A stretch of 64,000 bases of DNA from Pohlia nutans (taxonomy: Eukaryota > Streptophyta > Bryopsida > Bryales > Mniaceae): assembly GCA_022496805.1 (NCBI GenBank), contig CM040089.1, forward strand, positions 44,376,372 to 44,440,371, written 5' to 3'. Position 1 is the stretch's first letter, and every line of letters starts with the position of its first letter. A program made the translations under genes and the position numbers. The notes below the pieces were generated by a model. That model saw only the letters and a list, made by a program, of their open reading frames with translations, ran no database searches and was not told the DNA's origin. Of the stretch, positions 1 through 64,000 are shown in pieces.

Positions 1-457
1 TTGGATGACAAAGTGAACCTAAAATTATAAATTTAAAATGATCATCATGCAATTCTTTACGAACTCTTCAAATAGAGAGCCACTTGAAGTTAAGTTAAGA
101 AAAGGCGTTTATCATAAATTGAATACCTGTAGTTGTAATGTTTGGTGCCCGTACAAAACATTCTTAATACCTTGTTCGACCACACCCTTTGCATTGTAGC
201 ACATTGTAGAGAAACTGCTAATAAAATAATTCAACTCTCCAACCCTCTTTGTTTGGACCAGCTGAAGTTAGAGAAGATTCCTCCAATCCCCTGACAGATG
301 CTTGACCTTCGGAGGTGAGCATCACTGTTGAGCACTCAAGAACCTTATGTAGCAAGCTACATTAGTGGTCCACAAGATTATGCAAGATATGTTTCCCCTT
401 TTGTGGATGAGTACCAAAAAATATGTGCCCTCTATTTCAAATATATACAGGGGAATT
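1..457. other. intergenic, no gene seen
   Basis: AT-rich sequence without a convincing ORF or repeat structure. Short ORFs on the minus strand here have no recognisable domain and no splice context. Confidence 0.5.
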
Positions 458-768
458 GAGTTAACCGAAAACAAGCAGTCAGCTCTGCGGAGACTACCAC
501 CCAATATTATCAATATCTGACACAGATTGTGCATGAATAGTTCCTTGGTCCCCTCATGAATAGTCCCTTAGGCTTGGGGGAACTTGTGGGAACTCTCCTC
601 CAGCATTGGGGAGGTCACGAGTTCCACTCCCACGGGCGGTGCAGGGCCTTGCTTTAGATTATTCTCCAACTCACCATAGACTAGTTTAGCCGTCTTTTTG
701 AACTGAAAACGAGTCTAAGGTGAGTATGAGGTGAGTTTCCACTTTGAGACACTCTTTTCGGTTAACTC
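458..768. repeat. MITE-like element, GAGTTAACCGAAAA ends (copy 1)
   Basis: The left end reads GAGTTAACCGAAAACA and the right end is its inverse, TTTTCGGTTAACTC. A second copy lies at 52504-52799 with the same ends and the same interior, including a stretch around 'attggggaggtcacgagttcc'. At the second site the paralogous duplicated block lacks the insertion, which supports these borders. No ORF. The superfamily is not clear because the target duplication cannot be read cleanly. Confidence 0.65.
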
Positions 769-1171
769 TAAAAGTGAGGGCTGTGGTATGATTGTAGAGT
801 GGAGCTATGGTGGTAGAGAGTGAGTACAGTAAAATTGCTGTAAAGAACTGAGTGAAGATGCACACGTGAGGTCGTGGAAGATGCAAGGTGAGTGGAGGAC
901 AAGGGCCAGGCACATACGGAGTATTTATTTAGCAAGCGCGTTAATAAGTTAGCAGCCCAAAAGGAGGTGCTCGTCCCGGCTATTTGGAGTTCAGCCCAAC
1001 AAGTGTCAGTTAACCCCTCAACCACCTGAAGTTCCACTACGGCCATGTGTTTTTGCACTTATTTTTGCGTATATATTTTCATGTATTTTGAGTATAAGAG
1101 CATCCCCATCCAACCTCTGAAAGCAACAAATTCTCTGAAAATTGAATGAAAACTGTTTGCATTTAATGTTG
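769..1171. other. intergenic
   Basis: No supported gene. A lone TTAACCCC motif occurs near 1013 and may be an orphan end of a TTAA-type element. Confidence 0.4.
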
Positions 1172-1175
1172 TTAA

Positions 1176-1524
1176 CCCTTAAATGACATTTTAGGTCCTC
1201 GGTGGGCAGCCCGAGGATCTCTGAAAGAATATGGATTATATATTTAGGCCGGGCATGGGTGCATGACCAATCACAACAAAGAAACAAGCACACAATGAAT
1301 GAATTGGGAACTTGGGCAAGAATCAAATGATCCTCCAATACCTTTGATTTAGACATTGCGAACAAGCATGAAAGAATTTGTTGTTGCAACTAAACACATC
1401 AGATGCCTGACCTTGTTGTGCATCCAATGATCTATGTCTAGTTAGAAGGAGTTGAGTAATGCTCCTGCTAGAAGCAAGATTCCTTGGAAATCAAGCCCGA
1501 GGGGCTTGGAAAGACGTTTAAGGG
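1176..1524. mobile_element. TTAA-flanked MITE (349 bp)
   Basis: Bounded by TTAA on both sides (1172-1175 and 1525-1528). The ends are CCCTTAAATGAC and, inverted, CCCTTAAACGTC. Both ends carry a subterminal palindrome of the AGCCCGAGGGGCT type, as in the family at 32728-33496. No transposase. TTAA duplication and CCC ends fit a piggyBac-type non-autonomous element. Confidence 0.7.
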
Positions 1525-1528
1525 TTAA

Positions 1529-3071
1529 TGAATAAGGCGGGTGAGAGAGCCAGTGAATGAGTGTCCAATGTTCATGAAATTCAAAACTTGGTAAATGATG
1601 TTTATCAATCGGTACACTAATTCATGGGGTTCCGTCCTACTCTTCTATATAACTACAAACTAGTGTATAATATGGAGTATACTGACATGGAATAAAGAAT
1701 GTAGGTACCAACTATTAAATATGAAATCTAGATATAAAAAGAGGAATTGAAAGTTGCACTTGCGTTCATATGGCATGAGGTAAACATATCCATTACCATC
1801 CATTTTAACAATTCCGCCTTTATGTATCATAATATACATTTGTGTTCGCTACTAGTGCATGAGGACGGAATTGATTGTTGGGTGGTAATGGGTAATCTAT
1901 GTCCACATTAGTTAGTACTAGAACTATCTAACACACTCTTCATTCATGAAAATTTTAGAACCAAATTGATTTTTCATCTTCTTCTTTTATAATGTCAAAG
2001 CAATCATTCACTACAAACTAATTTTTGTTTCAAGGTATGGACATTATTTGCAAGATTGTCCCTATCTATTGTTGTTGTTTGTATAATCATATGTTATACT
2101 CTAGTAGATAAGGATGATTTTATTTTATTATTTATTTTTTGAATTTTAATCAACATTGTCCATAATATGTGGACATACCTTATCTGTCAGCTCCAATTGA
2201 CTGTCTTCCAGTGCCAACCAATTTTGAAATCAGTTGGACTGAGTCCGTCTCTAGCAATTCATTCAAATTGGTTATTCTTCTGCTGTCTGGAATTGAAGTT
2301 ACTGGTAACATAAGTTATAGTTGAAGGGGTCATGGCAATTCAAGTTTCAAACGTATTGCCAGAAAATCTGGTGATTGCCTGCCCTCTTTTGCAATGGGGT
2401 TTCATTTGTTTAGAAAAGAAATAGACTGGGGATTGATTCCAAGGGGTCTCATGTTCTAGATTCCCCAAGAGTCAAAGAGGACATTACCGAATCTAATTTC
2501 GGTGGAGCAGTCCACATGGCGGATTTTCTTGTTATTTTTTCATTATTATTATTATTATTTTTGACATTCATTTAATTTTTTTAAGCACATGGTATCTCAT
2601 TTTTCAGTGAGTCGGGGACCACCACCGAAGGAGGTAACTTAACTCTTTACAGCCCACGCAACCACATTGTGGTCACTAAGGCATGTTTTTGCAACCTACC
2701 GTAAGATCTACTCCAAATCAAGCATCAATGTTTGAAGTTCAGATGTGGAGCTTTGTCTCACGCACACACTTCAAAAATAAAATTATGATTTGGAGTTGTG
2801 AAGCTATCAAATCACTTAATATCTACAAAACACCAAAATACTGCAAATACCTCAAAATACAACAAATACTTACAAATACAACACATGTACTATGCGGTAT
2901 TTCTTGTGTTTGGAAATTTTTTATCTTCTTTTATTTTTTGGATCATGTTCTCTTGTTCATGTTCCATTAGTGTATGTATTCCGATCTTGATCAATGTACC
3001 AACTCCTTTCATATTTATACATATAAATTTTGTCCTAAACCGTATATGGATAAGTCACTCTCACTTATAAA
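1529..3071. other. intergenic
   Basis: AT-rich, no supported gene. ORFs of 90-95 codons around 2683-3070 are low-complexity, overlap in different frames and show no domain. Confidence 0.4.
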
Positions 3072-3443
3072 ATTCACAATAATTATGTGTGAGTCCGTTC
3101 TTGACATGAAAGATTGCAACGGAGAGGTGTTGACATAGGTCATTGCTGAACTGCTTCACTTTCATTTCTGAAAAGTTAACCCAAATTCTATTTAACTTTG
3201 AAGTCACACACCCTCCAAAATCTCGTTCTTGAATGTGTATTATACGGTTCAAAGACATACTATGATCTTCCAATCCAACGGTCCGATCTTACCAAGGTTT
3301 AATCGACACTTGTTTGATTAAGCTATGCTTTTATTTATACGGTTGAATACTATTAATAATATCCCTAATTTCAACAAAGAGAGTTTTAAAAGAAAAAACA
3401 CCAAATCTGAGGTTTCTGCAGAACAAGGCTGGGCGGTAAAGGG
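3072..3443. repeat. dispersed repeat, TTAA at right end (copy 1)
   Basis: This tract matches 57967-58340 closely along its length; both begin ATTCACAATAATTATG and both end in GGG followed by TTAA. The left end lacks the CCC terminus, so these may be fragments truncated at the same point or an element with a different left end. Confidence 0.6.
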
Positions 3444-3447
3444 TTAA

Positions 3448-5040
3448 TGAAGTAGGCATCCATCCACTTTGATAGGTTTTCGTTTTTTTTTTAAGAAATG
3501 GAAAGATATGAGGTTCTTTAGCCCTTCTACTGTTGACCTCCGAATCTTGGCCACTATTCTCGAATCACTGTAGCAGAATCATGGACAAGTCCACATCATC
3601 TTTAGCTAAAGATTGGGTGGTGAGACGTTGTATTTAATGTTAAAGCTTCTACAGTGCTACTGTTGAAAAAGGTGGACTCCACTAACTGCTAAAGAACCTT
3701 ATGGAAAGTTTCATTGCAAACAACAACTTTGTTTGATTTTGTGCACAACGTAGTTGGTGAGGTGAATTGGATGCCAGACCAAGTATCACCATGATATCAT
3801 CCTAAATCAAGATTGGGTTCTGATTGCTTGATTTACGAGTTCACGTTCATGGGTAGTAACCCACTAGGAGAAAGGAGTGGTCTTTGGGCGCTAAGGAAAA
3901 GTGTTAGAGCGTGGTGTCCAAGGCCACTTCCGGTATTAGCACAAAGCTAGTGCTAAGAGAGAGAGAGAGGAACTCTGGTGAAGGGCCAACGTAAATGAAG
4001 GGTCTGTTGGACGAAATGCTGTCAACTTGGCCACTAGGATCAAGGTTGCGCGTGCTACCCTTGATGCCTTTTTTCGAAGGTAGACCCTATTGTGCTAGTG
4101 CCAACATTGACATGGGGCACTACATTGTGACGTTAGTCTTTGGTGGCCAAAGATCACCTTTTTAAACCGTATATTTACTCAAACCTTGACCTTGAGTCTA
4201 CACGAGTTGATACATTGATACCAAAATAAAATTAGTTGCAATATTGTTGATTTTAGGTTATAAATCCCTCTTGTAGTTTCAATATGAAGAGTCACACTTA
4301 GAAACAATGAAAGGTAAGTGGAAAAGGCAATGAATTGATGATGCTTCAAGGTACGAAGAGTCAAAGTCACGCTTCGCCCAAAGGATCTTGAATGAACACA
4401 ATTGTTATGGCACATAAATAGGTGTTATAGTTAATTATCTTTAAAGAGTCAAACTTTCAAATCGTAAGAGCTATGTGCTTACTTTAAAAGATGGCCACAG
4501 TGAGAAGTGAGGTCATCTCATTATAGAGAGAAAAAGGTATTTCGACCTATATGTCTAGGATGTTCTTTATATGTCGATATTTCATTTCATTTTTTTTATT
4601 AATTCCACAATTATTTTTTAAGCGAATCTTCAAAACATACATAAAGACATGCCATTGTTTTATAAACAATTTTAGGGTTGCCAATTTTTTTTCAAAATTT
4701 GAGCAAATTGGAGTTTCTCTTTGCCATACATTAGGATCCACCTCCACAAAAGTAGCTCCAAAAGTACTAGTCACTATCTACATCTTAAGACCAACTTGAA
4801 TGAAGAGTTTATTTGGGGTAGTTATGCTACTATGCAACATTAACCAAAAATTATTCTTCAACTTCTTCCACATTTCATATAGACAAGAACATAGATTTAT
4901 AACCTAAAATCTCTCCACCAATTGGATGAGCCCACAAACTACAAGAGGGATTTATAACCTAAAATCAACAATATTGGAACTAATTGGATTTAGCCCACCA
5001 AGAGGGATTTATAACCTAAATTTATAAATCCCTCTTGTAG
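3448..5040. other. intergenic with local inverted repeats
   Basis: No gene supported. Around 4880-5070 the phrase 'gagggatttataacctaaa' occurs several times, once as a local palindrome near 4995-5035, and a related stretch sits at about 4235-4285. This looks like repeat debris. Confidence 0.45.
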
Positions 5041-5049
5041 TTTAGGTTA

Positions 5050-5390
5050 TACTCTCCACCAATTGGATGAGCCCACAACTCATGGCATGCAACCCACTTG
5101 TGAGTTGGACAAAAATTCCTTTGAGGTGTCCAATGAATCTAATTGGCTTAGATTTTTTGGCAAGCCTACCCGAAGTGTTGAAGTTGCCTTTCAACATTGA
5201 GGTTTTTCACTTTGAAAAATTCCCCTAAGTGGAGTTTTGATCGGATGGGCATAATTCCAATTGCATTGGAACAAAGACTCGTTTACCTATGACATATATT
5301 TTTTATTTTGAAAAAAAGTTATTTTTTTGGACCTAGGCAGCCCGGGAAAATGGGCAGCGACCAAAAAATGGTCTCTTGGGAGCTTAGGGG
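5050..5390. mobile_element. TTAA-element fragment (right end)
   Basis: The right end GCTTAGGGG is followed by TTAA (5391-5394). The terminal 60 bases, read inverted, match the left end of the 28692-29848 element, with palindromes of the ACCATTTTATGGT and GGGCTGCCC types. The interior 5090-5290 also matches that element in reverse. No left end is visible, so this is a truncated copy. Confidence 0.6.
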
Positions 5391-5889
5391 TTAATGTCCA
5401 CCTCGAAGGATTAACATGCAATTCTCTATTTTTGCACTTGGACATATAATCATGCTCTTGGCTTCCGGGCGCACTAAAAATTTAGACCGGTAGAAATTGC
5501 ATGAAAATTTCGGCCAAATTTTTTTTCCCACAACTTTGGTTGCAAAAAGGATATATTGCAAATTCTTGGAAATTGTCGAGTTTCTTTCTTTTGAAAAAGC
5601 CATTACTTGTATTTAGGGTATTTCATAATTTGATTCTATATGCAACAAATCTCTCCCGTGAAATTGATTCTGGAACAATCCATAAGCAAATGAAGAATCA
5701 ATTTTTTGGGGGAGGTGATGGAGAACTGTTGTTGAGCAGCAGTCACAACACGCGACTCCCAAACATGCAACTCCCAAGTTGCGACATGTGACTCCCAATT
5801 GGCCAGCAGGCCACGCCCAACCAAGCCCTTTACTTCTTTATTTACTCATCATTTTTTTTATTTTTTTAAATTTTATTTTATTTTATTTT

Positions 5890-6166
5890 TTCGTTTGCTC
5901 TAGGGGGTGGAGGGTGCGCGGCCACAAGGTCAAGGCCTTGCTCTGACTTGGGCGAGACCGTCAGAGAGGGTGCGCGGCCGCGCACCCTCCACCCCCTAGG
6001 GGCAAAAAAATTAAAAAAATTAAAAAATTAAAAAATTAAAAAATTAAAAATTTGCCCTAGGGGGTGGAGGGTGCGCGACCGCACACCCTCTCTCACGGCC
6101 CCGCCCAAGCCAGAGCAAGGCCTTGACCTTGTGGCCGCGTACCCTCCACCCTCTAGGGCGAACGAA
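5890..6166. repeat. GC-rich nested palindrome (two inverted MITE-like units)
   Basis: Two arms of about 110 bp (5890-6001 and 6056-6166) are near-perfect inverted copies, separated by an A/T-rich spacer of AAATT units. Each arm is itself bounded by an inverted repeat, CTAGGGGGTGGAGGGTGCGCGG and its complement. The whole could fold into a large cruciform. It is sharply GC-rich against an AT-rich background. No coding capacity. Confidence 0.8.
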
Positions 6167-6810
6167 AAAGAAATTTTTTAATTAAATTAAAATTTTAAAT
6201 TTTAAATTTTTTTAAATTCCTTACTGTACTTCTTTCTCTTCTCACAATCTTGCTTGTTCTCCTCTCACATTCCGCTCTGTCAGCCCTCGCATCTCCCCCA
6301 TGTTGCAACAGCCCCAACGCACCCTTTCCTTCGGTCTGTGTCCCGTTTTCGAGGCTTTTCCATAAAAATGAATGAAATTCAAATTTTTGTTATGAAAAAT
6401 CTGAAATATTTATGTTTTATTGCAATACACTTCACATTTCAACAAAGACGAAAACCGTTGTTTTTTCGTAAATTTTTCTGATAATTTTTTTTAGCACAAT
6501 TAGGTCCTGAAATGATTGCACTTGGCCAAGTGCAAAAATAGGGAATTGCGTGTTGATTACTAGCATTTCCAAAAATAATTAAAGAACATAGTCTAAAGTT
6601 GTCACTTATCATACTTGTTATGAGTGAGTTGCAACAAATATGTTGCATGTAATATACACTACAAAGTTTAGATGCAAGTGAGGCTACAATGTTCATCAAA
6701 CTTTTGCACTTTTCCTCTAGAAGGTATACATTACCATATTCGAATAATCTTCACCCACTCACAATGTAGGATGAAACTATAATTCTCAACCTACTAATCA
6801 AATTACTCTA
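6167..6810. other. intergenic
   Basis: AT-rich sequence without supported genes. ORFs at 6254-6481 and 6439-6699 have no recognisable domain. Confidence 0.4.
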
Positions 6811-6972
6811 AGGTAAACCACCCTATTTGTGCAATGTGACTATTTGTGTCACTTTGCTATTATAATATCAATGTCACATATTTATTTATTTATTTTTATA
6901 TGTACACTATTGATACATATTGGCACAAATAGTGTGACTTCCAAATTGTGGCACAAATAGGGTGGCTTACTT
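6811..6972. mobile_element. MITE, GGTAAACCACCC ends (copy 1)
   Basis: Inverted ends GGTAAACCACCCTATTTGTGC and its inverse GGCACAAATAGGGTGGCTTAC. The interior repeats 'ggcacaaatag' near the right end. Related copies lie at 22717-22902 (intron of the lipid-transfer-like gene), and an isolated end occurs in the third formin intron at 17782-17806. No ORF. Confidence 0.65.
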
Positions 6973-7436
6973 ATTTCCTTAGGACAAAGCGACTTGACAA
7001 ATAAAATTGTAACTTTTGATCCCAGAACTTGAGACTACTATCATTGAAAGCGCATCCAAAACTTGGATTTGAAAACTGAATGACCAAGATACACCACATT
7101 GAAAGCACCGTATTTATTTAAAAAAAAATTAAATCTGTGTTCACGGCAAATCATACCTTAAAAAAGAAAAATCAGCGAATTGACATGGCAAAGGTATGGC
7201 AAATTTGCCGTGTGGACGGAGGATGCTCTTCCCCTCTCTTATGCACACATGAAGATCATTGAGGGTACGTAAAATCAACCCTGGTCGGTCAAGTAATATT
7301 GTGGTAGGGGGGGAGTACAGTAGAATGTAAAGCGGAGCTTTCATGTAAATATAGTCTGCTGGAGTCCCTATCTCTTCCAGTTGGCCAGGAAAGCGCCGGG
7401 CTGAGGAGGAAAGTGCCCACGTAACGTACTGGTCCA
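6973..7436. other. intergenic flank of the copia element
   Basis: No supported gene. An unidentified ORF of 98 codons on the minus strand (7141-7437) ends at the copia insertion site; it has no recognisable domain. Confidence 0.35.
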
Positions 7437-7441
7437 CTGCA

Positions 7442-8141
7442 TGATGGAAATTTGCCTTTTCATAAAGACGTAAATCTCAGATGGTACCCTGTTTAGATTA
7501 ACTTAATATATAGTAACATACGGTTGTAACAACCAAGCATGAGTTACTGTTACGTCTGTTACTTACTGTTACTAACTACAAAGTACCATACTGTTACTAA
7601 AGGCCCGTTCGCACTTGGCCTTTGCAAAGACCGTGGATAAAAATTTAACACCCCCACAATTTTGGGAAAAATACCTTCTTTGTAGGAAAGGTGTCATCAA
7701 TGAGGTTTGGAAAAGTGTTAGCAATAGTAGGGGGATTACATAATGGCCCCTCAAGTGCCACATTAGCTAAGACCATTCTTTAGTGTTCAAAACTAGGGAA
7801 TATTTCTTATTTTGGTGCTCCCTTAACAATTGCCTACTATTGCTCAAATATTTTTTGTCCTCCTAAATGTTAGCTAATACCCATTCTTAAAAGTGTGCCA
7901 TGTGTACATCCATGTAGGATTGGTAATTACTAAAGAATGTAGGTGGGAACACACACTTTTTTAAGGGTGTAAGACCCCCTTGTAAGACCACCTCTAAGGC
8001 CAGGTGCGAACATACCTTAACTAACTTCACTACACACTAACTACACTGAGTGCACTTAATCTATCTACAGAAGGCTCATTACTTTTACCTACCTAACGCC
8101 AGGTGTGTACCATCGATGCAAGACTGGACTTTGGTCCAACA
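7442..8141 (-). repeat. 3' LTR of copia element, interrupted by MITE
   Basis: 280 bp of LTR (7442-7600 and 8021-8141) split by a 417-bp MITE plus one copy of its 3-bp target duplication. The LTR is otherwise almost identical to 13447-13726. The differences are one T/C near 7527 and two close together near 8067. Confidence 0.95.
7601..8017. mobile_element. MITE in the copia LTR (TAA target duplication)
   Basis: Inverted ends AGGCCCGTTCGCACTTGGCC and AAGGCCAGGTGCGAACATACCT. The 3-bp duplication TAA (7598-7600, 8018-8020) is proven by the uninterrupted 5' LTR, which reads straight through this point. The 3-bp TAA target and GGCC-type ends fit a PIF/Harbinger (Tourist-like) MITE; that assignment rests on family knowledge. 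It is younger than the copia insertion. No ORF of note. Confidence 0.9.
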
Positions 8142-8229
8142 CCCCCTCGCACACCTGAATTTCGTCCACCCTAACCTTCCTTCTTCGAGCACTCGGTGCA
8201 CAGTTCCTTGCTCGAGAGATTCTTTCACC

Positions 8230-8901
8230 ATGAGTAGACACAGGCGCCTCGTGCAAACTTGGGTACATGAGATGGCAGACCAATCGTCCTTGTGGGAGTC
8301 GTTCCTGCACTTTCTTCTTTCGTTGTGCGTCCTTGTCAAGAAGTGAAGGGATTCCTGTCGTCTGAGTTGCCAGAGGAGGACTTGGATGATTTCTACGACT
8401 CATTTGCCACTGAGTTTGGACGAATCGCTTGATCGTGAAGATGGAGGGCTGCCTTCTCGTTCGGGTGGAAGCATGCGATCCCCCTCGTTCCCTTCATCTT
8501 CGCATGCACTAAGCTCGGTTTTGCCTGATTCTGTGATACGAAATCACTTGTGGAGTGCACTTAATTCTCCTCCATCGATTTCACTGCTGAGAAGACTTCG
8601 AGGTCTTAACCGTGCTTGGAGAGACTACTTGGACACTACGTTGGAATGGACAGCGCTAGAATTTACTAGGATGGACACTCTAGGTTACGCCAGGTACGTC
8701 GCTCGTCATGGGCAAGCTACGGGTCAGCAGTTGCGCTACTGGACTCAGGGGGAACGTTTCAGCATGGAACTAAATCATTTCAGGGCTGTGCTTGAGGAAC
8801 CTTTGTTTCCTGTGAACGACTTGCAGTGGTGCATTGGAACTGATATGGACCCGGAGATATCTTACTATGCTAGAGTAGCTACAAACTATACTAGTGATTA
8901 A
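8230..8901 (+). pseudogene. F-box-like antisense ORF inside the copia element
   Basis: Lies between the Pol stop and the 3' LTR, on the strand opposite to Gag-Pol. In one frame it runs from ATG 8230 to the stop at 8901 with a single internal TGA at 8344-8346; the open part 8386-8901 encodes 171 residues. Near residues 47-85 of that part is an F-box-like stretch, LPDSVIRNHLWSAL followed by leucines and RAWRDYL, where F-box proteins bind Skp1. I recognise no C-terminal substrate domain. It may be a captured host gene or an element-encoded antisense ORF. The TGA could mark decay, or short exons could skip it. Confidence 0.5.
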
Positions 8902-8934
8902 ATATGTATCTATTCTATTAATAAAATGTTTGTT

Positions 8935-11900
8935 CTATTTCTTGGTTTCAAGTGTGTCCTTCATTTGCAGCATGTCACGTACCTCAATGAATCGCAGCTT
9001 GCTGAGGGGCTTGGTGAGGCCATCGACTGCTTGTTCTTGTGAGCGCACAAATTCGACCCGTATGCGACCTTTCTTCACATAATCTCGGATAAGATGACAG
9101 TGTCGCTCGATGTGCTTGGTACGTGCGTGCATCACCGGATTCTTGGCCATCTTTATAGCTGACTGATTATCGCACCAGATGATTGTCGGGCCTTCCACTT
9201 TCACCCCCATGTCCTCGAACATGTTACGCAACCATTGAGCTTCTCGACCTGCTTCTGCAAGTGCACGATACTCGGCCTCAGCGGATGACTGAGCTACCTC
9301 GGTCTGTAGCTTGCTTCGCCAGGAAACGGGGCCAGTTCCCAAGGAAAATACGAAGCCTGAGGTGGACTTGCGTTCCTCCATGTCGCCAGCGAAATCACTA
9401 TCAGAGTACCCGCTGGCTACAATATCTCCCCCTTGTTGATAGTGAATTGCAAAAGAAGCATGCAGCTTGAGATAGCGAAACACATATAGGGCAGCGTCAA
9501 GGTGAGGCTTCTGCGGGGACATCATGAACCGTGAGAGCAAGCCCACAGCAAAAGCAATGTCGGGGCGTGTGTTTTGTAAGTGTAGGAGCTTGCCCACACA
9601 CATGCGGTAGTAAGTGGGGTCGACGAGCTCGGCGCCCATGTCCGTGGAGAGGCGAGTACCAGGGTCCATGGGGACGGAGGCACCAGCACAGTCGGTGAGT
9701 CCAAGATCAGAGAGACATTTCAGTATGTAACGGCGGTGAGACATGAGGATACCTCCATCAGCAGCCTCATGAAACTGCACTCCCAGATAAAAGTTGAGAC
9801 GGCCGAGCACAGTCATGTCGAAGGTGGAACAAAGAGTCTGGATCAGCCACTGATTTTTGGACTGGTGGTTGCCTGTGATCATGACGTCGTCCACGTAGAT
9901 GACGAGAAGAACTGTGAGATCACCATCCCGAAGCACATACAAGCTGGGATCATAAACAGCGGCAGTGAGACCAATCTTGTGAAGGAATGAGTCAATCCTC
10001 TCGTTCCAAGCACGAGGGGACTGGCGAAGTCCATACATAGATTTGTGAAGCTTGTAAACACGAGTCTCTTGCCCAGGCTGGATGAACCCTGGAGGTTGTG
10101 TGAGGTACACTTCCTCTTGCAGCACGCCATTTAGAAAGGCCGACTTAACATCAAGGTGAGTGATCGTCCATTGGCGTTGGGCAGCCATTGATACCAACGT
10201 ACGCATGGTGGTCCACTTGACCACTGGCGAGAAAGTTTCTTGGTAATCAATTCCTTCAACCTCTTCGTCACCTCGAGCAACAAGGCGCGCCTTGTATGTG
10301 GGAGTGCCGTCCGCACCGGATTTAAGTTTGTACACCCATTTAGCATGGATGGGCCGGGAACCGGGCGGGAGGTCAACGAGAGTCCAAGTGTTGTTGCGTT
10401 CGATAGAAGCCAGCTCGGTTTCCATGGCACGTATCCACTCGGGATGAGTGGCAGCTTGGCGGTACGAGTGAGGCTCCTCAACATGGTGAATGGCGTCAAC
10501 GAGATCAGCGGTGCACATCACCAGGGAGGCATAATCACGGACCCAAGTTGAGGGCGCGCACTCTCGAGAGGAGCGGCGAAGCTGGACGTCAGGAACGGGA
10601 GGCGAATCCTGCAGGGTAAGTGGTGCTGGAGGAGCCATCGGAGGGCGTCGTGTATAGACACGGACCTCCGGAGTGCCTAGAGTTGAGTCAGAGTCGTCGA
10701 AGCTCGGGAAGCCTGGTGGCGGAGACGCTGACTGATCGGCAGCGTCGGCAGCTTGAGGCTGGGGTGCACCGCTGATAGATGGAGATGAGTGCATGGGCGC
10801 TGAGCCAGACGCTGGTGGTGGGTGCGAGCTGCTGGGATGATGAGATGGTGAATGCGAGCTGCTGGGACTGGTGGGGTCTTGTGTCGTCGCGTAGGCAGGA
10901 TCCAAGACTTCGATGGTGGCGCTGCCTGAGTGGCGAGGCTCCAAGGACACACTCGGAAAACGTGGTCCCGGGTTGTCTGCATACCAGAAACGGTGCTCAT
11001 CGAACTTGACATCGCCACTGATGAGAATTCTCCGGGTGAGTGGATTGTAGCACCGGTACGCGGTGCTCTCTTCGGAGTAGCCCGTTATGACGCATGGAAT
11101 TGTCTTGGGGTCAAGCTTCGTGCGAGTTTCATCTGGAACATGCACGTAGGCAACACAACCGAATATGCGCAAGTGAGACAAATCGGGAGCTTTGCCAAAG
11201 AGGAGTTGGTATGGAGAGATACCGCCAGCATTTGAACGAGTAGGTGACCGGTTGGTCAAGTAATTGGCAGTGGCCACCACCTCACTCCAAAGAAATCGGG
11301 GTGTGCGCGCATCTGCCACCATGGAACGACCTTTCTCCAGGAGAGTGCGGTTCTTGCGCTCGGCCACCCCATTCTGGTGGGGAGTATATGCCTGCGTCAG
11401 TTCTCGTCCAATGCCGTAGGCATCCAGAAATGCACAAAACTCTCCACTGAGGAATTCGCCACCTCGATCGCTGCGAAGACCGCCAATTTGCCGTTGAAGC
11501 AGATTCTCAACCCACGCTTTGAAGACCTTGAACGCTTGCAACGTGTCTGACTTGCGTCGAAGGAACTTGAGGAAGCAGAATCGTGAAAAATCGTCGGTGA
11601 AGGAGGCAAAGTAACTGGACCCTCCCAGTGAGGGCGGTTTGATATCTCCGCATAGATCAGCATGTATGAGGGCCAATGGTCGAGTAGCTCGGCGTTCAGT
11701 TGTTCGTCGAGCGCGTTCCCTGCTCTGCTTCCCAACAAGGCAGCTCTCGCAAAGACGATCAGATCCTGGCATGAGTGGAACGCCGCTTGCAAGGCGATTG
11801 GGACCGATCAAGTGAACTCCTTGCTGATTAAGGTGTCCCAGACGTCGATGCCAGAGAAGTGGGATGACTGGAGACTGAACGGCACAAATGGGAAATGCCG

Positions 11901-13179
11901 GCTTGTCTATAATGTATCTGTAGAGTCCAGTGTTTGGTTCACGTATGCCTTTTCCCACGATATTGTTGGGTCCATCGTAAACCAGGCACTGCTCTTTATC
12001 AAACACTAACACATATCCAGCATCCGCTATCTTTCCTACAGAAAGGAGATTTCTAGTAAGACCAGGCACGTAGTAAACGTCACTTATGTTTATTTCACCA
12101 CTGGGACCAAGATTTACAGAACCTGTTCCTTGAACAACAAGGTTCTCATTCCCAGCAGTCTGGACACTAGCTGTGCCTGGGGTGAGATTCAAGGTGGAAA
12201 AGACACTCCGGTCCCCACTGACATGGCGTGAGGCACCAGAGTCTACTAGCCATTCTTCTTTGTCAATGTCTAGGCCTGCTAACGCTACCTTGAAGACGTC
12301 TACCCCGGTGTCAGCTAAGTTATCGACCTCCTCGATGACCACGTTGGACTGAAAAGGTCTGGATGTGCTGCCTCGTCCCGGAGGTGAGGACTGACGAGCT
12401 TGGGCACGCTTCACAATCTCGGCAGCTAGGTCGCGGCAGTTACGGAGGATGTGACCTGGTCGACCACACCAGTTGCAGCACATAGAACGATCGTGGCGGA
12501 ATCCCACTTGCGGTAGTTGAGGGCGAGCGGTGAATCCGCTGGGGCGTGAATTCTGGTGAGAGAAACGCAGAGCCAGAGCTTCGTCTTTGCCGCTCACAAG
12601 ACCTGCACGCATTTTGTTCCGACTTTCATCCTGGAGTAGACGTGCAGACACTTGTTCAAACGTCGGTAGTACAGCGTTTGTACAAAAGCTTTGATAGACA
12701 GAATCAAAACTCGGTGGAAGTGAATTAAGCATGCGCTCAACCACTTCAGCTTCTGGGACTTGCTGGCCTATCCCAACCAGTTCGGCCTGAATGGATTGTA
12801 GCTGAGTGAGATATTCTGACACTGAGCCTCCTTCATGTAGTCGGATGGAGTTCAGCTTGTCTTTCAGCATGAGACGGGAAGCATTGTTCCCAGTCTGATA
12901 ACGAGCAGCTAATCTATTCCAAGCATCACGAGGATCGACACATAACTGTATTATAAAGTAAATGTCCTCCTTGACAGACAGAACAATGTCACTTAGAGCT
13001 TTCACTCTTCCCTGAGCGATGTCGGCTGGTTTACCAGGAACAGGGACGTTGTTACTGGTGGGGTCTACGTATTGCCAGACATTATTTTTGAGGAGGACCA
13101 TCTTCATCCTAAATTTCCAAGTCTGATAATTGGGAAAGCCTGTAAGTTTGCTTGACTCGGGACAGTCGCATGAAGCCAT
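8935..13179 (-). CDS. copia Gag-Pol polyprotein (1414 aa)
   Basis: Single intact ORF starting at ATG 13179. In order: an N-terminal Gag region of the UBN2/DUF4219 type (about 1-200); zinc knuckle CNWCGRPGHILRNC (CX2CX4HX4C, near 235); aspartic protease WLVDSGASRHVSG (near 310); integrase HHCC zinc finger (HRRLGH...CESC) and catalytic core with HADLCGD, SDRGGEF and NGVAERKNR; reverse transcriptase with ARLVARG, LDVKSAFLNG and YVDDVMITG; RNase H with YSDSDFAGD, SSAEAEYRAL and WCDNQSAI. The order protease-integrase-RT-RNase H defines Ty1/copia. No internal stops, so the element may be mobile or only recently silenced. Expression would come from the LTR at 13726-13447. Confidence 0.97.
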   Translation of the reverse strand: MASCDCPESSKLTGFPNYQTWKFRMKMVLLKNNVWQYVDPTSNNVPVPGKPADIAQGRVKALSDIVLSVKEDIYFIIQLCVDPRDAWNRLAARYQTGNNASRLMLKDKLNSIRLHEGGSVSEYLTQLQSIQAELVGIGQQVPEAEVVERMLNSLPPSFDSVYQSFCTNAVLPTFEQVSARLLQDESRNKMRAGLVSGKDEALALRFSHQNSRPSGFTARPQLPQVGFRHDRSMCCNWCGRPGHILRNCRDLAAEIVKRAQARQSSPPGRGSTSRPFQSNVVIEEVDNLADTGVDVFKVALAGLDIDKEEWLVDSGASRHVSGDRSVFSTLNLTPGTASVQTAGNENLVVQGTGSVNLGPSGEINISDVYYVPGLTRNLLSVGKIADAGYVLVFDKEQCLVYDGPNNIVGKGIREPNTGLYRYIIDKPAFPICAVQSPVIPLLWHRRLGHLNQQGVHLIGPNRLASGVPLMPGSDRLCESCLVGKQSRERARRTTERRATRPLALIHADLCGDIKPPSLGGSSYFASFTDDFSRFCFLKFLRRKSDTLQAFKVFKAWVENLLQRQIGGLRSDRGGEFLSGEFCAFLDAYGIGRELTQAYTPHQNGVAERKNRTLLEKGRSMVADARTPRFLWSEVVATANYLTNRSPTRSNAGGISPYQLLFGKAPDLSHLRIFGCVAYVHVPDETRTKLDPKTIPCVITGYSEESTAYRCYNPLTRRILISGDVKFDEHRFWYADNPGPRFPSVSLEPRHSGSATIEVLDPAYATTQDPTSPSSSHSPSHHPSSSHPPPASGSAPMHSSPSISGAPQPQAADAADQSASPPPGFPSFDDSDSTLGTPEVRVYTRRPPMAPPAPLTLQDSPPVPDVQLRRSSRECAPSTWVRDYASLVMCTADLVDAIHHVEEPHSYRQAATHPEWIRAMETELASIERNNTWTLVDLPPGSRPIHAKWVYKLKSGADGTPTYKARLVARGDEEVEGIDYQETFSPVVKWTTMRTLVSMAAQRQWTITHLDVKSAFLNGVLQEEVYLTQPPGFIQPGQETRVYKLHKSMYGLRQSPRAWNERIDSFLHKIGLTAAVYDPSLYVLRDGDLTVLLVIYVDDVMITGNHQSKNQWLIQTLCSTFDMTVLGRLNFYLGVQFHEAADGGILMSHRRYILKCLSDLGLTDCAGASVPMDPGTRLSTDMGAELVDPTYYRMCVGKLLHLQNTRPDIAFAVGLLSRFMMSPQKPHLDAALYVFRYLKLHASFAIHYQQGGDIVASGYSDSDFAGDMEERKSTSGFVFSLGTGPVSWRSKLQTEVAQSSAEAEYRALAEAGREAQWLRNMFEDMGVKVEGPTIIWCDNQSAIKMAKNPVMHARTKHIERHCHLIRDYVKKGRIRVEFVRSQEQAVDGLTKPLSKLRFIEVRDMLQMKDTLETKK

Positions 13180-13446
13180 GGCGAATGAGATGACTTGCTA
13201 CACTGACACTCTAGCTTGAGATACGACAAAATGACGACATTGAAATGATCGATGACAGAAGACAGAGGATAGAAGATTGATGCTAAGAATGAACCTATAT
13301 ATAGAAAGTTGTCTTCGCTCTGAGCAATGCTACAAGAGTAACGGTTTTGACCTTGACTAGGCTTGGAGCAGAAGCTCACACGTCCTTGTTGTAGGAGCAG
13401 TGCTCACCACACATACTAAATTAATTTCCCTCAAGCTCTGATACCA

Positions 13447-13726
13447 TGATGGAAATTTGCCTTTTCATAAAGACGTAAATCTCAGATGGTACCCTGTTTA
13501 GATTAACTTAATATATAGTAACATACGGTCGTAACAACCAAGCATGAGTTACTGTTACGTCTGTTACTTACTGTTACTAACTACAAAGTACCATACTGTT
13601 ACTAACTAACTTCACTACACACTAACTACACTGAGTGCACTTAATCTACCTAAAGAAGGCTCATTACTTTTACCTACCTAACGCCAGGTGTGTACCATCG
13701 ATGCAAGACTGGACTTTGGTCCAACA
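13447..13726 (-). repeat. 5' LTR of copia element (intact)
   Basis: 280 bp, TG...CA, uninterrupted copy of the LTR. It ends next to the primer-binding site on its inner side and the CTGCA target duplication on its outer side. It should carry the element's promoter. Confidence 0.95.
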
Positions 13727-13731
13727 CTGCA

Positions 13732-14838
13732 CTCCTCGCACAACACTGTTGGTGATGACAAAAGGAGCAACCCCGGCACCTTAAACAACAACCCATGCCG
13801 GGACCTCGGTGCTAAGTTAGTCGTCGTCGTCACCAGTCATCGTTTTCCCGCCCTGCCACCGAAAGAGACTCGTAAAATAATCGCAATTTCCACCACATTG
13901 TGCACACGGTAAGGTAGTTGTGCAGACAGAGAATCACACACACAGAAGAGAGCAGAATCATCAGTGAGAGTTCCACATGGACTCTGCCTAGAAAGTCTGG
14001 ACCCCCGGAAGTCGCAGTTTGTTTCGTCGGGCGTGTGCGTTGGTTGACAGACAATGTGGATCCAATACTGGCGAAATTCACGGGTAGTTATTATGGCTAC
14101 TAGGGACCGACCTTGTGCTTACCAGCAGCTACAGGCTGTGAACCTTTGGCAGATCTCGACGTTGGTCGTTCCTGTGTTTCGTAATGCCAAGTCATTCCTC
14201 TCTTTGTGTTTTCCGAATCTAGAGGGACGCTCCTTGAAGGCTCTGTCTGTGATGACCAGTCTCTGCTGGCGAGGGTACGTGTGCACACTTCTCTGTTCTT
14301 GTGAGGACGAAATGATTGAATTCGCACTGAGCGTAGGGGCTTGGAAACTAGGGTTCTTTTTGCTTTTTTCGCAAAGAGAGAAGATATGGAGCGCAGCATC
14401 TTTTACTTTTTCCAACATGGAGCTCGTTTTTTAGATGTCTAGTATTAAGGTCCGGTAGATCCACGAGATCCGTCCGTCTTGCTCTCGGGACAATCTGACA
14501 TGAACTCATGTGGTGATTGCAGGAATGAGTAGTGGTGCTCGTAGCAATGTGGAACAACCTGGACACTGTCGGTGGTGTATGGGGTTATGTGCAATTGGCT
14601 TTTGATGTTCTTCTGTGGCATTGGGGTGGTTTCTTATTATTATTATGACAAGAAAAAGAGCCATCGTTGACAAGAAAGAGTCTCCATGTGGGGAAGATGT
14701 GAAACCAGGGCAGAGTGGGAACCATGAACCGCCAGAAGCTGCAAGTGTTCGGCTCTGTAGCAATGCAGCGTACCGCTTTCGTTCTGGAGCTACCACATAA
14801 TTCACTCTTATCAATTGTCTCAGAAGGTTTCTACTACC
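13732..14838 (+). promoter_or_regulatory. upstream region and probable 5' leader of the formin gene
   Basis: No convincing coding exon. The string 'caattgtctcag' ending at 14823 has the look of a 3' splice site, so the start codon may follow a leader intron, with upstream exon(s) somewhere in 13.8-14.7 kb. If so, an upstream exon could also supply a signal peptide missing from the main ORF. The copia insertion bounds the upstream region about 1.1 kb from the start codon. Confidence 0.4.
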
Positions 14839-17800
14839 ATGTCAAATTTTACAGAGGGGGCCATTGCCAAAGCTCCTGTTAAAGCGCCAGCTCCAGTAGG
14901 AGCTCCAGAGGTGGGCGCTTTTGTGCCTCCTCCCGAGGTGGGCGCTTTGGCCGCAGCAGCGAAACCTCAGGCCTCGTTTTCGATCTCATGGCTGGGCATT
15001 GCGGGCATACTGGCCGCCTTTCTCGTGCTCACCACCGTGGCCATTGCTTATTTCTGGTACAAGAGGAACCTGTACAAGAAGGCGTTGCAGGAGCAACGAA
15101 ACTTCTACATGCAAAACGCGGCCAGCCAGATCCGGGAAGGCTGGTCTGATGATGATGAGGAGCAGTCGAACCGCAAGTCCAAACGAGGGTTATTCAGTGG
15201 CTTGGGAGATTCCGACAGGATTGTGGACATCCCTGTCTACACCCGGGAGCCGAAACTGCGGCGTTCCAGGGACAAGATCATGCCTGGGAGTTTCAGGGAC
15301 AAGCACATGACCAGGTGCTTTGATTCCAACCAGGGTGAGGTTTTCTACACGGGGGAAGAAGGCTCGCAAATGGGAGTGCGATATAGCAGAGAAGAGCTTG
15401 GCAACATTGAGATCTTAACGCGCGTTTCGACCCCGCCGAAGAAGGACTTGGCTCCTGGCAAGCAGAAGAGGAAAGCTGAGAGTGACTCCGCGAGCTTGCT
15501 GGGAACTCTCAGCAGGTCGCACACCATCGCTGCATCCCCAGCCAAGGAGATGGACAAACACAAGAAGCTCGGTCGATGGACGTTGCGAACATTCTCGTTG
15601 CCAGCGTACCATCGTAAATCATCTCAAGAAGCCATTGTGACAAGCTGGGGTCTGAATGGAGAAAGCAAGGTTGAAGAAGCGCAAAATAAAGATGTTAGCA
15701 ATAGTCCTTTGACACTGCATCCGAGTTCGTTGCCTGCTTCCCCAGTTTACAGCTTTTCCCCAAATCTCACTGCGGCGCCGTGGTGTCGAAAGCCGTCTCG
15801 GCTTTCTGCTGCAATCCACAACCCGACATTCGTCGTGCCGCCGTCCACCCCTCCTCGTCCTCTCCCTCTCCCTGTCACGCTGGATGACACCCCGGAGAAG
15901 ACTCTGAGCGAGCTTCGTCGGGCTCTGAAGCACGCAGAGTCGAAATGGACAATTGCAAACTATTGTCCTGCTCCTCCTCCACCTCCTCTTCCTGTGCCAT
16001 TTCAGGCCCCAGCCTCTCCCCCACCTCCACCTCCACCTCCGCCACTGCGCCGTTCACCGTTAGGAACGCCATCTCTGTCTGATGTAAATAATAACCCTCC
16101 GTCGTTTCGTGATCTGGTTCAAGCTCCACCACCTCCTCCTCCACCTCCACCCCCTCGCAGGTCCGTCACTCTGCCTCCGAAGCTGCTACTACGAGGCCCT
16201 CCTCCACCTCCACCACCACCTCCTCCTCTGTCATCCCCGACTCGAAAATTCACACCTCCTCCATCACCTCCATCACCTCCTCCATTGCCAGATGGTGAAG
16301 GGATGAAGTTGACAACACCGCCTGCATCTCCTCCACCTCCTCCACTGCCTGTGACTGTAAGGCCCAAGCTCACTCCACTGACGTTACCAGGAAGACCTGA
16401 CCTGGTGGAGAGTTTGGAGGAGTTTCGCAATGAGCAACGGTTTTCCAAGCGTCACCAGAAGATGAGGCCTCTGCATTGGGACAAACTGAAGCCGGATTCG
16501 CAGACTGTGTGGGATAACATCAGCAACTCCATGGAGTAAGTCTCGCAATCAATTGGCAATGCTCTCTCTACTTCGGAATTATGTTGTGGAAGAAGAGGCA
16601 TTGATTCACATTTTGTTGATGGTGCAGGTTGGATGAAGAAATGATTGAGAATCTGTTTGGTGTGTCGTCACGAGCCACTGCGAGCGGTGTGAAGAGATTT
16701 GCTTCTTCCACAGCTGCATCTGACAAGACTGAAATTCTCGATCCGAGAAAAGCTCACAATATTGCTATCCAGCTCCGTGCACGCGGCTTATCAAGGGTAG
16801 AAGTCTGTGATGCTTTGATCGAGGGTGAGTTTCCTTTCTATGCATGTTTGCACATATCACTTTTTTTTTTTTTTTCCTTTGGTAGATCTGCTTGCAAATC
16901 AGCATTAGTGCCAGTCTTTAGGGGGTTGTCAGAGTGCCATCTTGTGAGGGGAGACTCTGCAAGGTGGTTCCTACATGTTGGCATGCCACAACTGCGAGAC
17001 TCTCACCAAAATAGTTGCTTTCTACTCGTGAATTGAAATTGTGGAGTTCTGCCACCGCCTTTCAAGGAGACATGGCCATGTCCTCGCTCCGAAGCTTGGT
17101 GCAGAAGCTCGCATAAAAACTGGAGCAAATATTTGCACTCTGACACCGCCTTTCACTTAGTGGCCAACAAAGACAGTGGATATCTCGATACTTTGAGCTG
17201 ACATATTTCCAGTCTGCCCAAATGGTAGAAAGTGGTTGCAAGGAGCTGAAATAAATCATTTAGGAAGCTTCAAGGAAGGTTACAAAATGTGTCCTACATG
17301 ATTTTGAAATGCTAGATATATATAGACATAATTTTTCAATGATAGAGTTATGTTTTGAAAGTTAGTAGAATCGGCTATTAGCTTCCCCAAGTGGACTATG
17401 GTTAATTCACAAAATTGTAAGGTAGAAACACAACTTTTTTGCATCTCCATTATAAATTACGCAAGGGCAATTGAAGAGAGTGAGTTTCTTCATGTTGCAG
17501 GCGATGGTCTGGGCCAGGAGACCTTGGAGCTTCTGGTAAAAATGACTCCCACGGAGGAAGAGGTGTCCAAGTTCCAAGAGTTTAAAGGTGACTCCACACT
17601 GCTGGGTCCAGCAGATCGCTTCATCCTGGGACTACTTCAGATTCCTAGTGCGTTTGATCGCCTTGACGCTATGCTTTACAGGGTATCGTTTCAGGAAGAG
17701 CTTCAGCACATCCAGGAGACAATACGCTCACTTGAGGTAAATGAAACACACCTCTCACCTCATCTGTTGTGACCATGGGTTGAGGTAAACCACCCTATTT

Positions 17801-18860
17801 ACGGTAGGTCATATGGGGATTTTCTTTTGTTCAATTTTATTTTATTTTTGGACCAACACATACATGCAATGTTCTTTTCTGATTCGAGTGATATAAACTT
17901 TGGCCTCTTCTGAATCATATGATCAATGGAATGGCTCATTTAAAACCCCCCGGGGGGCTAATGAATTCTGCATGGTGTTGGATGGTAAAGATGGCGTGCA
18001 AGGAGCTGAAGGGAAGCAGGACGTTCACGAAACTACTGGAGGCAGTGCTAAAAACAGGCAACCGGCTGAACATGGGCACATTTCGAGGAGATGCCAAGGC
18101 TTTCAAGCTAGACACGCTTCTAAAACTGGCAGACGTGAAAGGAGTAGATGGGAAGACGACGCTCCTGCACTTCGTGATCCAAGAGATCATAAAAGCAGAA
18201 GGGGCTCGAGCTGCGCGTCTGGCCGGGTTCTACGACGCCACGACGCCCACCAGCGCAAGCTCAACATGCACCACTCCCAACAGTGGATCAACTCCTTCCT
18301 CACCTCTTTCCCATTTCGCCCGAAGCATGGAATTGGAGCTCGAGAGAGCCCAAAACGACGAAGGCAAAGATGACTTCCGGAAGATCGGAATGGACGTGGT
18401 GCGAGGGATTCCAACCGAGTTGGATCATGTCAGGAAGGCCGGCGCTTTGGACATTCTGTCGCTCACTTTGGCTGTGAACCGGCTCCATTCTGGCTTGGAA
18501 GACATGAAGAGCACGTTGCAGAAACTGGAAGCTGGCACCACCAGTGACGATGTGTTCCGGGAGAGTATGGTGGCGTTTGTGACTGAGGCTGAGGCGGAGG
18601 TCCGGGTAGTGCAAAGAGATTTAGACGTAGTGTTAGCGAGTGTAAAGGACATTAGTATATACTTTTATGGAGAGGCAGACACCGCCAAGAGCACACAGCC
18701 TCTGAAAGTGTTTGTGGTCATGCGAGAGTTTCTTGCCATGTTGGAGCAAGCTTGTCGAGACGTGATGAAGACCAGCGCTTCTGCTTCCCTCACCTCGTTG
18801 CCGTCCTCCCGGCGCCCCGGTCTCCCTACAAAATCAGCGCCAGCCCCAGCCCACCGGTGA
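14839..18860 (+). CDS. class I formin (FH1-FH2), four coding exons
   Basis: Exons 14839-16535, 16628-16824, 17501-17736 and 17991-18860 join in frame (phases 2, 1, 0) into 999 residues. Formins nucleate and processively elongate actin filaments; class I plant formins do this from the plasma membrane. Visible: a short Ala/Pro-rich N-terminus with repeated PEVGA motifs; one membrane span at about 49-74 (SWLGIAGILAAFLVLTTV) followed by basic residues; a linker; FH1 with at least six polyproline runs (about 370-510) that would bind profilin-actin; FH2 from about 535 (MRPLHWDKLK) through GNRLNMGTFRGDA, FKLDTLLKLADVKG and DGKTTLLHFVIQEI to about 970. No cleavable signal peptide precedes the span in this model, unlike typical class I members, so an upstream exon is possible. 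Introns 1-3 are 92, 676 and 254 nt with GT-AG ends. Confidence 0.92.
16825..17500 (+). other. formin intron 2
   Basis: 676-nt intron with GTGAGT donor and 'cttcatgttgcag' acceptor. It holds a poly-T run near 16861 and a degenerate duplication around 'ctgccaccgcctttca' and 'ctgacaccgcctttca' (about 17050 and 17141). No gene inside. Confidence 0.8.
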
Positions 18861-18904
18861 GCCTGGTATCTCTATTCCCTAAATTTTGCTAGCCAAGCGA
18901 AGTC

Positions 18905-19030
18905 TGGTTGGTATCCAGAAGCAAAATACCAGTCAAGAGTGGTTTGGCTGGTATCTGGAAGCAAATTATCAGCCATGAGTGGTTTGGCTGGTATCCACAA
19001 GCAAAATACCAGCCATGAGTGGTTTGGTTG
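18905..19030. repeat. 40-bp tandem repeat, three copies, in formin 3' flank
   Basis: The unit 'ggtatccagaagcaaaatac...gtggtttggct' recurs with a 40-bp period three times directly downstream of the formin stop codon. If the 3' UTR reaches this far, the repeat would be in the mRNA. Confidence 0.75.
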
Positions 19031-19460
19031 ACAAAAAGTCTTCTGAAGTCAAAACGGGACTTCAGTTTTTAGCAAGGAATTTGAGGATAGCAGCCACCGG
19101 TGGAAATGCTGAGGTGAAGGTGGAGCGGGTTTTTTTTCCACAGGGATTGTAGATACACGTCTGGCTGGAGCTTCCTTCTGGCCCTTGTCCTTCTTGTACC
19201 ATCTACCCATGTTCATTTTTCTCACAAAATTGAGATGTATTAAACAGATTAAGCACCGTGGAAATTGGTGCTTGTAACATCCAACAACTCACTGCGTATT
19301 TATTATTATGGATTCCACATCCTGGGCATGTTTTCTTTTGGCTTTGGTAAGATTTGAGGCTCTGTTTCCTTATCTCTGTGGATCTTTCATGTTGTGGGAT
19401 CTGCTAAGGCTATAATCTTTCTGAAGAGGATTATGGTAAGAGTGTCCTCAATGCAACAGT
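19031..19460. other. formin 3' flank
   Basis: No ORF. Probably contains the formin polyadenylation region; no single strong AATAAA-type signal stands out. Confidence 0.3.
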
Positions 19461-19738
19461 AGGGGTTGTCACACCTCTCCTGAGAAGATTGATTCTATGG
19501 AGATTGAGAACCTTGCGAGAGAAATGTGGACCATGTGAAGGATGAGAATGGACACGGCTTGTTAATCTTCTCCACAGCTTCTCAATTTTCACGGTTTCTC
19601 AATCTTCACGCCCATTCTGAGGAGAAGAATGAAACTTCTTAATCTTCGGAAAATGGGTCCTCCACAAATCAAGGAGAAAGTGCCACGTACGCATTCTCTG
19701 AAGATTGAGAATGGGAAGAAAGAGGTGTGACACCCCCT
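19461..19738. mobile_element. MITE with 3-bp duplication AGT
   Basis: Ends AGGGGTTGTCACACCTCT and inverse AGAGGTGTGACACCCCCT, flanked on each side by AGT (19458-19460 and 19739-19741). The interior is rich in 'gattgagaa' and 'tctcaatcttc' inverted segments. About 278 bp, no ORF. Superfamily uncertain; a 3-bp duplication suggests a PIF/Harbinger- or CACTA-like source. Confidence 0.7.
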
Positions 19739-19741
19739 AGT

Positions 19742-20739
19742 ATATCGTATGATACTTGGCAAAATGGATGAAAAGTGTTTAATCCCTAAACGTCCCTAGG
19801 ACTCTATATGTGAAATTGTTCATATAATTTGTCTCATGTATTGGAATACCACGATGTACTCAAATATGTTGAGTATTCAAATATAGTATACTTAAATATA
19901 TTGGTGTAGTGAAATATGGTAGCAATCACATACATGCATGCAAAAATACATGGCTAAAGAGGGCCTTTGGGATGTTTTGGGGTTAAATATAATTTCTTTG
20001 TTATGAAGCTTGAGTCAACACTTGATATTTTCTTTTTAAATAGAGCCTTCTAAAGTATTCTCTATAACTAAGTTTAGGTGAACACATGTGATGGAATCTT
20101 GTCCTATATTCTACATGTGGTAGTTTATGATTGGTCCATTGACTATTTACTGTGCACATGTTAATTAGTACTAATTCTACTTTGATGTGTAGAGTTGTGC
20201 TGAAAACGCCTTAATAGGTATGAAGGTGAGCATATCCAATTATGTCCTTATTCCAATTCTGCACTCTATAATGAATTCCTAATTTCACCCTAAATTTGAT
20301 TTAATTCCACCTCAATTCAAGTGAATACTAAATGTAGTACATACGTAATAGGTGGAATTGTGTGTAAATGGGGCAGTTTCAAGGTACAAAGAATGAGGAT
20401 GAGATCACAAGGTGGTGGTTAGGCAATTAAGGTAATTAAGGAAGCAATTTAGCATAGACAATAAAGTAGCTTCTTTGGGTGTAAATGGGACGGTTTAAGA
20501 TTACTTCTCTATTTACTATAGGTTGACTTTGAATGATTATATAGAGCATTTTTGATATGCTCATGGCCCCCACCTAAAAGTAGTTCTATACTTTCATGGC
20601 AAACCACTTTGAAAATTCATAAAAATTACAAATTTTATCTGAAAAATATGATTTCACTTGGACTCAATTCCACTAAGATTTATCTTTCTTTCAAAAATTT
20701 GTGACACACTTAGTATCTTCTCCAAGATGTTCATATTAC
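19742..20739. other. intergenic
   Basis: AT-rich, no supported ORF. The phrase 'atattggtgtagtgaaatatgg' near 19900 resembles 'atattttggtgtagtaacatac' near 51665, so a short dispersed repeat is present. Confidence 0.4.
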
Positions 20740-20743
20740 TTAA

Positions 20744-21284
20744 CCCTTTGACGCGCTTGCGTCCATACAATGGACGATGAACACATTGTAAGTCTTCTCT
20801 TGACTACATCCCGTACAGTTTTTCATTCATCCAAATTTTCCTAGGTTCTTGTGCTAGTTGACTACCATTTGTACAGTATGCATCTTCAAAATAAGATATT
20901 GTGATTTTTTTTTAAATGACAAAATTGGTTTATGTCAAGTTTCATTCTTAGTTCAAAAAGTGAGACCTTAACAATGATTTTCCAAAATAAGTAGAATCAA
21001 ATAATGGAAATTATACCATTTCATAGTGCATCTTATTCCAAATTTGTTCTAATTTTTTTTTAATGAAAAATTGTTAATTTGGAAATTTTAAGTGAATTTC
21101 AAAAGAAAACCTTGCAAAATTAATTAAAAACTATTAATAAAAAATATGATAAATCCAACCGTACAGATGTGATCTACACATTGAGATTTACAACTTTTCT
21201 TTATAAATCAACTCCATTTTTGTGATGCATCAAAGATTTTATAACACATCTTTGAAATCGGTGGTGGATCTGGACATTAAAGGG
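20744..21284. mobile_element. TTAA-flanked MITE, 540-bp family (copy 1)
   Basis: 541 bp between TTAA (20740-20743) and TTAA (21285-21288). Ends CCCTTTGACGCGC and inverse CCCTTTAATGTCC. Carries a subterminal near-palindrome of the GTCCATA...ATGGAC type. Same family as 26039-27541, 30435-30864, 33890-34429 and 49386-49925. No transposase coding. Confidence 0.85.
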
Positions 21285-21288
21285 TTAA

Positions 21289-21794
21289 ATGGATGGTAAG
21301 AGACACTTTCCTCTGTGAAAGGGATGAATGAGTTGAATATGTGTAGCACAGTGTTTCTTTTATTGGCTAAATATAGCCAAATTTCGACCTGAAATAGTGT
21401 GCTTCATTATCACTGAAGGGAATAAAGATGAAATAGTGTGTCTCTGTGGCCAATGTTCACTTCTGATTGAGAACCGTGTAGCCTAAAAAAATTCATTTGC
21501 AGCCAAAATTTTGTCCATCTTTCTTCCTGAATGAAACATGCTTCTTGAAGTGTTTTTCAAAAATAGCCACCTTAGTGAATTACCATCAAAAATCATCGCC
21601 AATACTTTCATAAGTTGATATCCTTAAAAAAACACTGGTTACTGCAGCATTTATGTTCATGATCATGCCACTATATGGGCTACAGTATGACTCACATCTA
21701 CATGGTGTACTTCTCAAACGGGTAGGTATTGTACAGTAGCTCTTTTTGAGCTTTAGCGCAGCTTACTTGTTAGAGGTTTGACCCACAACTGTAC
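21289..21794. other. intergenic
   Basis: No supported gene or clear repeat. Confidence 0.35.
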
Positions 21795-21962
21795 TACCAT
21801 ACCCGCGCATAGCAAGTTCGTACAAGAATGATTGTTGACGAAATGTATTTTGCCACGTGTCACATAGGCATTGGTTGTAACACACAAAATAGTCTAGGTG
21901 GCACCAACATAATTAAAGTATTCGCCACAGTAGTTGTACAAACCTGCAATGAGGGTACGGTA
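21795..21962. mobile_element. MITE, TACCATACCCGC ends
   Basis: Inverted ends of about 30 bp: TACCATACCCGCGCATAGCA...GTACAA and, inverted, TACCGTACCCTCATTGCAGG...GTACAA. A related but diverged copy in opposite orientation lies near 30014-30199. Confidence 0.6.
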
Positions 21963-22241
21963 TCACTTGACTGAAGTCTTCTTGCCAACATGCAGAAACC
22001 AGATGAGCAATTGTACACCTTGCATCTGCCCTGTCATCCCCTGAAAATTGTGATTTCGTATCAACATGGAGTCCTGCCGTTCAACACATTGATCCATTTG
22101 TTGCTCACCTACCACAACACATGATGTAGTCCCTGCATTCTGGCCTCAAATTTAAATCTCTACAAGCTTGGTGAAGATCTACAACCTGCCTGGCCATAAG
22201 TTATTTCTGTAGCTATTCTTGCCAGGAAAAGTGTCACCAAA

Positions 22242-22981
22242 ATGGCAGAACAACAACGTCATCTCATGCCATGCATGCTGCTGTTTCTCATCGTCCTGAG
22301 CTCTGGAGCACGCACAGCCCAGGGCTCAGCTTGCAACATCTATGCGCTGGCTTCGTGCTTGGCGTACTGCAAGTCTTATCAAGTGCCCAGTCGATCTTGC
22401 TGCAATGCTCTGGCGTCTTTGGGGGGCGGTTCCGTGGGCGCCGAATGCCTTTGTCATTTGATGACCTCGCAAGTGGGTCGCCAGTATGGAGTCATTCCGC
22501 AATATGCCATTGGCATGCCCTACAGATGCGGCCTTCCTGTGCCATGGCATGAGACCTGCGATGGTCAGTCGATCAACTCCCCCCCAAAGTTAACATCTTT
22601 TGAAAGGGGTTCGAGTTTCCCATTATACATCATGTTTGAATCACACAAGTGGGAGAGAAACATAGAATGACACTGTTAAATCCATCTTTTTGTTGTAAGC
22701 ACCAGCCTGTGCATTAAAGTAAACCATCGTATTTGTGTCATGTGACTATTTGTGCCACTTTGTGATTGCTATATATCAGTGTTTTACGTTTAAAATTTGA
22801 TGTGTATACTACTATTACATAGTGGCAAAAATAGGGTGACTTCCAAATCAAGGCACAAATAGGATGACTTCCAAACCAAGGCACAAATAGTGTGATTTGC
22901 CTCAATGAATAAGTACTAGGGACAACGTCGTTAAAACTGCGTCGTCCAAAGCACCTGCTCCCACTTGTGACAGGATTTTGA
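22242..22981 (+). CDS. non-specific lipid-transfer-like secreted protein, two exons
   Basis: ATG in the strong context ACCAAAATGGC. Exon 1 22242-22563 and exon 2 22974-22981 (GATG|gtcagt ... cttgtgacag|GATTTTGA) give about 109 residues ending CDGF. The first 28 residues form a signal peptide (PCMLLFLIVL core, cut near TAQG/SAC). The mature part has the eight-cysteine framework C...C...CC...CLC...C...C of plant nsLTP/2S-albumin-type proteins, plus one extra Cys; such proteins bind lipids in a hydrophobic cavity in the apoplast. An intron just before the stop is common in this family. The intron holds a MITE. An alternative acceptor could add a hydrophobic tail encoded at 23060-23217, as in GPI-anchored members. 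Confidence 0.75.
22717..22902. mobile_element. MITE, GGTAAACCACCC family (copy 2), in LTP-like intron
   Basis: Starts GTAAACCATCGTATTTGTG and ends CACAAATAGTGTGATTTGCCT; interior similar to 6811-6972. It lies within the predicted intron and accounts for nearly half its length. Confidence 0.6.
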
Positions 22982-23257
22982 TGCAAATTTTCTCCCAAAT
23001 TTGCTCTCAACTTTGTTCTGTTGATTTAAATGTAGCTACCAGAATAGTTGAAAGTTTTTTCGCCAAAGATTTTTCTGGGAAAAAAACAGTGACCTTAATT
23101 GCAGTTCTGTACCTGTGGTTGGGTCTTCTGATTTGCTTGAGCCCACTATTACTTCAGGTATGCAAGTTCCTGGTGGCTGGTAAGGAGTTTCAAAAGCTGC
23201 ATAAGAAGACCAGATAACTTATGAGGAAGAACCAGCTCTGAGCACGATGATTTCATA

Positions 23258-24885
23258 CAGTGACTGCCAAAACTGAGTACGAACACAGCTTACTGAAATT
23301 TAACAAACAATGTAGGGAAATTGGATGCGTCAAAAATGAAACCATAAATTGCACAGGATTACCATTGCAATCAGTCATACTTCCATGGGGATTGAGGTCT
23401 ATTACACACATGTATGCATGTTAAAAAAAAAGTAAAGTGAAGTTCAGTCCAAAACTCAGTTTTGCTCACATTAGCTGGAACAAAGTTAAAAATTTGTCCA
23501 CCTACCCTTAGCAACTATAACAGCTGCAATGCGCTTAAGCATGCTTTTATACAAGTTCTTACACTCACTGGGAGTAATTGAAGCCCAACAATCCTCAACA
23601 CGCTCCCACAATTCTAACATTCCTTTGGGAGGTCTCTCATATTGGTTGAGTCGACGTTTTAAAGTTGCCCACAAATGTTCGATCGGATTCAAGTCTGGAG
23701 ATTGCGCCGGCCACTTCAAAAGAGTGAATTCTTGCGAATTCAGCCAACGGCGCACACTCTTGGATGTATGCTTTGGGTCATTATCCTGTTGAAAAATCAA
23801 ATTGGCAGGATCTAGATTGTATGTATGCAGTGTATGAACCAGTTCTCGCTCTAAAATTTCTCTATACATGTACTGATCCATTCTTCCCTCAATCCTACAC
23901 ATCATACCAAGGCCACTCGGAGTCATGCAACCCCACATCATCACTCCCCCACCTCCAAAGTTGACAGTTTGTTGCACCATTCCAGCACTTCTACTCTGTC
24001 CATCACGAAACCAACACCAACTGCGACCATCAGAGTAAAATCGGTTGATTTTTGTTTCATCAGAAAATACTACACAATCCCAATCATCATCAGTCCAATG
24101 GCAATGACGTCTAGCAAATTCTAATTGTCCTTTAATTTGAAGAAGTGTGAGCTTTGGTTTCTTTTGCTTCACTTCACATTTCAAACCTGCTTTTCGTAAC
24201 ATTCTCCTCACAGTACTATCACTCATACCAACATGAAGCTCCTCTCAAGTGATTTCCAACTTTGTGTGCAGTTTCTAAGCCACCTATAGTGATTTCTCTC
24301 ACACAAGCCCTGCGATCAGCTGCACTGTACACCTATGGCCTGCCACCAAAACTGCGATTCACATCACTCAACTCACTCAAATGTTGCTTACGAAATTGTG
24401 CAACCCAACTTTGGGATACTTGTAAGTCTCTAGCAACATTTCTAGTACTTTCACCCCTCCTCAACTTTTCTAAAGTAGCTTCTTCTATCTGCTTTCTATC
24501 AACAACAGAGAGAGACCTTAATGAAACCATTTTGCTCAATTTGCATACATGATGTGCACTGAATAGGGACACAATTATAAATGTGAAGGCCAAGAACATG
24601 CCCATCCAAAAAAATAGACCCAGAAAACCACTTGTGCATGTCAAATTTGTAGCATTCACCGCGTAATCCAAGTGTGAGCATAACTGAGTTTTAGAGCTAA
24701 TTTACTTTGATCTATATCTTTCTCAAATCATTTTGCATTGCTGGACTTGTAATTTGGTAGCCACATCATTTACTTGAATGTATACTTGTGCCGTCAACTG
24801 ATTTGGCATTAAATGCAGTAAATTATAAAATATGAATGGCTAAAGGTAGACTAAGCTATTTCGTACTCAGTTTTGACAGTCACTG
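23258..24885 (-). mobile_element. full-length Tc1/mariner element (1628 bp)
   Basis: TA target duplication at 23256-23257 and 24886-24887. Terminal inverted repeats of at least 28 bp begin CAGTGACTGCCAAAACTGAG (left) and CAGTGACTGTCAAAACTGAG (right, inverted). CAGT ends and TA target are diagnostic of Tc1/mariner. The transposase gene is inside on the minus strand but is broken. Located just downstream of the lipid-transfer-like gene. Confidence 0.95.
23486..24530 (-). pseudogene. Tc1-type DD34E transposase, broken
   Basis: From ATG 24530 (MVSLRSLSVVDRKQ) about 348 codons span the normal length of the family. N-terminal helix-turn-helix (STRNVARDLQVSQSWVAQFR) binds the terminal repeats. Catalytic triad is present: D in VVFSDETKINRF, D in FQQDNDPKHTSKS, E in NPIEHLWATL, with 34 residues between the last two (DD34E). 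Two lesions are seen: TAG at 24333-24335 after the HTH region, and a frameshift near 24235-24245 before MSDSTVRRML. The rest is open, so decay is recent. Plant mariner-like elements described to date are mostly DD39D, so this class is unusual here. Confidence 0.92.
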
Positions 24886-24887
24886 TA

Positions 24888-25459
24888 TGTGAACACGAAT
24901 TTATTGGGCAGTACGATACAAATCCAGGAATTGCAGAATCTTTCTCTTCAGGTAACAATGAAGGGGACCTAATAAATTATGACATGGTGAATATTAGTTA
25001 GAATCATAAGTGCCCTGATAAGATCGAGCTATCCTAGTACGGCAGCTGAATAGTACTGTAATGAAATTTTGGAGTCATGTAATGTAATGTAATCACCACT
25101 TCAGAATTACCACTTGAGAATTAAAGTAATATAATCACCACTTGAGAATTGTTGTAAAGTTGGACCACTATTGTTCAGTCCAACATCAAACATTCAAGTT
25201 GCAACATATAGTATTGGCACCAAATATTTTGTTTGACTCTTATATATTTTTTTCCCTTGCCAACATTGGCGTCTTGTATATATATGTTGTTGGTTACTGT
25301 CAATGGTGTTATTATCACCATTTATATTTGTGTTAGATTTTTTAGTGTTAATTTAAATCACGGATGACACTAAATAGAACAAAGAGTGCAATGCTCATAT
25401 ATAGTACTCTCAATAGTTGCATTCTTCTAGTTGAACTACTACAAGGTTCAATTATCATA
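24888..25459. other. intergenic
   Basis: AT-rich. A short tandem motif 'aatcaccacttgagaatt' repeats near 25090-25150. No gene seen. Confidence 0.4.
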
Positions 25460-25460
25460 C

Positions 25461-25705
25461 TCCCTCTGCTCAGAAACAATTGTCCTAATTTTTGGCATTT
25501 TTTTTTGTTTTTGCAATAGTTGTCCTATGTTTTATACTTCAAATGTGAGTCATGTTCATTTCAAATGGGGCGGACAATGAGAGTGACACAAAACTACATA
25601 CTACTATAAAAGATAGACCATTTTTCGAGTATTGAGATGACTTTTTTTGACAAAAAAAGCATTAAGTTAAAACATGCCAAAAACTAGGACAGTCATGACT
25701 CACAA
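25461..25705. mobile_element. Stowaway-like MITE, degenerate right end
   Basis: Left end CTCCCTCTGCTCAGAAACAA after TA resembles the plant Stowaway consensus CTCCCTCYGTYCC. The inner inverted stretches TGTCCTAATTTTTGGCAT and TGTCCTAGTTTTTGGCAT face each other about 190 bp apart. The right terminal bases are not preserved. Confidence 0.55.
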
Positions 25706-25793
25706 GTGCAACCTACTCGTTTCAAATGATAAACGTACTCTATGAGGTGTATCACTTTGCTTGGCACCATATGGTAATGATTTACTTGCACCT

Positions 25794-26002
25794 CACTGAA
25801 ATCACCATATATTGTGGCCCATGGTATTTACGAGATGCTTTACCAATACTTATTTTTCTAAAATACTGTGGTAAAATTCATCCAAATTTGATGAAAATTT
25901 GTTCAAACTGGATGAAAAATTGTTCAAACATATGAGAATTTGTCCAAATGGATGAATGTACCCACGCCATTCACCCATCCACAGTATATGGTGATTTCAG
26001 TG
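25794..26002. mobile_element. CACTG-ended MITE (copy 1)
   Basis: Ends CACTGAAATCACCATATA and inverse CACTGAAATCACCATATACT, interior with repeated 'catccaaatttgatg'-type stretches. Related to 43808-43994. A clean target duplication is not visible at this copy. Confidence 0.65.
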
Positions 26003-26038
26003 TAGTAGCTCTAGTAGATGTAGAGTGTTGAGGGTTAA

Positions 26039-27541
26039 CCCTTTAGCGCGCCAGCGTCCATATATTGGACGACGAACAGATTAAAGCTGTTCGAATCTCA
26101 TCCAGATTGGACATTTTTCATCTACCAAAATTACCCTTGGTTCTTGAGCAAGTTGACTATCCTTTGAACGGTTTGGATCTTCAAAATAGGTTATTATGTA
26201 TTTTAGAAAAATAACACAATCGGTTTATGTCAAGTTTCATTCTTAGTTCAAAAAGTGAGACCTCAAACATGATTTTCCAAAATAAGTAGAATCAAATAAT
26301 GGAAACCATACCATCTCGTAGCTCGTGTTATTCCAATTTCATTACAATTTTTTGAAATTTTTTCGTGTTAATTTGGGATTTTTAATTGAATTTCAAGAGA
26401 AAACCTTCAAAAATTAAAAATAAATAAATAATAAATAATATGATAAATCCAACCGTACAGATGTGATCTTCACATTCACATTTACAACTTCGCTCTGTAC
26501 AGTACCAGGCAACTCTCATTCGTCCACCCCCTTTGCTGCTGCAAACATCAGCACTATACCTGTAATTTGGAAATGACACCAGAGGTTCAAAAATCCATGG
26601 AATTGCAAACCGTAAATTGGGTTGGGAAGGTAATCAAGTCTAGTTTTATGGCATGATAATTTTTTACATTGAAGTTGTCAAATCATACAACAATAGAGCT
26701 TTTTATGATACACTATGTACAATGAAGTGCTACCATCATCAGAACTTGTGACGGGCATCATACTGAAAGACATGCTAGTAAAGAAAACTTCAAGGGTCTC
26801 CGTATTGATATATTTGTATGGTAATTGAACGGTTCTGACCAATACTTCTTCTTGTTTGGCCCCAAGTCATTTTGTCATGTATGATTTTGAGGCATTGGAA
26901 AAACATTCTACTTATCTGTCCACAACAAGTGGGGTGACCTTCAAATCTATGAACAAATCCTACTATTAAGTTTGAGAAATTGCCAAGAAAGTAATTTGGT
27001 TGTTTACAACTTACTCAATAGCCAAATGGAAGCACCATTGTGGCTTACAAGAATGAATGTTAGAAACCACACAAAAACGTTCATGACAAAATGACTTGGG
27101 GCCAAATAAGAAAGAGATATTGGTCAAAATTGTTCAACTACCATTCAAATATATCAATATGGAGACCCTTGAAGTTCTCTTTACTAGCATGTCTTTATGT
27201 ATGAAGCCCGTCACAAGTGTTGATGGTGGTAGCACTTCATGGTACATAGTGTGTCATAAAAAGCTCTATTATTTTATGATTTGACTACTTCAATGTAAAA
27301 AATAATTATGCCATGAAACCAGACTTGATTACCTTCCCAACTCAATTTCCCGTTCGTGATTTCATGGATTTTTGAGCCTGTGGTGTCATTTTCAAATTGC
27401 AAGTATAGTGTAGATTTTTGCATCCAAGGGGGGTGGACGAATGAGAGTTGCCTGGTACTGTACATCAACTCCATTTTTGGTTTTCATCAAACATTTAATA
27501 ACGCTTCTTTGAAAACAGTGTTGAATCGGGACGTTAAAGGG
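26039..27541. mobile_element. TTAA-flanked MITE, 540-bp family (copy 2), with nested element
   Basis: TTAA at 26035-26038 and 27542-27545. Ends CCCTTTAGCGCGCC and inverse CCCTTTAACGTCCC. Removing the nested element (26500-27460) and one TA leaves exactly 540 bp, the length of the other copies. It is homologous throughout to 33890-34429. Confidence 0.85.
26500..27460. mobile_element. foldback-type element, long inverted arms, TA target
   Basis: 961 bp, TA on both sides (26498-26499, 27461-27462). The ends CAGTACCAGGCAACTCTCAT and inverse match, and the two arms stay inverted copies of each other for about 380 bp (26500-26880 against 27080-27460) around a roughly 200-bp unique centre. CAGT ends and TA target point to the Tc1/mariner superfamily. 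No ORF. A transcript would form a long hairpin. Confidence 0.85.
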
Positions 27542-27951
27542 TTAACTTAGATACTAGGTCCAAGTGTTTTGTGTAAGGTAAGCCCCTGAGTGACGGGGTT
27601 ACCGGAATTGAGGGCCCGTCACGAGGCGGTAGTCAAGTGGTCTAGGCCAAATTGTAGGTAAGCCCCAAACGAAAGGGCTTACCCTGCGTGAAGAACGATT
27701 TTTTTTTAGGACGATTAAGATGTCTTCGTCGTAATGCACTTGACAGCTGTTTGGTGGATTACAATGACGCGTTATCTACTGTACAGCTGTACTGTAAAAT
27801 TCCCAGAAATAAGCCAACCCTATTATATCTTCAGGAAAATAAATAAATTGTTCTTTACGTTCCTGTGACACAAACAAACCCAAGTGGAAACTTGCACCTA
27901 CCATTCCTGCTTCTCACCCAGGTCATTACATTGTTAAGCCCTAGACTTTGT

Positions 27952-28243
27952 GGGTGTTTTCAAGCAACGGTGACTACAAATATGTAGTAACGTTTGACAT
28001 TCTCGTATGTAGTAACTATGTAGTAACGTTTTAGAATTGATTTTTTTTTACTTATTTAAATGACAATTTTATGGTGTGGGTAACTAGACTTGAGAATCAT
28101 ACTTACAATATTCTCAAATCTAGTTTCTCACACCATAAAATTGTCATTTAAATAGGTCAAAATAAATAAATTCTTTGTAGTCACTACGGGTGACTACATA
28201 TTTTGTTACTACATATTTTTGACACCGTAGCTTGAAAACACCC
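27952..28243. mobile_element. MITE, GGGTGTTTTCAAGC ends
   Basis: Ends GGGTGTTTTCAAGCAACGGTG and inverse GGGTGTTTTCAAGCTACGGTG, flanked by TTGT on both sides. The centre is a second palindrome (ATTTAAATGACAATTTTATG and inverse). 'atgtagtaac' repeats near both ends. No ORF. Confidence 0.75.
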
Positions 28244-28687
28244 TTGTACCCCTACTAAAGTTTCCAAGATTCTTTCCGATGCTCTTGGATGCTCTTTGTT
28301 TTCACATCTTAACTAAATCTTACTTGCTTGGCTCCTACTAAATTCCCTCATATAATGGCAAGTGTCATCTTTCACTCAAGTTCCGAGGAAAGTTACTGTA
28401 TCAGTAAAAATCAAACCAAGCAGTAGGGGGTGCAGAACCCTATCGTTATAAAATGTAATGTAATTGTGGGATCTAGATTAGTCATTGGCAGGGTGTCAGG
28501 TGGGTTCCCATCACCCTTGTAGCATGTGTCCTTTCATTTCTTTTGCAGAATAGAAATCACCTCCATAAGGTTCTTAAGCCCTTTGTAGATCACACCGGCT
28601 TTCCCTCATGTAGTACTGTGCATGGCCGGCCTTATAATATTGTAAAAATGGAATAACTATGCTCACCCAAACCTTGCTCACCCACTC
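28244..28687. other. intergenic
   Basis: No supported gene. Confidence 0.35.
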
Positions 28688-28691
28688 TTAA

Positions 28692-29848
28692 CCCCTAAGC
28701 TCCCAAGAGACCATTTTGTGGTCGCTGCCCATTTTCCCGGGCTGCCCAGGCCCAAAAAAACAACTTTTTTTCAAAACAAAAAATACGATGTCATAGGTAA
28801 ACGAGTCTTCTTTCCAACCCAATTGGAATTATATCCATCCGATCAAAACTCCACTTAAGGTAGAAGCACCAAAACCTGTTAAGGACCAATTCCAGTCACC
28901 TATGCAAGCACCTGTTTCAACTTCGTGAGTTTCCAATCAAATTATCACAACCATTAGTTGTAGCAGTTTGGTGATCAATTATGAATGCCAAGTTAGCAAA
29001 TTGATTGGACTAGAAATGAAAGACGAGTATTGGTTCCCCTACTAACATCAATAGTGGTCTATGCAGATTAAGTTTGAAAATTCAGAACAAAATCATACAT
29101 TGTGACAAAATTAATTAAAAATTGGGCTTGGTTATTAAACCCAAAATTTTATGTGCTGCGATTTTTTATCATTGAAAACCATCACTCTAAATAGGTTGAA
29201 ATTCTTAAACTGACAGGTATTGGTGCCTCCACCTTAGGGGAATTTTTCAAAGTGAAACACCTCAATGTTGAAAGGCAGTTTCAACACTTCGGGTAGGCTT
29301 GCCAAAAAATTTAAGCCAATGAGATTCATTGGGCACCTCAAAGGAACTTTTGTCCAACTCACATGGATTGCATGCCATGAGTTGTGGGCTCTTCCAATTG
29401 GAGGAGAGTTGAAGGGATAATCTAATTTAGCCAAAATCTCTTGCTTTCCTTCATACCCCCACCTATTACAAGGTCTCTGAAAAAATGCTAATGAATTGAA
29501 CATCTTGTCAAATTGAGTCATGCATTTTGTTAACTACCTCATCTTGAGAATGGTCAAAAATGGCACATCATTTTAACTTTTTTTTTGGGTTTGAGAGCCC
29601 ATCAAAGCAAGGCTGCCCGGATTTTTCAGGACCTGAAATTTCAAAATCTCAACTTCATTTGCTATAATCTTGACATCCGTACGGTCAAATGTTTTGAAAT
29701 TTTGAGGGATGGTTTATAAGGCCTAGGAGTGTAAGATCCTACGGTTGGAATGTGAAAGAAAGTTTTTGAAAAGCATTCAGAGGTCATCAACGAAAATGTT
29801 CAAAATGAGGCAGTTTTGGGTGGGGGACCCCCCTCGGGCATTTAGGGG
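28692..29848. mobile_element. TTAA-flanked element (1157 bp)
   Basis: TTAA at 28688-28691 and 29849-29852. Ends CCCCTAAGCTCCC and inverse CCCCTAAATGCCC. The left end carries palindromes ACCATTTTGTGGT and GGGCTGCCC shared with 32175-32716 and 5050-5390. An ORF of 95 codons inside (29234-29521, minus) has no recognised domain. Confidence 0.75.
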
Positions 29849-29852
29849 TTAA

Positions 29853-30429
29853 GGTCAAGATCTCTGACAGAATCCCTTATTCCGGAATATTGGATGCTAT
29901 TCCCTGACATAATATGGCCTGATTCGAAGATGAGCAGTGCATGGGCTAAAGAACCTTATGTCCTTTCAAAGAAAAGAAAAAGTTTAAAAGAAAAGAAAAG
30001 ATAGCTAAAATTAAGTTTGTACAAGCTCTGACAAATAATTTAATTATTGTGGTGTCACCTAGATTATTTTGTGGGTTACAGCCCGAGGTTACAACCAATA
30101 ATATTTTGTGGGTTACCTATGTGACTCATGGCAAATAAATTTTGTCAAATTGAAAATAAATATTTTTGTACAAACCTACTATGCGGGTATGCTAGTATTG
30201 AATATTCTGTACAATTAATTTCTTGTATACAATACTGTACTTCAATTTGCTGTATGCCTTGTGAAAAAAATTGTATCTCTGTACTGTAGACATCACCTTG
30301 CACAGTATGCTAAAGGATTAGGCCAAGTGTTTAGCAAAATGGTTGATGGATTCATTTTGTAGACTTATTATACATGTGGCATGAATTTCAATCGAACAGA
30401 GTGTACAATTAGGAAATATTATTAACATT
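29853..30429. other. intergenic with diverged MITE
   Basis: No gene. 30014-30199 is a diverged copy of the 21795-21962 element, ending TTGTACAAACCTACTATGCG. Confidence 0.4.
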
Positions 30430-30434
30430 TTAAA

Positions 30435-30864
30435 CCCTTTAACGTCCAGATCCACCACCGATTTCAAAGATGTGTTATAAAATGTTTGATGAATCACAAA
30501 AATAGAGTTGATATATAAAAAAAAGTTGTAAATCTCAATGTGTAGATCACATCTGTACGGTTGGATTTATCATTTTTTTTATTAATAGTTTTTAATTAAT
30601 TTTGCAAGGTTTTCTTTTGAAATTCACTTTAAAATCCCAATTTAACAATTTTTTATTAAAAAAAATTACATTGAATTTGGAATAATATGCACTATGAGAT
30701 GGTATAATTTCCATTATTTTGAAGATCCATACTGTACAAATGGTAGTCAACTAGCACAAGAACCAAGGAAAATTTGGATGAATGAAAAATTGTATGGGAT
30801 GCACTCCAGAGAAGGCTTACAATCTATTCCTCGTCCATTATATGGACGCAGGCGCATCAAAGGG
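30435..30864. mobile_element. TTAA-flanked MITE, 540-bp family (internally deleted copy)
   Basis: Inverse orientation of copy 1. Ends CCCTTTAACGTCC and inverse CCCTTTGATGCGCC. TTAA follows on the right (30865-30868); the left flank reads TTTAAA. 430 bp, so about 110 bp is missing. Confidence 0.75.
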
Positions 30865-30987
30865 TTAAGTATAGACATGGAATAAGGTATTGTAACGGGG
30901 TTGCGGCAATGCAGGAAAGGCAGACGGCAGAGACTGCCAAAGTTGCGGACTGTAGCGCATGGATAGAACTGGCAATCTAGTACTTAA

Positions 30988-31223
30988 CCCTTAAAGGACA
31001 ATGCAAGCCCCATATGCTTGATAGTATTTTGGGAGAATCTTGCTCATAACTTCTACTCCGTTGAGCAAATGGGGTTTTTTAAATGCCAAACCGTCGAACA
31101 CCTTTAATGGATCTATACTTCTTTAGAATAGAATCAGAGTAAATTAAAAAGAGAATCATGCTTAAAATTGAGTTTAAAAGAGATTTTGAGTGTGGAATCA
31201 GGAAAGCATATGTCCTTTAAGGG
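30988..31223. mobile_element. TTAA-flanked MITE (236 bp)
   Basis: TTAA at 30984-30987 and 31224-31227. Ends CCCTTAAAGGACAATGCAAG and inverse CCCTTAAAGGACATATGC; well-matched terminal repeats. The right TTAA is shared with the next element, so the two abut. Confidence 0.8.
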
Positions 31224-31664
31224 TTAACCCCTAAAGGTCGGGCCTATGACCATGGAATCATGCTTTATCCGTCACACTCAATTTTGCTACTATAAATAAT
31301 ACAAGAATTCAACTTTATATTTTTAGTAGACAAAGCCACGTGTCTACTACAAATCATGAATTTTTCATAAATTTTGGTGAAAATTTGAAATTACTATGAT
31401 TTTTTGAAGTGATTGTAAAGAAAATTCATATCAATTACAAAATGTACTAAAAAATTCCGAGTTTTTTTACCAAAGGTGTAAATTACAATGAAGAATAGTT
31501 TAGTTAATGAAAATCATCCGTGTATCTAAATTTAGAAATTTTTGCTACACCATAGTAATACCTACCAAACTTGTAACTGCAATAAAACACTCAATTTTCA
31601 AAGTTTTTCAAAAATTCAAAGTAGAGTAGAAACTAGACTTGGCAAGCTTCATATTGTTAGTTAG

Positions 31665-32723
31665 CCCTTAAACGTCCAAAAAGCCCCACGGGCTTGTTTT
31701 GAGAGAATAATCAAGAAAAAAGTAGATTTTCTCAACCAAAATTGAAATGGATTGGTGCTTTGGAAAGGTGATGAAAAAGCGAGGCTAAATTTAGCAAATA
31801 CGCATGTTTTAGTAAATTGTACACTCCAAGGAAATTGGAAAGAGAATTGGTGGGGAGGGAGGGGAGGGAGTCGGGCAGCTTGAGATCTTGATGGATACCA
31901 GAGCTGCCAGCGCTGTTCAACAGTGTTTGTTTTTTTATTTTATTTTTTAATAAATTTTAAATCTAGAACTGCAAAGCTCACTGCAGAGCCGGAATCTCAT
32001 TGTATTTTTAAATTTGTTTTTGGAGTGACATTGTTCACTCCATTCATTGTTCATAGAGGATTTGAGGAATTCTCATTGGTTGTTCACGTTATTCAAGGGG
32101 CTACAGTTGGGGGCAGCTCTCTTAATTTTTTTTTTTCCTTTAGGCTGCCCGTCTAGGACCCTCTTGACGTTTAACCCCTAAACGACAGAGGGGGTAAGGG
32201 CAAAACCTAAATGTGTTATAAAATGTTTCTTTTACAACTTCGATGAAGTTTGGTCCAAAAGAGAAAATGAGAAGCACGATGTTTAGTAATTATCCGTACG
32301 GTCAAACTTTCAAAAAATGTTTTAGATTCTCATTAAACGAATTTAGAAGCATTTATCGTTGAATATTCACCAAAATTACAAATTTTATTTTTAGAATTTG
32401 AAATTTGGTATGATTGGTTGAAACTAAACAGTCTATTCTAAAGTTCAAAAAAGCAAAACTTATGAAAGAGGGAACATCATTACTTTCCCGAAATAGTAAG
32501 TTTTGTAACACTAAGACAATGTTGAGGTGTTTGCCTTTGAAAATTTCTCCCGGGTGGAGTTTAACTCGGATTGACATGATTCAAGTTGGGTTGGAAAGTA
32601 GACTTGATTTCCTATTTGAAAATATTTTTTTATTTTCTAAAAAAGATTTTTTTTCATCTCGGGCAGCCCGTAAAAAAGGGCAGCGACCATAAAATGGTTG
32701 ATCGGTCACTTAGGGGTTAAGGG
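31665..32723. mobile_element. TTAA-type MITE (GACGTTTAAGGG family), split by insertion
   Basis: Left end CCCTTAAACGTCCAAAAAGCCCCACGGGC after TTAG. The right end is ...GACGTTTAA interrupted at 32174 and completed by TTAAGGG at 32717-32723, followed by TTAA. Same family as 32728-33496 (inverted) and 56776-57332. No ORF beyond short A/T-rich ones. Confidence 0.85.
32175..32716. mobile_element. TTAA-type MITE inserted in the TTAA of another element's end
   Basis: 542 bp, TTAA at 32171-32174 and 32717-32720. Ends CCCCTAAACGACAG and inverse CCCCTAAGTGACC. The target TTAA is the one inside the terminal repeat CCCTTAAACG of the host element, whose end is perfectly restored when this element is removed. 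Confidence 0.9.
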
Positions 32724-32727
32724 TTAA

Positions 32728-33496
32728 CCCTTAAACGTCAAGAGGGTCCTGCCCAAAGGAATATAATTATTTTAGAGAACTGCCCCCAACAGTAGCCCAT
32801 GTGAGTAATTTGAACAGCCAATGAGAATCCCTCCAATCCCATGTGAATAGTGAATGGAGTGAACAGTGATAGCTCCAAAAAAAACAATTAAACAAATCCA
32901 ATGATATTCCGGCTCTGCAACTGTGAAACTCTGGATAAAATTTTAAAAACGATTTTTTTTTAAAAAGTCAATGGAATTCTCTCACCATTCAGTTTGACTC
33001 AAAAAATAAAAACAAAAAAAATTTAAAAAGGGAGTTTGAGGCATGCAGCGCCTGGCAGCTTGGCTGCATCATGCCTTGCGCATGCCGAGTATTCGGTTTT
33101 TAAAATTTTAAAATTTTTTTGCCTTGCGTTGCATGCCTTGCGCATGCCAAGTATTCGGGTTCTTTTTTAATTTTTGCCATGCTCTGCGCCCTGGAGTGTT
33201 CGTTTTTTTTTATTTTTTTTATTTTTTTTATTTTTCTTTTAACATTGTATTAGCTCTCATCTTGCCTGCGCTACCCCGACCACCATGCACTCAAGCTGCC
33301 CGACCCCCTCCTTCCTCCCATCGCCAATGTTCTTTCCAATTTCTTTGGAATGTACAATTTACTAAAACAGGCGTATTTTCTAAATTTAGCCTCGCTTTTT
33401 CATCACCTTTCCATTTCAATTTTGGTTGAGAAAATCCACTTTTTTCTTCATTATTCTCTCAAAACAAGCCCGTGGGGCTTTTTTGACGTTTAAGGG
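32728..33496. mobile_element. TTAA-flanked MITE, GACGTTTAAGGG family (769 bp)
   Basis: TTAA at 32724-32727 and 33497-33500. Ends CCCTTAAACGTCAAGAGGG and inverse CCCTTAAACGTCAAAAAAGCC. Lies directly against the previous copy in opposite orientation, sharing one TTAA. The middle holds low-complexity T-rich sequence and repeated 'gcatgccttgcgcatgcc'. Confidence 0.85.
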
Positions 33497-33889
33497 TTAA
33501 GCTCAAATGCAATAGAACTCATTTTCATGGCCTAAATTTAGTTTAAGCAGAAAAAGCAGAAAAATTCAAAATACACTACATGGTAAACCATTTTTACGAC
33601 TCTTTTTGTAGTTGGGACCCCATGTAAAATCTAAAAATAGCTTGAATGATATGAATTTAACTTGAAAGGGTGGCATGACCAAGCAAAATCCTTCACAAAA
33701 AGAATTGGATGGAAATCATCCACATAGTAGTTGGAATTGAATAGTCAGTTCCATTCATAAGCCAATTTTTGGTCCGGGCGGCGTTTTGGGGTTAAGGCAT
33801 TTCGGCATTGTAATGAACAGTTCTTACAGTTAGCACTCACAGTTAGAGCTTCATAACAGTAGCGCTGTAACGGTGGTATCATGCAGTAA

Positions 33890-34429
33890 CCCTTTGACGC
33901 GCTTGTGTCCATATATTGGACGACGAACAGATTGCAACCTTTCTCTTGACTACATCATGTACAGTTTTTCATCCATCCAAATTTCTCTTGGTTCTTGTGC
34001 TAGTTGACTATCATTTGTACGGTATGGATCTTCAAAATAAGATATTGTGATCTTTTGAAAAACAACACAATTGGTTTATGTCAAGTTTCATTCTTAGTTC
34101 AAAAAGTGAGACCTTAACAATGATTTTCCAAAATAAGTAGAATCAAATAATGGAAACCATACCATCTTGTAGTGCATGTTATTCCAATTTCATTACACAA
34201 TTTTTTAATTTGTGTGTGTTAATTTGGGATTTTTAATTGAATTTCAAGAGAAAACCTTGCAAAATTAATTTAAAAATATTAATAAAAAATATGATGAATC
34301 CAACCGTACAGATGTGATCTTCACATTGACATTTATAACTTTGCTTTGTATATCAACTCCATTTTTGTTTTTCATCAAACATTTTATAACGAATCTTTGA
34401 AAACAGTGTTGAATCGGGACGTTAAAGGG
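33890..34429. mobile_element. TTAA-type MITE, 540-bp family (copy 4)
   Basis: 540 bp, ends CCCTTTGACGCGCTTGTGTCC and inverse CCCTTTAACGTCCCG. Flanks have drifted to GTAA and ATAA. Closest to 26039-27541 in sequence. Confidence 0.8.
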
Positions 34430-34433
34430 ATAA

Positions 34434-35846
34434 AGGTTCGATTTTCCCTCATATCATGTCATGAATTTATGTATTTGTGTGCATGTTGATAATTTGGTTG
34501 CCTGAGAATTCAAATACTTGGAATGGTGCAAGAAATTAGTGTTAGGCTGATGAAAAGAATGCAGGCCCTTAACGGCCAACTATTGAACCACGAGTAATAG
34601 TCACGAGTGAAAGTGACTACGGTGTATGTTCTTACGCAATTATACATGAATCCCAAGTAACAGGTATGTATGCCCAAAATCAGTTGAAAATGTATCTCTT
34701 TCCAAAAATATAATCCATCACATTTGTAACACACTTGAGACTAATTTAAAAAAAAAAATTGACACAAGAAAATGTAAATTTCATTACAACGTAAAGTAAA
34801 TTTAGCTCTCTACTTGTAAGACAAATAGACATTTAATGTTACGACTTGATATGTAGAAGTTGTCCAATTAAACATGTATACAACTTGACAAATTCTCCAA
34901 AGAGTGCAATTATAGAGTGTGTCATGATTAGAGATTAGAGGTCTTTCCCACAAGTTTTGTATTTGAATGACACTCACAATATAAATGGGTGACTTTTCAA
35001 CCCACGGAAAAAGGACCCCACATAAATGGATTCTTAAAAACTTGTACACATTCTAAATTTCAAGCACATTTGTTACAATTTTCCTTGTTTGAATTAAAAC
35101 CATATGTACACTCAACTCTTTTATGTCACACTTTTGGCAACAAATGTGATTTAAATCAAAATATGACATTTGGAGATTCTCTAATCACAAATGTAGACAT
35201 CAAGTATTCCATGTATATATGAAAATATGATATTAGAGGAGTATATAGAATGTATTTTGATATTATATGACATCCATTCTAAGTGTAATACACTTAGACC
35301 TCTTTAATATGTCCTTTTCTAAAATGACATTCTGGAATATCATTCACGTTGACATTAGCTGTAGCCTACTTATACATATTCAACTATGTTCTAATCATTT
35401 CTTTAGGACCCCAGGCAATCAGATTAAAGAGCTAGGCCAAAGACTGTGACCCCAACTTTCAAAACTGTGAACTTACATCCTCACATACAAACTTCAGGAG
35501 TATACATTCACCAAACTGATTATTCTCAGTTTGGGCCACACGAATGTTGCCTGGTAGAATTTGGTAAGAATGATCCTTACGATCAAGTATTTCTAATAAA
35601 CATAACATTCTATAATCCCAAAAGTTTTAGTACTGTCATGTCAACACCATAGTTGAGTATCCTTCTCTGGGATTTCAACTTAGGAAACATAATTGAAGTG
35701 ATCTTTGATGATAACTCCATGACAATGACAAACAAGCATGATCTACGTTGCTATTGTGGGTTGGTCCCTAAAGGTTTTCACTTCGTAAACAAAAGGGAGG
35801 CCGCTAGGTCTGGTATAGAATGCTATGAATGGCTACAATTAGTTTT
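34434..35846. other. intergenic, AT-rich
   Basis: No supported gene. Short ORFs (34510-34734, 34810-35049, 34989-35222 and others) are AT-rich and unlike any family I know. Confidence 0.4.
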
Positions 35847-36215
35847 TTATAACTCCTCAAGAAGGGAGTAGACATTAAAGGCAGAACAAAAATCAATGTT
35901 GGTGGGATGACTACCCAAAACCTCACCCGTGACAACACCTACCAAATGCCCATCTGCACGCGCCACCAATCCACCACGAAAGCCGGTTGGAGAGTTGATG
36001 GAACCACCCAGTTGGCCCGCATTGAAGTCGATTTCCACAATCTCATGTCTTCCAGCATCCACGACTCGCCCTGGGCGCACTCTGACATCTGCAATTGTCC
36101 CAACCTCAGACTCCCAAGGCTCCTCATATCTGCATAACCACCGCCCAGCCACTCCAATAAACTCACTACAATCGCTATATCCAAAATGGGATCCAACAAC
36201 TAGAATACACTCCTA
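35847..36215 (-). pseudogene. possible protein-coding fragment, trypsin-like?
   Basis: GC content and codon pattern stand out from the surrounding AT-rich DNA. The reading frame from about 36215 down to 35847 encodes HFGYSDCSEFIGVAG and later INSPTGFRGGLVARADGHLV, faintly like the active-site loop region of trypsin-like peptidases, but without a GDSGG motif. No splice partners were found. It may be an exon of a decayed gene or a cryptic open frame. Confidence 0.25.
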
Positions 36216-36265
36216 TTTTGACTTAAACTAAAAAAATTAGCACATGAATCCGGAGAAACCATTAC

Positions 36266-36545
36266 ATTAGGTGAGGAATGGAGCCTTTGGAAGGCCCCCA
36301 CAATGTGATCTGCTAAAATCAGATATGATGAATAAAAAATTAATTTCAAAAAAAAATTCAAAAAAACTCAAAAAAATCCAAGCTGATGTGAACAGTCGCT
36401 GTCCACATCAGCTTGGGGTTTTTTTTTGGAAATTAAACAGAAATTATTATTAAAAAAAATTAAATTTTTAAATTTTTATTCATCAAATTTGATTTCAGCA
36501 TATCACATTGTAAGGGCCTTCCAAAGGCTCCATTCCTCACCTAAT
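36266..36545. mobile_element. hairpin MITE with long terminal repeats
   Basis: Ends ATTAGGTGAGGAATGGAGCC and the exact inverse. Inverted arms of about 60 bp or more run inward to a central hairpin, CCAAGCTGATGTGAACAG facing CTGTCCACATCAGCTTGG. Nearly the whole 280 bp can fold back. No ORF and no clear target duplication. Confidence 0.8.
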
Positions 36546-36659
36546 GCCTTGAGTAATAAGCTACTAAATTGAAGCATTAGGAGCCATGCTATGAATTGAG
36601 CATTATAATGTGGCATGGATAGCAAGCTGCTAAAACGAAACATTATAATGTGGCCATGA

Positions 36660-37080
36660 GAGTAAAAATTAGCAAAGACTAGTGATGTTTAACAAAGACT
36701 AGCAAAGATTAACAAAGGTTAGCAAAGATTAACAACTTAGATTAGCATAGATTCACAAAGATTAGTAAAGATCAATGGATATTAACGAACATGAGCAAAG
36801 ATTAGCAGGGATTGAAGAAGATTAGCAAGGATTAGCGAGGATTAAAGAAGATTAGCTAAGATTAGTGAAGATGAACGAAGAGTAGTGAGAGAGGAGATTG
36901 GGGAGCAGTGGCTGGCTTGCAGGAGTGAGGAGAGAGACTAGCGAAGATCAAGGAAGATTAGTGAAGATTATGGAAGATTAGTAAAGATCAAATGAGATTA
37001 GCGAAGATTATGGAAGATTAGTGAATCTGATCAAGGAAGATTAGTGAAGACGAAGGAAGATTAGCGAAGATCAAGGAACC
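36660..37080. repeat. degenerate 10-12 bp minisatellite (GATTAGYRAA)
   Basis: About 30 variants of 'aagattagcaa' / 'aagattagtga' / 'aagatcaagga' follow each other in the 3' flank of the minus-strand gene, right up to its stop codon. Repeats become more regular toward the gene. Confidence 0.75.
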
Positions 37081-37083
37081 TGA

Positions 37084-40000
37084 TTAGTGAGAGTAGTGGG
37101 GGGTTAGTACGGTGAGGCTGATCGACTCGTACCCAATGACGTAGACGCGGTCGGAGGTCCGGGCGTCGACGAAAGGACGGTGGGGCAGGGACGCTGGCCC
37201 AGCCACTCTGCTCAGGAAGGCTAGCGCAAAGGTACCCTGCCACACGCGAACGCTAAACAGGGCCAGGCCCAGCGTGGTGCTGGTGAGCAGCAGCTGCGCC
37301 ACATGGATGGCGCCCTTGCTGCTCTTGATCAGCACCTCCGTCCGCCCTTCCACCACCTTCACGCCCGTCACCCACGCCGCATTTGCCCCGGCTCCTCCTC
37401 CTCCTCCTCCTGCAGGGCGACCAGCAGTAGCAGCAGCCTGAGCTGATGACGACGATGGTGCTCTGCCAGATTGTTGTTGCTGATCCGGGAGAATGAACAG
37501 AACGGCCGTGCCCAGCAGCGCTCGGGTTTCGCGGTCCAGCACCATGCCGCAGTAGTGCTTCACGCTTCCCCAGATCAAGTCCTGCATGCATGAACCCAAG
37601 GATCTAAGTCGATATATTATTCAAGAGACCTACAGTCCGTTGACAACCAGGGTTTTGATCTGTGCCTAATTAAGCCTCGGATCCACTACTAGTGCTACAT
37701 TTGTTAGCAACGTTACAACTTGTTAAGCAACATTTAGGAACCGTGTAGTATAGTAACATACATTCCTAGTAGTAGTGATCGAAGAGCATAACATTGGCTC
37801 AGATCGATCATGCGAAGGTGACACGGTTCAGATGTAGTTCACTAGAGCATGTTGCGAATCTCCTCAAGAGGATGAATTGACACATATCAAAATTTATGAA
37901 AACATCTGACGTAAAAAAAGTTTATTCTGGTATATCCTGAGCCACATACATCTGTGAATGGTGATGTGGAATTCACATAGTCTGTGTCTCGCTGATGTGT
38001 AGACCTGCATTTTATTGGATATCTACTCTTGAGTAATATCTCATAACCCACTGCTGAAGTACGTGTCACTATCAAAAGTCACTAACTTATAGTCAATTCT
38101 ATCCATAGTTTCTCTCTTTTCATTCCATTCATTTAACTTAGGTGAGTTATTAGTCAACTCAACACTTTTGAAGAACTAGTAACCGATGAGAGTAACTAGG
38201 TCATTAGGAATAGTCTTGGCTTGATTATATATTTTCAGAAACGTACCTGACTATTCCTAGTAACTTGGTTGCTCTTGCCTATCATCTAGTCAAAATATTT
38301 CATTATACGAAGGGCAGAAATCTGCTTGGGGTATCACTTTTTGGACACACTAATTAGGTTATTTTTGTTTAAAACCTCCAAAGTTTGCCTAATTTGTTCA
38401 TTTTGATCAAGTAAAAAGACCCTAAAATGAAAAAAATAAAATCCTGCACCTCAATGGAATCAAAATGTATATGTTCAAAGAGTTTACATTAAAAAAAATA
38501 TTATTTTTGGATCCATTCATAGATGTGTGAAAAAATGCTGAATTTTGGGATTTGCAAGCTGCATATGCACAATTCATTAATTTTTTTAATGATAAAATAA
38601 ATTATTTTGTACTCTACACAATTAGATGTAGGTCATATTCAAAATAATATTAATTTTTATTTTTTTTGATATTCCATTTGCTTGATTTCAGGGATTCTAG
38701 GTGACTGGGACATAACTTACTTTTTCAACTAAAAAATCAAATAAAATTACTTAAAAATCTTTGATTGTAATCAAATTTTTTTCCTTGATACGTTATAAGT
38801 GTAGAAAACTAAATCCACATTTAATGAAGTCTTACTTTATTAAAATTAAAAAATACGTTTGTTTGACACACCAGCACATAGTGCAATTGTCCCGAATGCA
38901 GCTTTTTTGGGTACCCCAACCGGACCATCACCCCGAACATGTATTCTCAGAAAGACATCACTTTCAGAATTCTTGCAGAAAACGGCCAATTTTTATTTTA
39001 TTTTCTTGTAAAATGTCAGACTTTGGCAATCTTTACTAACCTCAGGTGATATGACATGACCACAAACTCGTTCTTCTCCTTCAGCTTCATCCTGTTGGCC
39101 CAACAGCAACAACCACAAAGTAAACCATCAATGCACACCAACATTCCCAAAACGTACAGTCAAAAAGTTAGAAAGATCAGGCAACCAGAAAAACTTTCTC
39201 AAAACAACTACTTTCAGACAACCAAAGTTCATTTTTAACACCTAAAATGCAAGGGTTCATCTATAGAATCTTGAAGATCATGTTATGTTTGTCCTACCCT
39301 CATATTCAATTCTTCATCATCAATTCTAAATATGCTAAAAGATCACTGCAGTCAAACTTTTGAACTTCAAAATTTAGCATTGTACTTTGACTTCGAGAAT
39401 AAGCTTTTCTACTTAGAGTCAATTCAAACTAAAACCTATGTAGATTTTACAGTGATTGACACGATCTTATTGATTGCATATGTTCTAAATCAGATTATGT
39501 AGTGAATTGTAAGTGCAATTAAGAAAAGCTAACATTATGAATTCCAATCCTTCTCCTCAAGATTAAACATCCTACATTGACATTATGTTAATTATATACA
39601 ATTAAACCCTTAATAAATTTGGATTAGTGCACAAGGCCATTAGCTTTGGAGTAGTAGGCTTGATCGTCAGAATCTAATGGATCAATGACCTGCACTCTCT
39701 GACGCTCTTTCCTCTCAACCATGGAGACTCTGCTCAAATTAGCTTCAAAACCCTACATTTTCATTTATATGTTAATGTACAGTTAAACCCTTAATTAGTT
39801 CGGATTAGTGCACAAGATCGTTAATCAAAAGCTTTGGAGTAGTAAGTTTGATTGTCACAATGGAATGGATCTATGACCTGCACTCTCTGACGCTCTCTCC
39901 TCTCGACCATGGAGACTCTACTCACATTAGCTTCAAAATTTTGGAGTAGTAAGTTCGATCGTCAGAATCGAATGGATCTATGTCGACATGCACTCTCTGA

Positions 40001-42748
40001 CGCTCTTTCCTCTCAACCATGGAGACTACTCACATTAGCTTCAAAATCCTACATTGACATTAATATGTGAATGTACAGTTTAACCTTAATTAGTTTGGAT
40101 TAGTGCACAAGGTCATTAATCAAGAGCATTGGAGTAGTCAGTTCAATTGTTAATCAGAGTCGAGAGATCTAAATCACCTGCACTTTCTGATGCTCTTTCC
40201 TCTCAACCATGGAGACTCTACTCATATTAGCTTCAAAATCCTACATGTATTGACTTTATTATGTGAATGTACAGTTTAACCTTAATTAGTATGGATTGGT
40301 GCACAAGGTCATTCATTAATCAAGAGCATTGGAGTCGTAAGTTCGATTGTTAATCAGAGTCACGACTCGAGAGATCTAAATCACCTGCAGTCGCTGGCGC
40401 TCTTCCATGCGCCGGAGCAAGGAAGCTTCGAGAGTGGCCGAAGCAAACCGGTAATGAATCCTCACGGGATACTGACCAGTGGACTGCCTTGCTTCCTCGG
40501 AGCTGGACGATCCCATGTTCATTGCAAACCTCGGCAGGTCTTCGTCGTTAAAGCGCTCTGGAAGTAAAGGTGGATCAGCTTCTGCAGATCCACTAGTAGT
40601 CCTGCGGCAATGATCGATGGAGTGTCGGGACAGAGCTGTAGGCAATGATCCTGCTCCTGCTAAGTCTGCTACTACTACTGCTGCATTGACCCCTGCTGGT
40701 TCAGAATCTGACGCAGCTTTTCCCACTGCCAGCTCATGTTGAGGAGATTTGTCCACATTCTGTTCTGGACCAGAAATTCCCACTTATGGATGAGAGGGTG
40801 CTTGTTCGATCAGCATTGGCAGGAGATTGCCAAGTGGCACTGCAACAATATCACCTGGCAGTCCTTTCACTGTATCACATTCAATTCTTGGATCCTCCGT
40901 CTGACTATCAGACTGTTGGGCACAAACTATTAGGAAGATTTGTACTAACGGATCACGAAGGTTTTGAGAGCTGCAGTTCAACTTACTAGCACATAATGAT
41001 GAGCGGCATCAAAGCCAAGTCGTCTCTACTAGCGCACACTTAAAACGTGAAATCTTAGCTTAAACTGGTCCTAAGTACGTAGAGAAACCCTTTCAGACTG
41101 GACAGATCGATTAAAGGCTGAAAATGGCAGTGGTGAGAAGGGGTCACCAAGCTAATCACCAAAGGTACGTAGCACAGCTTGAGCAAGTGAGTGATCCAGT
41201 GTTTGGGGCTGATCTGGAACCAGTAAGAGGTTTTATTCAACACGTGAGGGTACTCTGAAATATGCCATTTTGTTGGTGGCAAGAAGTGACCTTTCCCACA
41301 CTACCGTTTTCCATTGAGTGTAATTGATCACGTAATACAAAACGAAGTGAAACTCATCACATAAAAACGAAACAGCCCGCACTGGAAATCAATCGAAACG
41401 TGTCACTCCAGTACACTCTTGCCTTCTTGACGCTGTGGAGCAATAGACACTCTCTTCCAAATCAGTGCCGGTCAATCCTTTCTTGCCCTACCCAGGGCTA
41501 GCTATCAATTTGGAACTGTGTCTAAAATCACTCAGGTTCAAGCTAAGTTAAGTCTGATGAACGTACAGTACTAAAGCTGGATTCAACTCCTGAGGAACTA
41601 ACTTACAGTTTCCTGAACACACTCAAGTTGTTGGGAAATTTTCCAACTCCTGGAGTTTCTGGACGGTCAACTTTTCATGGCTCTTGAGGTTCTCTCATCG
41701 GTGACAGTAATTTAGGACAGACTCTCCTTCAAATCCGGGGTGATCAAAAGTACTGTACGTGGGTGCCTAAGTTAAAACACGCAATATTATTATTATTCTA
41801 CATCCAGGTCAGGTTTGAAGCACTGAAACCACTCACCTGCTGAGGAGGTGCGAAGGGACTGGGACCTCCGCTTCGCTCGTGGAGAGTGCAAGAGATGGGA
41901 ACAGAAGAATGCGAGGAAAGATGAGCACTTTCAATGATCCCAGCAGCTTTGCTACTTGTGCCTTCGTTCTCCCAATCTACGTCAATGTACTTGCTCCACG
42001 TGCTGCTGGAATCATTCACATCGGTGCCCTGCTTGCCAGTAACTCCCTGTTGCTCTAACGGAGTGAACGATCCGGTACTGGAGTCGGTTTGGACACGGCG
42101 GTAGACGTGGGGTCTTTCGTTCTCCGGGTCTCTGAGTGCACCAAACTTGTCAAACGAGAGCACTTTCACGTCACCGAATCTGTCAAGTGCAGATGAGGAT
42201 GTCAAGTACCTGAAGTCGTTACGCGCCTTTGGTTCCACTTCGCCAATTTTCCGTTTCCCAGGTTCCTAACAGAAAAACCAAAAACAAAAACAAATCAACC
42301 CAAAAGTCCCAAACTCCGTCACCACCTGTAGGTTGCCGATGGATCACCACAAGTACACTCAGACCTCTTTCACATGACGTACGTACCTTCTCTAAAATGG
42401 AACAAATATCCTGGCTATTGCTTTGGGACTCCAACGAGGCAGTCAGATTAACGAGGCTCCACTCTTCAATTAGAAGTTTCTAGAACCAAATCATGAAGCG
42501 ATCTCTCTTCTAGGTTTCGAAGCATCTAGAAGTGCAAAAAGTGGACACGTGTTTCTGTCCGAACACACTAGAAGCTTCGGCAGTAGGAAGTCGTTCCAAC
42601 TTCAATTAGGATTAGGCACTAACCCTTGCTTGCAACGTAAAACCTAAACAGATACATGAACCAAAATAATCGATCAAACCAAGTTAGGGAAAAAGGTACG
42701 CAGTAGAAGTACCGCAGCTGGAGCTTCTTCATCGTCACTATGGTTCAT
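37084..42748 (-). CDS. multi-exon gene, unknown function (about 514 aa)
   Basis: Seven exons join in frame: 42748-42713, 42479-42387, 42265-41837, 40912-40855, 40764-40385, 39091-39041, 37581-37084. All inferred introns have GT-AG ends; phases agree throughout. The N-terminal half is polar and Ser/Asp/Glu-rich (SKYIDVDWENEG; ERPHVYRRV) with no domain I recognise. The middle has an Arg/Glu-rich stretch, ASLLRRMEERQRLQ. The last exon encodes DLIWGSVKHYCGMVLDRETR, a Ser/Ala/Gln segment, a Gly run from CTC repeats, then a more ordered C-terminus with hydrophobic stretch LLLTSTTLGLALFSV and VYVIGYESISLTV. Start codon is tentative: an open frame extends a little upstream and more 5' exons could exist. 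Exon 6 could be read in another frame if an unseen exon intervenes. Confidence 0.5.
37582..39040 (-). other. large intron of the unknown gene, with a fold-back
   Basis: About 1.46 kb, GT-AG (CCTGAG|gttagt ... gcatgcag|GAC). A fold-back lies at 38187-38275: GAGAGTAACTAGGTCATTAGGAATAGTC faces GACTATTCCTAGTAACTTGG. No exon was convincingly seen in between, though a small one could be missed. Confidence 0.45.
39598..40390 (-). repeat. tandem duplication of an exon end plus intron (about 190-bp unit)
   Basis: Five units, the third truncated. Each carries 'ctgcactctctgacgctctttcctct' (plus strand), related to the end of exon 40385-40764, followed on the minus strand by a conserved GT donor (GTGCAG|gtcatt or gtgatt), and the shared intron phrase 'ttaattagtttggattagtgcacaagg'. 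The coding-like part reads VSMVERKERQRVQ against LLRRMEERQRLQ in the real exon. Confidence 0.75.
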
Positions 42749-43804
42749 TTGAGGCGCCACACTGAGATCGTTGCTGCTGCTGCTGCGTACACCGGCCGCT
42801 GCATCCTCAGCCGGGAGCTAGCCAGGGACATGCATCACCCACCCCTGGAGGCCAAGAACGACACACTAGAGATGCAGGATCATTGATGGTGTCCGCAGAA
42901 CATGAGTTGATTTGGCTTCGTCCTTTACCCCACATGAAGAAGCGGTACCACGTGATGATGAAGACTAGACGGCGCTGTACTCAGTCCCAGATCATTTGAA
43001 TCTGGAGGAAGATCGAGAGAGAATGCATTGAGGTACATTCATAATGTGGGCTCATTAATTTCCTAGCTAGCTAGCTAGCTAGGACCTACGAACGGGTCTA
43101 TGATTGTCTGCCTACGTCACCACCGACATCCCATACTCGTCCCTATGACCGCGTTTGCTAGACCTCCAAATCTCTGTTCCTAGCTACGTGTCTGTAGAGT
43201 TGGATTCGTGCACTCGATGACAGCCCTCGCTCAGGATCTGATGAAACCACTTGAAGAGCTACTGCGGCTGGTCTCATCATGGGTCTCCATTCATGAAGAA
43301 TGGGTCGCCATTGAAGAGCTGCGTGCCGGAGGTCCGGATATGAGATGAGAGAGGAGGTGAGATGCCAATGAGCATCACGCAAACTGGTGCAAGGCCGGGG
43401 TGTTCAAACCCTGAACTCCATGATTATAAACTAAAATTATAGAACTCGTCTTTGATCCTGCGAACGTTACTGTTCAGGCCAAGATCCTGCTGTCAGTAGT
43501 TTCCACAGTAATGAGCTGAGAGACATGCAGACAGCAAGCCTGGACGACCGTAATCACAACCACGGCGAAAGGAATGTCAACTTGATTCGATTGCGTACAC
43601 AGCTACCCATAGTCCCATACCCTTCTCAAGTAAGTTCAGTTATTACCTCTGGCCCTACCTACCCACGAGTGAAGTTACTGTAGAAAATCTTCCGGGACCG
43701 TTAACAGTGAGTGGTCCTTTACCCGAGGTCCATAGTTACAGTAACATCACCTGGTAAATTTATTATATATTTTTTGAAACAAGAGGGGCAGGCAAGCCCA
43801 ATGC
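42749..43804. other. 5' flank of the unknown gene
   Basis: GC-richer than average. The minus frame just upstream of the start (42749-42810) encodes AEDAAAGVRSSSSNDLSVAPQ and may be coding. A 75-codon minus ORF at 43158-43382 looks coding-like but has no domain. A (GCTA)n run sits at 43061-43081. Confidence 0.35.
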
Positions 43805-43807
43805 TTA

Positions 43808-43994
43808 CACTGAAATCACCATATACTGTGGGTGGGTGAATGGCGTGGGTACATTCATCCATTTAGACGAATTCTCATCCATTTAACAAATTTTCATCCA
43901 ATTTGGATGAATTTTATCACAGTATTTTGAAATTTTAATTATTAGTAAAGCCTCTCGTAAATACTGTGGGCCACAGTATATGGTGATTTCAGTG
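43808..43994. mobile_element. CACTG-ended MITE, TTA duplication (copy 2)
   Basis: 187 bp between TTA (43805-43807) and TTA (43995-43997). Ends CACTGAAATCACCATATACTG and the inverse. A 3-bp duplication and CACTR ends fit a small CACTA/EnSpm derivative. Same family as 25794-26002. Confidence 0.75.
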
Positions 43995-43997
43995 TTA

Positions 43998-44420
43998 ATA
44001 AGAAAGGCAAAACTCCACAGCCTGGGACCTCAGGCCAAAACAGACGTGAGCCAAGGAAACAACACAAGTCACCCAAGAACCAATCTAAGTGAATCCATCA
44101 CTCTTTGGTTCTAGAATGAGACCCTTGTCAGAAGGTCTTTTCCTCTCATTTGTTCCTTGGATCCAAGGATTTTCTGACTTGTCAAATTGCCCTAGCTACA
44201 CCAGCAAAATATATTTACCCTTGTCATTGAGTGCCTTTCATGACTTCCCTATGTTCTAGTACACCCTGACCTCTTGAATGTGTGATAAGTGTGCTACCGT
44301 CAGCGATAGTGTGATAGATATGCAAATACTATTTAGAGAAAATCGTACGTTTAGAACTCTTTTATAACACCCCTTTGGTAACTTGGCATGTGGAAAATGT
44401 TCAATCAATAGCAAATATTC
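43998..44420. other. intergenic
   Basis: No supported gene. Confidence 0.35.
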
Positions 44421-44423
44421 TCA

Positions 44424-44729
44424 TGGCCCATTCACACCAAGAAGCTACAGCACTTGCGTTGCATTCCTGGAATGTTGCAAGGTAAATTTCAAAAATAACA
44501 TACAATTTCTTGCGGTGTCAGAGCCTTGTCTCTTCCTGCTTTTGGCCAACGCATGTGCGTTGGTGGAGACGCAACTTTCTTGCAGCACCCAAAATGCGTT
44601 GGAGCAGCTTCTTGCATGCGTCATGTTAAAAAAAAAATTTACAGGAGCACACTGTAGCTACCAAAAACTTACATGACGAAAGTAGATTCTTTGCCGCACT
44701 CGCATTGGGTGACTGGTGTGAATGGGCCA
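44424..44729. mobile_element. MITE, TGGCCCATTCACACCA ends, TCA duplication
   Basis: 306 bp between TCA (44421-44423) and TCA (44730-44732). Ends TGGCCCATTCACACCA and the inverse; subterminal 'ttgcgttg/aatgcgag' also partly inverted. The GGCCCRTTCRCAC end resembles the LTR-inserted MITE at 7601-8017, so both may use the same transposase family. Confidence 0.75.
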
Positions 44730-44732
44730 TCA

Positions 44733-45759
44733 GCAGATACTGGAATGTGATATTGGAGAGTGTGATAATAGCGAGTACAGAGTGTAATTTACAGAGTGAA
44801 AATTGGAATGGACGGATGGTAAGTTAGTTTTGAGCAGGTGAAAAAGTCGGCAATCAATTACTGTATATAAACGAGCATGACGGAGTGCCATCAATATTTT
44901 AATAAGCTTATGAGCAGATGATCTTTCATGAAGCGTCTGACAAACCAAATTTGACGAAAGGCTGGGCATGTTTTGGACAGTCGTAGGAGGAACAGTAGCA
45001 TATAAGAAATATAGTGTAGGCAGGGGGTAAAATAATGATAAAAAATATAGATATTGATGTTTGTGGTGAATTAAATCAAATGACGTGAGGAAACGAGGCA
45101 CATGGGGGCAAGGCCGAGGCAGCCCATACAGTCCAATTTACGGATTCATAGATTCTAGTCCCACGTGGACCCACGTGAATGCCCAGGACATGATGTCCTG
45201 GTTTTATTTATTTTATTTGAGGTGGCACAAATGGAACGCATCCCAGGTTTCACTCCCAGGCCGCGTGCAAGTGCTTTCTATATGAACCCTTGGGCATATT
45301 TTAAATGGGGAGAGGGTCCACTCCGGCATGTGCTGGTGGGAGAAGCTACGCAGCAGCTGCGGCCATGCAGGCCGGCCAGTTTGATGAAAGCGAAAGATGT
45401 GCATTCAGCCTGCATGCACCTCACTCACGGCACTGTTCTTGCCAATTTCCTAGACAAACTTGTGTATTTTCCTCTCTCTCAGTCTCTCAGTCTCTCCGTC
45501 TCTCCGTCTCTCCGTCAGCATCTCCCCTGCCTGACAGTTACAATGTGTGATTGTGTGTGCCGAAAGCATCAATTGTAGATCCTGTGTTTCTGACAATCAT
45601 GCATTCAATTCATGAATGCAGAACCCGGCCAGCTCTCAAGGTTCTGTCCACACCTACATCTGGAGAGCAGGGGTCAACACCAACACCTCAAGGGTCATTC
45701 AAGCCAGGAAAGAGCCAGTGTAGCAACATCCTCACATCAGCCAAAAAAAAATTCGCAAA

Positions 45760-45790
<31 letters not shown>

Positions 45791-46647
45791 ATTTATTTTT
45801 GGAAAATAATTTTTTTTTAATTTAAATTTTTTTGGCAAAAATCGAACAAATTCAATTGCAAAGGGATAAAATACAAGGCCACCACGACATGTTTTTTGGC
45901 AAATTTTCACTAGAATCTTACTTGATTTTGGAAGTGGCTACTTTCACACTAGAAAAAATGGGCAAAAAAGTAAATGGAATCACCAAAATTTACTGAAAAT
46001 CGCCACTACTTGGTTGAAAGTGCCTTATAATAGATAATGTTATGGATGTGCATATATATATATATATATGGATGGATGATTCTAGAATCCATTTTCCCTT
46101 ATCTACATTCCAGGGTGAGTGTCGCTCTACCAACGGAAAACAAAAAAATTGGTTGCCTCGCATTCCTCAAATATGGAGTTCTCTAAATCACCCCTACTTT
46201 TTACCTCTCCTGAGGTAAAAAAATTGCCCCTGCTTTGAACTTGTTGAGGCCCCCAAATTCCAGGGAGACATGGCCCCATGGTGAAATAAGGTCGTGGGTG
46301 TCAATTTTTGAATTCAAAATTTCCAAAAATGACCCTTGAGACCTCTAAAATAAAAAAATAAAAAATCTCGACCTGCCTCAAGGAATGTTCATAGCAGTGA
46401 TTTAGAAAGGCCCCTCAAATACCCATGTTCTGGTCCTTTGCACATAATTTGTTTAAAAAGCTCATTCTTTTATCACCATACATTCATTCACATCAACAAA
46501 TTTTCGTCCATTTGTGACATTTTCGTTTGTTTGTGACGACTTCATCTAAAATGTAAATGAAAGTGCTACAATGTTTGTTTCATTGGTGCCACCTGCTCGA
46601 AAATGAAAAATTGGATAACAATATGTTCATCAAGGACCATTTGATCC
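44733..46647. other. intergenic with promoter-like patch
   Basis: No supported gene. 45155-45175 contains two ACGT cores (CCACGTGG and CCACGTGA, G-box-like) and TATATAAA occurs at 44864, but no ORF with coding character follows. CTCTCTC/GTCTCTC repeats lie at 45474-45520, A/T homopolymer runs at 45747-45835, and (TA)n at 46053-46070. Confidence 0.35.
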
Positions 46648-46651
46648 TTAA

Positions 46652-46889
46652 CCCTAAAGGCCCAAGGGGCGTCAAAGTGTCCCCCCCAAAACATTTGAAC
46701 GCAAACTTTGAACATTATAATCTTGTAAGCTAAACGGTCAATTCTTCCAATATTCTGCACAGCCCTAGGCATTGCAGATATAAACACTATCCAACAGTGA
46801 ATTTCCGTGGATCTCATTTTTCGGGCTGGAATTGCACTTTATTTGACAAGGTGTCTATTTTTGGGGTGAAAATTGGAGGGCTTTAGGGG
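46652..46889. mobile_element. TTAA-flanked MITE (238 bp)
   Basis: TTAA at 46648-46651 and 46890-46893. Ends CCCTAAAGGCCC and inverse CCCCTAAAGCCC. No ORF of note. Confidence 0.7.
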
Positions 46890-46893
46890 TTAA

Positions 46894-48648
46894 AAAACTT
46901 GAAGTTTCATTGTGCCCATATATATTTGTATTCATTTTTGTGTACAAGTAAGTGATTGCTATTGTATTTCACTGTACCAACGTATTTGAGACCACCATTG
47001 TAATTGAGTATACAAAGTGTTTGTTCAAGTACATTTTTTTGTATTTTAATACTCGAGACACGTTATATGAACAAATATATGGTGGTTATACATATGGAGC
47101 CCATCGGACCTTTAATTTACAATTTTAAACTTTTCAAACTTTTCACAAACTTTTCACAAAATTTCTTTTTTAAAGGCCATTTTATGACTTGTCTTTGTAA
47201 ATTATCAAATCTTGGGGTACCCTATGATCTTTAGGGCAATTAGAGGTTGATCAAGTGTTTAATTCAACTACAGGGATACCATCTAAAAGTTGTTGTTTAC
47301 AAATTTCATTTGTATGCCAACTTCAAAAAAGAGATTCAGTCCCGGATTTAGTATTTTTATAATAAATTGTTATAGAGCTCTGCCTATAACAAATATTCAA
47401 AATGTATTTTAAAATACACTTTTTGTTCTCAAATGAATTAAAAAAAGGTTCTATAGATCTAACTTTACCTTTTAAATAGCGAAATCAAAAATTCAAAATT
47501 AAAGAATGTTTAGTTTAGGCTTTTATTCTTTATTGACAAATTTTAAATGAACCAAATATGGTTGCCTAGGCACTTAGAGGTTAATATCTTCTTTTTGACA
47601 TCAACTTTTTTAAAGTTGTGAAAGCTATATATTATAGCACACTTAAGTTCTATCAACGTCTTTGTAAGCATTTAAGGGTTACGGAGCAAAGAAGTATTCA
47701 GGCATGTCCAAACCATAGCATCTGCATTGTTCACAATACCAAGACAAATCTTCATCAACCACCACGTTCTCAATTTTGAGAATTTGGAAGAGTGAATGTA
47801 AGGTCTTTAGGTTCTTCTTCGTTCGAGAGATTAAACATCTGGTTCAAAAATTGAGGTTGCATTTTGAGTGGGAAATCCAGCTCGAAATTCACTATAGCAA
47901 AGTGGCACTACCAAATTATATAAAATTTTCATTTAGTTAATACATTCTCAATTGTGAGCATTAGAAGTTAGGGTAGGCTTTTTGGATTCTTTTGTATATG
48001 ATTTTAAAATCAATATGTGGCCTCAAACTTGAGATTGCAAATTGAGTAAAAAATTGCTTTAAAACTCATTGCAACAAAGTTTCAAATGTTTATTGTACAT
48101 AAATTATGGTGAAGTTAAAATTAGAAAACATGATTGGGTTTTTCTTTAAAAGTCATTGAAATTTTCTTTAAGATTGAATGGGCACTTGCTCAATTTGATG
48201 AATTTTTTTGTTGGGTGTGTTTATTTATTTGATTATTTTCCCCCTACTTTGGACGTATGCACCCCAACGGAATTGAAGTCATTCTCCAAATGTTTAACTT
48301 CAAACAGCCAAAACACAACCAAAGGAAAATAATTAGGGACCAAACATATTTTAGCAACCATTGAAGTGCGAAAAACAATTGGTTCTTTGTCTGGGCTCAG
48401 AGTTGCAAGCGTGGGACCAAAACTCCAATTTGGAAAAAGAAGCAAACTCAATGATAATAAATTGCATGCAACTATGAGTCATTGTCATTCTAAACTAACA
48501 CAAAATTTGATAAGAATTCAAACGCAATTTGGAAAAAGTATTGGCATATGTTCAATGTAGGCTAAAATGGGGTTTTCCAAATACCTCTATTGAGAGTTGA
48601 AAATCTACTCTAAAACTCTAACCTTAATTGTTTACAACCTTATCAAAT
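46894..48648. other. intergenic, AT-rich
   Basis: No supported gene. An orphan TTAA-element right end (CTTAGAGG then TTAA) is at 47574-47584. Confidence 0.4.
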
Positions 48649-48652
48649 TTAA

Positions 48653-50048
48653 CCCCTAATTGCCCGGTCGACCAGATATGGTCGATCCAAAATTTCAACT
48701 TGTTCCTAAGTGGGCAATTTAATTCCTTTGACCGGTTTAAAAAAAATTACGGCTAGTGCTACGGGTTAATTTTTAGATTTTGTTATTTTCAACCAAAAAA
48801 GGTTATTTTATTTTATTTTAGGGAGGGGCTCAAAGGCACTTATGTCCCATTGCTCCTACAATTTAGGCAAAGGGTGGGGACAATGTATGTGGAACTCCCA
48901 AATTTGTGTAAACTTCAACAAATTTATTTGTTTTTGAGATCTAAAAAGTTCTAAGTCTTATCCAACATTTGTTTTGAGAATGGTCTCAATGGAAAGAGTT
49001 GGGAGATTCCATGATTTTGACCATTGAAAATTTAGACATGCAAGGAGTAATTTGGAGTTATTTGTGATATCTAGTACTTATATATCAAGTGTAAAAATAA
49101 ATAAAAATGCATTTCAACAACTGCAAGGTGGATTGTGTAATGAGTTTGATAGCTCTTGATTCAAACTTAGGATTTTTGAATGTGCATTTTAGTGTACTAA
49201 CACAATTTCTAGTTGTTCATGTCACCTCAATCCCAAAAAACTCTCATGTGCATATTTCACAAACATTGTAGAGAGGGGCAACATATTATAAATAGAATGT
49301 GTACATTTCTCTTGTTATAATCTCACAACTCATATGGAATTTCACACTCAAAATTGGTATGCATACTAATAAGCAAGCTCTTTAACCCTTTGATGCGCAT
49401 GTGTCCATATAATAGACGATGAACAAATTGTAAGCCTTCTCTTGACTACATCCTGTATAATTTTTCATCCATCCAAATTTTCCTTGGTTCTTGTGCTAGT
49501 TCACTACCATTTGTACGGTATGGATCTTCAAAATAAGATATTGTGACTTTTTTTTAAATGAAAAAATTGGTTCACGTCAAGTTTCATTCTTAGTTCAAAA
49601 AGTGAGACCTTAACAATGATTTTCCAAAATAAGTAGAATCAAATAATGGAAATTATACCATCTCATAGTGCATATTATTCCAAATTCGTTATAATTTTTT
49701 TCAATAAAAATTTGTTAATTTGGGATTTTAAAGTGAATTTCAAAAGAAAACCTTGCAAAATTAATTAAAAACTATTGATAATTTTTTTGATAAATCCAAC
49801 TGTACAGATGTGATCTACACATTGAGATTTACAACTTTTCTTTATATATCAACTCCATTTTTGTGATTCATCAAACATTTTATAACACATCTTTCAAATC
49901 GGTGGTGGATCTGGACGTTAAAGGGTTAAACATCTATATGGTTAGATTTTGGAAAAAAAGAAACAATTTGCCTCATTGGGGATAACAATAAGCCCATGTT
50001 GTTTATTCATAGGAAAAACACACTTGGAAAGGCTTGGGCACTTAGGGG
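48653..50048. mobile_element. TTAA-flanked element hosting a nested copy
   Basis: TTAA at 48649-48652 and 50049-50052. Ends CCCCTAATTGCCCGG and inverse CCCCTAAGTGCCC. Contains the complete 540-bp element 49386-49925; without it and one TTAA the host is about 852 bp. Confidence 0.7.
49386..49925. mobile_element. TTAA-flanked MITE, 540-bp family (copy 5)
   Basis: TTAA at 49382-49385 and 49926-49929. Ends CCCTTTGATGCGC and inverse CCCTTTAACGTCC; exactly 540 bp. Confidence 0.85.
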
Positions 50049-50052
50049 TTAA

Positions 50053-50606
50053 CGAGCTCGATATTATCACAAATTGAATGCAACTTCATGTTAAAATCAA
50101 GGAGTATGATAGTTACAGCTTAGAGAGGGTTTTTGATCGTGGAACATTAGTTTCCAAGAATATATCATATTCAACTACAAGAACAAAGGAAATTTGAACA
50201 ACTTTTAAAGTGATTTTAGTCCAAATTTTCACATGTAGACTTAGCAAGTATTAGAAAAGGTATCCCATACAAAGATGAACATGAACCAAGAATTCTTGTA
50301 AATCTTGAAAGTTTTGTAGAATATAGATGTTTGGTTGAAATTTTGTAAATCATAGGAATATATTTGATAATTCATTAACAATTTTCATCATTTTAGCAAT
50401 TTCAACTGAATTTTCTCACTATTCGAACATGTCCAACAACTTACTTGAGAACCATGTTAGCATTACAGCTAAGGATAAAAACCATTTAACTCGCCATTTA
50501 ACCCCTAAAACGCCCATTGAGCTTCATATTTATGACCACTAAATATTTTCTCATATGATTTACAAGGTGGCTTAATGGTTTACTCAAATACTATGTGTAC
50601 TCAAAT
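50053..50606. other. intergenic
   Basis: No supported gene. TTAACCCCTAAAACGCCC at about 50508 is a lone TTAA-type left end without an identified partner. Confidence 0.35.
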
Positions 50607-50614
50607 ACAAGGGT

Positions 50615-51654
50615 GGGTCCATTCAAGCTAATACGAACCGGCTAAGTTGTGAGCAGTGCTTTTTCAGTGCATTTTTGGAGGCATTTTCGATGTGATGTTT
50701 GATTTAAATTGTTATTAGAAAGGAAAGTGATATGTAAATGTTTGCAACATGTATATAAAACACATAGTACAAGATGAAAGCAATATTTTAAAATTTTGGG
50801 TATTAACCCCTAACTGCCCAGGCGTCTATTTTTTGGACAATGTATAGATTTCATCCAAATTTTCTCATCCGTCATGCGCTTTTCGTAGTGTGGATTTTTT
50901 ACTATAGATTTTATGGGAAGTTAGCTTCATGCATATGTGATCCGATTAGAAAGGGGATGATTTGTGAAATTTTTATGCCTCATTTCATGTTGCATTGATT
51001 CAACAAAAATTTCTAAAATCTTAGTTCAAAATAGATCAAAAGTGCTCTTAAAAAAGTCAACTCATAGAATTAAGCAACCAAAAAATCTCCAAAAATCACA
51101 ACACTTAGAGTATTACATTTCAACCCATCATAACAAATTTCATCTACAAATTGTCAATATCTTGTTCGTAATCGAATTACAAAATAATTTTGAATTTTAA
51201 GTTTCAAAATTTATACAAAAATATTGGTGATAGCAATCATAGATCTAACCATATGGATAGAATCTAAAATTCATAATGTACAACTTTTATTCATACATCA
51301 AGTTCAAAATATCCCTCTTAGTTGCATTTTATAATGCATCTTTGCAAAACTGCCCAATCTAGAGAGGGTTGTGGGCATTTAGGGGTTAAAAGCACTAAAA
51401 TAGCTCTGTCATCAATCGTTTTAATGACTCACTAAGGACTTTTCTAAATGATAAATAACACTTTTTTGGTAGAAATTTTGGGATAATCGAATGAGAATGA
51501 TGATTATGTGAATGAAAAATGAAATCAATACATTAAAAAATTGTTCTTTGGATGAAAATCATGACTTTTTTGTCTCTAACGACTCTCCAAAGGACTCTCC
51601 AAAGCACTCACTGAAAACGAGGCACCCTTGGCTCGTATTAGCTTGAATGGACCC
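50615..51654. mobile_element. MITE, GGGTCCATTCAAGC ends, with nested TTAA element
   Basis: Ends GGGTCCATTCAAGCTAATAC and the inverse, flanked on both sides by GGGT. After removing the nested 50807-51385 element and one TTAA the host is about 457 bp. Ends resemble the GGCCCATTCACAC family. Confidence 0.7.
50807..51385. mobile_element. TTAA-flanked MITE, 575-bp family (copy 1)
   Basis: TTAA at 50803-50806 and 51386-51389. Ends CCCCTAACTGCCCAG and inverse CCCCTAAATGCCC. Homologous, in reverse, to 59481-60052 and 63225-63794. 579 bp. Confidence 0.8.
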
Positions 51655-52041
51655 GGGTATATTCAAATATTTTGGTGTAGTAACATACAACAACAACTAT
51701 TTAATTATACGCAAAAATACATGCAAAAGTAACTGAACTTCAGGTTGTTTAAGGTTTAACACTGCATAGGACACCATGATGGATTCAAGGAGTCTAGGCA
51801 ACATAGTCTGTGAAGATGATCGGAACCTAGATAGATGTCGGCATACCATAAATCCCTCGGGCCCTGTTGCCCTTAATAAATTCCGGGAGTTTCTGGGGCG
51901 GATTGCCCTCCCACGAGTTGGGAAGGAAAACAATGGAACGGAACGCCCTCTCACGGTCTTGGGGGGCGTTCCTCGGGGTTTACGTAGCAGGGAGCTCTTG
52001 CCGGAGGGGTTTCCTTGCGCGGAAATTGGGCGTCATGTGAA
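51655..52041. other. intergenic, GC-rich toward the right
   Basis: An open frame at 51776-52129 exists mainly because of the GC-rich repeat segment; no domain. 'ggaacgccctctcacgg...gggggcgttcc' near 51937-51972 is a small hairpin. Confidence 0.35.
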
Positions 52042-52142
52042 ATTGGGCGTCATGTATAGCAGGGAGCCCTCACCGGAGGGGTTTCCGCGGATGGAAACCC
52101 CTCCGGCGAGGGCTCCCTGCTATACATGACGCCCAATTTCAC
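52042..52142. repeat. near-perfect 47-bp stem hairpin
   Basis: Arm 1 from GTGAAATTGGGCGTCATGTA to GGAGGGGTTTCC, a loop of about 6 nt (GCGGAT), arm 2 the inverse, with one visible mismatch. A partial third copy of the arm lies just upstream (51988-52041). GC-rich and sharply different from the neighbours. Confidence 0.85.
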
Positions 52143-52503
52143 AACAACATTCATGTTCCTCGACCTCAATATTTACAGAGCAATGGTAGTAATTCCATTC
52201 CTGCAATTGAACACAAGGAAAATATAGGCATATAGTATGTAGTAAAGGAACCCTCTTTATTATATATTTTACTATATGGGGCATGTAAATTGATCATTTG
52301 ACTACATTAAGACATTTTACTACTCAATAAATGTCCCCACTTTCCTTGTGGAGTTGCCTAGAGTTTGTAGTCACTGCAATCACAAGTGGGAGGAGGTGGT
52401 TAGAAAAACATTGTAAGAACGACATTATTCTAGATCGTAGTAGAATATTATTCTGGCAATGTGAAGAGCCCCTACTTAGGTGAAGATTAAGCTCCAGATA
52501 GTA

Positions 52504-52799
52504 GAGTTATCCGAAAACAGAGTCGGTGTTTTCTAACTTGTAAAGTGAGTTTGTGTCCCAATAATAACAGATTCTAACAAACTTTATTTACGAATAGTCC
52601 TTTGGTCCCTTCATGAATAGTCCCATAGGCTTGGGGGAACTTGTGGGAACTCTCTCCTAGCATTGGGGAGGTCACGAGTTCCATACCCCACGGCGGTGTA
52701 AGGCCTTGCAACTCATCATAGACTAATTTTGAACTCAAAACGAGTCTAAGGTGAGTTCAACAAGAGTTTCCACTTTGAGACACTCTTTTCGGTTAACTC
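52504..52799. mobile_element. MITE-like element, GAGTTAACCGAAAA ends (copy 2)
   Basis: Starts GAGTTATCCGAAAACA, ends TTTTCGGTTAACTC. Inserted within unit 1 of the duplicated block; unit 2 has the empty site ('gctccagatagtgcat'). Same family as 458-768. Confidence 0.75.
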
Positions 52800-52877
52800 C
52801 AGTGCATCAGTTAAGTTAGTAGCAGTTCAACAGACCCTATGGTACGTGTATGAAAGCAAACGAGCAGAATGGGAAAA

Positions 52878-52966
52878 GGGCTCATGAGGCACACAATGTC
52901 ATCCGTGTTGTCAGAGGCTCGGGGAGCAGGTCGCCCCTCTGAGCTGCCCAATTCATATCACAGCCC
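52878..52966. ncRNA. candidate structured RNA, element A
   Basis: 89 nt, starts GGGCTCATGAGGCAC and ends TTCATATCACAGCCC. Complementary ends (GGGC/GCCC), a second stem (GGCA/TGCC) and an inner hairpin with loop AGGTC are shared with B-D. Frames are interrupted in the other copies, so it is not coding. The transcribed strand is unknown. Confidence 0.45.
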
Positions 52967-53190
52967 TGACAGTGAAGGAAGAAAAGACACCATTATACGT
53001 AGTAAATATTAGTGCAGCAAACGATATGGTGTTTCTATCATTTGTATACTGTGACGAAACCTACCGTAAATTCTAAAGCTTTCTATCAATATACAGTATG
53101 AAACCATACCGTGGACTTGTTTCTCCTTCGTTGTGAAATGCAGTTTATCCAGATGCGTTTAAAAAAAATCTCAAAACGAATTTAATTGAG

Positions 53191-53278
53191 TGGGCTCATG
53201 AGGCACAATGTCTCATCATCCAAGCAGATGTACGAGAAGCAGGTTGCTCCTCGGACGTGCCCTAGTCATATCACTGCC
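53191..53278. ncRNA. candidate structured RNA, element B
   Basis: 88 nt, GGGCTCATGAGGCACAATG ... GTCATATCACTGCCC. Inner hairpin CGAGAAGC-AGGTT-GCTCCTCG. Closest to D. Confidence 0.45.
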
Positions 53279-53533
53279 CATGATGGTTGTCTGAGAAGAG
53301 GTAACTATATCGGTAGTTAATATAGATCCGGTAAACCGTATGGTTCTTCTCTTGAGAAACCCGAGTTTGGTCCCTGAAACAATTGCCTAGTGCTTGTCCT
53401 TGGAGACTAATTCACCTTGACATTAGTTGTTCTTACTTGCTGCTGTCTCGTTATGGTAACGACTTCTTTTAATTTCAAAACCGCAATAGGATTGACACAT
53501 TTGTGCTCGAGTAGGGTTTAGGGCTTACGAGTA

Positions 53534-53716
53534 TTAGGGTAAAGTTTCATACATGCAATAATCTCCACAATAGCTTGACTGGAAGGACATGTCTCCAGGG
53601 AGATCGAGGAGAAAAGCCATGGAAGGATCGAAGCCACCGGGAGCTTGGAGTAAACGTACATTTTCCGGCAGGTGGTACGTCGATGTGGTGCTGCAAGAGA
53701 TTTCCGTCAAAGTCAA
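53534..53716 (-). other. coding-like fragment between the duplicated units
   Basis: Minus frame with balanced composition, reading TSTYHLPENVRLLQAPGGFD and FLLDLPGDMSFQSSYCGDYC. 'tctcttgcag' at 53692-53701 (minus) could be a splice acceptor. No family recognised; could be one exon of an unknown gene or chance. Confidence 0.25.
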
Positions 53717-54098
53717 GCCACTAGCTCTTCACGTCTGTCTTCAGTCTGGCTGATCTAGTTTTCATGATCTCTATCCATGTTGGCACAAAACTGTAATAGA
53801 GATTCACATCTGGGAATACTTCACTAGTCCTTCCTGGTTATGACTTATAACGCAGTTGGCTGTGTGCTATTTATAGATCATAACAGTCCTGATTGACACT
53901 ATGTATAAAGAAAACCATTTCTCACCTCTCCTTTAAATCCTTATGGGGATACGATGAGGACTTACATACCGAAATTAATCTTCCTGCACTTGGGTGAGGA
54001 TTAATCAACCAAGCTCCAGATAGTGCATAGTTAGAATCAGTTAAACAGACCCTGTGCTTCAATAATCACGTTATGAAAGCAAACGAGCAAAACTAAAA

Positions 54099-54187
54099 GG
54101 GCTCATGAGGCACTCGTTGTCACCTGAAAAGTCAGAATAGTGAGGAGCAGGTCGCCCCTCTGAGGTGCCCAATTCATATCACAGCCC
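54099..54187. ncRNA. candidate structured RNA, element C
   Basis: 89 nt, GGGCTCATGAGGCACTCG ... TTCATATCACAGCCC. Inner hairpin GAGGAGC-AGGTC-GCCCCTC. Closest to A. Confidence 0.45.
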
Positions 54188-54520
54188 ACAGCCAGTTCGG
54201 TGAAAATACTACCTTATACGTAGTAAATATTAGTGAAGCAAATGATATGGAGTTTCCATCATAAATCAGTGACGAAACCTACCGTAGATTCTAAAGCTTT
54301 CTATCAATACATAAATCCTTAAATAAAATCTTAGACTTGATCTAGCAAGTGTAGCCAGTGACCCACAGCACTCTCAGACTCAGATGCATTTAACATCGCT
54401 GTCATTAGAATGCTTATGTGTATGCATGGGGCTGTTTGGTTGTTGTTTTTCCTTCCCTACGGAATAAAGTTTTCCAGTTGCATAAAATAAGATAAAAGTA
54501 ACAAAACGATGCTGAACTGT

Positions 54521-54609
54521 AGGCTCATGAGGCACAAGATGTCATCATCCAAGTCAGATGTGCGAGAAGCAGGTCGCTCCTCGGATGTGCCCAAGTCATA
54601 TCACTGCCC
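54521..54609. ncRNA. candidate structured RNA, element D
   Basis: 89 nt, AGGCTCATGAGGCACAAG ... GTCATATCACTGCCC. Inner hairpin CGAGAAGC-AGGTC-GCTCCTCG; closing pair partly lost (first G to A). Closest to B. Confidence 0.45.
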
Positions 54610-54680
54610 TGGATAGAAAACTAAGAGGAGGCAACTATATTCGTAGTTAGCACAGATCCGGTAAACCCTATGGTTCTATT

Positions 54681-55056
54681 GAGAAACCCTTTACCTTGCG
54701 CCTTCTATTGTCAATTAATGTTTTTAACAAATTCGAGCTTCTACAGTATCCTCATGTTGTTGAGCTGCGGTTTCAATTTGCGGGAGACGTTGAAACAGAC
54801 GACAGTATATGGTCGATCCGTCGTGCTTACGTTCTTGCTGCTGGTGGATTTGATGTAATGAGGTTGTGGAATTAATTAATCGGGAAGAGTGGATGATGTA
54901 GTTTATGACCGTGACTTTATTGTGAATTTGCCAAATTTTTCGGATCTTGTTGTTCTTCCAACTATGGCTCATGATCCCATGTCTTCACCCTTGCAACGGA
55001 GCTTGGATCCATAGCTACAACTCTGATCATTTTCTGGGCTTTTTTGAGGCCTTCTT
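54681..55056. other. intergenic
   Basis: No supported gene. Confidence 0.35.
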
Positions 55057-55060
55057 TTAA

Positions 55061-55302
55061 CCCCTCAGCGTCTAAAACGCCCAATATGGCCATCTGCAAC
55101 TCTGAACTTTGCAACGGTGCCATTTTCTCATTTTACCTCGGTTTTCTGATTGCAATACATCATTTTAAAGCTCTTGTTGTATACTACAAGATCAACGGTT
55201 TAGATTGTGTCAAACTAAAGTCATTTTCACACAAACGGATGATTTGCAGCAGAGGGTTTAATTTTCCTACACTACAGAAAATGCACAGTGGACGCTTACA
55301 GG
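55061..55302. mobile_element. TTAA-flanked MITE (242 bp), diverged
   Basis: TTAA at 55057-55060 and 55303-55306. Ends CCCCTCAGCGTC and inverse CCTGTAAGCGTCC. The interior is diverged and resembles no other copy closely. Confidence 0.55.
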
Positions 55303-55306
55303 TTAA

Positions 55307-56771
55307 AGCTGAGGTTATATCGTCCTTCGTGGCCACCTTTGAGTAATCTGCCATATGCATGAGCAACAACCTCCCCTTTTACCAAAAGGTGCAACTCAGT
55401 CCACACGTTAGTTTGCTTAATATTGTGTTGTTTTGCAAACCTTGTCTAGATACAATTGTGGATGATGTGCACACGTGTTTCTATTCAACCATGCATCTTG
55501 ATCGACGTGCATCTAGCGTTGCCGAGGGTAGAGTGCATGAGCATGAATCATTTAGCAACGAATGGCAAGCAGTAAGAAATCTAAGGCCGGTACACTAGCT
55601 TGATCCAATACCACACACTGACCCAATTCTGTTCAAATGTAAGGATTGTAGGCCCGTGTCTTATTGTTTGGCCACTTGGAAGTTAAAGCATGTACGGGGC
55701 AAGTACTGCCTCCCTAGATTCTCATTCTAGAATCAACGAGTGCTCTACATTTGAGCGAAATTGGGTTAGTGGGTGGTATTGGGTACAACCACTTTACCAA
55801 GCAAGCTCGAAGTTGACGCAATTGATTTCCATAACTTACATTGTATTCGCATTATTTTATGACCTCACCAGGATTATTCTTTTGCACTGTAGCAATACAC
55901 CATGCTGACATTGGAGGATTGTCCCTCAAGATTTAAACCACTGTGATTGTGCCATGACACTGGTGACTGGCTCCAAGAAGGCAAAATAGAAAACCCTGAA
56001 CCTCACGTCAGGCAAGCCAGTTTGACCAACTCCCGGACCAGCTTCGACTTTAATTCTCGCTTTAATTTCAGCTACTGTAGCTTCCTAGCAGCTTGGGCAG
56101 CTTTCTGTCTAATAATTAATTAAAGTGCAAAAAATAGTTAAACAACACGAAAAAAATAATATTAAAATCGGGCAGTAACATATAAAAACGTAATATTAAA
56201 ACCTCTAGCCTTTTAATATTTTTTTTATTTTTTTGGGCAAACTAGGCTAGTAATTTCCCAGAAATTTAGGCACCCTTTTAATTATTTATATTGTGACCAA
56301 GCTGCTAGGAAGCTACGGTACCAGTTGGAGGGAGATTCATAGCCAGAAGTTTGGCGAATGAGCTTCCAGGGGATTCTTGTGTATTCTCAACTTCTTGTTA
56401 CCACCAATACAACCTCTACAGGACCAAGAAGCCCAAATTAGGCCTCTGTCATATATTTATAAGCAATTTTGAGTGAGTTCTATATGGACTTCCTTTTGTT
56501 CAAATTTATTTTTTCTTTGATCAGTATATGAAATGAAATGCTCTTCAATGATCCCATCTGAATTATTTTTTTCCGCAATATGATTGATTGAATTCTTCAT
56601 TTTAAAACCATGACGTTTTGGTCCTTTAGGGGATAATCGCTTGTTTTGCGATGTTGTGGTCAAATTGCCCTAATTTGGAGTCTTTGCCCGAGTCTTTGTT
56701 CTGGATGGTTGATGAAGAACTATTAATTGTTTGAGATGTAGGAGATTCTGATTGCAAAGGGTGGTTGACAG
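55307..56771. other. intergenic
   Basis: No supported gene. Inverted segments 'gctactgtagcttcctagcagcttgg' and 'ccaagctgctaggaagctacggtacc' (about 56070 and 56295) face each other and may bound a 230-bp AT-rich foldback element. Confidence 0.45.
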
Positions 56772-56775
56772 TTAA

Positions 56776-57332
56776 CCCTTAAACGTCAAAGCAAGCCCCA
56801 CGAGCTTGTTTTGAGAGAATAATGAAGAAAAAAGTGGATTTTCTCAACCAAAATTGAAGTGGATTGGTGCTTTGGAAAGGTGATGAAAAAGCGAGGCTAA
56901 ATTTAGCAAATACGCCTGTTTTAGTAAATTGTACATTCCAAGGAAATTAGAAAGAGAATCGGTGGGGAGGGAGGGGAGGGAGGGGAGGGAGGGGAGGGAG
57001 GGGAGGGAGGGGAAGGAGGGGAGGGAGTCGGGCAGCTTGAGACCTTGATGCATACCAGAGCTGCCAACGCATGCCAGCGCTGTCAACAATGTTTTTTTTT
57101 TTTTTTGTTTTTTTTAAATCCAAAATTGCAGAGCTCACTGCAGAGCCGGAACCTCATTGAATTTTTTAATTTGTTTTTGGAGTGACACTGTTCACTCCAT
57201 TCACTATTCAAATGGGATTTGAGGAATTCTCATTGGTTGTTCACGTTACTCAAGGGGCGACTGTTGGGGGCAGCTCTCTAAAAAAAAAATTCCTTTGGCC
57301 TGCCCGTCCAGGACCCTCTTGACGTTTAAGGG
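56776..57332. mobile_element. TTAA-flanked MITE, GACGTTTAAGGG family (557 bp)
   Basis: TTAA at 56772-56775 and 57333-57336. Ends CCCTTAAACGTCAAAGCAAGC and inverse CCCTTAAACGTCAAGAGGG. It contains an expanded (GGGGA/GGGA)n run at 56963-57026 that is only a few units long in the copy at 31851-31872. Confidence 0.85.
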
Positions 57333-57336
57333 TTAA

Positions 57337-57780
57337 GGTGTTCCACCCTATACAGTCCGCCACAGTAAACGATTTGTATATTTAGAGGCAATCCATATTA
57401 ATAAAATTATTTTTCAGTGATAGCCAATAGCACTACAATATATTCTAACCCAAGTGATTTTACATGTTTCTTGATAAAGTATGAATTAGTTATGAATTTT
57501 CAAAGTGGTCTGCTATGTTTAGCCCATTTATGTCATTAGGTACCTCCCGTAAGTGCCCAAGAAAAGTAAGGGGTCTTAACCAATAGAAACCTTCAAATAG
57601 CAAGTGAGAATGTTGGTGATGGAGCAAATAGGGGCGGAAATGGGGGGTTGGCGTAAATGGCGAGAATAGGAAAGTAGCGGATACATGGTGGGTTACCTTA
57701 GTGCTCCAATGTCTTTTTGATGAGCTCGTGGATGTGTCTGAAGATTAATCCATATTATTATATTATATATTATAATCAGT
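57337..57780. other. intergenic
   Basis: No supported gene. Confidence 0.35.
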
Positions 57781-57789
57781 AGACAATGA

Positions 57790-57905
57790 TATTATATATA
57801 TATATATCATATATATATATATCATATATATATCATATATATATCATATATATATATATCATATATATATATATATATATATCATATATATATATCATAT
57901 ATACA
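57790..57905. repeat. (AT)n / ATATATC microsatellite
   Basis: Runs of TATATATA punctuated by ATC; a long simple AT repeat directly left of the dispersed repeat at 57967. Confidence 0.9.
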
Positions 57906-57966
57906 TCTTGTATTATTACATATATTATGTACATTTTATATAATATAATTCATATTATTATATAAT

Positions 57967-58340
57967 ATTCACAATAATTATGTGTGAGTCCGTTCTTGAC
58001 ATAAAAGATTGCAATGGAGAGGTGTTGACATAGCTCATCGTTGAACTGCTTCACTTTCATTTTTGAAAATTTAACCCAAATTTTATATAACTTTGAAGTC
58101 ACACACCCTCCAAAATCTCATTTTTGAGTGTGCATTACACGGTTCAAAGACATATTATAATCTTTCAATCCAACCGTCCGATCTTACCAAGATTTAACCG
58201 ACACTTGTTTAATTAAACTATGCTTACATTTATACGGTTGAATACTATTAATAGTATCCCTAATTTCAACAGAGAGAATTTTAAAGAAATACCACCATAA
58301 AAACTGTAGTTTCTCCAGAACGAACTTAGGCACTAAAGGG
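57967..58340. repeat. dispersed repeat, TTAA at right end (copy 2)
   Basis: Homologous to 3072-3443 over its full length; ends CACTAAAGGG then TTAA. Starts at the same base as copy 1 although the left flanks differ. Confidence 0.6.
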
Positions 58341-58521
58341 TTAAGTATTACAAAATGACACTTCCTCCTGCGGGGTCTTTACTCTTGTCTACGCCACTGA
58401 CATCGCCATTGCAATCACCACATACACCACAGTCCTAGAAATGCGTCGCCACCTCCATATATGTCTAAACAACGTACGAATGGTGCAATTTCCAAAAACA
58501 ACGCACTTCACCTGATGCATT

Positions 58522-58735
58522 CACTAGTAGAAATCTTGTCCAAAGTGACTCAAATGTCCGTTGTGACATGTTTTTAGTGACTCAAAATCTTGTCCAAAGT
58601 GACTCAAATGTCCGTTGTGACATGTCTTTAGTGACTCAAAATTGATTTTGAGTCACTAAACATATGTTTTGAGTCACTAAAGACATATTTTGAGTCACTA
58701 AAGACATGTCACATTGGACATGTTTTCTTCTAGTG
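58522..58735. mobile_element. CACTA-type MITE, ATT duplication
   Basis: 214 bp between ATT (58519-58521) and ATT (58736-58738). Ends CACTAGTAGAAA and inverse CACTAGAAGAAA, matching the CACTA/EnSpm signature. The interior has a direct repeat of about 56 bp ('cttgtccaaagtgactcaaatgtccgttgtgacatg', twice) and several inverted 'tgagtcactaaa' motifs. No ORF. Confidence 0.85.
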
Positions 58736-58738
58736 ATT

Positions 58739-59476
58739 CACAACGTCCATTAAGAGCACTGTGCGTTCGTTTCGTTACTGGTGGTGCGCAGAGCAGCGGA
58801 GCCCTAGTTTATTTATTCCAGTGATGACCGTAGGTCGGAGCTGGTTTAGAAAAATGGTATTGACGACTATAGGTTCCACTTGTGACTTTCCAACGGTTGT
58901 AGGGTTTGTAAGTGAGCGTGCGAGCCGGCAATTGACAGTTCTAGGGCAGGGTTTTCTATGATGTAACCTAGCCTTTCACATCCTTGGATGGTCTTCCTAT
59001 GACTGTTCCATTCCGCCCTCAAAGACCATTATGTGAAGTAACCTAGCCTTTCACGTCTTATTCAATTTCATGGCCTTTCACTTTGTCACTGGTGATGCGG
59101 AGAGAAGCGGAGCCCTAGTCTAGATTATGTACAAAATATTATAATTATGTAGTATATTAATTTGATCTATGTAGTAATACTACAAAATATGCACACATAT
59201 GTGTGACCATCTATGCATATATAGTATGAATTATATATATAAATGTATTTATTATTATTATAATAAATTTATTCTTATACATATTTAGGATATTAGAATA
59301 CACAAGGTTATATACAAATATACTCATTTCATTATATTCATACTTATCATGATGTATATATATATATATTATGAAGTATTATATATTCTAATAATATATA
59401 TATATATATTTGTGTATACCTATTAAATTTTAATGTATTTCTTATAATATGTTAGTAATTGATATTTAGTACTATC
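58739..59476. other. intergenic
   Basis: No supported gene. A short duplication around 'gcgcagagcagcggagccctagt' / 'gcggagagaagcggagccctagt' (58784 and 59097) and AT-rich simple sequence after 59150. Confidence 0.4.
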
Positions 59477-59480
59477 TTAA

Positions 59481-60052
59481 CCCCTAAAGGACTTCACCCC
59501 TCTCTAGATTTAGTGAATTGCAAAGATCCATTATAGAATGAAACTAGGAGAGATATTTTGAACTTGATGTATGAATAAAAGTTGTACATTATGAATTTTA
59601 GATTTTGTCCATACGGTTAGATTTATGATTGCTATCACCAATATTTTGTATAAAATTTGAAACTTGAAATTCAATTTATTTATTTTTTTGTAATTTGATT
59701 ACGAATAAGATATTGACAATCTATGGATGAAATTTGTGTGATGGGTTGCAATGTAATACTCTAAGTCTAGTGATTTTTGGAGATTTTTTGGTTGCTTGAT
59801 ATTATGAGTTGATTTTTTCAAGAGCACTTTTGAACCAAGATCTTCGAAATTTTTGGTGAATCACTTCAACATGAAATGAGGCATAAAAATTTCACAATCA
59901 TACATTTTCTAAAACTTTCACCAACAATCCCTCCGTAATAACCCTAAAAATTTACAGTAAAAATTTCACTCTACCAAAAGTCGACAACAGATGAGAAAAA
60001 CAAATTCATTTCTGTACATCATTCATTTTTTGGACGGTTGGGCGTTTAGGGG
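59481..60052. mobile_element. TTAA-flanked MITE, 575-bp family (copy 2)
   Basis: TTAA at 59477-59480 and 60053-60056. Ends CCCCTAAAGGACTTCACCCC and inverse CCCCTAAACGCCC. 572 bp. Confidence 0.8.
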
Positions 60053-60229
60053 TTAAGTACATTGTTAACTTCAACATCTTTCTATTTCTAATTAATGTTG
60101 TGTGTAAAATTAAAATGTTTTTTTTATTATTCTAGTTCAGGTTTTTATGTGTTATTGATAAATTTTTAACTTTGTAATTGCAATGAGATTGACTCATTAC
60201 GTGTCATAGCATTGTATCTTCCACATGGC

Positions 60230-60560
60230 CCACTCATTGCTATACCAAATGAATTGACTAAGGGTATTATTAAAGATAATAACATCATCAATGTAGTATT
60301 AAGCAAAGGATAAGCCGTTCAACACACAATCCATCACCCATTGGAATTCCACCAATGTGTTCTTGAGACCAAGAGGAAGAAACTTCCAGATAGATAGATA
60401 GAAACTCCGGTCCTCTTTCGAGGCCGGCGTGAATAAAGTGTCTGTTCGTAATGTCAATGACCCAGTGCCCACTGGACAAAGGGCCATTGGAACAAAACTA
60501 CTCTCCTTAAAGAAACTTTCATCTTGATAAATTCTCCAAAATGTCATCTTCACCTAATTC
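60230..60560 (-). pseudogene. Ty3/gypsy reverse transcriptase relic
   Basis: On the minus strand one frame gives SGHWVIDITNRHFIHAGLE, matching the 'SGYxQI..' block of gypsy RT; a shifted frame gives LPLGLKNTLVEFQWVMD (the 'MPFGLTNAPATFQRLM' block), then GLSFA, a stop, and YYIDDVIIF (the YxDD catalytic block). So RT core blocks are in order but with at least one frameshift and stop. No LTRs or other Pol domains were found. Confidence 0.8.
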
Positions 60561-60589
60561 TTCAATAGAAGAATAGATTTTTTTTAGAA

Positions 60590-62900
60590 GAACCTTCTTA
60601 GTTAAAAAACATGTTTATGATTGGTTAAAAACCGCCTAATGTGACACTACCGGTATTTCATTAACTAATTTTTAAAATTAAATCCAAATATGACGTTTAG
60701 AATATGGATAATCTTTCTATGATGGGTTTGAAATTTCTTCTAGAAGGACCTTGGCTAATGTTCAAGAATATGCTTTTGATTTGGAAGCCACCACTCAATG
60801 TGGCACCATATCTTTCATTGAAATCTTGAATTATACACCAATGTGTTAACTATAAAACAAATAATCTTTTTATAGTGAGTTGGATTTTTTTTACATAAAG
60901 GGACTTCTAATGTTGTAGAACATGCTCTTAGGATTGGTGAGTGACCACGCAATGTTACACCATATCATTAAGTGACATAACATTCAGTAGCGAGTTATGA
61001 CTATGCCTTTTCATCCATCTACAACCTGTTAGCTTTGGAAGAGTGGGAAGATGAATGTAGTTGCCACATGCCACCTCCCACTGCCATCATCGTCTCTGCT
61101 TGTTGTAATAAATCCCACCAGACACATTTGTTTCATAGCTACTGATGAAATAAGGATGATGATGTCAAATATTCCACAAGTTCTCCTCAAGGAGAGGGCA
61201 AAGACTATCCTTGAAGGCTACTGAATTTTATGGAAATTTTGTATTATATCCTAGGGAACAAACATTCTTTCTTTGGCAAGTAAAATATTTCTTGTAGAAA
61301 GACCTTACGGTGTTCATGAAATTCAATATGCTTTTGACATGGTTCTATATTGATGAGTCACCATCCAATGTGGGCATGTGGCATTATGCCATTAATTGAA
61401 ATCTGTTATTTTACCTTGATGTGACAAATAGGGGACAATAGTTTTTCTATGATATGTTTGTCCATTGTTGTCCCTTAACTCAAAAATAATAATATTTATA
61501 AGCTTCTTATGTTTTTGCATAAAAAATGAAGGATATATGTAAATAAAGATGTTTTTGAGTTGGAGGATGACAATATATAATTTTACCTTATGGCAAGTTA
61601 GAATTTTTTTAGAAGAACTCAGTATTCAAGGATATGCTTGTAATTGGTGAGTCACCACCAACGGCATCAAGTGTGACACCACATGTGTCATTTACTAAAA
61701 TCTCGTATTATACGCCATTGTAACATCTAGGGAACATGCATTCTATTTATAGTAAGTTGAATATATTTTTTAGAGGGACCTTTTAGCATTTAAGATTATG
61801 CTTCTAATTGATGCGTCACCACTCAATGTGGCACCATGTCATTAACTATAATCTTGAATTAAAGCCCAACGTAATACCGGTAGTGAAGATTATAGTCTTG
61901 TGTTATTTTTAATGTGATTTGGATGTAACTTCCACAGATACATTTTTATGGCTTTTAAAAAAATTATAAAAATGTTGAGTGAAGTTTTTAATTGCGAAAA
62001 TTCAAAGATGACTTTCTTTTGGTTCTAAATAAATTTAATGCAATTTTGTAAAACCTTAAAAATGTCTTAAAACAACACTAAAAAGGCTTGTAAAAAGGAT
62101 GGACATGCATGATATACATGTTCTAGATAGTTAGGGGTTAATTTCATTCTATACCTAACATCTTCAAGACTAAAAAAATAATCTTATTTCATCCATTAAA
62201 AATAATAATAATAATTATTATTATTATTATTTCTCAAATTGCAATTAAAGTGCAATTTACATTTTTGGAATGAATTTGGACTTCAAACATTAATGATGAA
62301 CATTGCATTTCATCATTTCTTCCAACTGAGTATCTTTGAGGACAACTACAATGTACAAGATTCTCACCAAAAAGTTGTAATATGAGGCTAAAAAAGTATT
62401 ATATTTGACTTAGATATGCTCTTGACTAGGAAGCCACCATCCAAAGTGATACCATGTCATTCTCAGTTAACATCTTGAATTATAGCCCAACGTAACACTC
62501 AAGAGACAAACATTCTGTCTATTGTGATTTGAATATTTATTCTAAAAGGACCTTTTAGCATTCAAGAATATGCTACTAATCTAATAGGTGAGTAGCCACT
62601 CAATGTGGCACCATATCATGCACTAAAACCTTGAATAAAACTCCAATGTGGTAGCAAGGGGAACAATATTTTTTTTGGTGGTAAGCTAGATTTATTCTTT
62701 TCTAAAAGGACTTTGAAGTGTTCAAGAATATGCTTTTGATTGGTACGTCACTAAAAATTGTGACACCATGTTAGTTACTAAAATCTTGAATTAAACTCCA
62801 AATGACTGTAAGAACAAAATCATATATTTTATTTATGGCAAGTTGTATATTTCTTCAAGAAGAACCTTGTAGTCAATGCATAAGTTTGACACTTTCTTTA
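60590..62900. repeat. degenerate satellite-like array (about 150-170 bp period)
   Basis: A phrase like 'caagaatatgcttttgattggtgagtcaccactcaatgtggcaccatgtcattaac...aaatcttgaatta' recurs near 60600, 60760, 60910, 61330, 61630, 61790, 62415, 62550 and 62720, often preceded by 'agaaggacctt'. Closest neighbours are 151-168 bp apart. Copies are strongly diverged and gaps occur. No coding. Confidence 0.6.
62134..62141. other. orphan TTAA-element right end
   Basis: TTAGGGG followed by TTAA inside the degenerate array; no left partner identified. Confidence 0.4.
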
Positions 62901-62918
62901 GATTCCAAAGAACAATTT

Positions 62919-62944
62919 AGTTTTTTTTTTTTTTTTTTTTTTTT
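62919..62944. repeat. poly-T run
   Basis: About 26 T in a row, possibly a poly(A) trace of a retroposed sequence on the minus strand; no partner sequence recognised. Confidence 0.6.
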
Positions 62945-63224
62945 GGTAATCATATTTTCTACCGACTTGATAACATTTCAAAATTTCAATTACAAACCAA
63001 ACCCAAAATTTTAAAAAATCACAAAATTGTGGTATACAAATTAAACATGTATGTAGGATGCTGTATATATATATAAATGGGAAGCATAAATCAATCAACA
63101 TAATTCTAAATCTAAATGAGGCCGTCTTTCATAACACACCACTTTACTTCATACATCTTCAAAGTTGATAGAAAGTACTGGAAATTTGCCATTCCTACTC
63201 TCATGTATGCCTCTAAAGTCTTAA

Positions 63225-63794
63225 CCCCTAAACGTCCTCACCCCTCTCCAAATTCGGCAGTTTTGCAAAGATGCATTATAAAATGCATCTAAGAAGGATA
63301 TTTTGAATTTTATGTATTAATAAAAGTTGTACGTTATGAATTTTAGATTCTATCCATACAGTCAGATCTACGATTGCTATCACCAATATTTTGTATAAAA
63401 TTTGAAATTCAAAATTCAAAATTATTTTGTAATTCAAATACGAATAAGATATTGACAATCTGTGGATGAAATTTCTTCTGATCGGTTGCAATGTAATAAT
63501 CTAAGTGTAGTGATTTTTGGAGATTTTTTGGTTGCTTAATTTTATGAGTTTATTTTTTCAAGAGCACATTTAGACTAAAATCTTCGAAATTTTTGGTGAA
63601 TCATTGCAACATGAAACGAGGCATAAAAATTTCACAAATCATCCCCTTTCTAATCGGATCACACATGCATGAAGCTAACTTCGCATAAAATCTACCATAA
63701 AAATTTCACGCTGAAAAAAGATCACCACGAATGAGAATATGGGAAGAAATTATGTACAACATGTGTTTTTTTGCCCTGGTTGGGCAATTAGGGG
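63225..63794. mobile_element. TTAA-flanked MITE, 575-bp family (copy 3)
   Basis: TTAA at 63221-63224 and 63795-63798. Ends CCCCTAAACGTCCTCACCCC and inverse CCCCTAATTGCCC. 570 bp. Same orientation as 59481-60052. Confidence 0.8.
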
Positions 63795-63798
63795 TTAA

Positions 63799-64000
63799 GA
63801 GTCAAATCACACTATGAAAATGATTTTATGTAGTTTTGAATTGAGAAGCCTTTTTCACAAGAAGTTGGACTACAGTAGTTAGAATCATAAGTACATCATG
63901 CCACAACTTGATCATGTGAGGATATCTTTCAACATACTACACATTAAAAGAATAAATAATTCAATTTTGTTGGGACTACATGCAAGCAATAAAGAGGAAA
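63799..64000. other. intergenic, window edge
   Basis: No feature seen. Confidence 0.3.

Follow-up and report, generated by a model that had tools for sequence, protein, structure and literature searches.

The window, the whole 64,000-nucleotide stretch of Pohlia nutans DNA that was analysed, lies on a contig that carries plant genes (FH2 formin, LTP, Copia) together with MITEs. Nineteen element intervals were drawn up in the window (Table 1). An exact TTAA on both sides, combined with CCC...GGG ends, was found in 15 of these, a count that includes A5 and H, each with a nested insert, and element X. The four imperfect intervals were A3, A4, C1 and, being truncated, D3. At least fifteen TTAA-flanked elements had been proposed in the original prediction, and all ten of the intervals named there have TTAA directly at both sides and CCC/GGG ends. 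Elements cover 9,870 bases, or 15.4% of the window, close to the sixth that had been estimated. The interval beginning at 49386 is indeed flanked by TTAA, but it is not free-standing, as it lies inside a larger TTAA element. With respect to size classes, the 557- and 769-bp elements of the proposed 560-770-bp class both belong to family C. The two elements assigned to a family of about 240 bp (30988-31223 and 46652-46889) did not match one another by self-BLAST (E 1e-6, minimum length 70 bases), and one family is not shown.

Table 1. Elements and related features in the window.
Feature	Position	Strand	Description
Family A MITE	20744..21284	+	541 bp, TTAA at both sides
Family A MITE	49386..49925	+	540 bp, within element H (48653-50048)
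Family A MITE (A3)	33890..34429	+	flanks decayed, GTAA left, ATAA right
Family A MITE (A4)	30435..30864	-	internal deletion; flanks TTAA at one side, TAAA at other
Family A MITE (A5)	26039..27541	+	split by TA-flanked Tc1/mariner-like MITE at 26500-27460
Family B MITE	50807..51385	-	579 bp; right end resembles left ends of autonomous piggyBac L020/L023
Family B MITE	59481..60052	+	572 bp; right end exceeds null in comparison with left ends of L014/L028
Family B MITE	63225..63794	+	570 bp; left end resembles right ends of L016/L022/L026
Family C MITE, copy 1 (C1)	31665..32170	+	left flank TTAG; D2, in its own TTAA, splits right tip
Family C MITE	56776..57332	+	557 bp
Family C MITE	32728..33496	-	769 bp; adjoins family C copy 1 at common TTAA
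Family D element	28692..29848	+	1157 bp; left and right ends above null against autonomous ends
Family D-type MITE (D2)	32175..32716	+	542 bp; sits in TTAA of family C copy 1 tip
Family D copy, truncated (D3)	5051..5390	-	single TTAA-CCC end
Short MITE F1	30988..31223	+	236 bp
Short MITE F2	46652..46889	+	238 bp, no match to F1
MITE G	1176..1524	+	349 bp
Element H	48653..50048	+	family A copy nested inside
Element X	31228..33791	+	hosts C1-D2-C3 composite; left end recurs in L012, right end inferred
Related empty site (TTGA) for autonomous piggyBac element L015	58959..59082	-	

When the window was compared with 200 dinucleotide shuffles of itself, the element tips were strongly enriched. TTAACCC occurred 20 times (shuffle mean 4.6, maximum 11) and GGGTTAA 24 times (mean 4.8, maximum 12); the longer TTAACCCYTWA and its mirror occurred 13 and 19 times, respectively, against a shuffle mean of 0.16 each and a maximum of 2. 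TTAA directly preceded 32 of the 51 occurrences of CCCYTWA in the window. A simple scan for TTAA pairs was weak when taken alone: 11 of 19 pairs started with CCC, three of them being cross-pairings, and the 4-mers ATAT, TATA and TTTT outscored TTAA. Homology between copies ends at TTAA, beyond which the flanks are unrelated, and elements of the window were found inserted in one another. Pairwise comparison showed the window MITE copies to be 77-93% identical; the copies compared are therefore not recent. A further pair of sequences (E1/E2, at 3066-3447 and 57961-58344) has a GGGTTAA right end in common and was left uncounted, the left homology starting away from TTAA.

Family A was also examined outside the window. 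A first look at the genome gave 6,763 candidates, 40 of which were scored, and ten further copies on eight contigs were picked by hand from these 40. TTAA adjoined the right end in 10 of 10 and the left end in 9 of 10 (TTGA in the remaining copy), and the flanks were otherwise unrelated, in keeping with the expectation that copies elsewhere would also show TTAA. Moreover, filled and empty versions of the same repeats were found inside the assembly. Five related empty sites were recovered, each with a single TTAA-type site, which reads TTGA rather than TTAA in two of the five; two weaker copies of the L020 site, which lie in L013 and L014 and read TTAG, received no separate count. Beside these five, D2 interrupts a family C tip of known sequence. 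The related empty sites are evidence of precise insertion but not of excision. Other empty-site candidates were dropped: F1/L012, where the match was mostly the end of element X itself; A1/L010, where one side was too short; D2/window, where the match was the adjoining element; and self-matches of L014 and L020.

The 698-Mb assembly was searched with the piggyBac transposase profile PF13843 (DDE_Tnp_1_7). The first look gave 1,305 candidates, of which 116 were scored, all of them above the cut-off; 78 of the 116 lacked internal stops. At 14 of 20 fetched transposase loci the gene lies in an element of 5.0-6.4 kb framed by TTAA-CCC...GGG-TTAA, and at the other six the two ends were not both seen. 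The piggyBac transposase that the original prediction had proposed to look for was found, in full-length elements bounded by ends of the same type; among the elements examined, no full-length relative encoded another transposase class. TTAA target duplication, a piggyBac trait, was observed in the window, in the family A copies, at the transposase loci and at the empty sites. piggyBac tips, as described in excerpts of PMC2872659, are inverted repeats of 12-19 bp starting CC(C/T)T. The tips found here largely follow this pattern, some having CCCC before the T, and the left and right repeats are imperfect: over their first 16 bases they agree at 9-14 positions in the 14 autonomous elements.

Intact transposase frames are 878 and 1002 aa long, and a long low-complexity N-terminal part precedes the transposase domain. 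The L020 and L010 proteins scored 273 and 278 bits with PF13843, and matched the solved structures of piggyBac (6x67; 2.2e-33 and 7.8e-26) and piggyBat (9c0f; 4.1e-24 and 1.1e-26). The Asp motifs DE, DNxFTS and GVDxxDQ, which we take to mark the positions of the catalytic triad, aligned between L020 and 6x67 and between L010 and 9c0f. When searched as regular expressions, all three were kept in 12 of the 20 fetched frames, the other eight being broken or divergent. The autonomous relatives belong by these domains to the piggyBac superfamily. In five diverged transposase pairs dN/dS was 0.09-0.35, two of the values resting on near-saturated dS (1.7); four of the 11 pairs gave no value, three because of saturation and one for want of any synonymous change. 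Near-identical pairs showed no sign of selection (3 synonymous and 14 nonsynonymous changes in L010/L019).

Ends of the window MITEs were then set against those of the fetched autonomous elements. Six of the 26 MITE ends tested (13 elements) match autonomous ends past the tip with consistent left/right polarity; all six come from families B and D, and BLAST also found subterminal sequence in common between these two families and autonomous elements. In subterminal similarity to the fetched autonomous ends, the other 20 scored no higher than the 99% null, three of them (A1 left, A2 left and B3 right) lying exactly on it; no tested C, F, G or H end was above it. MITE families other than B and D have just the tips in common with the autonomous elements fetched.

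We conclude, with a probability of roughly 95%, that this plant holds a large piggyBac population, to which the TTAA-CCC...GGG-TTAA elements of the window belong as non-autonomous members, namely MITEs and relatives with internal deletions. A piggyBac transposase of the DDD type is encoded by the autonomous elements of 5.0-6.4 kb. If it works as piggyBac does, it would act in trans, binding the short inverted tips and the subterminal motifs, then excise the element and insert it into TTAA, which would thereby be duplicated; this mobilisation in trans, the chemistry of cutting, the precision of excision and any activity at present are presumed. piggyBac is usually reported from animals, fungi and protists. 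The superfamily itself is already known, and the surprise is the host, the scale and the recent intact copies.

These recent copies bear on whether the population is a dead fossil, its source extinct and the MITEs mere remnants. The divergence of the window MITEs fits such a history, as do the stops in 38 of the 116 transposase matches. However, L010 and L019, at sites with different flanks, are 99.4% identical over 5,038 bp and both hold intact 1002-aa frames, and L016, L022 and L026 are 98.5-98.7% identical over 6.5-8.7 kb. We therefore regard extinction of the source as unlikely, and the near-identical intact copies support the recently active source that had been proposed.

It is much less probable still that the MITEs should be assigned to a different superfamily with a TTAA target, the piggyBac genes being unrelated bystanders. 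Sola3, which has a Sola transposase, also targets and duplicates TTAA, and families C, F, G and H are tied to the autonomous elements by tips alone; however, tips of the same type frame the 14 transposase-bearing elements, and the ends of B and D carry homology past the tip. Kolobok, with the T2-MITEs of Xenopus, likewise combines a TTAA target with a large MITE population, but it has another transposase and AG/AGGRR ends as given in excerpts of PMC6004289; the window ends are CCC, and this identity was set aside. Animal or protist contamination of the assembly, to which the protein search might point in that all relatives with a species name (8 of 77 matches) are animals, is very improbable, given scored PF13843 matches on all 22 contigs (C1 to C22), the plant genes that share the window contig with MITEs, and the presence inside the assembly of repeats both with and without the insertion.

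Given a plant piggyBac population, a wider reading is that it forms an old plant lineage of its own, apart from that of animals, with several co-resident autonomous subfamilies bearing enlarged transposases; that it is still amplifying here, a single set of enzymes recognising the tips and so moving many MITE families that are unrelated to one another; and that its derivatives make up a large part of the genome. We offer this tentatively, at somewhat less than even odds. In a tree rooted at the midpoint only, and built from homologues collected with a single plant query, 17 plant and 27 unnamed environmental transposases formed one group (support 99) apart from eight named animal sequences; three of the 20 plant frames (L009, L012 and L024) were omitted as broken.

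piggyBac (PDB 6x67) and piggyBat (PDB 9c0f) have in common with the plant elements a DDE_Tnp_1_7-type transposase, the aligned Asp motifs, the TTAA target and CCC ends. They differ in host, in chain length (594 and 578 aa, compared with the longer intact plant frames and their low-complexity N-terminal part) and, for piggyBac, in element length (2,472 bp; PMC10813416). The CMITEs of the coral Acropora (PMC2872659) are, as here, short elements with TTAA duplications and piggyBac relatives in the same genome, and tips such as CCCTTTAAGCCC and CCCCTCAGTGTC resemble those found here; they are about 100 bp long with a common core, whereas the elements here are mostly 236-1157 bp and fall into several families with unlike interiors. 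No paper dedicated to piggyBac in land plants turned up in a literature search, only a general plant mention in an excerpt of PMC10813416 and a 'PiggyBac' line in the repeat table of Ceratopteris richardii (PMC6890710). That line is a land-plant repeat so labelled, with 1,230 copies and 122,417 bp (about 100 bp each), and the table describes no transposase or ends.

The genome possibly holds a thousand or more transposase loci. A plant genome with so many, together with thousands of MITEs, would widen the host range of piggyBac, and such a population would inform how piggyBac spread across eukaryotes. Plant-native TTAA-targeting transposases would also be on offer as tools, and it becomes testable whether one transposase can move many MITE families that have just their tips in common.

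The window had been predicted to carry at least fifteen elements flanked directly by TTAA and starting with CCC. All ten intervals named in that prediction had TTAA borders and CCC...GGG tips, and 15 of 19 intervals had exact TTAA on both sides together with CCC and GGG (the other four being the family copies A3, A4 and C1 and the fragment D3). Element coverage was 9,870 bases (15.4%), close to the sixth of the window originally estimated. When the window was compared with 200 dinucleotide shuffles, TTAACCC occurred 20 times (shuffle mean 4.6, maximum 11), GGGTTAA 24 times (mean 4.8, maximum 12), and TTAACCCYTWA and its mirror 13 and 19 times (mean 0.16 each, maximum 2); on both strands, TTAA preceded 32 of the window's 51 CCCYTWA words. 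TTAA pairs with 12 of 16 matching tips numbered 19, versus 0-2 in each of 20 shuffles, and 11 of the 19 started with CCC (three of these were cross-pairings). Taken alone, this tip-pair scan is weak, because ATAT, TATA and TTTT gave more pairs in the window than TTAA. The tip CCCCTAAA at the ends of B, D and H includes CCCTAAA, the Arabidopsis-type telomere unit, possibly by chance.

Families were sorted by self-BLAST of the window (see table). This gave families A to D and five singletons; two of these, the ~240-bp elements F1 and F2 first described as one family, showed no self-BLAST match to each other. Alignments reaching element ends broke off at TTAA or within about ten bases; some ended short, inside the element, as happened on one side when B1 was aligned with B2 and B3. 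Window copies compared in pairs were identical at 85-93% in family A (four of five copies compared), 81-85% in family B and 77-88% in family C. A further repeat pair (88%) had GGGTTAA at one end and lacked a TTAA start at the other.

Insertion into TTAA was examined next to related sequence. Family C copy 1 ends in the tip CGTTTAAGGG, and D2 was inserted in the TTAA of that tip; since the tip is uninterrupted in copy 2, D2 insertion duplicated TTAA. A paralogous repeat in transposase locus L012 lacks the entire C1-D2-C3 composite, and the composite junction read TTAG in the window versus a single TTAA in L012. Related empty sites were also found for four autonomous elements, with no further gain or loss of bases at any of the four junctions; all such sites are paralogous repeats within the assembly, rather than the same locus of another plant.

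Assembly-wide, family A gave 6,763 first-look candidates, and 40 of 40 scored matched at 89-100% identity (the 100% match being the query copy itself). Ten further copies, on eight contigs, were hand-picked from these 40 and inspected for flanks other than TTAA: the right flank was TTAA in 10/10 and the left in 9/10, the tenth being TTGA. With the window copy included, mean pairwise identity was 0.27 and 0.26 in the flanks, which are thus unrelated, and 0.72 and 0.88 in the insides, which are alike.

The assembly (697,796,988 bases, 332 contigs) was searched with the piggyBac transposase profile PF13843, as a protein with this domain had been anticipated. There were 1,305 first-look candidates; all 116 scored exceeded the cut-off (best E, 1.6e-81), lay on every one of contigs C1 to C22, and were free of stops inside the match in 78 cases (38 had stops). 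Fourteen control genomes gave no PF13843 match. Twenty of the 116 loci, picked from the first 28 rows of the match table, were examined, and in 14 the transposase lay between TTAA|CCC and GGG|TTAA, so that full-length relatives encoded the expected class; these 14 elements span 5,027-6,427 bp. In line with the proposed recently active source, L010 and L019 both keep an open 1002-aa frame and share 99.4% identity over 5,038 bp; their homology stopped at TTAA on both sides, and their flanks were unlike. L016, L022 and L026 were 98.5-98.7% identical, and no left end was found within the 9.9 kb examined per locus. These three loci carry long internal repeats matching one another many times. MITE fragments were also seen inside L014 and L027.

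The L020 and L010 proteins matched the solved structures of piggyBac (6x67) and piggyBat (9c0f), and scored 273 and 278 bits against PF13843. A long low-complexity part comes before the domain, whose first residue is 402 of 878 in L020 and 508 of 1002 in L010; translations show a cysteine-rich tail, whose piggyBat alignment is weak (6.9 bits). In five diverged transposase pairs with a usable estimate, dN/dS was 0.09-0.35 (two with near-saturated dS, 1.7), values compatible with selection for function. No sign of selection came from two near-identical pairs, L010/L019 (1.42, 17 changes) and L016/L022 (0.97, 9 changes), which have too few changes to judge.

Autonomous elements and MITEs have tips in common (CCCCTAACTGCC.. 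and CCCCTAAACGACC.. versus CCCCTAACTGCC.. and CCCCTAAACGTCC..). By BLAST, left ends of L020 and L023 matched B1 and B2 at their right ends (72-76% over 110-124 columns); their match to B3 (80%) spanned 54-55 bases and did not reach the tip; right ends of L016, L022 and L026 matched the B3 left end (97% over 30). In a 40-base comparison of 26 ends from 13 MITEs, against a null in which the first 13 bases are fixed and all later ones shuffled, six ends exceeded the 99% level of the null (B1 right, B2 right, B3 left, D1 left, D1 right and D2 right), with consistent left/right polarity within each family; the other 20 did not, three of them equalling that level (A1 left, A2 left and B3 right). These comparisons support the view that families B and D would be mobilised in trans by the autonomous set; from tips and target, we infer that the remaining families may be as well.

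With the L020 transposase domain as query, 77 proteins were gathered, the ten best being 43-48% identical; the eight with species names were from insects and a catfish, and none from plants. In a quick maximum-likelihood tree of 94 rows (17 of the 20 plant frames plus the 77 homologues), plant rows fell into at least four separate subgroups of a 44-row group (support 99), together with 27 rows without species name and no named animal. The tree was rooted at midpoint, and a single plant query supplied all the homologues, which limits what it can say on direction and ancestry.

The window also carries an FH2 formin, an LTP-type gene, LTPs being land-plant proteins, and a Copia element with a single open 1420-aa frame containing gag, integrase and reverse transcriptase domains; this content points to a plant host. 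Among at least 120 FH2 matches, those with a recognisable species name are seed-plant proteins at 44% identity or less and the nearest ones bear no species name, a pattern suggestive of a non-seed plant. Near-identical segments flanking it (161 bp, 99%; ~140 bp, 95%) are probably its terminal repeats. A TA-flanked Tc1-type element, of a kind not known to be usual in plants, has 24-bp inverted ends (CAGTGACTG..., 23/24 identical) and a 252-aa frame matching DDE_3 and HTH_Tnp_Tc3_2. Another element has tips CAGTACCAGGC and inverted arms of ~390 bp (88%); it interrupts a family A copy, with TA duplicated.

Coordinates and ends of elements, loci and related sites (window positions unless a locus is named)
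Feature	Position	Site or ends	Remark
Family A			five copies, ~541 bp
Family B			three copies, 570-579 bp
Family C			three copies, 557-769 bp
Family D			1157-bp element, related 542-bp element, fragment
F1, F2, G, H, X			singletons
D2	32175-32716
C1-D2-C3 composite junction	31665 (start)
Repeat without composite	L012:1484-1600
L016, L022, L026		right end only
L013		right end, decayed left end
L021		right end only
L024		left end only
Empty site related to L018	L025:2954-3028	TTAA	left of site, only 16 bases matched
Empty site related to L028	L012:251-371	TTAA
Empty site related to L020	L013:7677-7800	TTGA
Empty site related to L015	58959-59082	TTGA
Family B fragment	L014:6041-6381		transposase strand
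Family A fragment	L027:6399-6780		transposase strand
Repeat pair	3066-3447; 57961-58344
Copia frame	8935-13197
Copia-flanking segments	7440-8153; 13445-13742
Tc1-type element	23258-24885	TA	1,628 bp
Inverted-arm element	26500-27460	TA	961 bp
Unbroken family A form	near 34350

PMC2872659 gives the piggyBac end rule as CC(C/T)T with TTAA, and PMC10813416 names CCCTT as the most conserved tip of animal piggyBac. The summary of the latter lists insects, fungi and plants as sources from which piggyBac has been isolated; the bare idea of a plant piggyBac is therefore already in print, and a Ceratopteris repeat table has a PiggyBac entry (PMC6890710). Full-text searches of a limited library found no paper devoted to land-plant piggyBac, which is weak evidence of novelty. 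We conclude that a large piggyBac population in a plant, intact near-identical autonomous copies included, is genuine; its kind is known, and its host and scale are unexpected.
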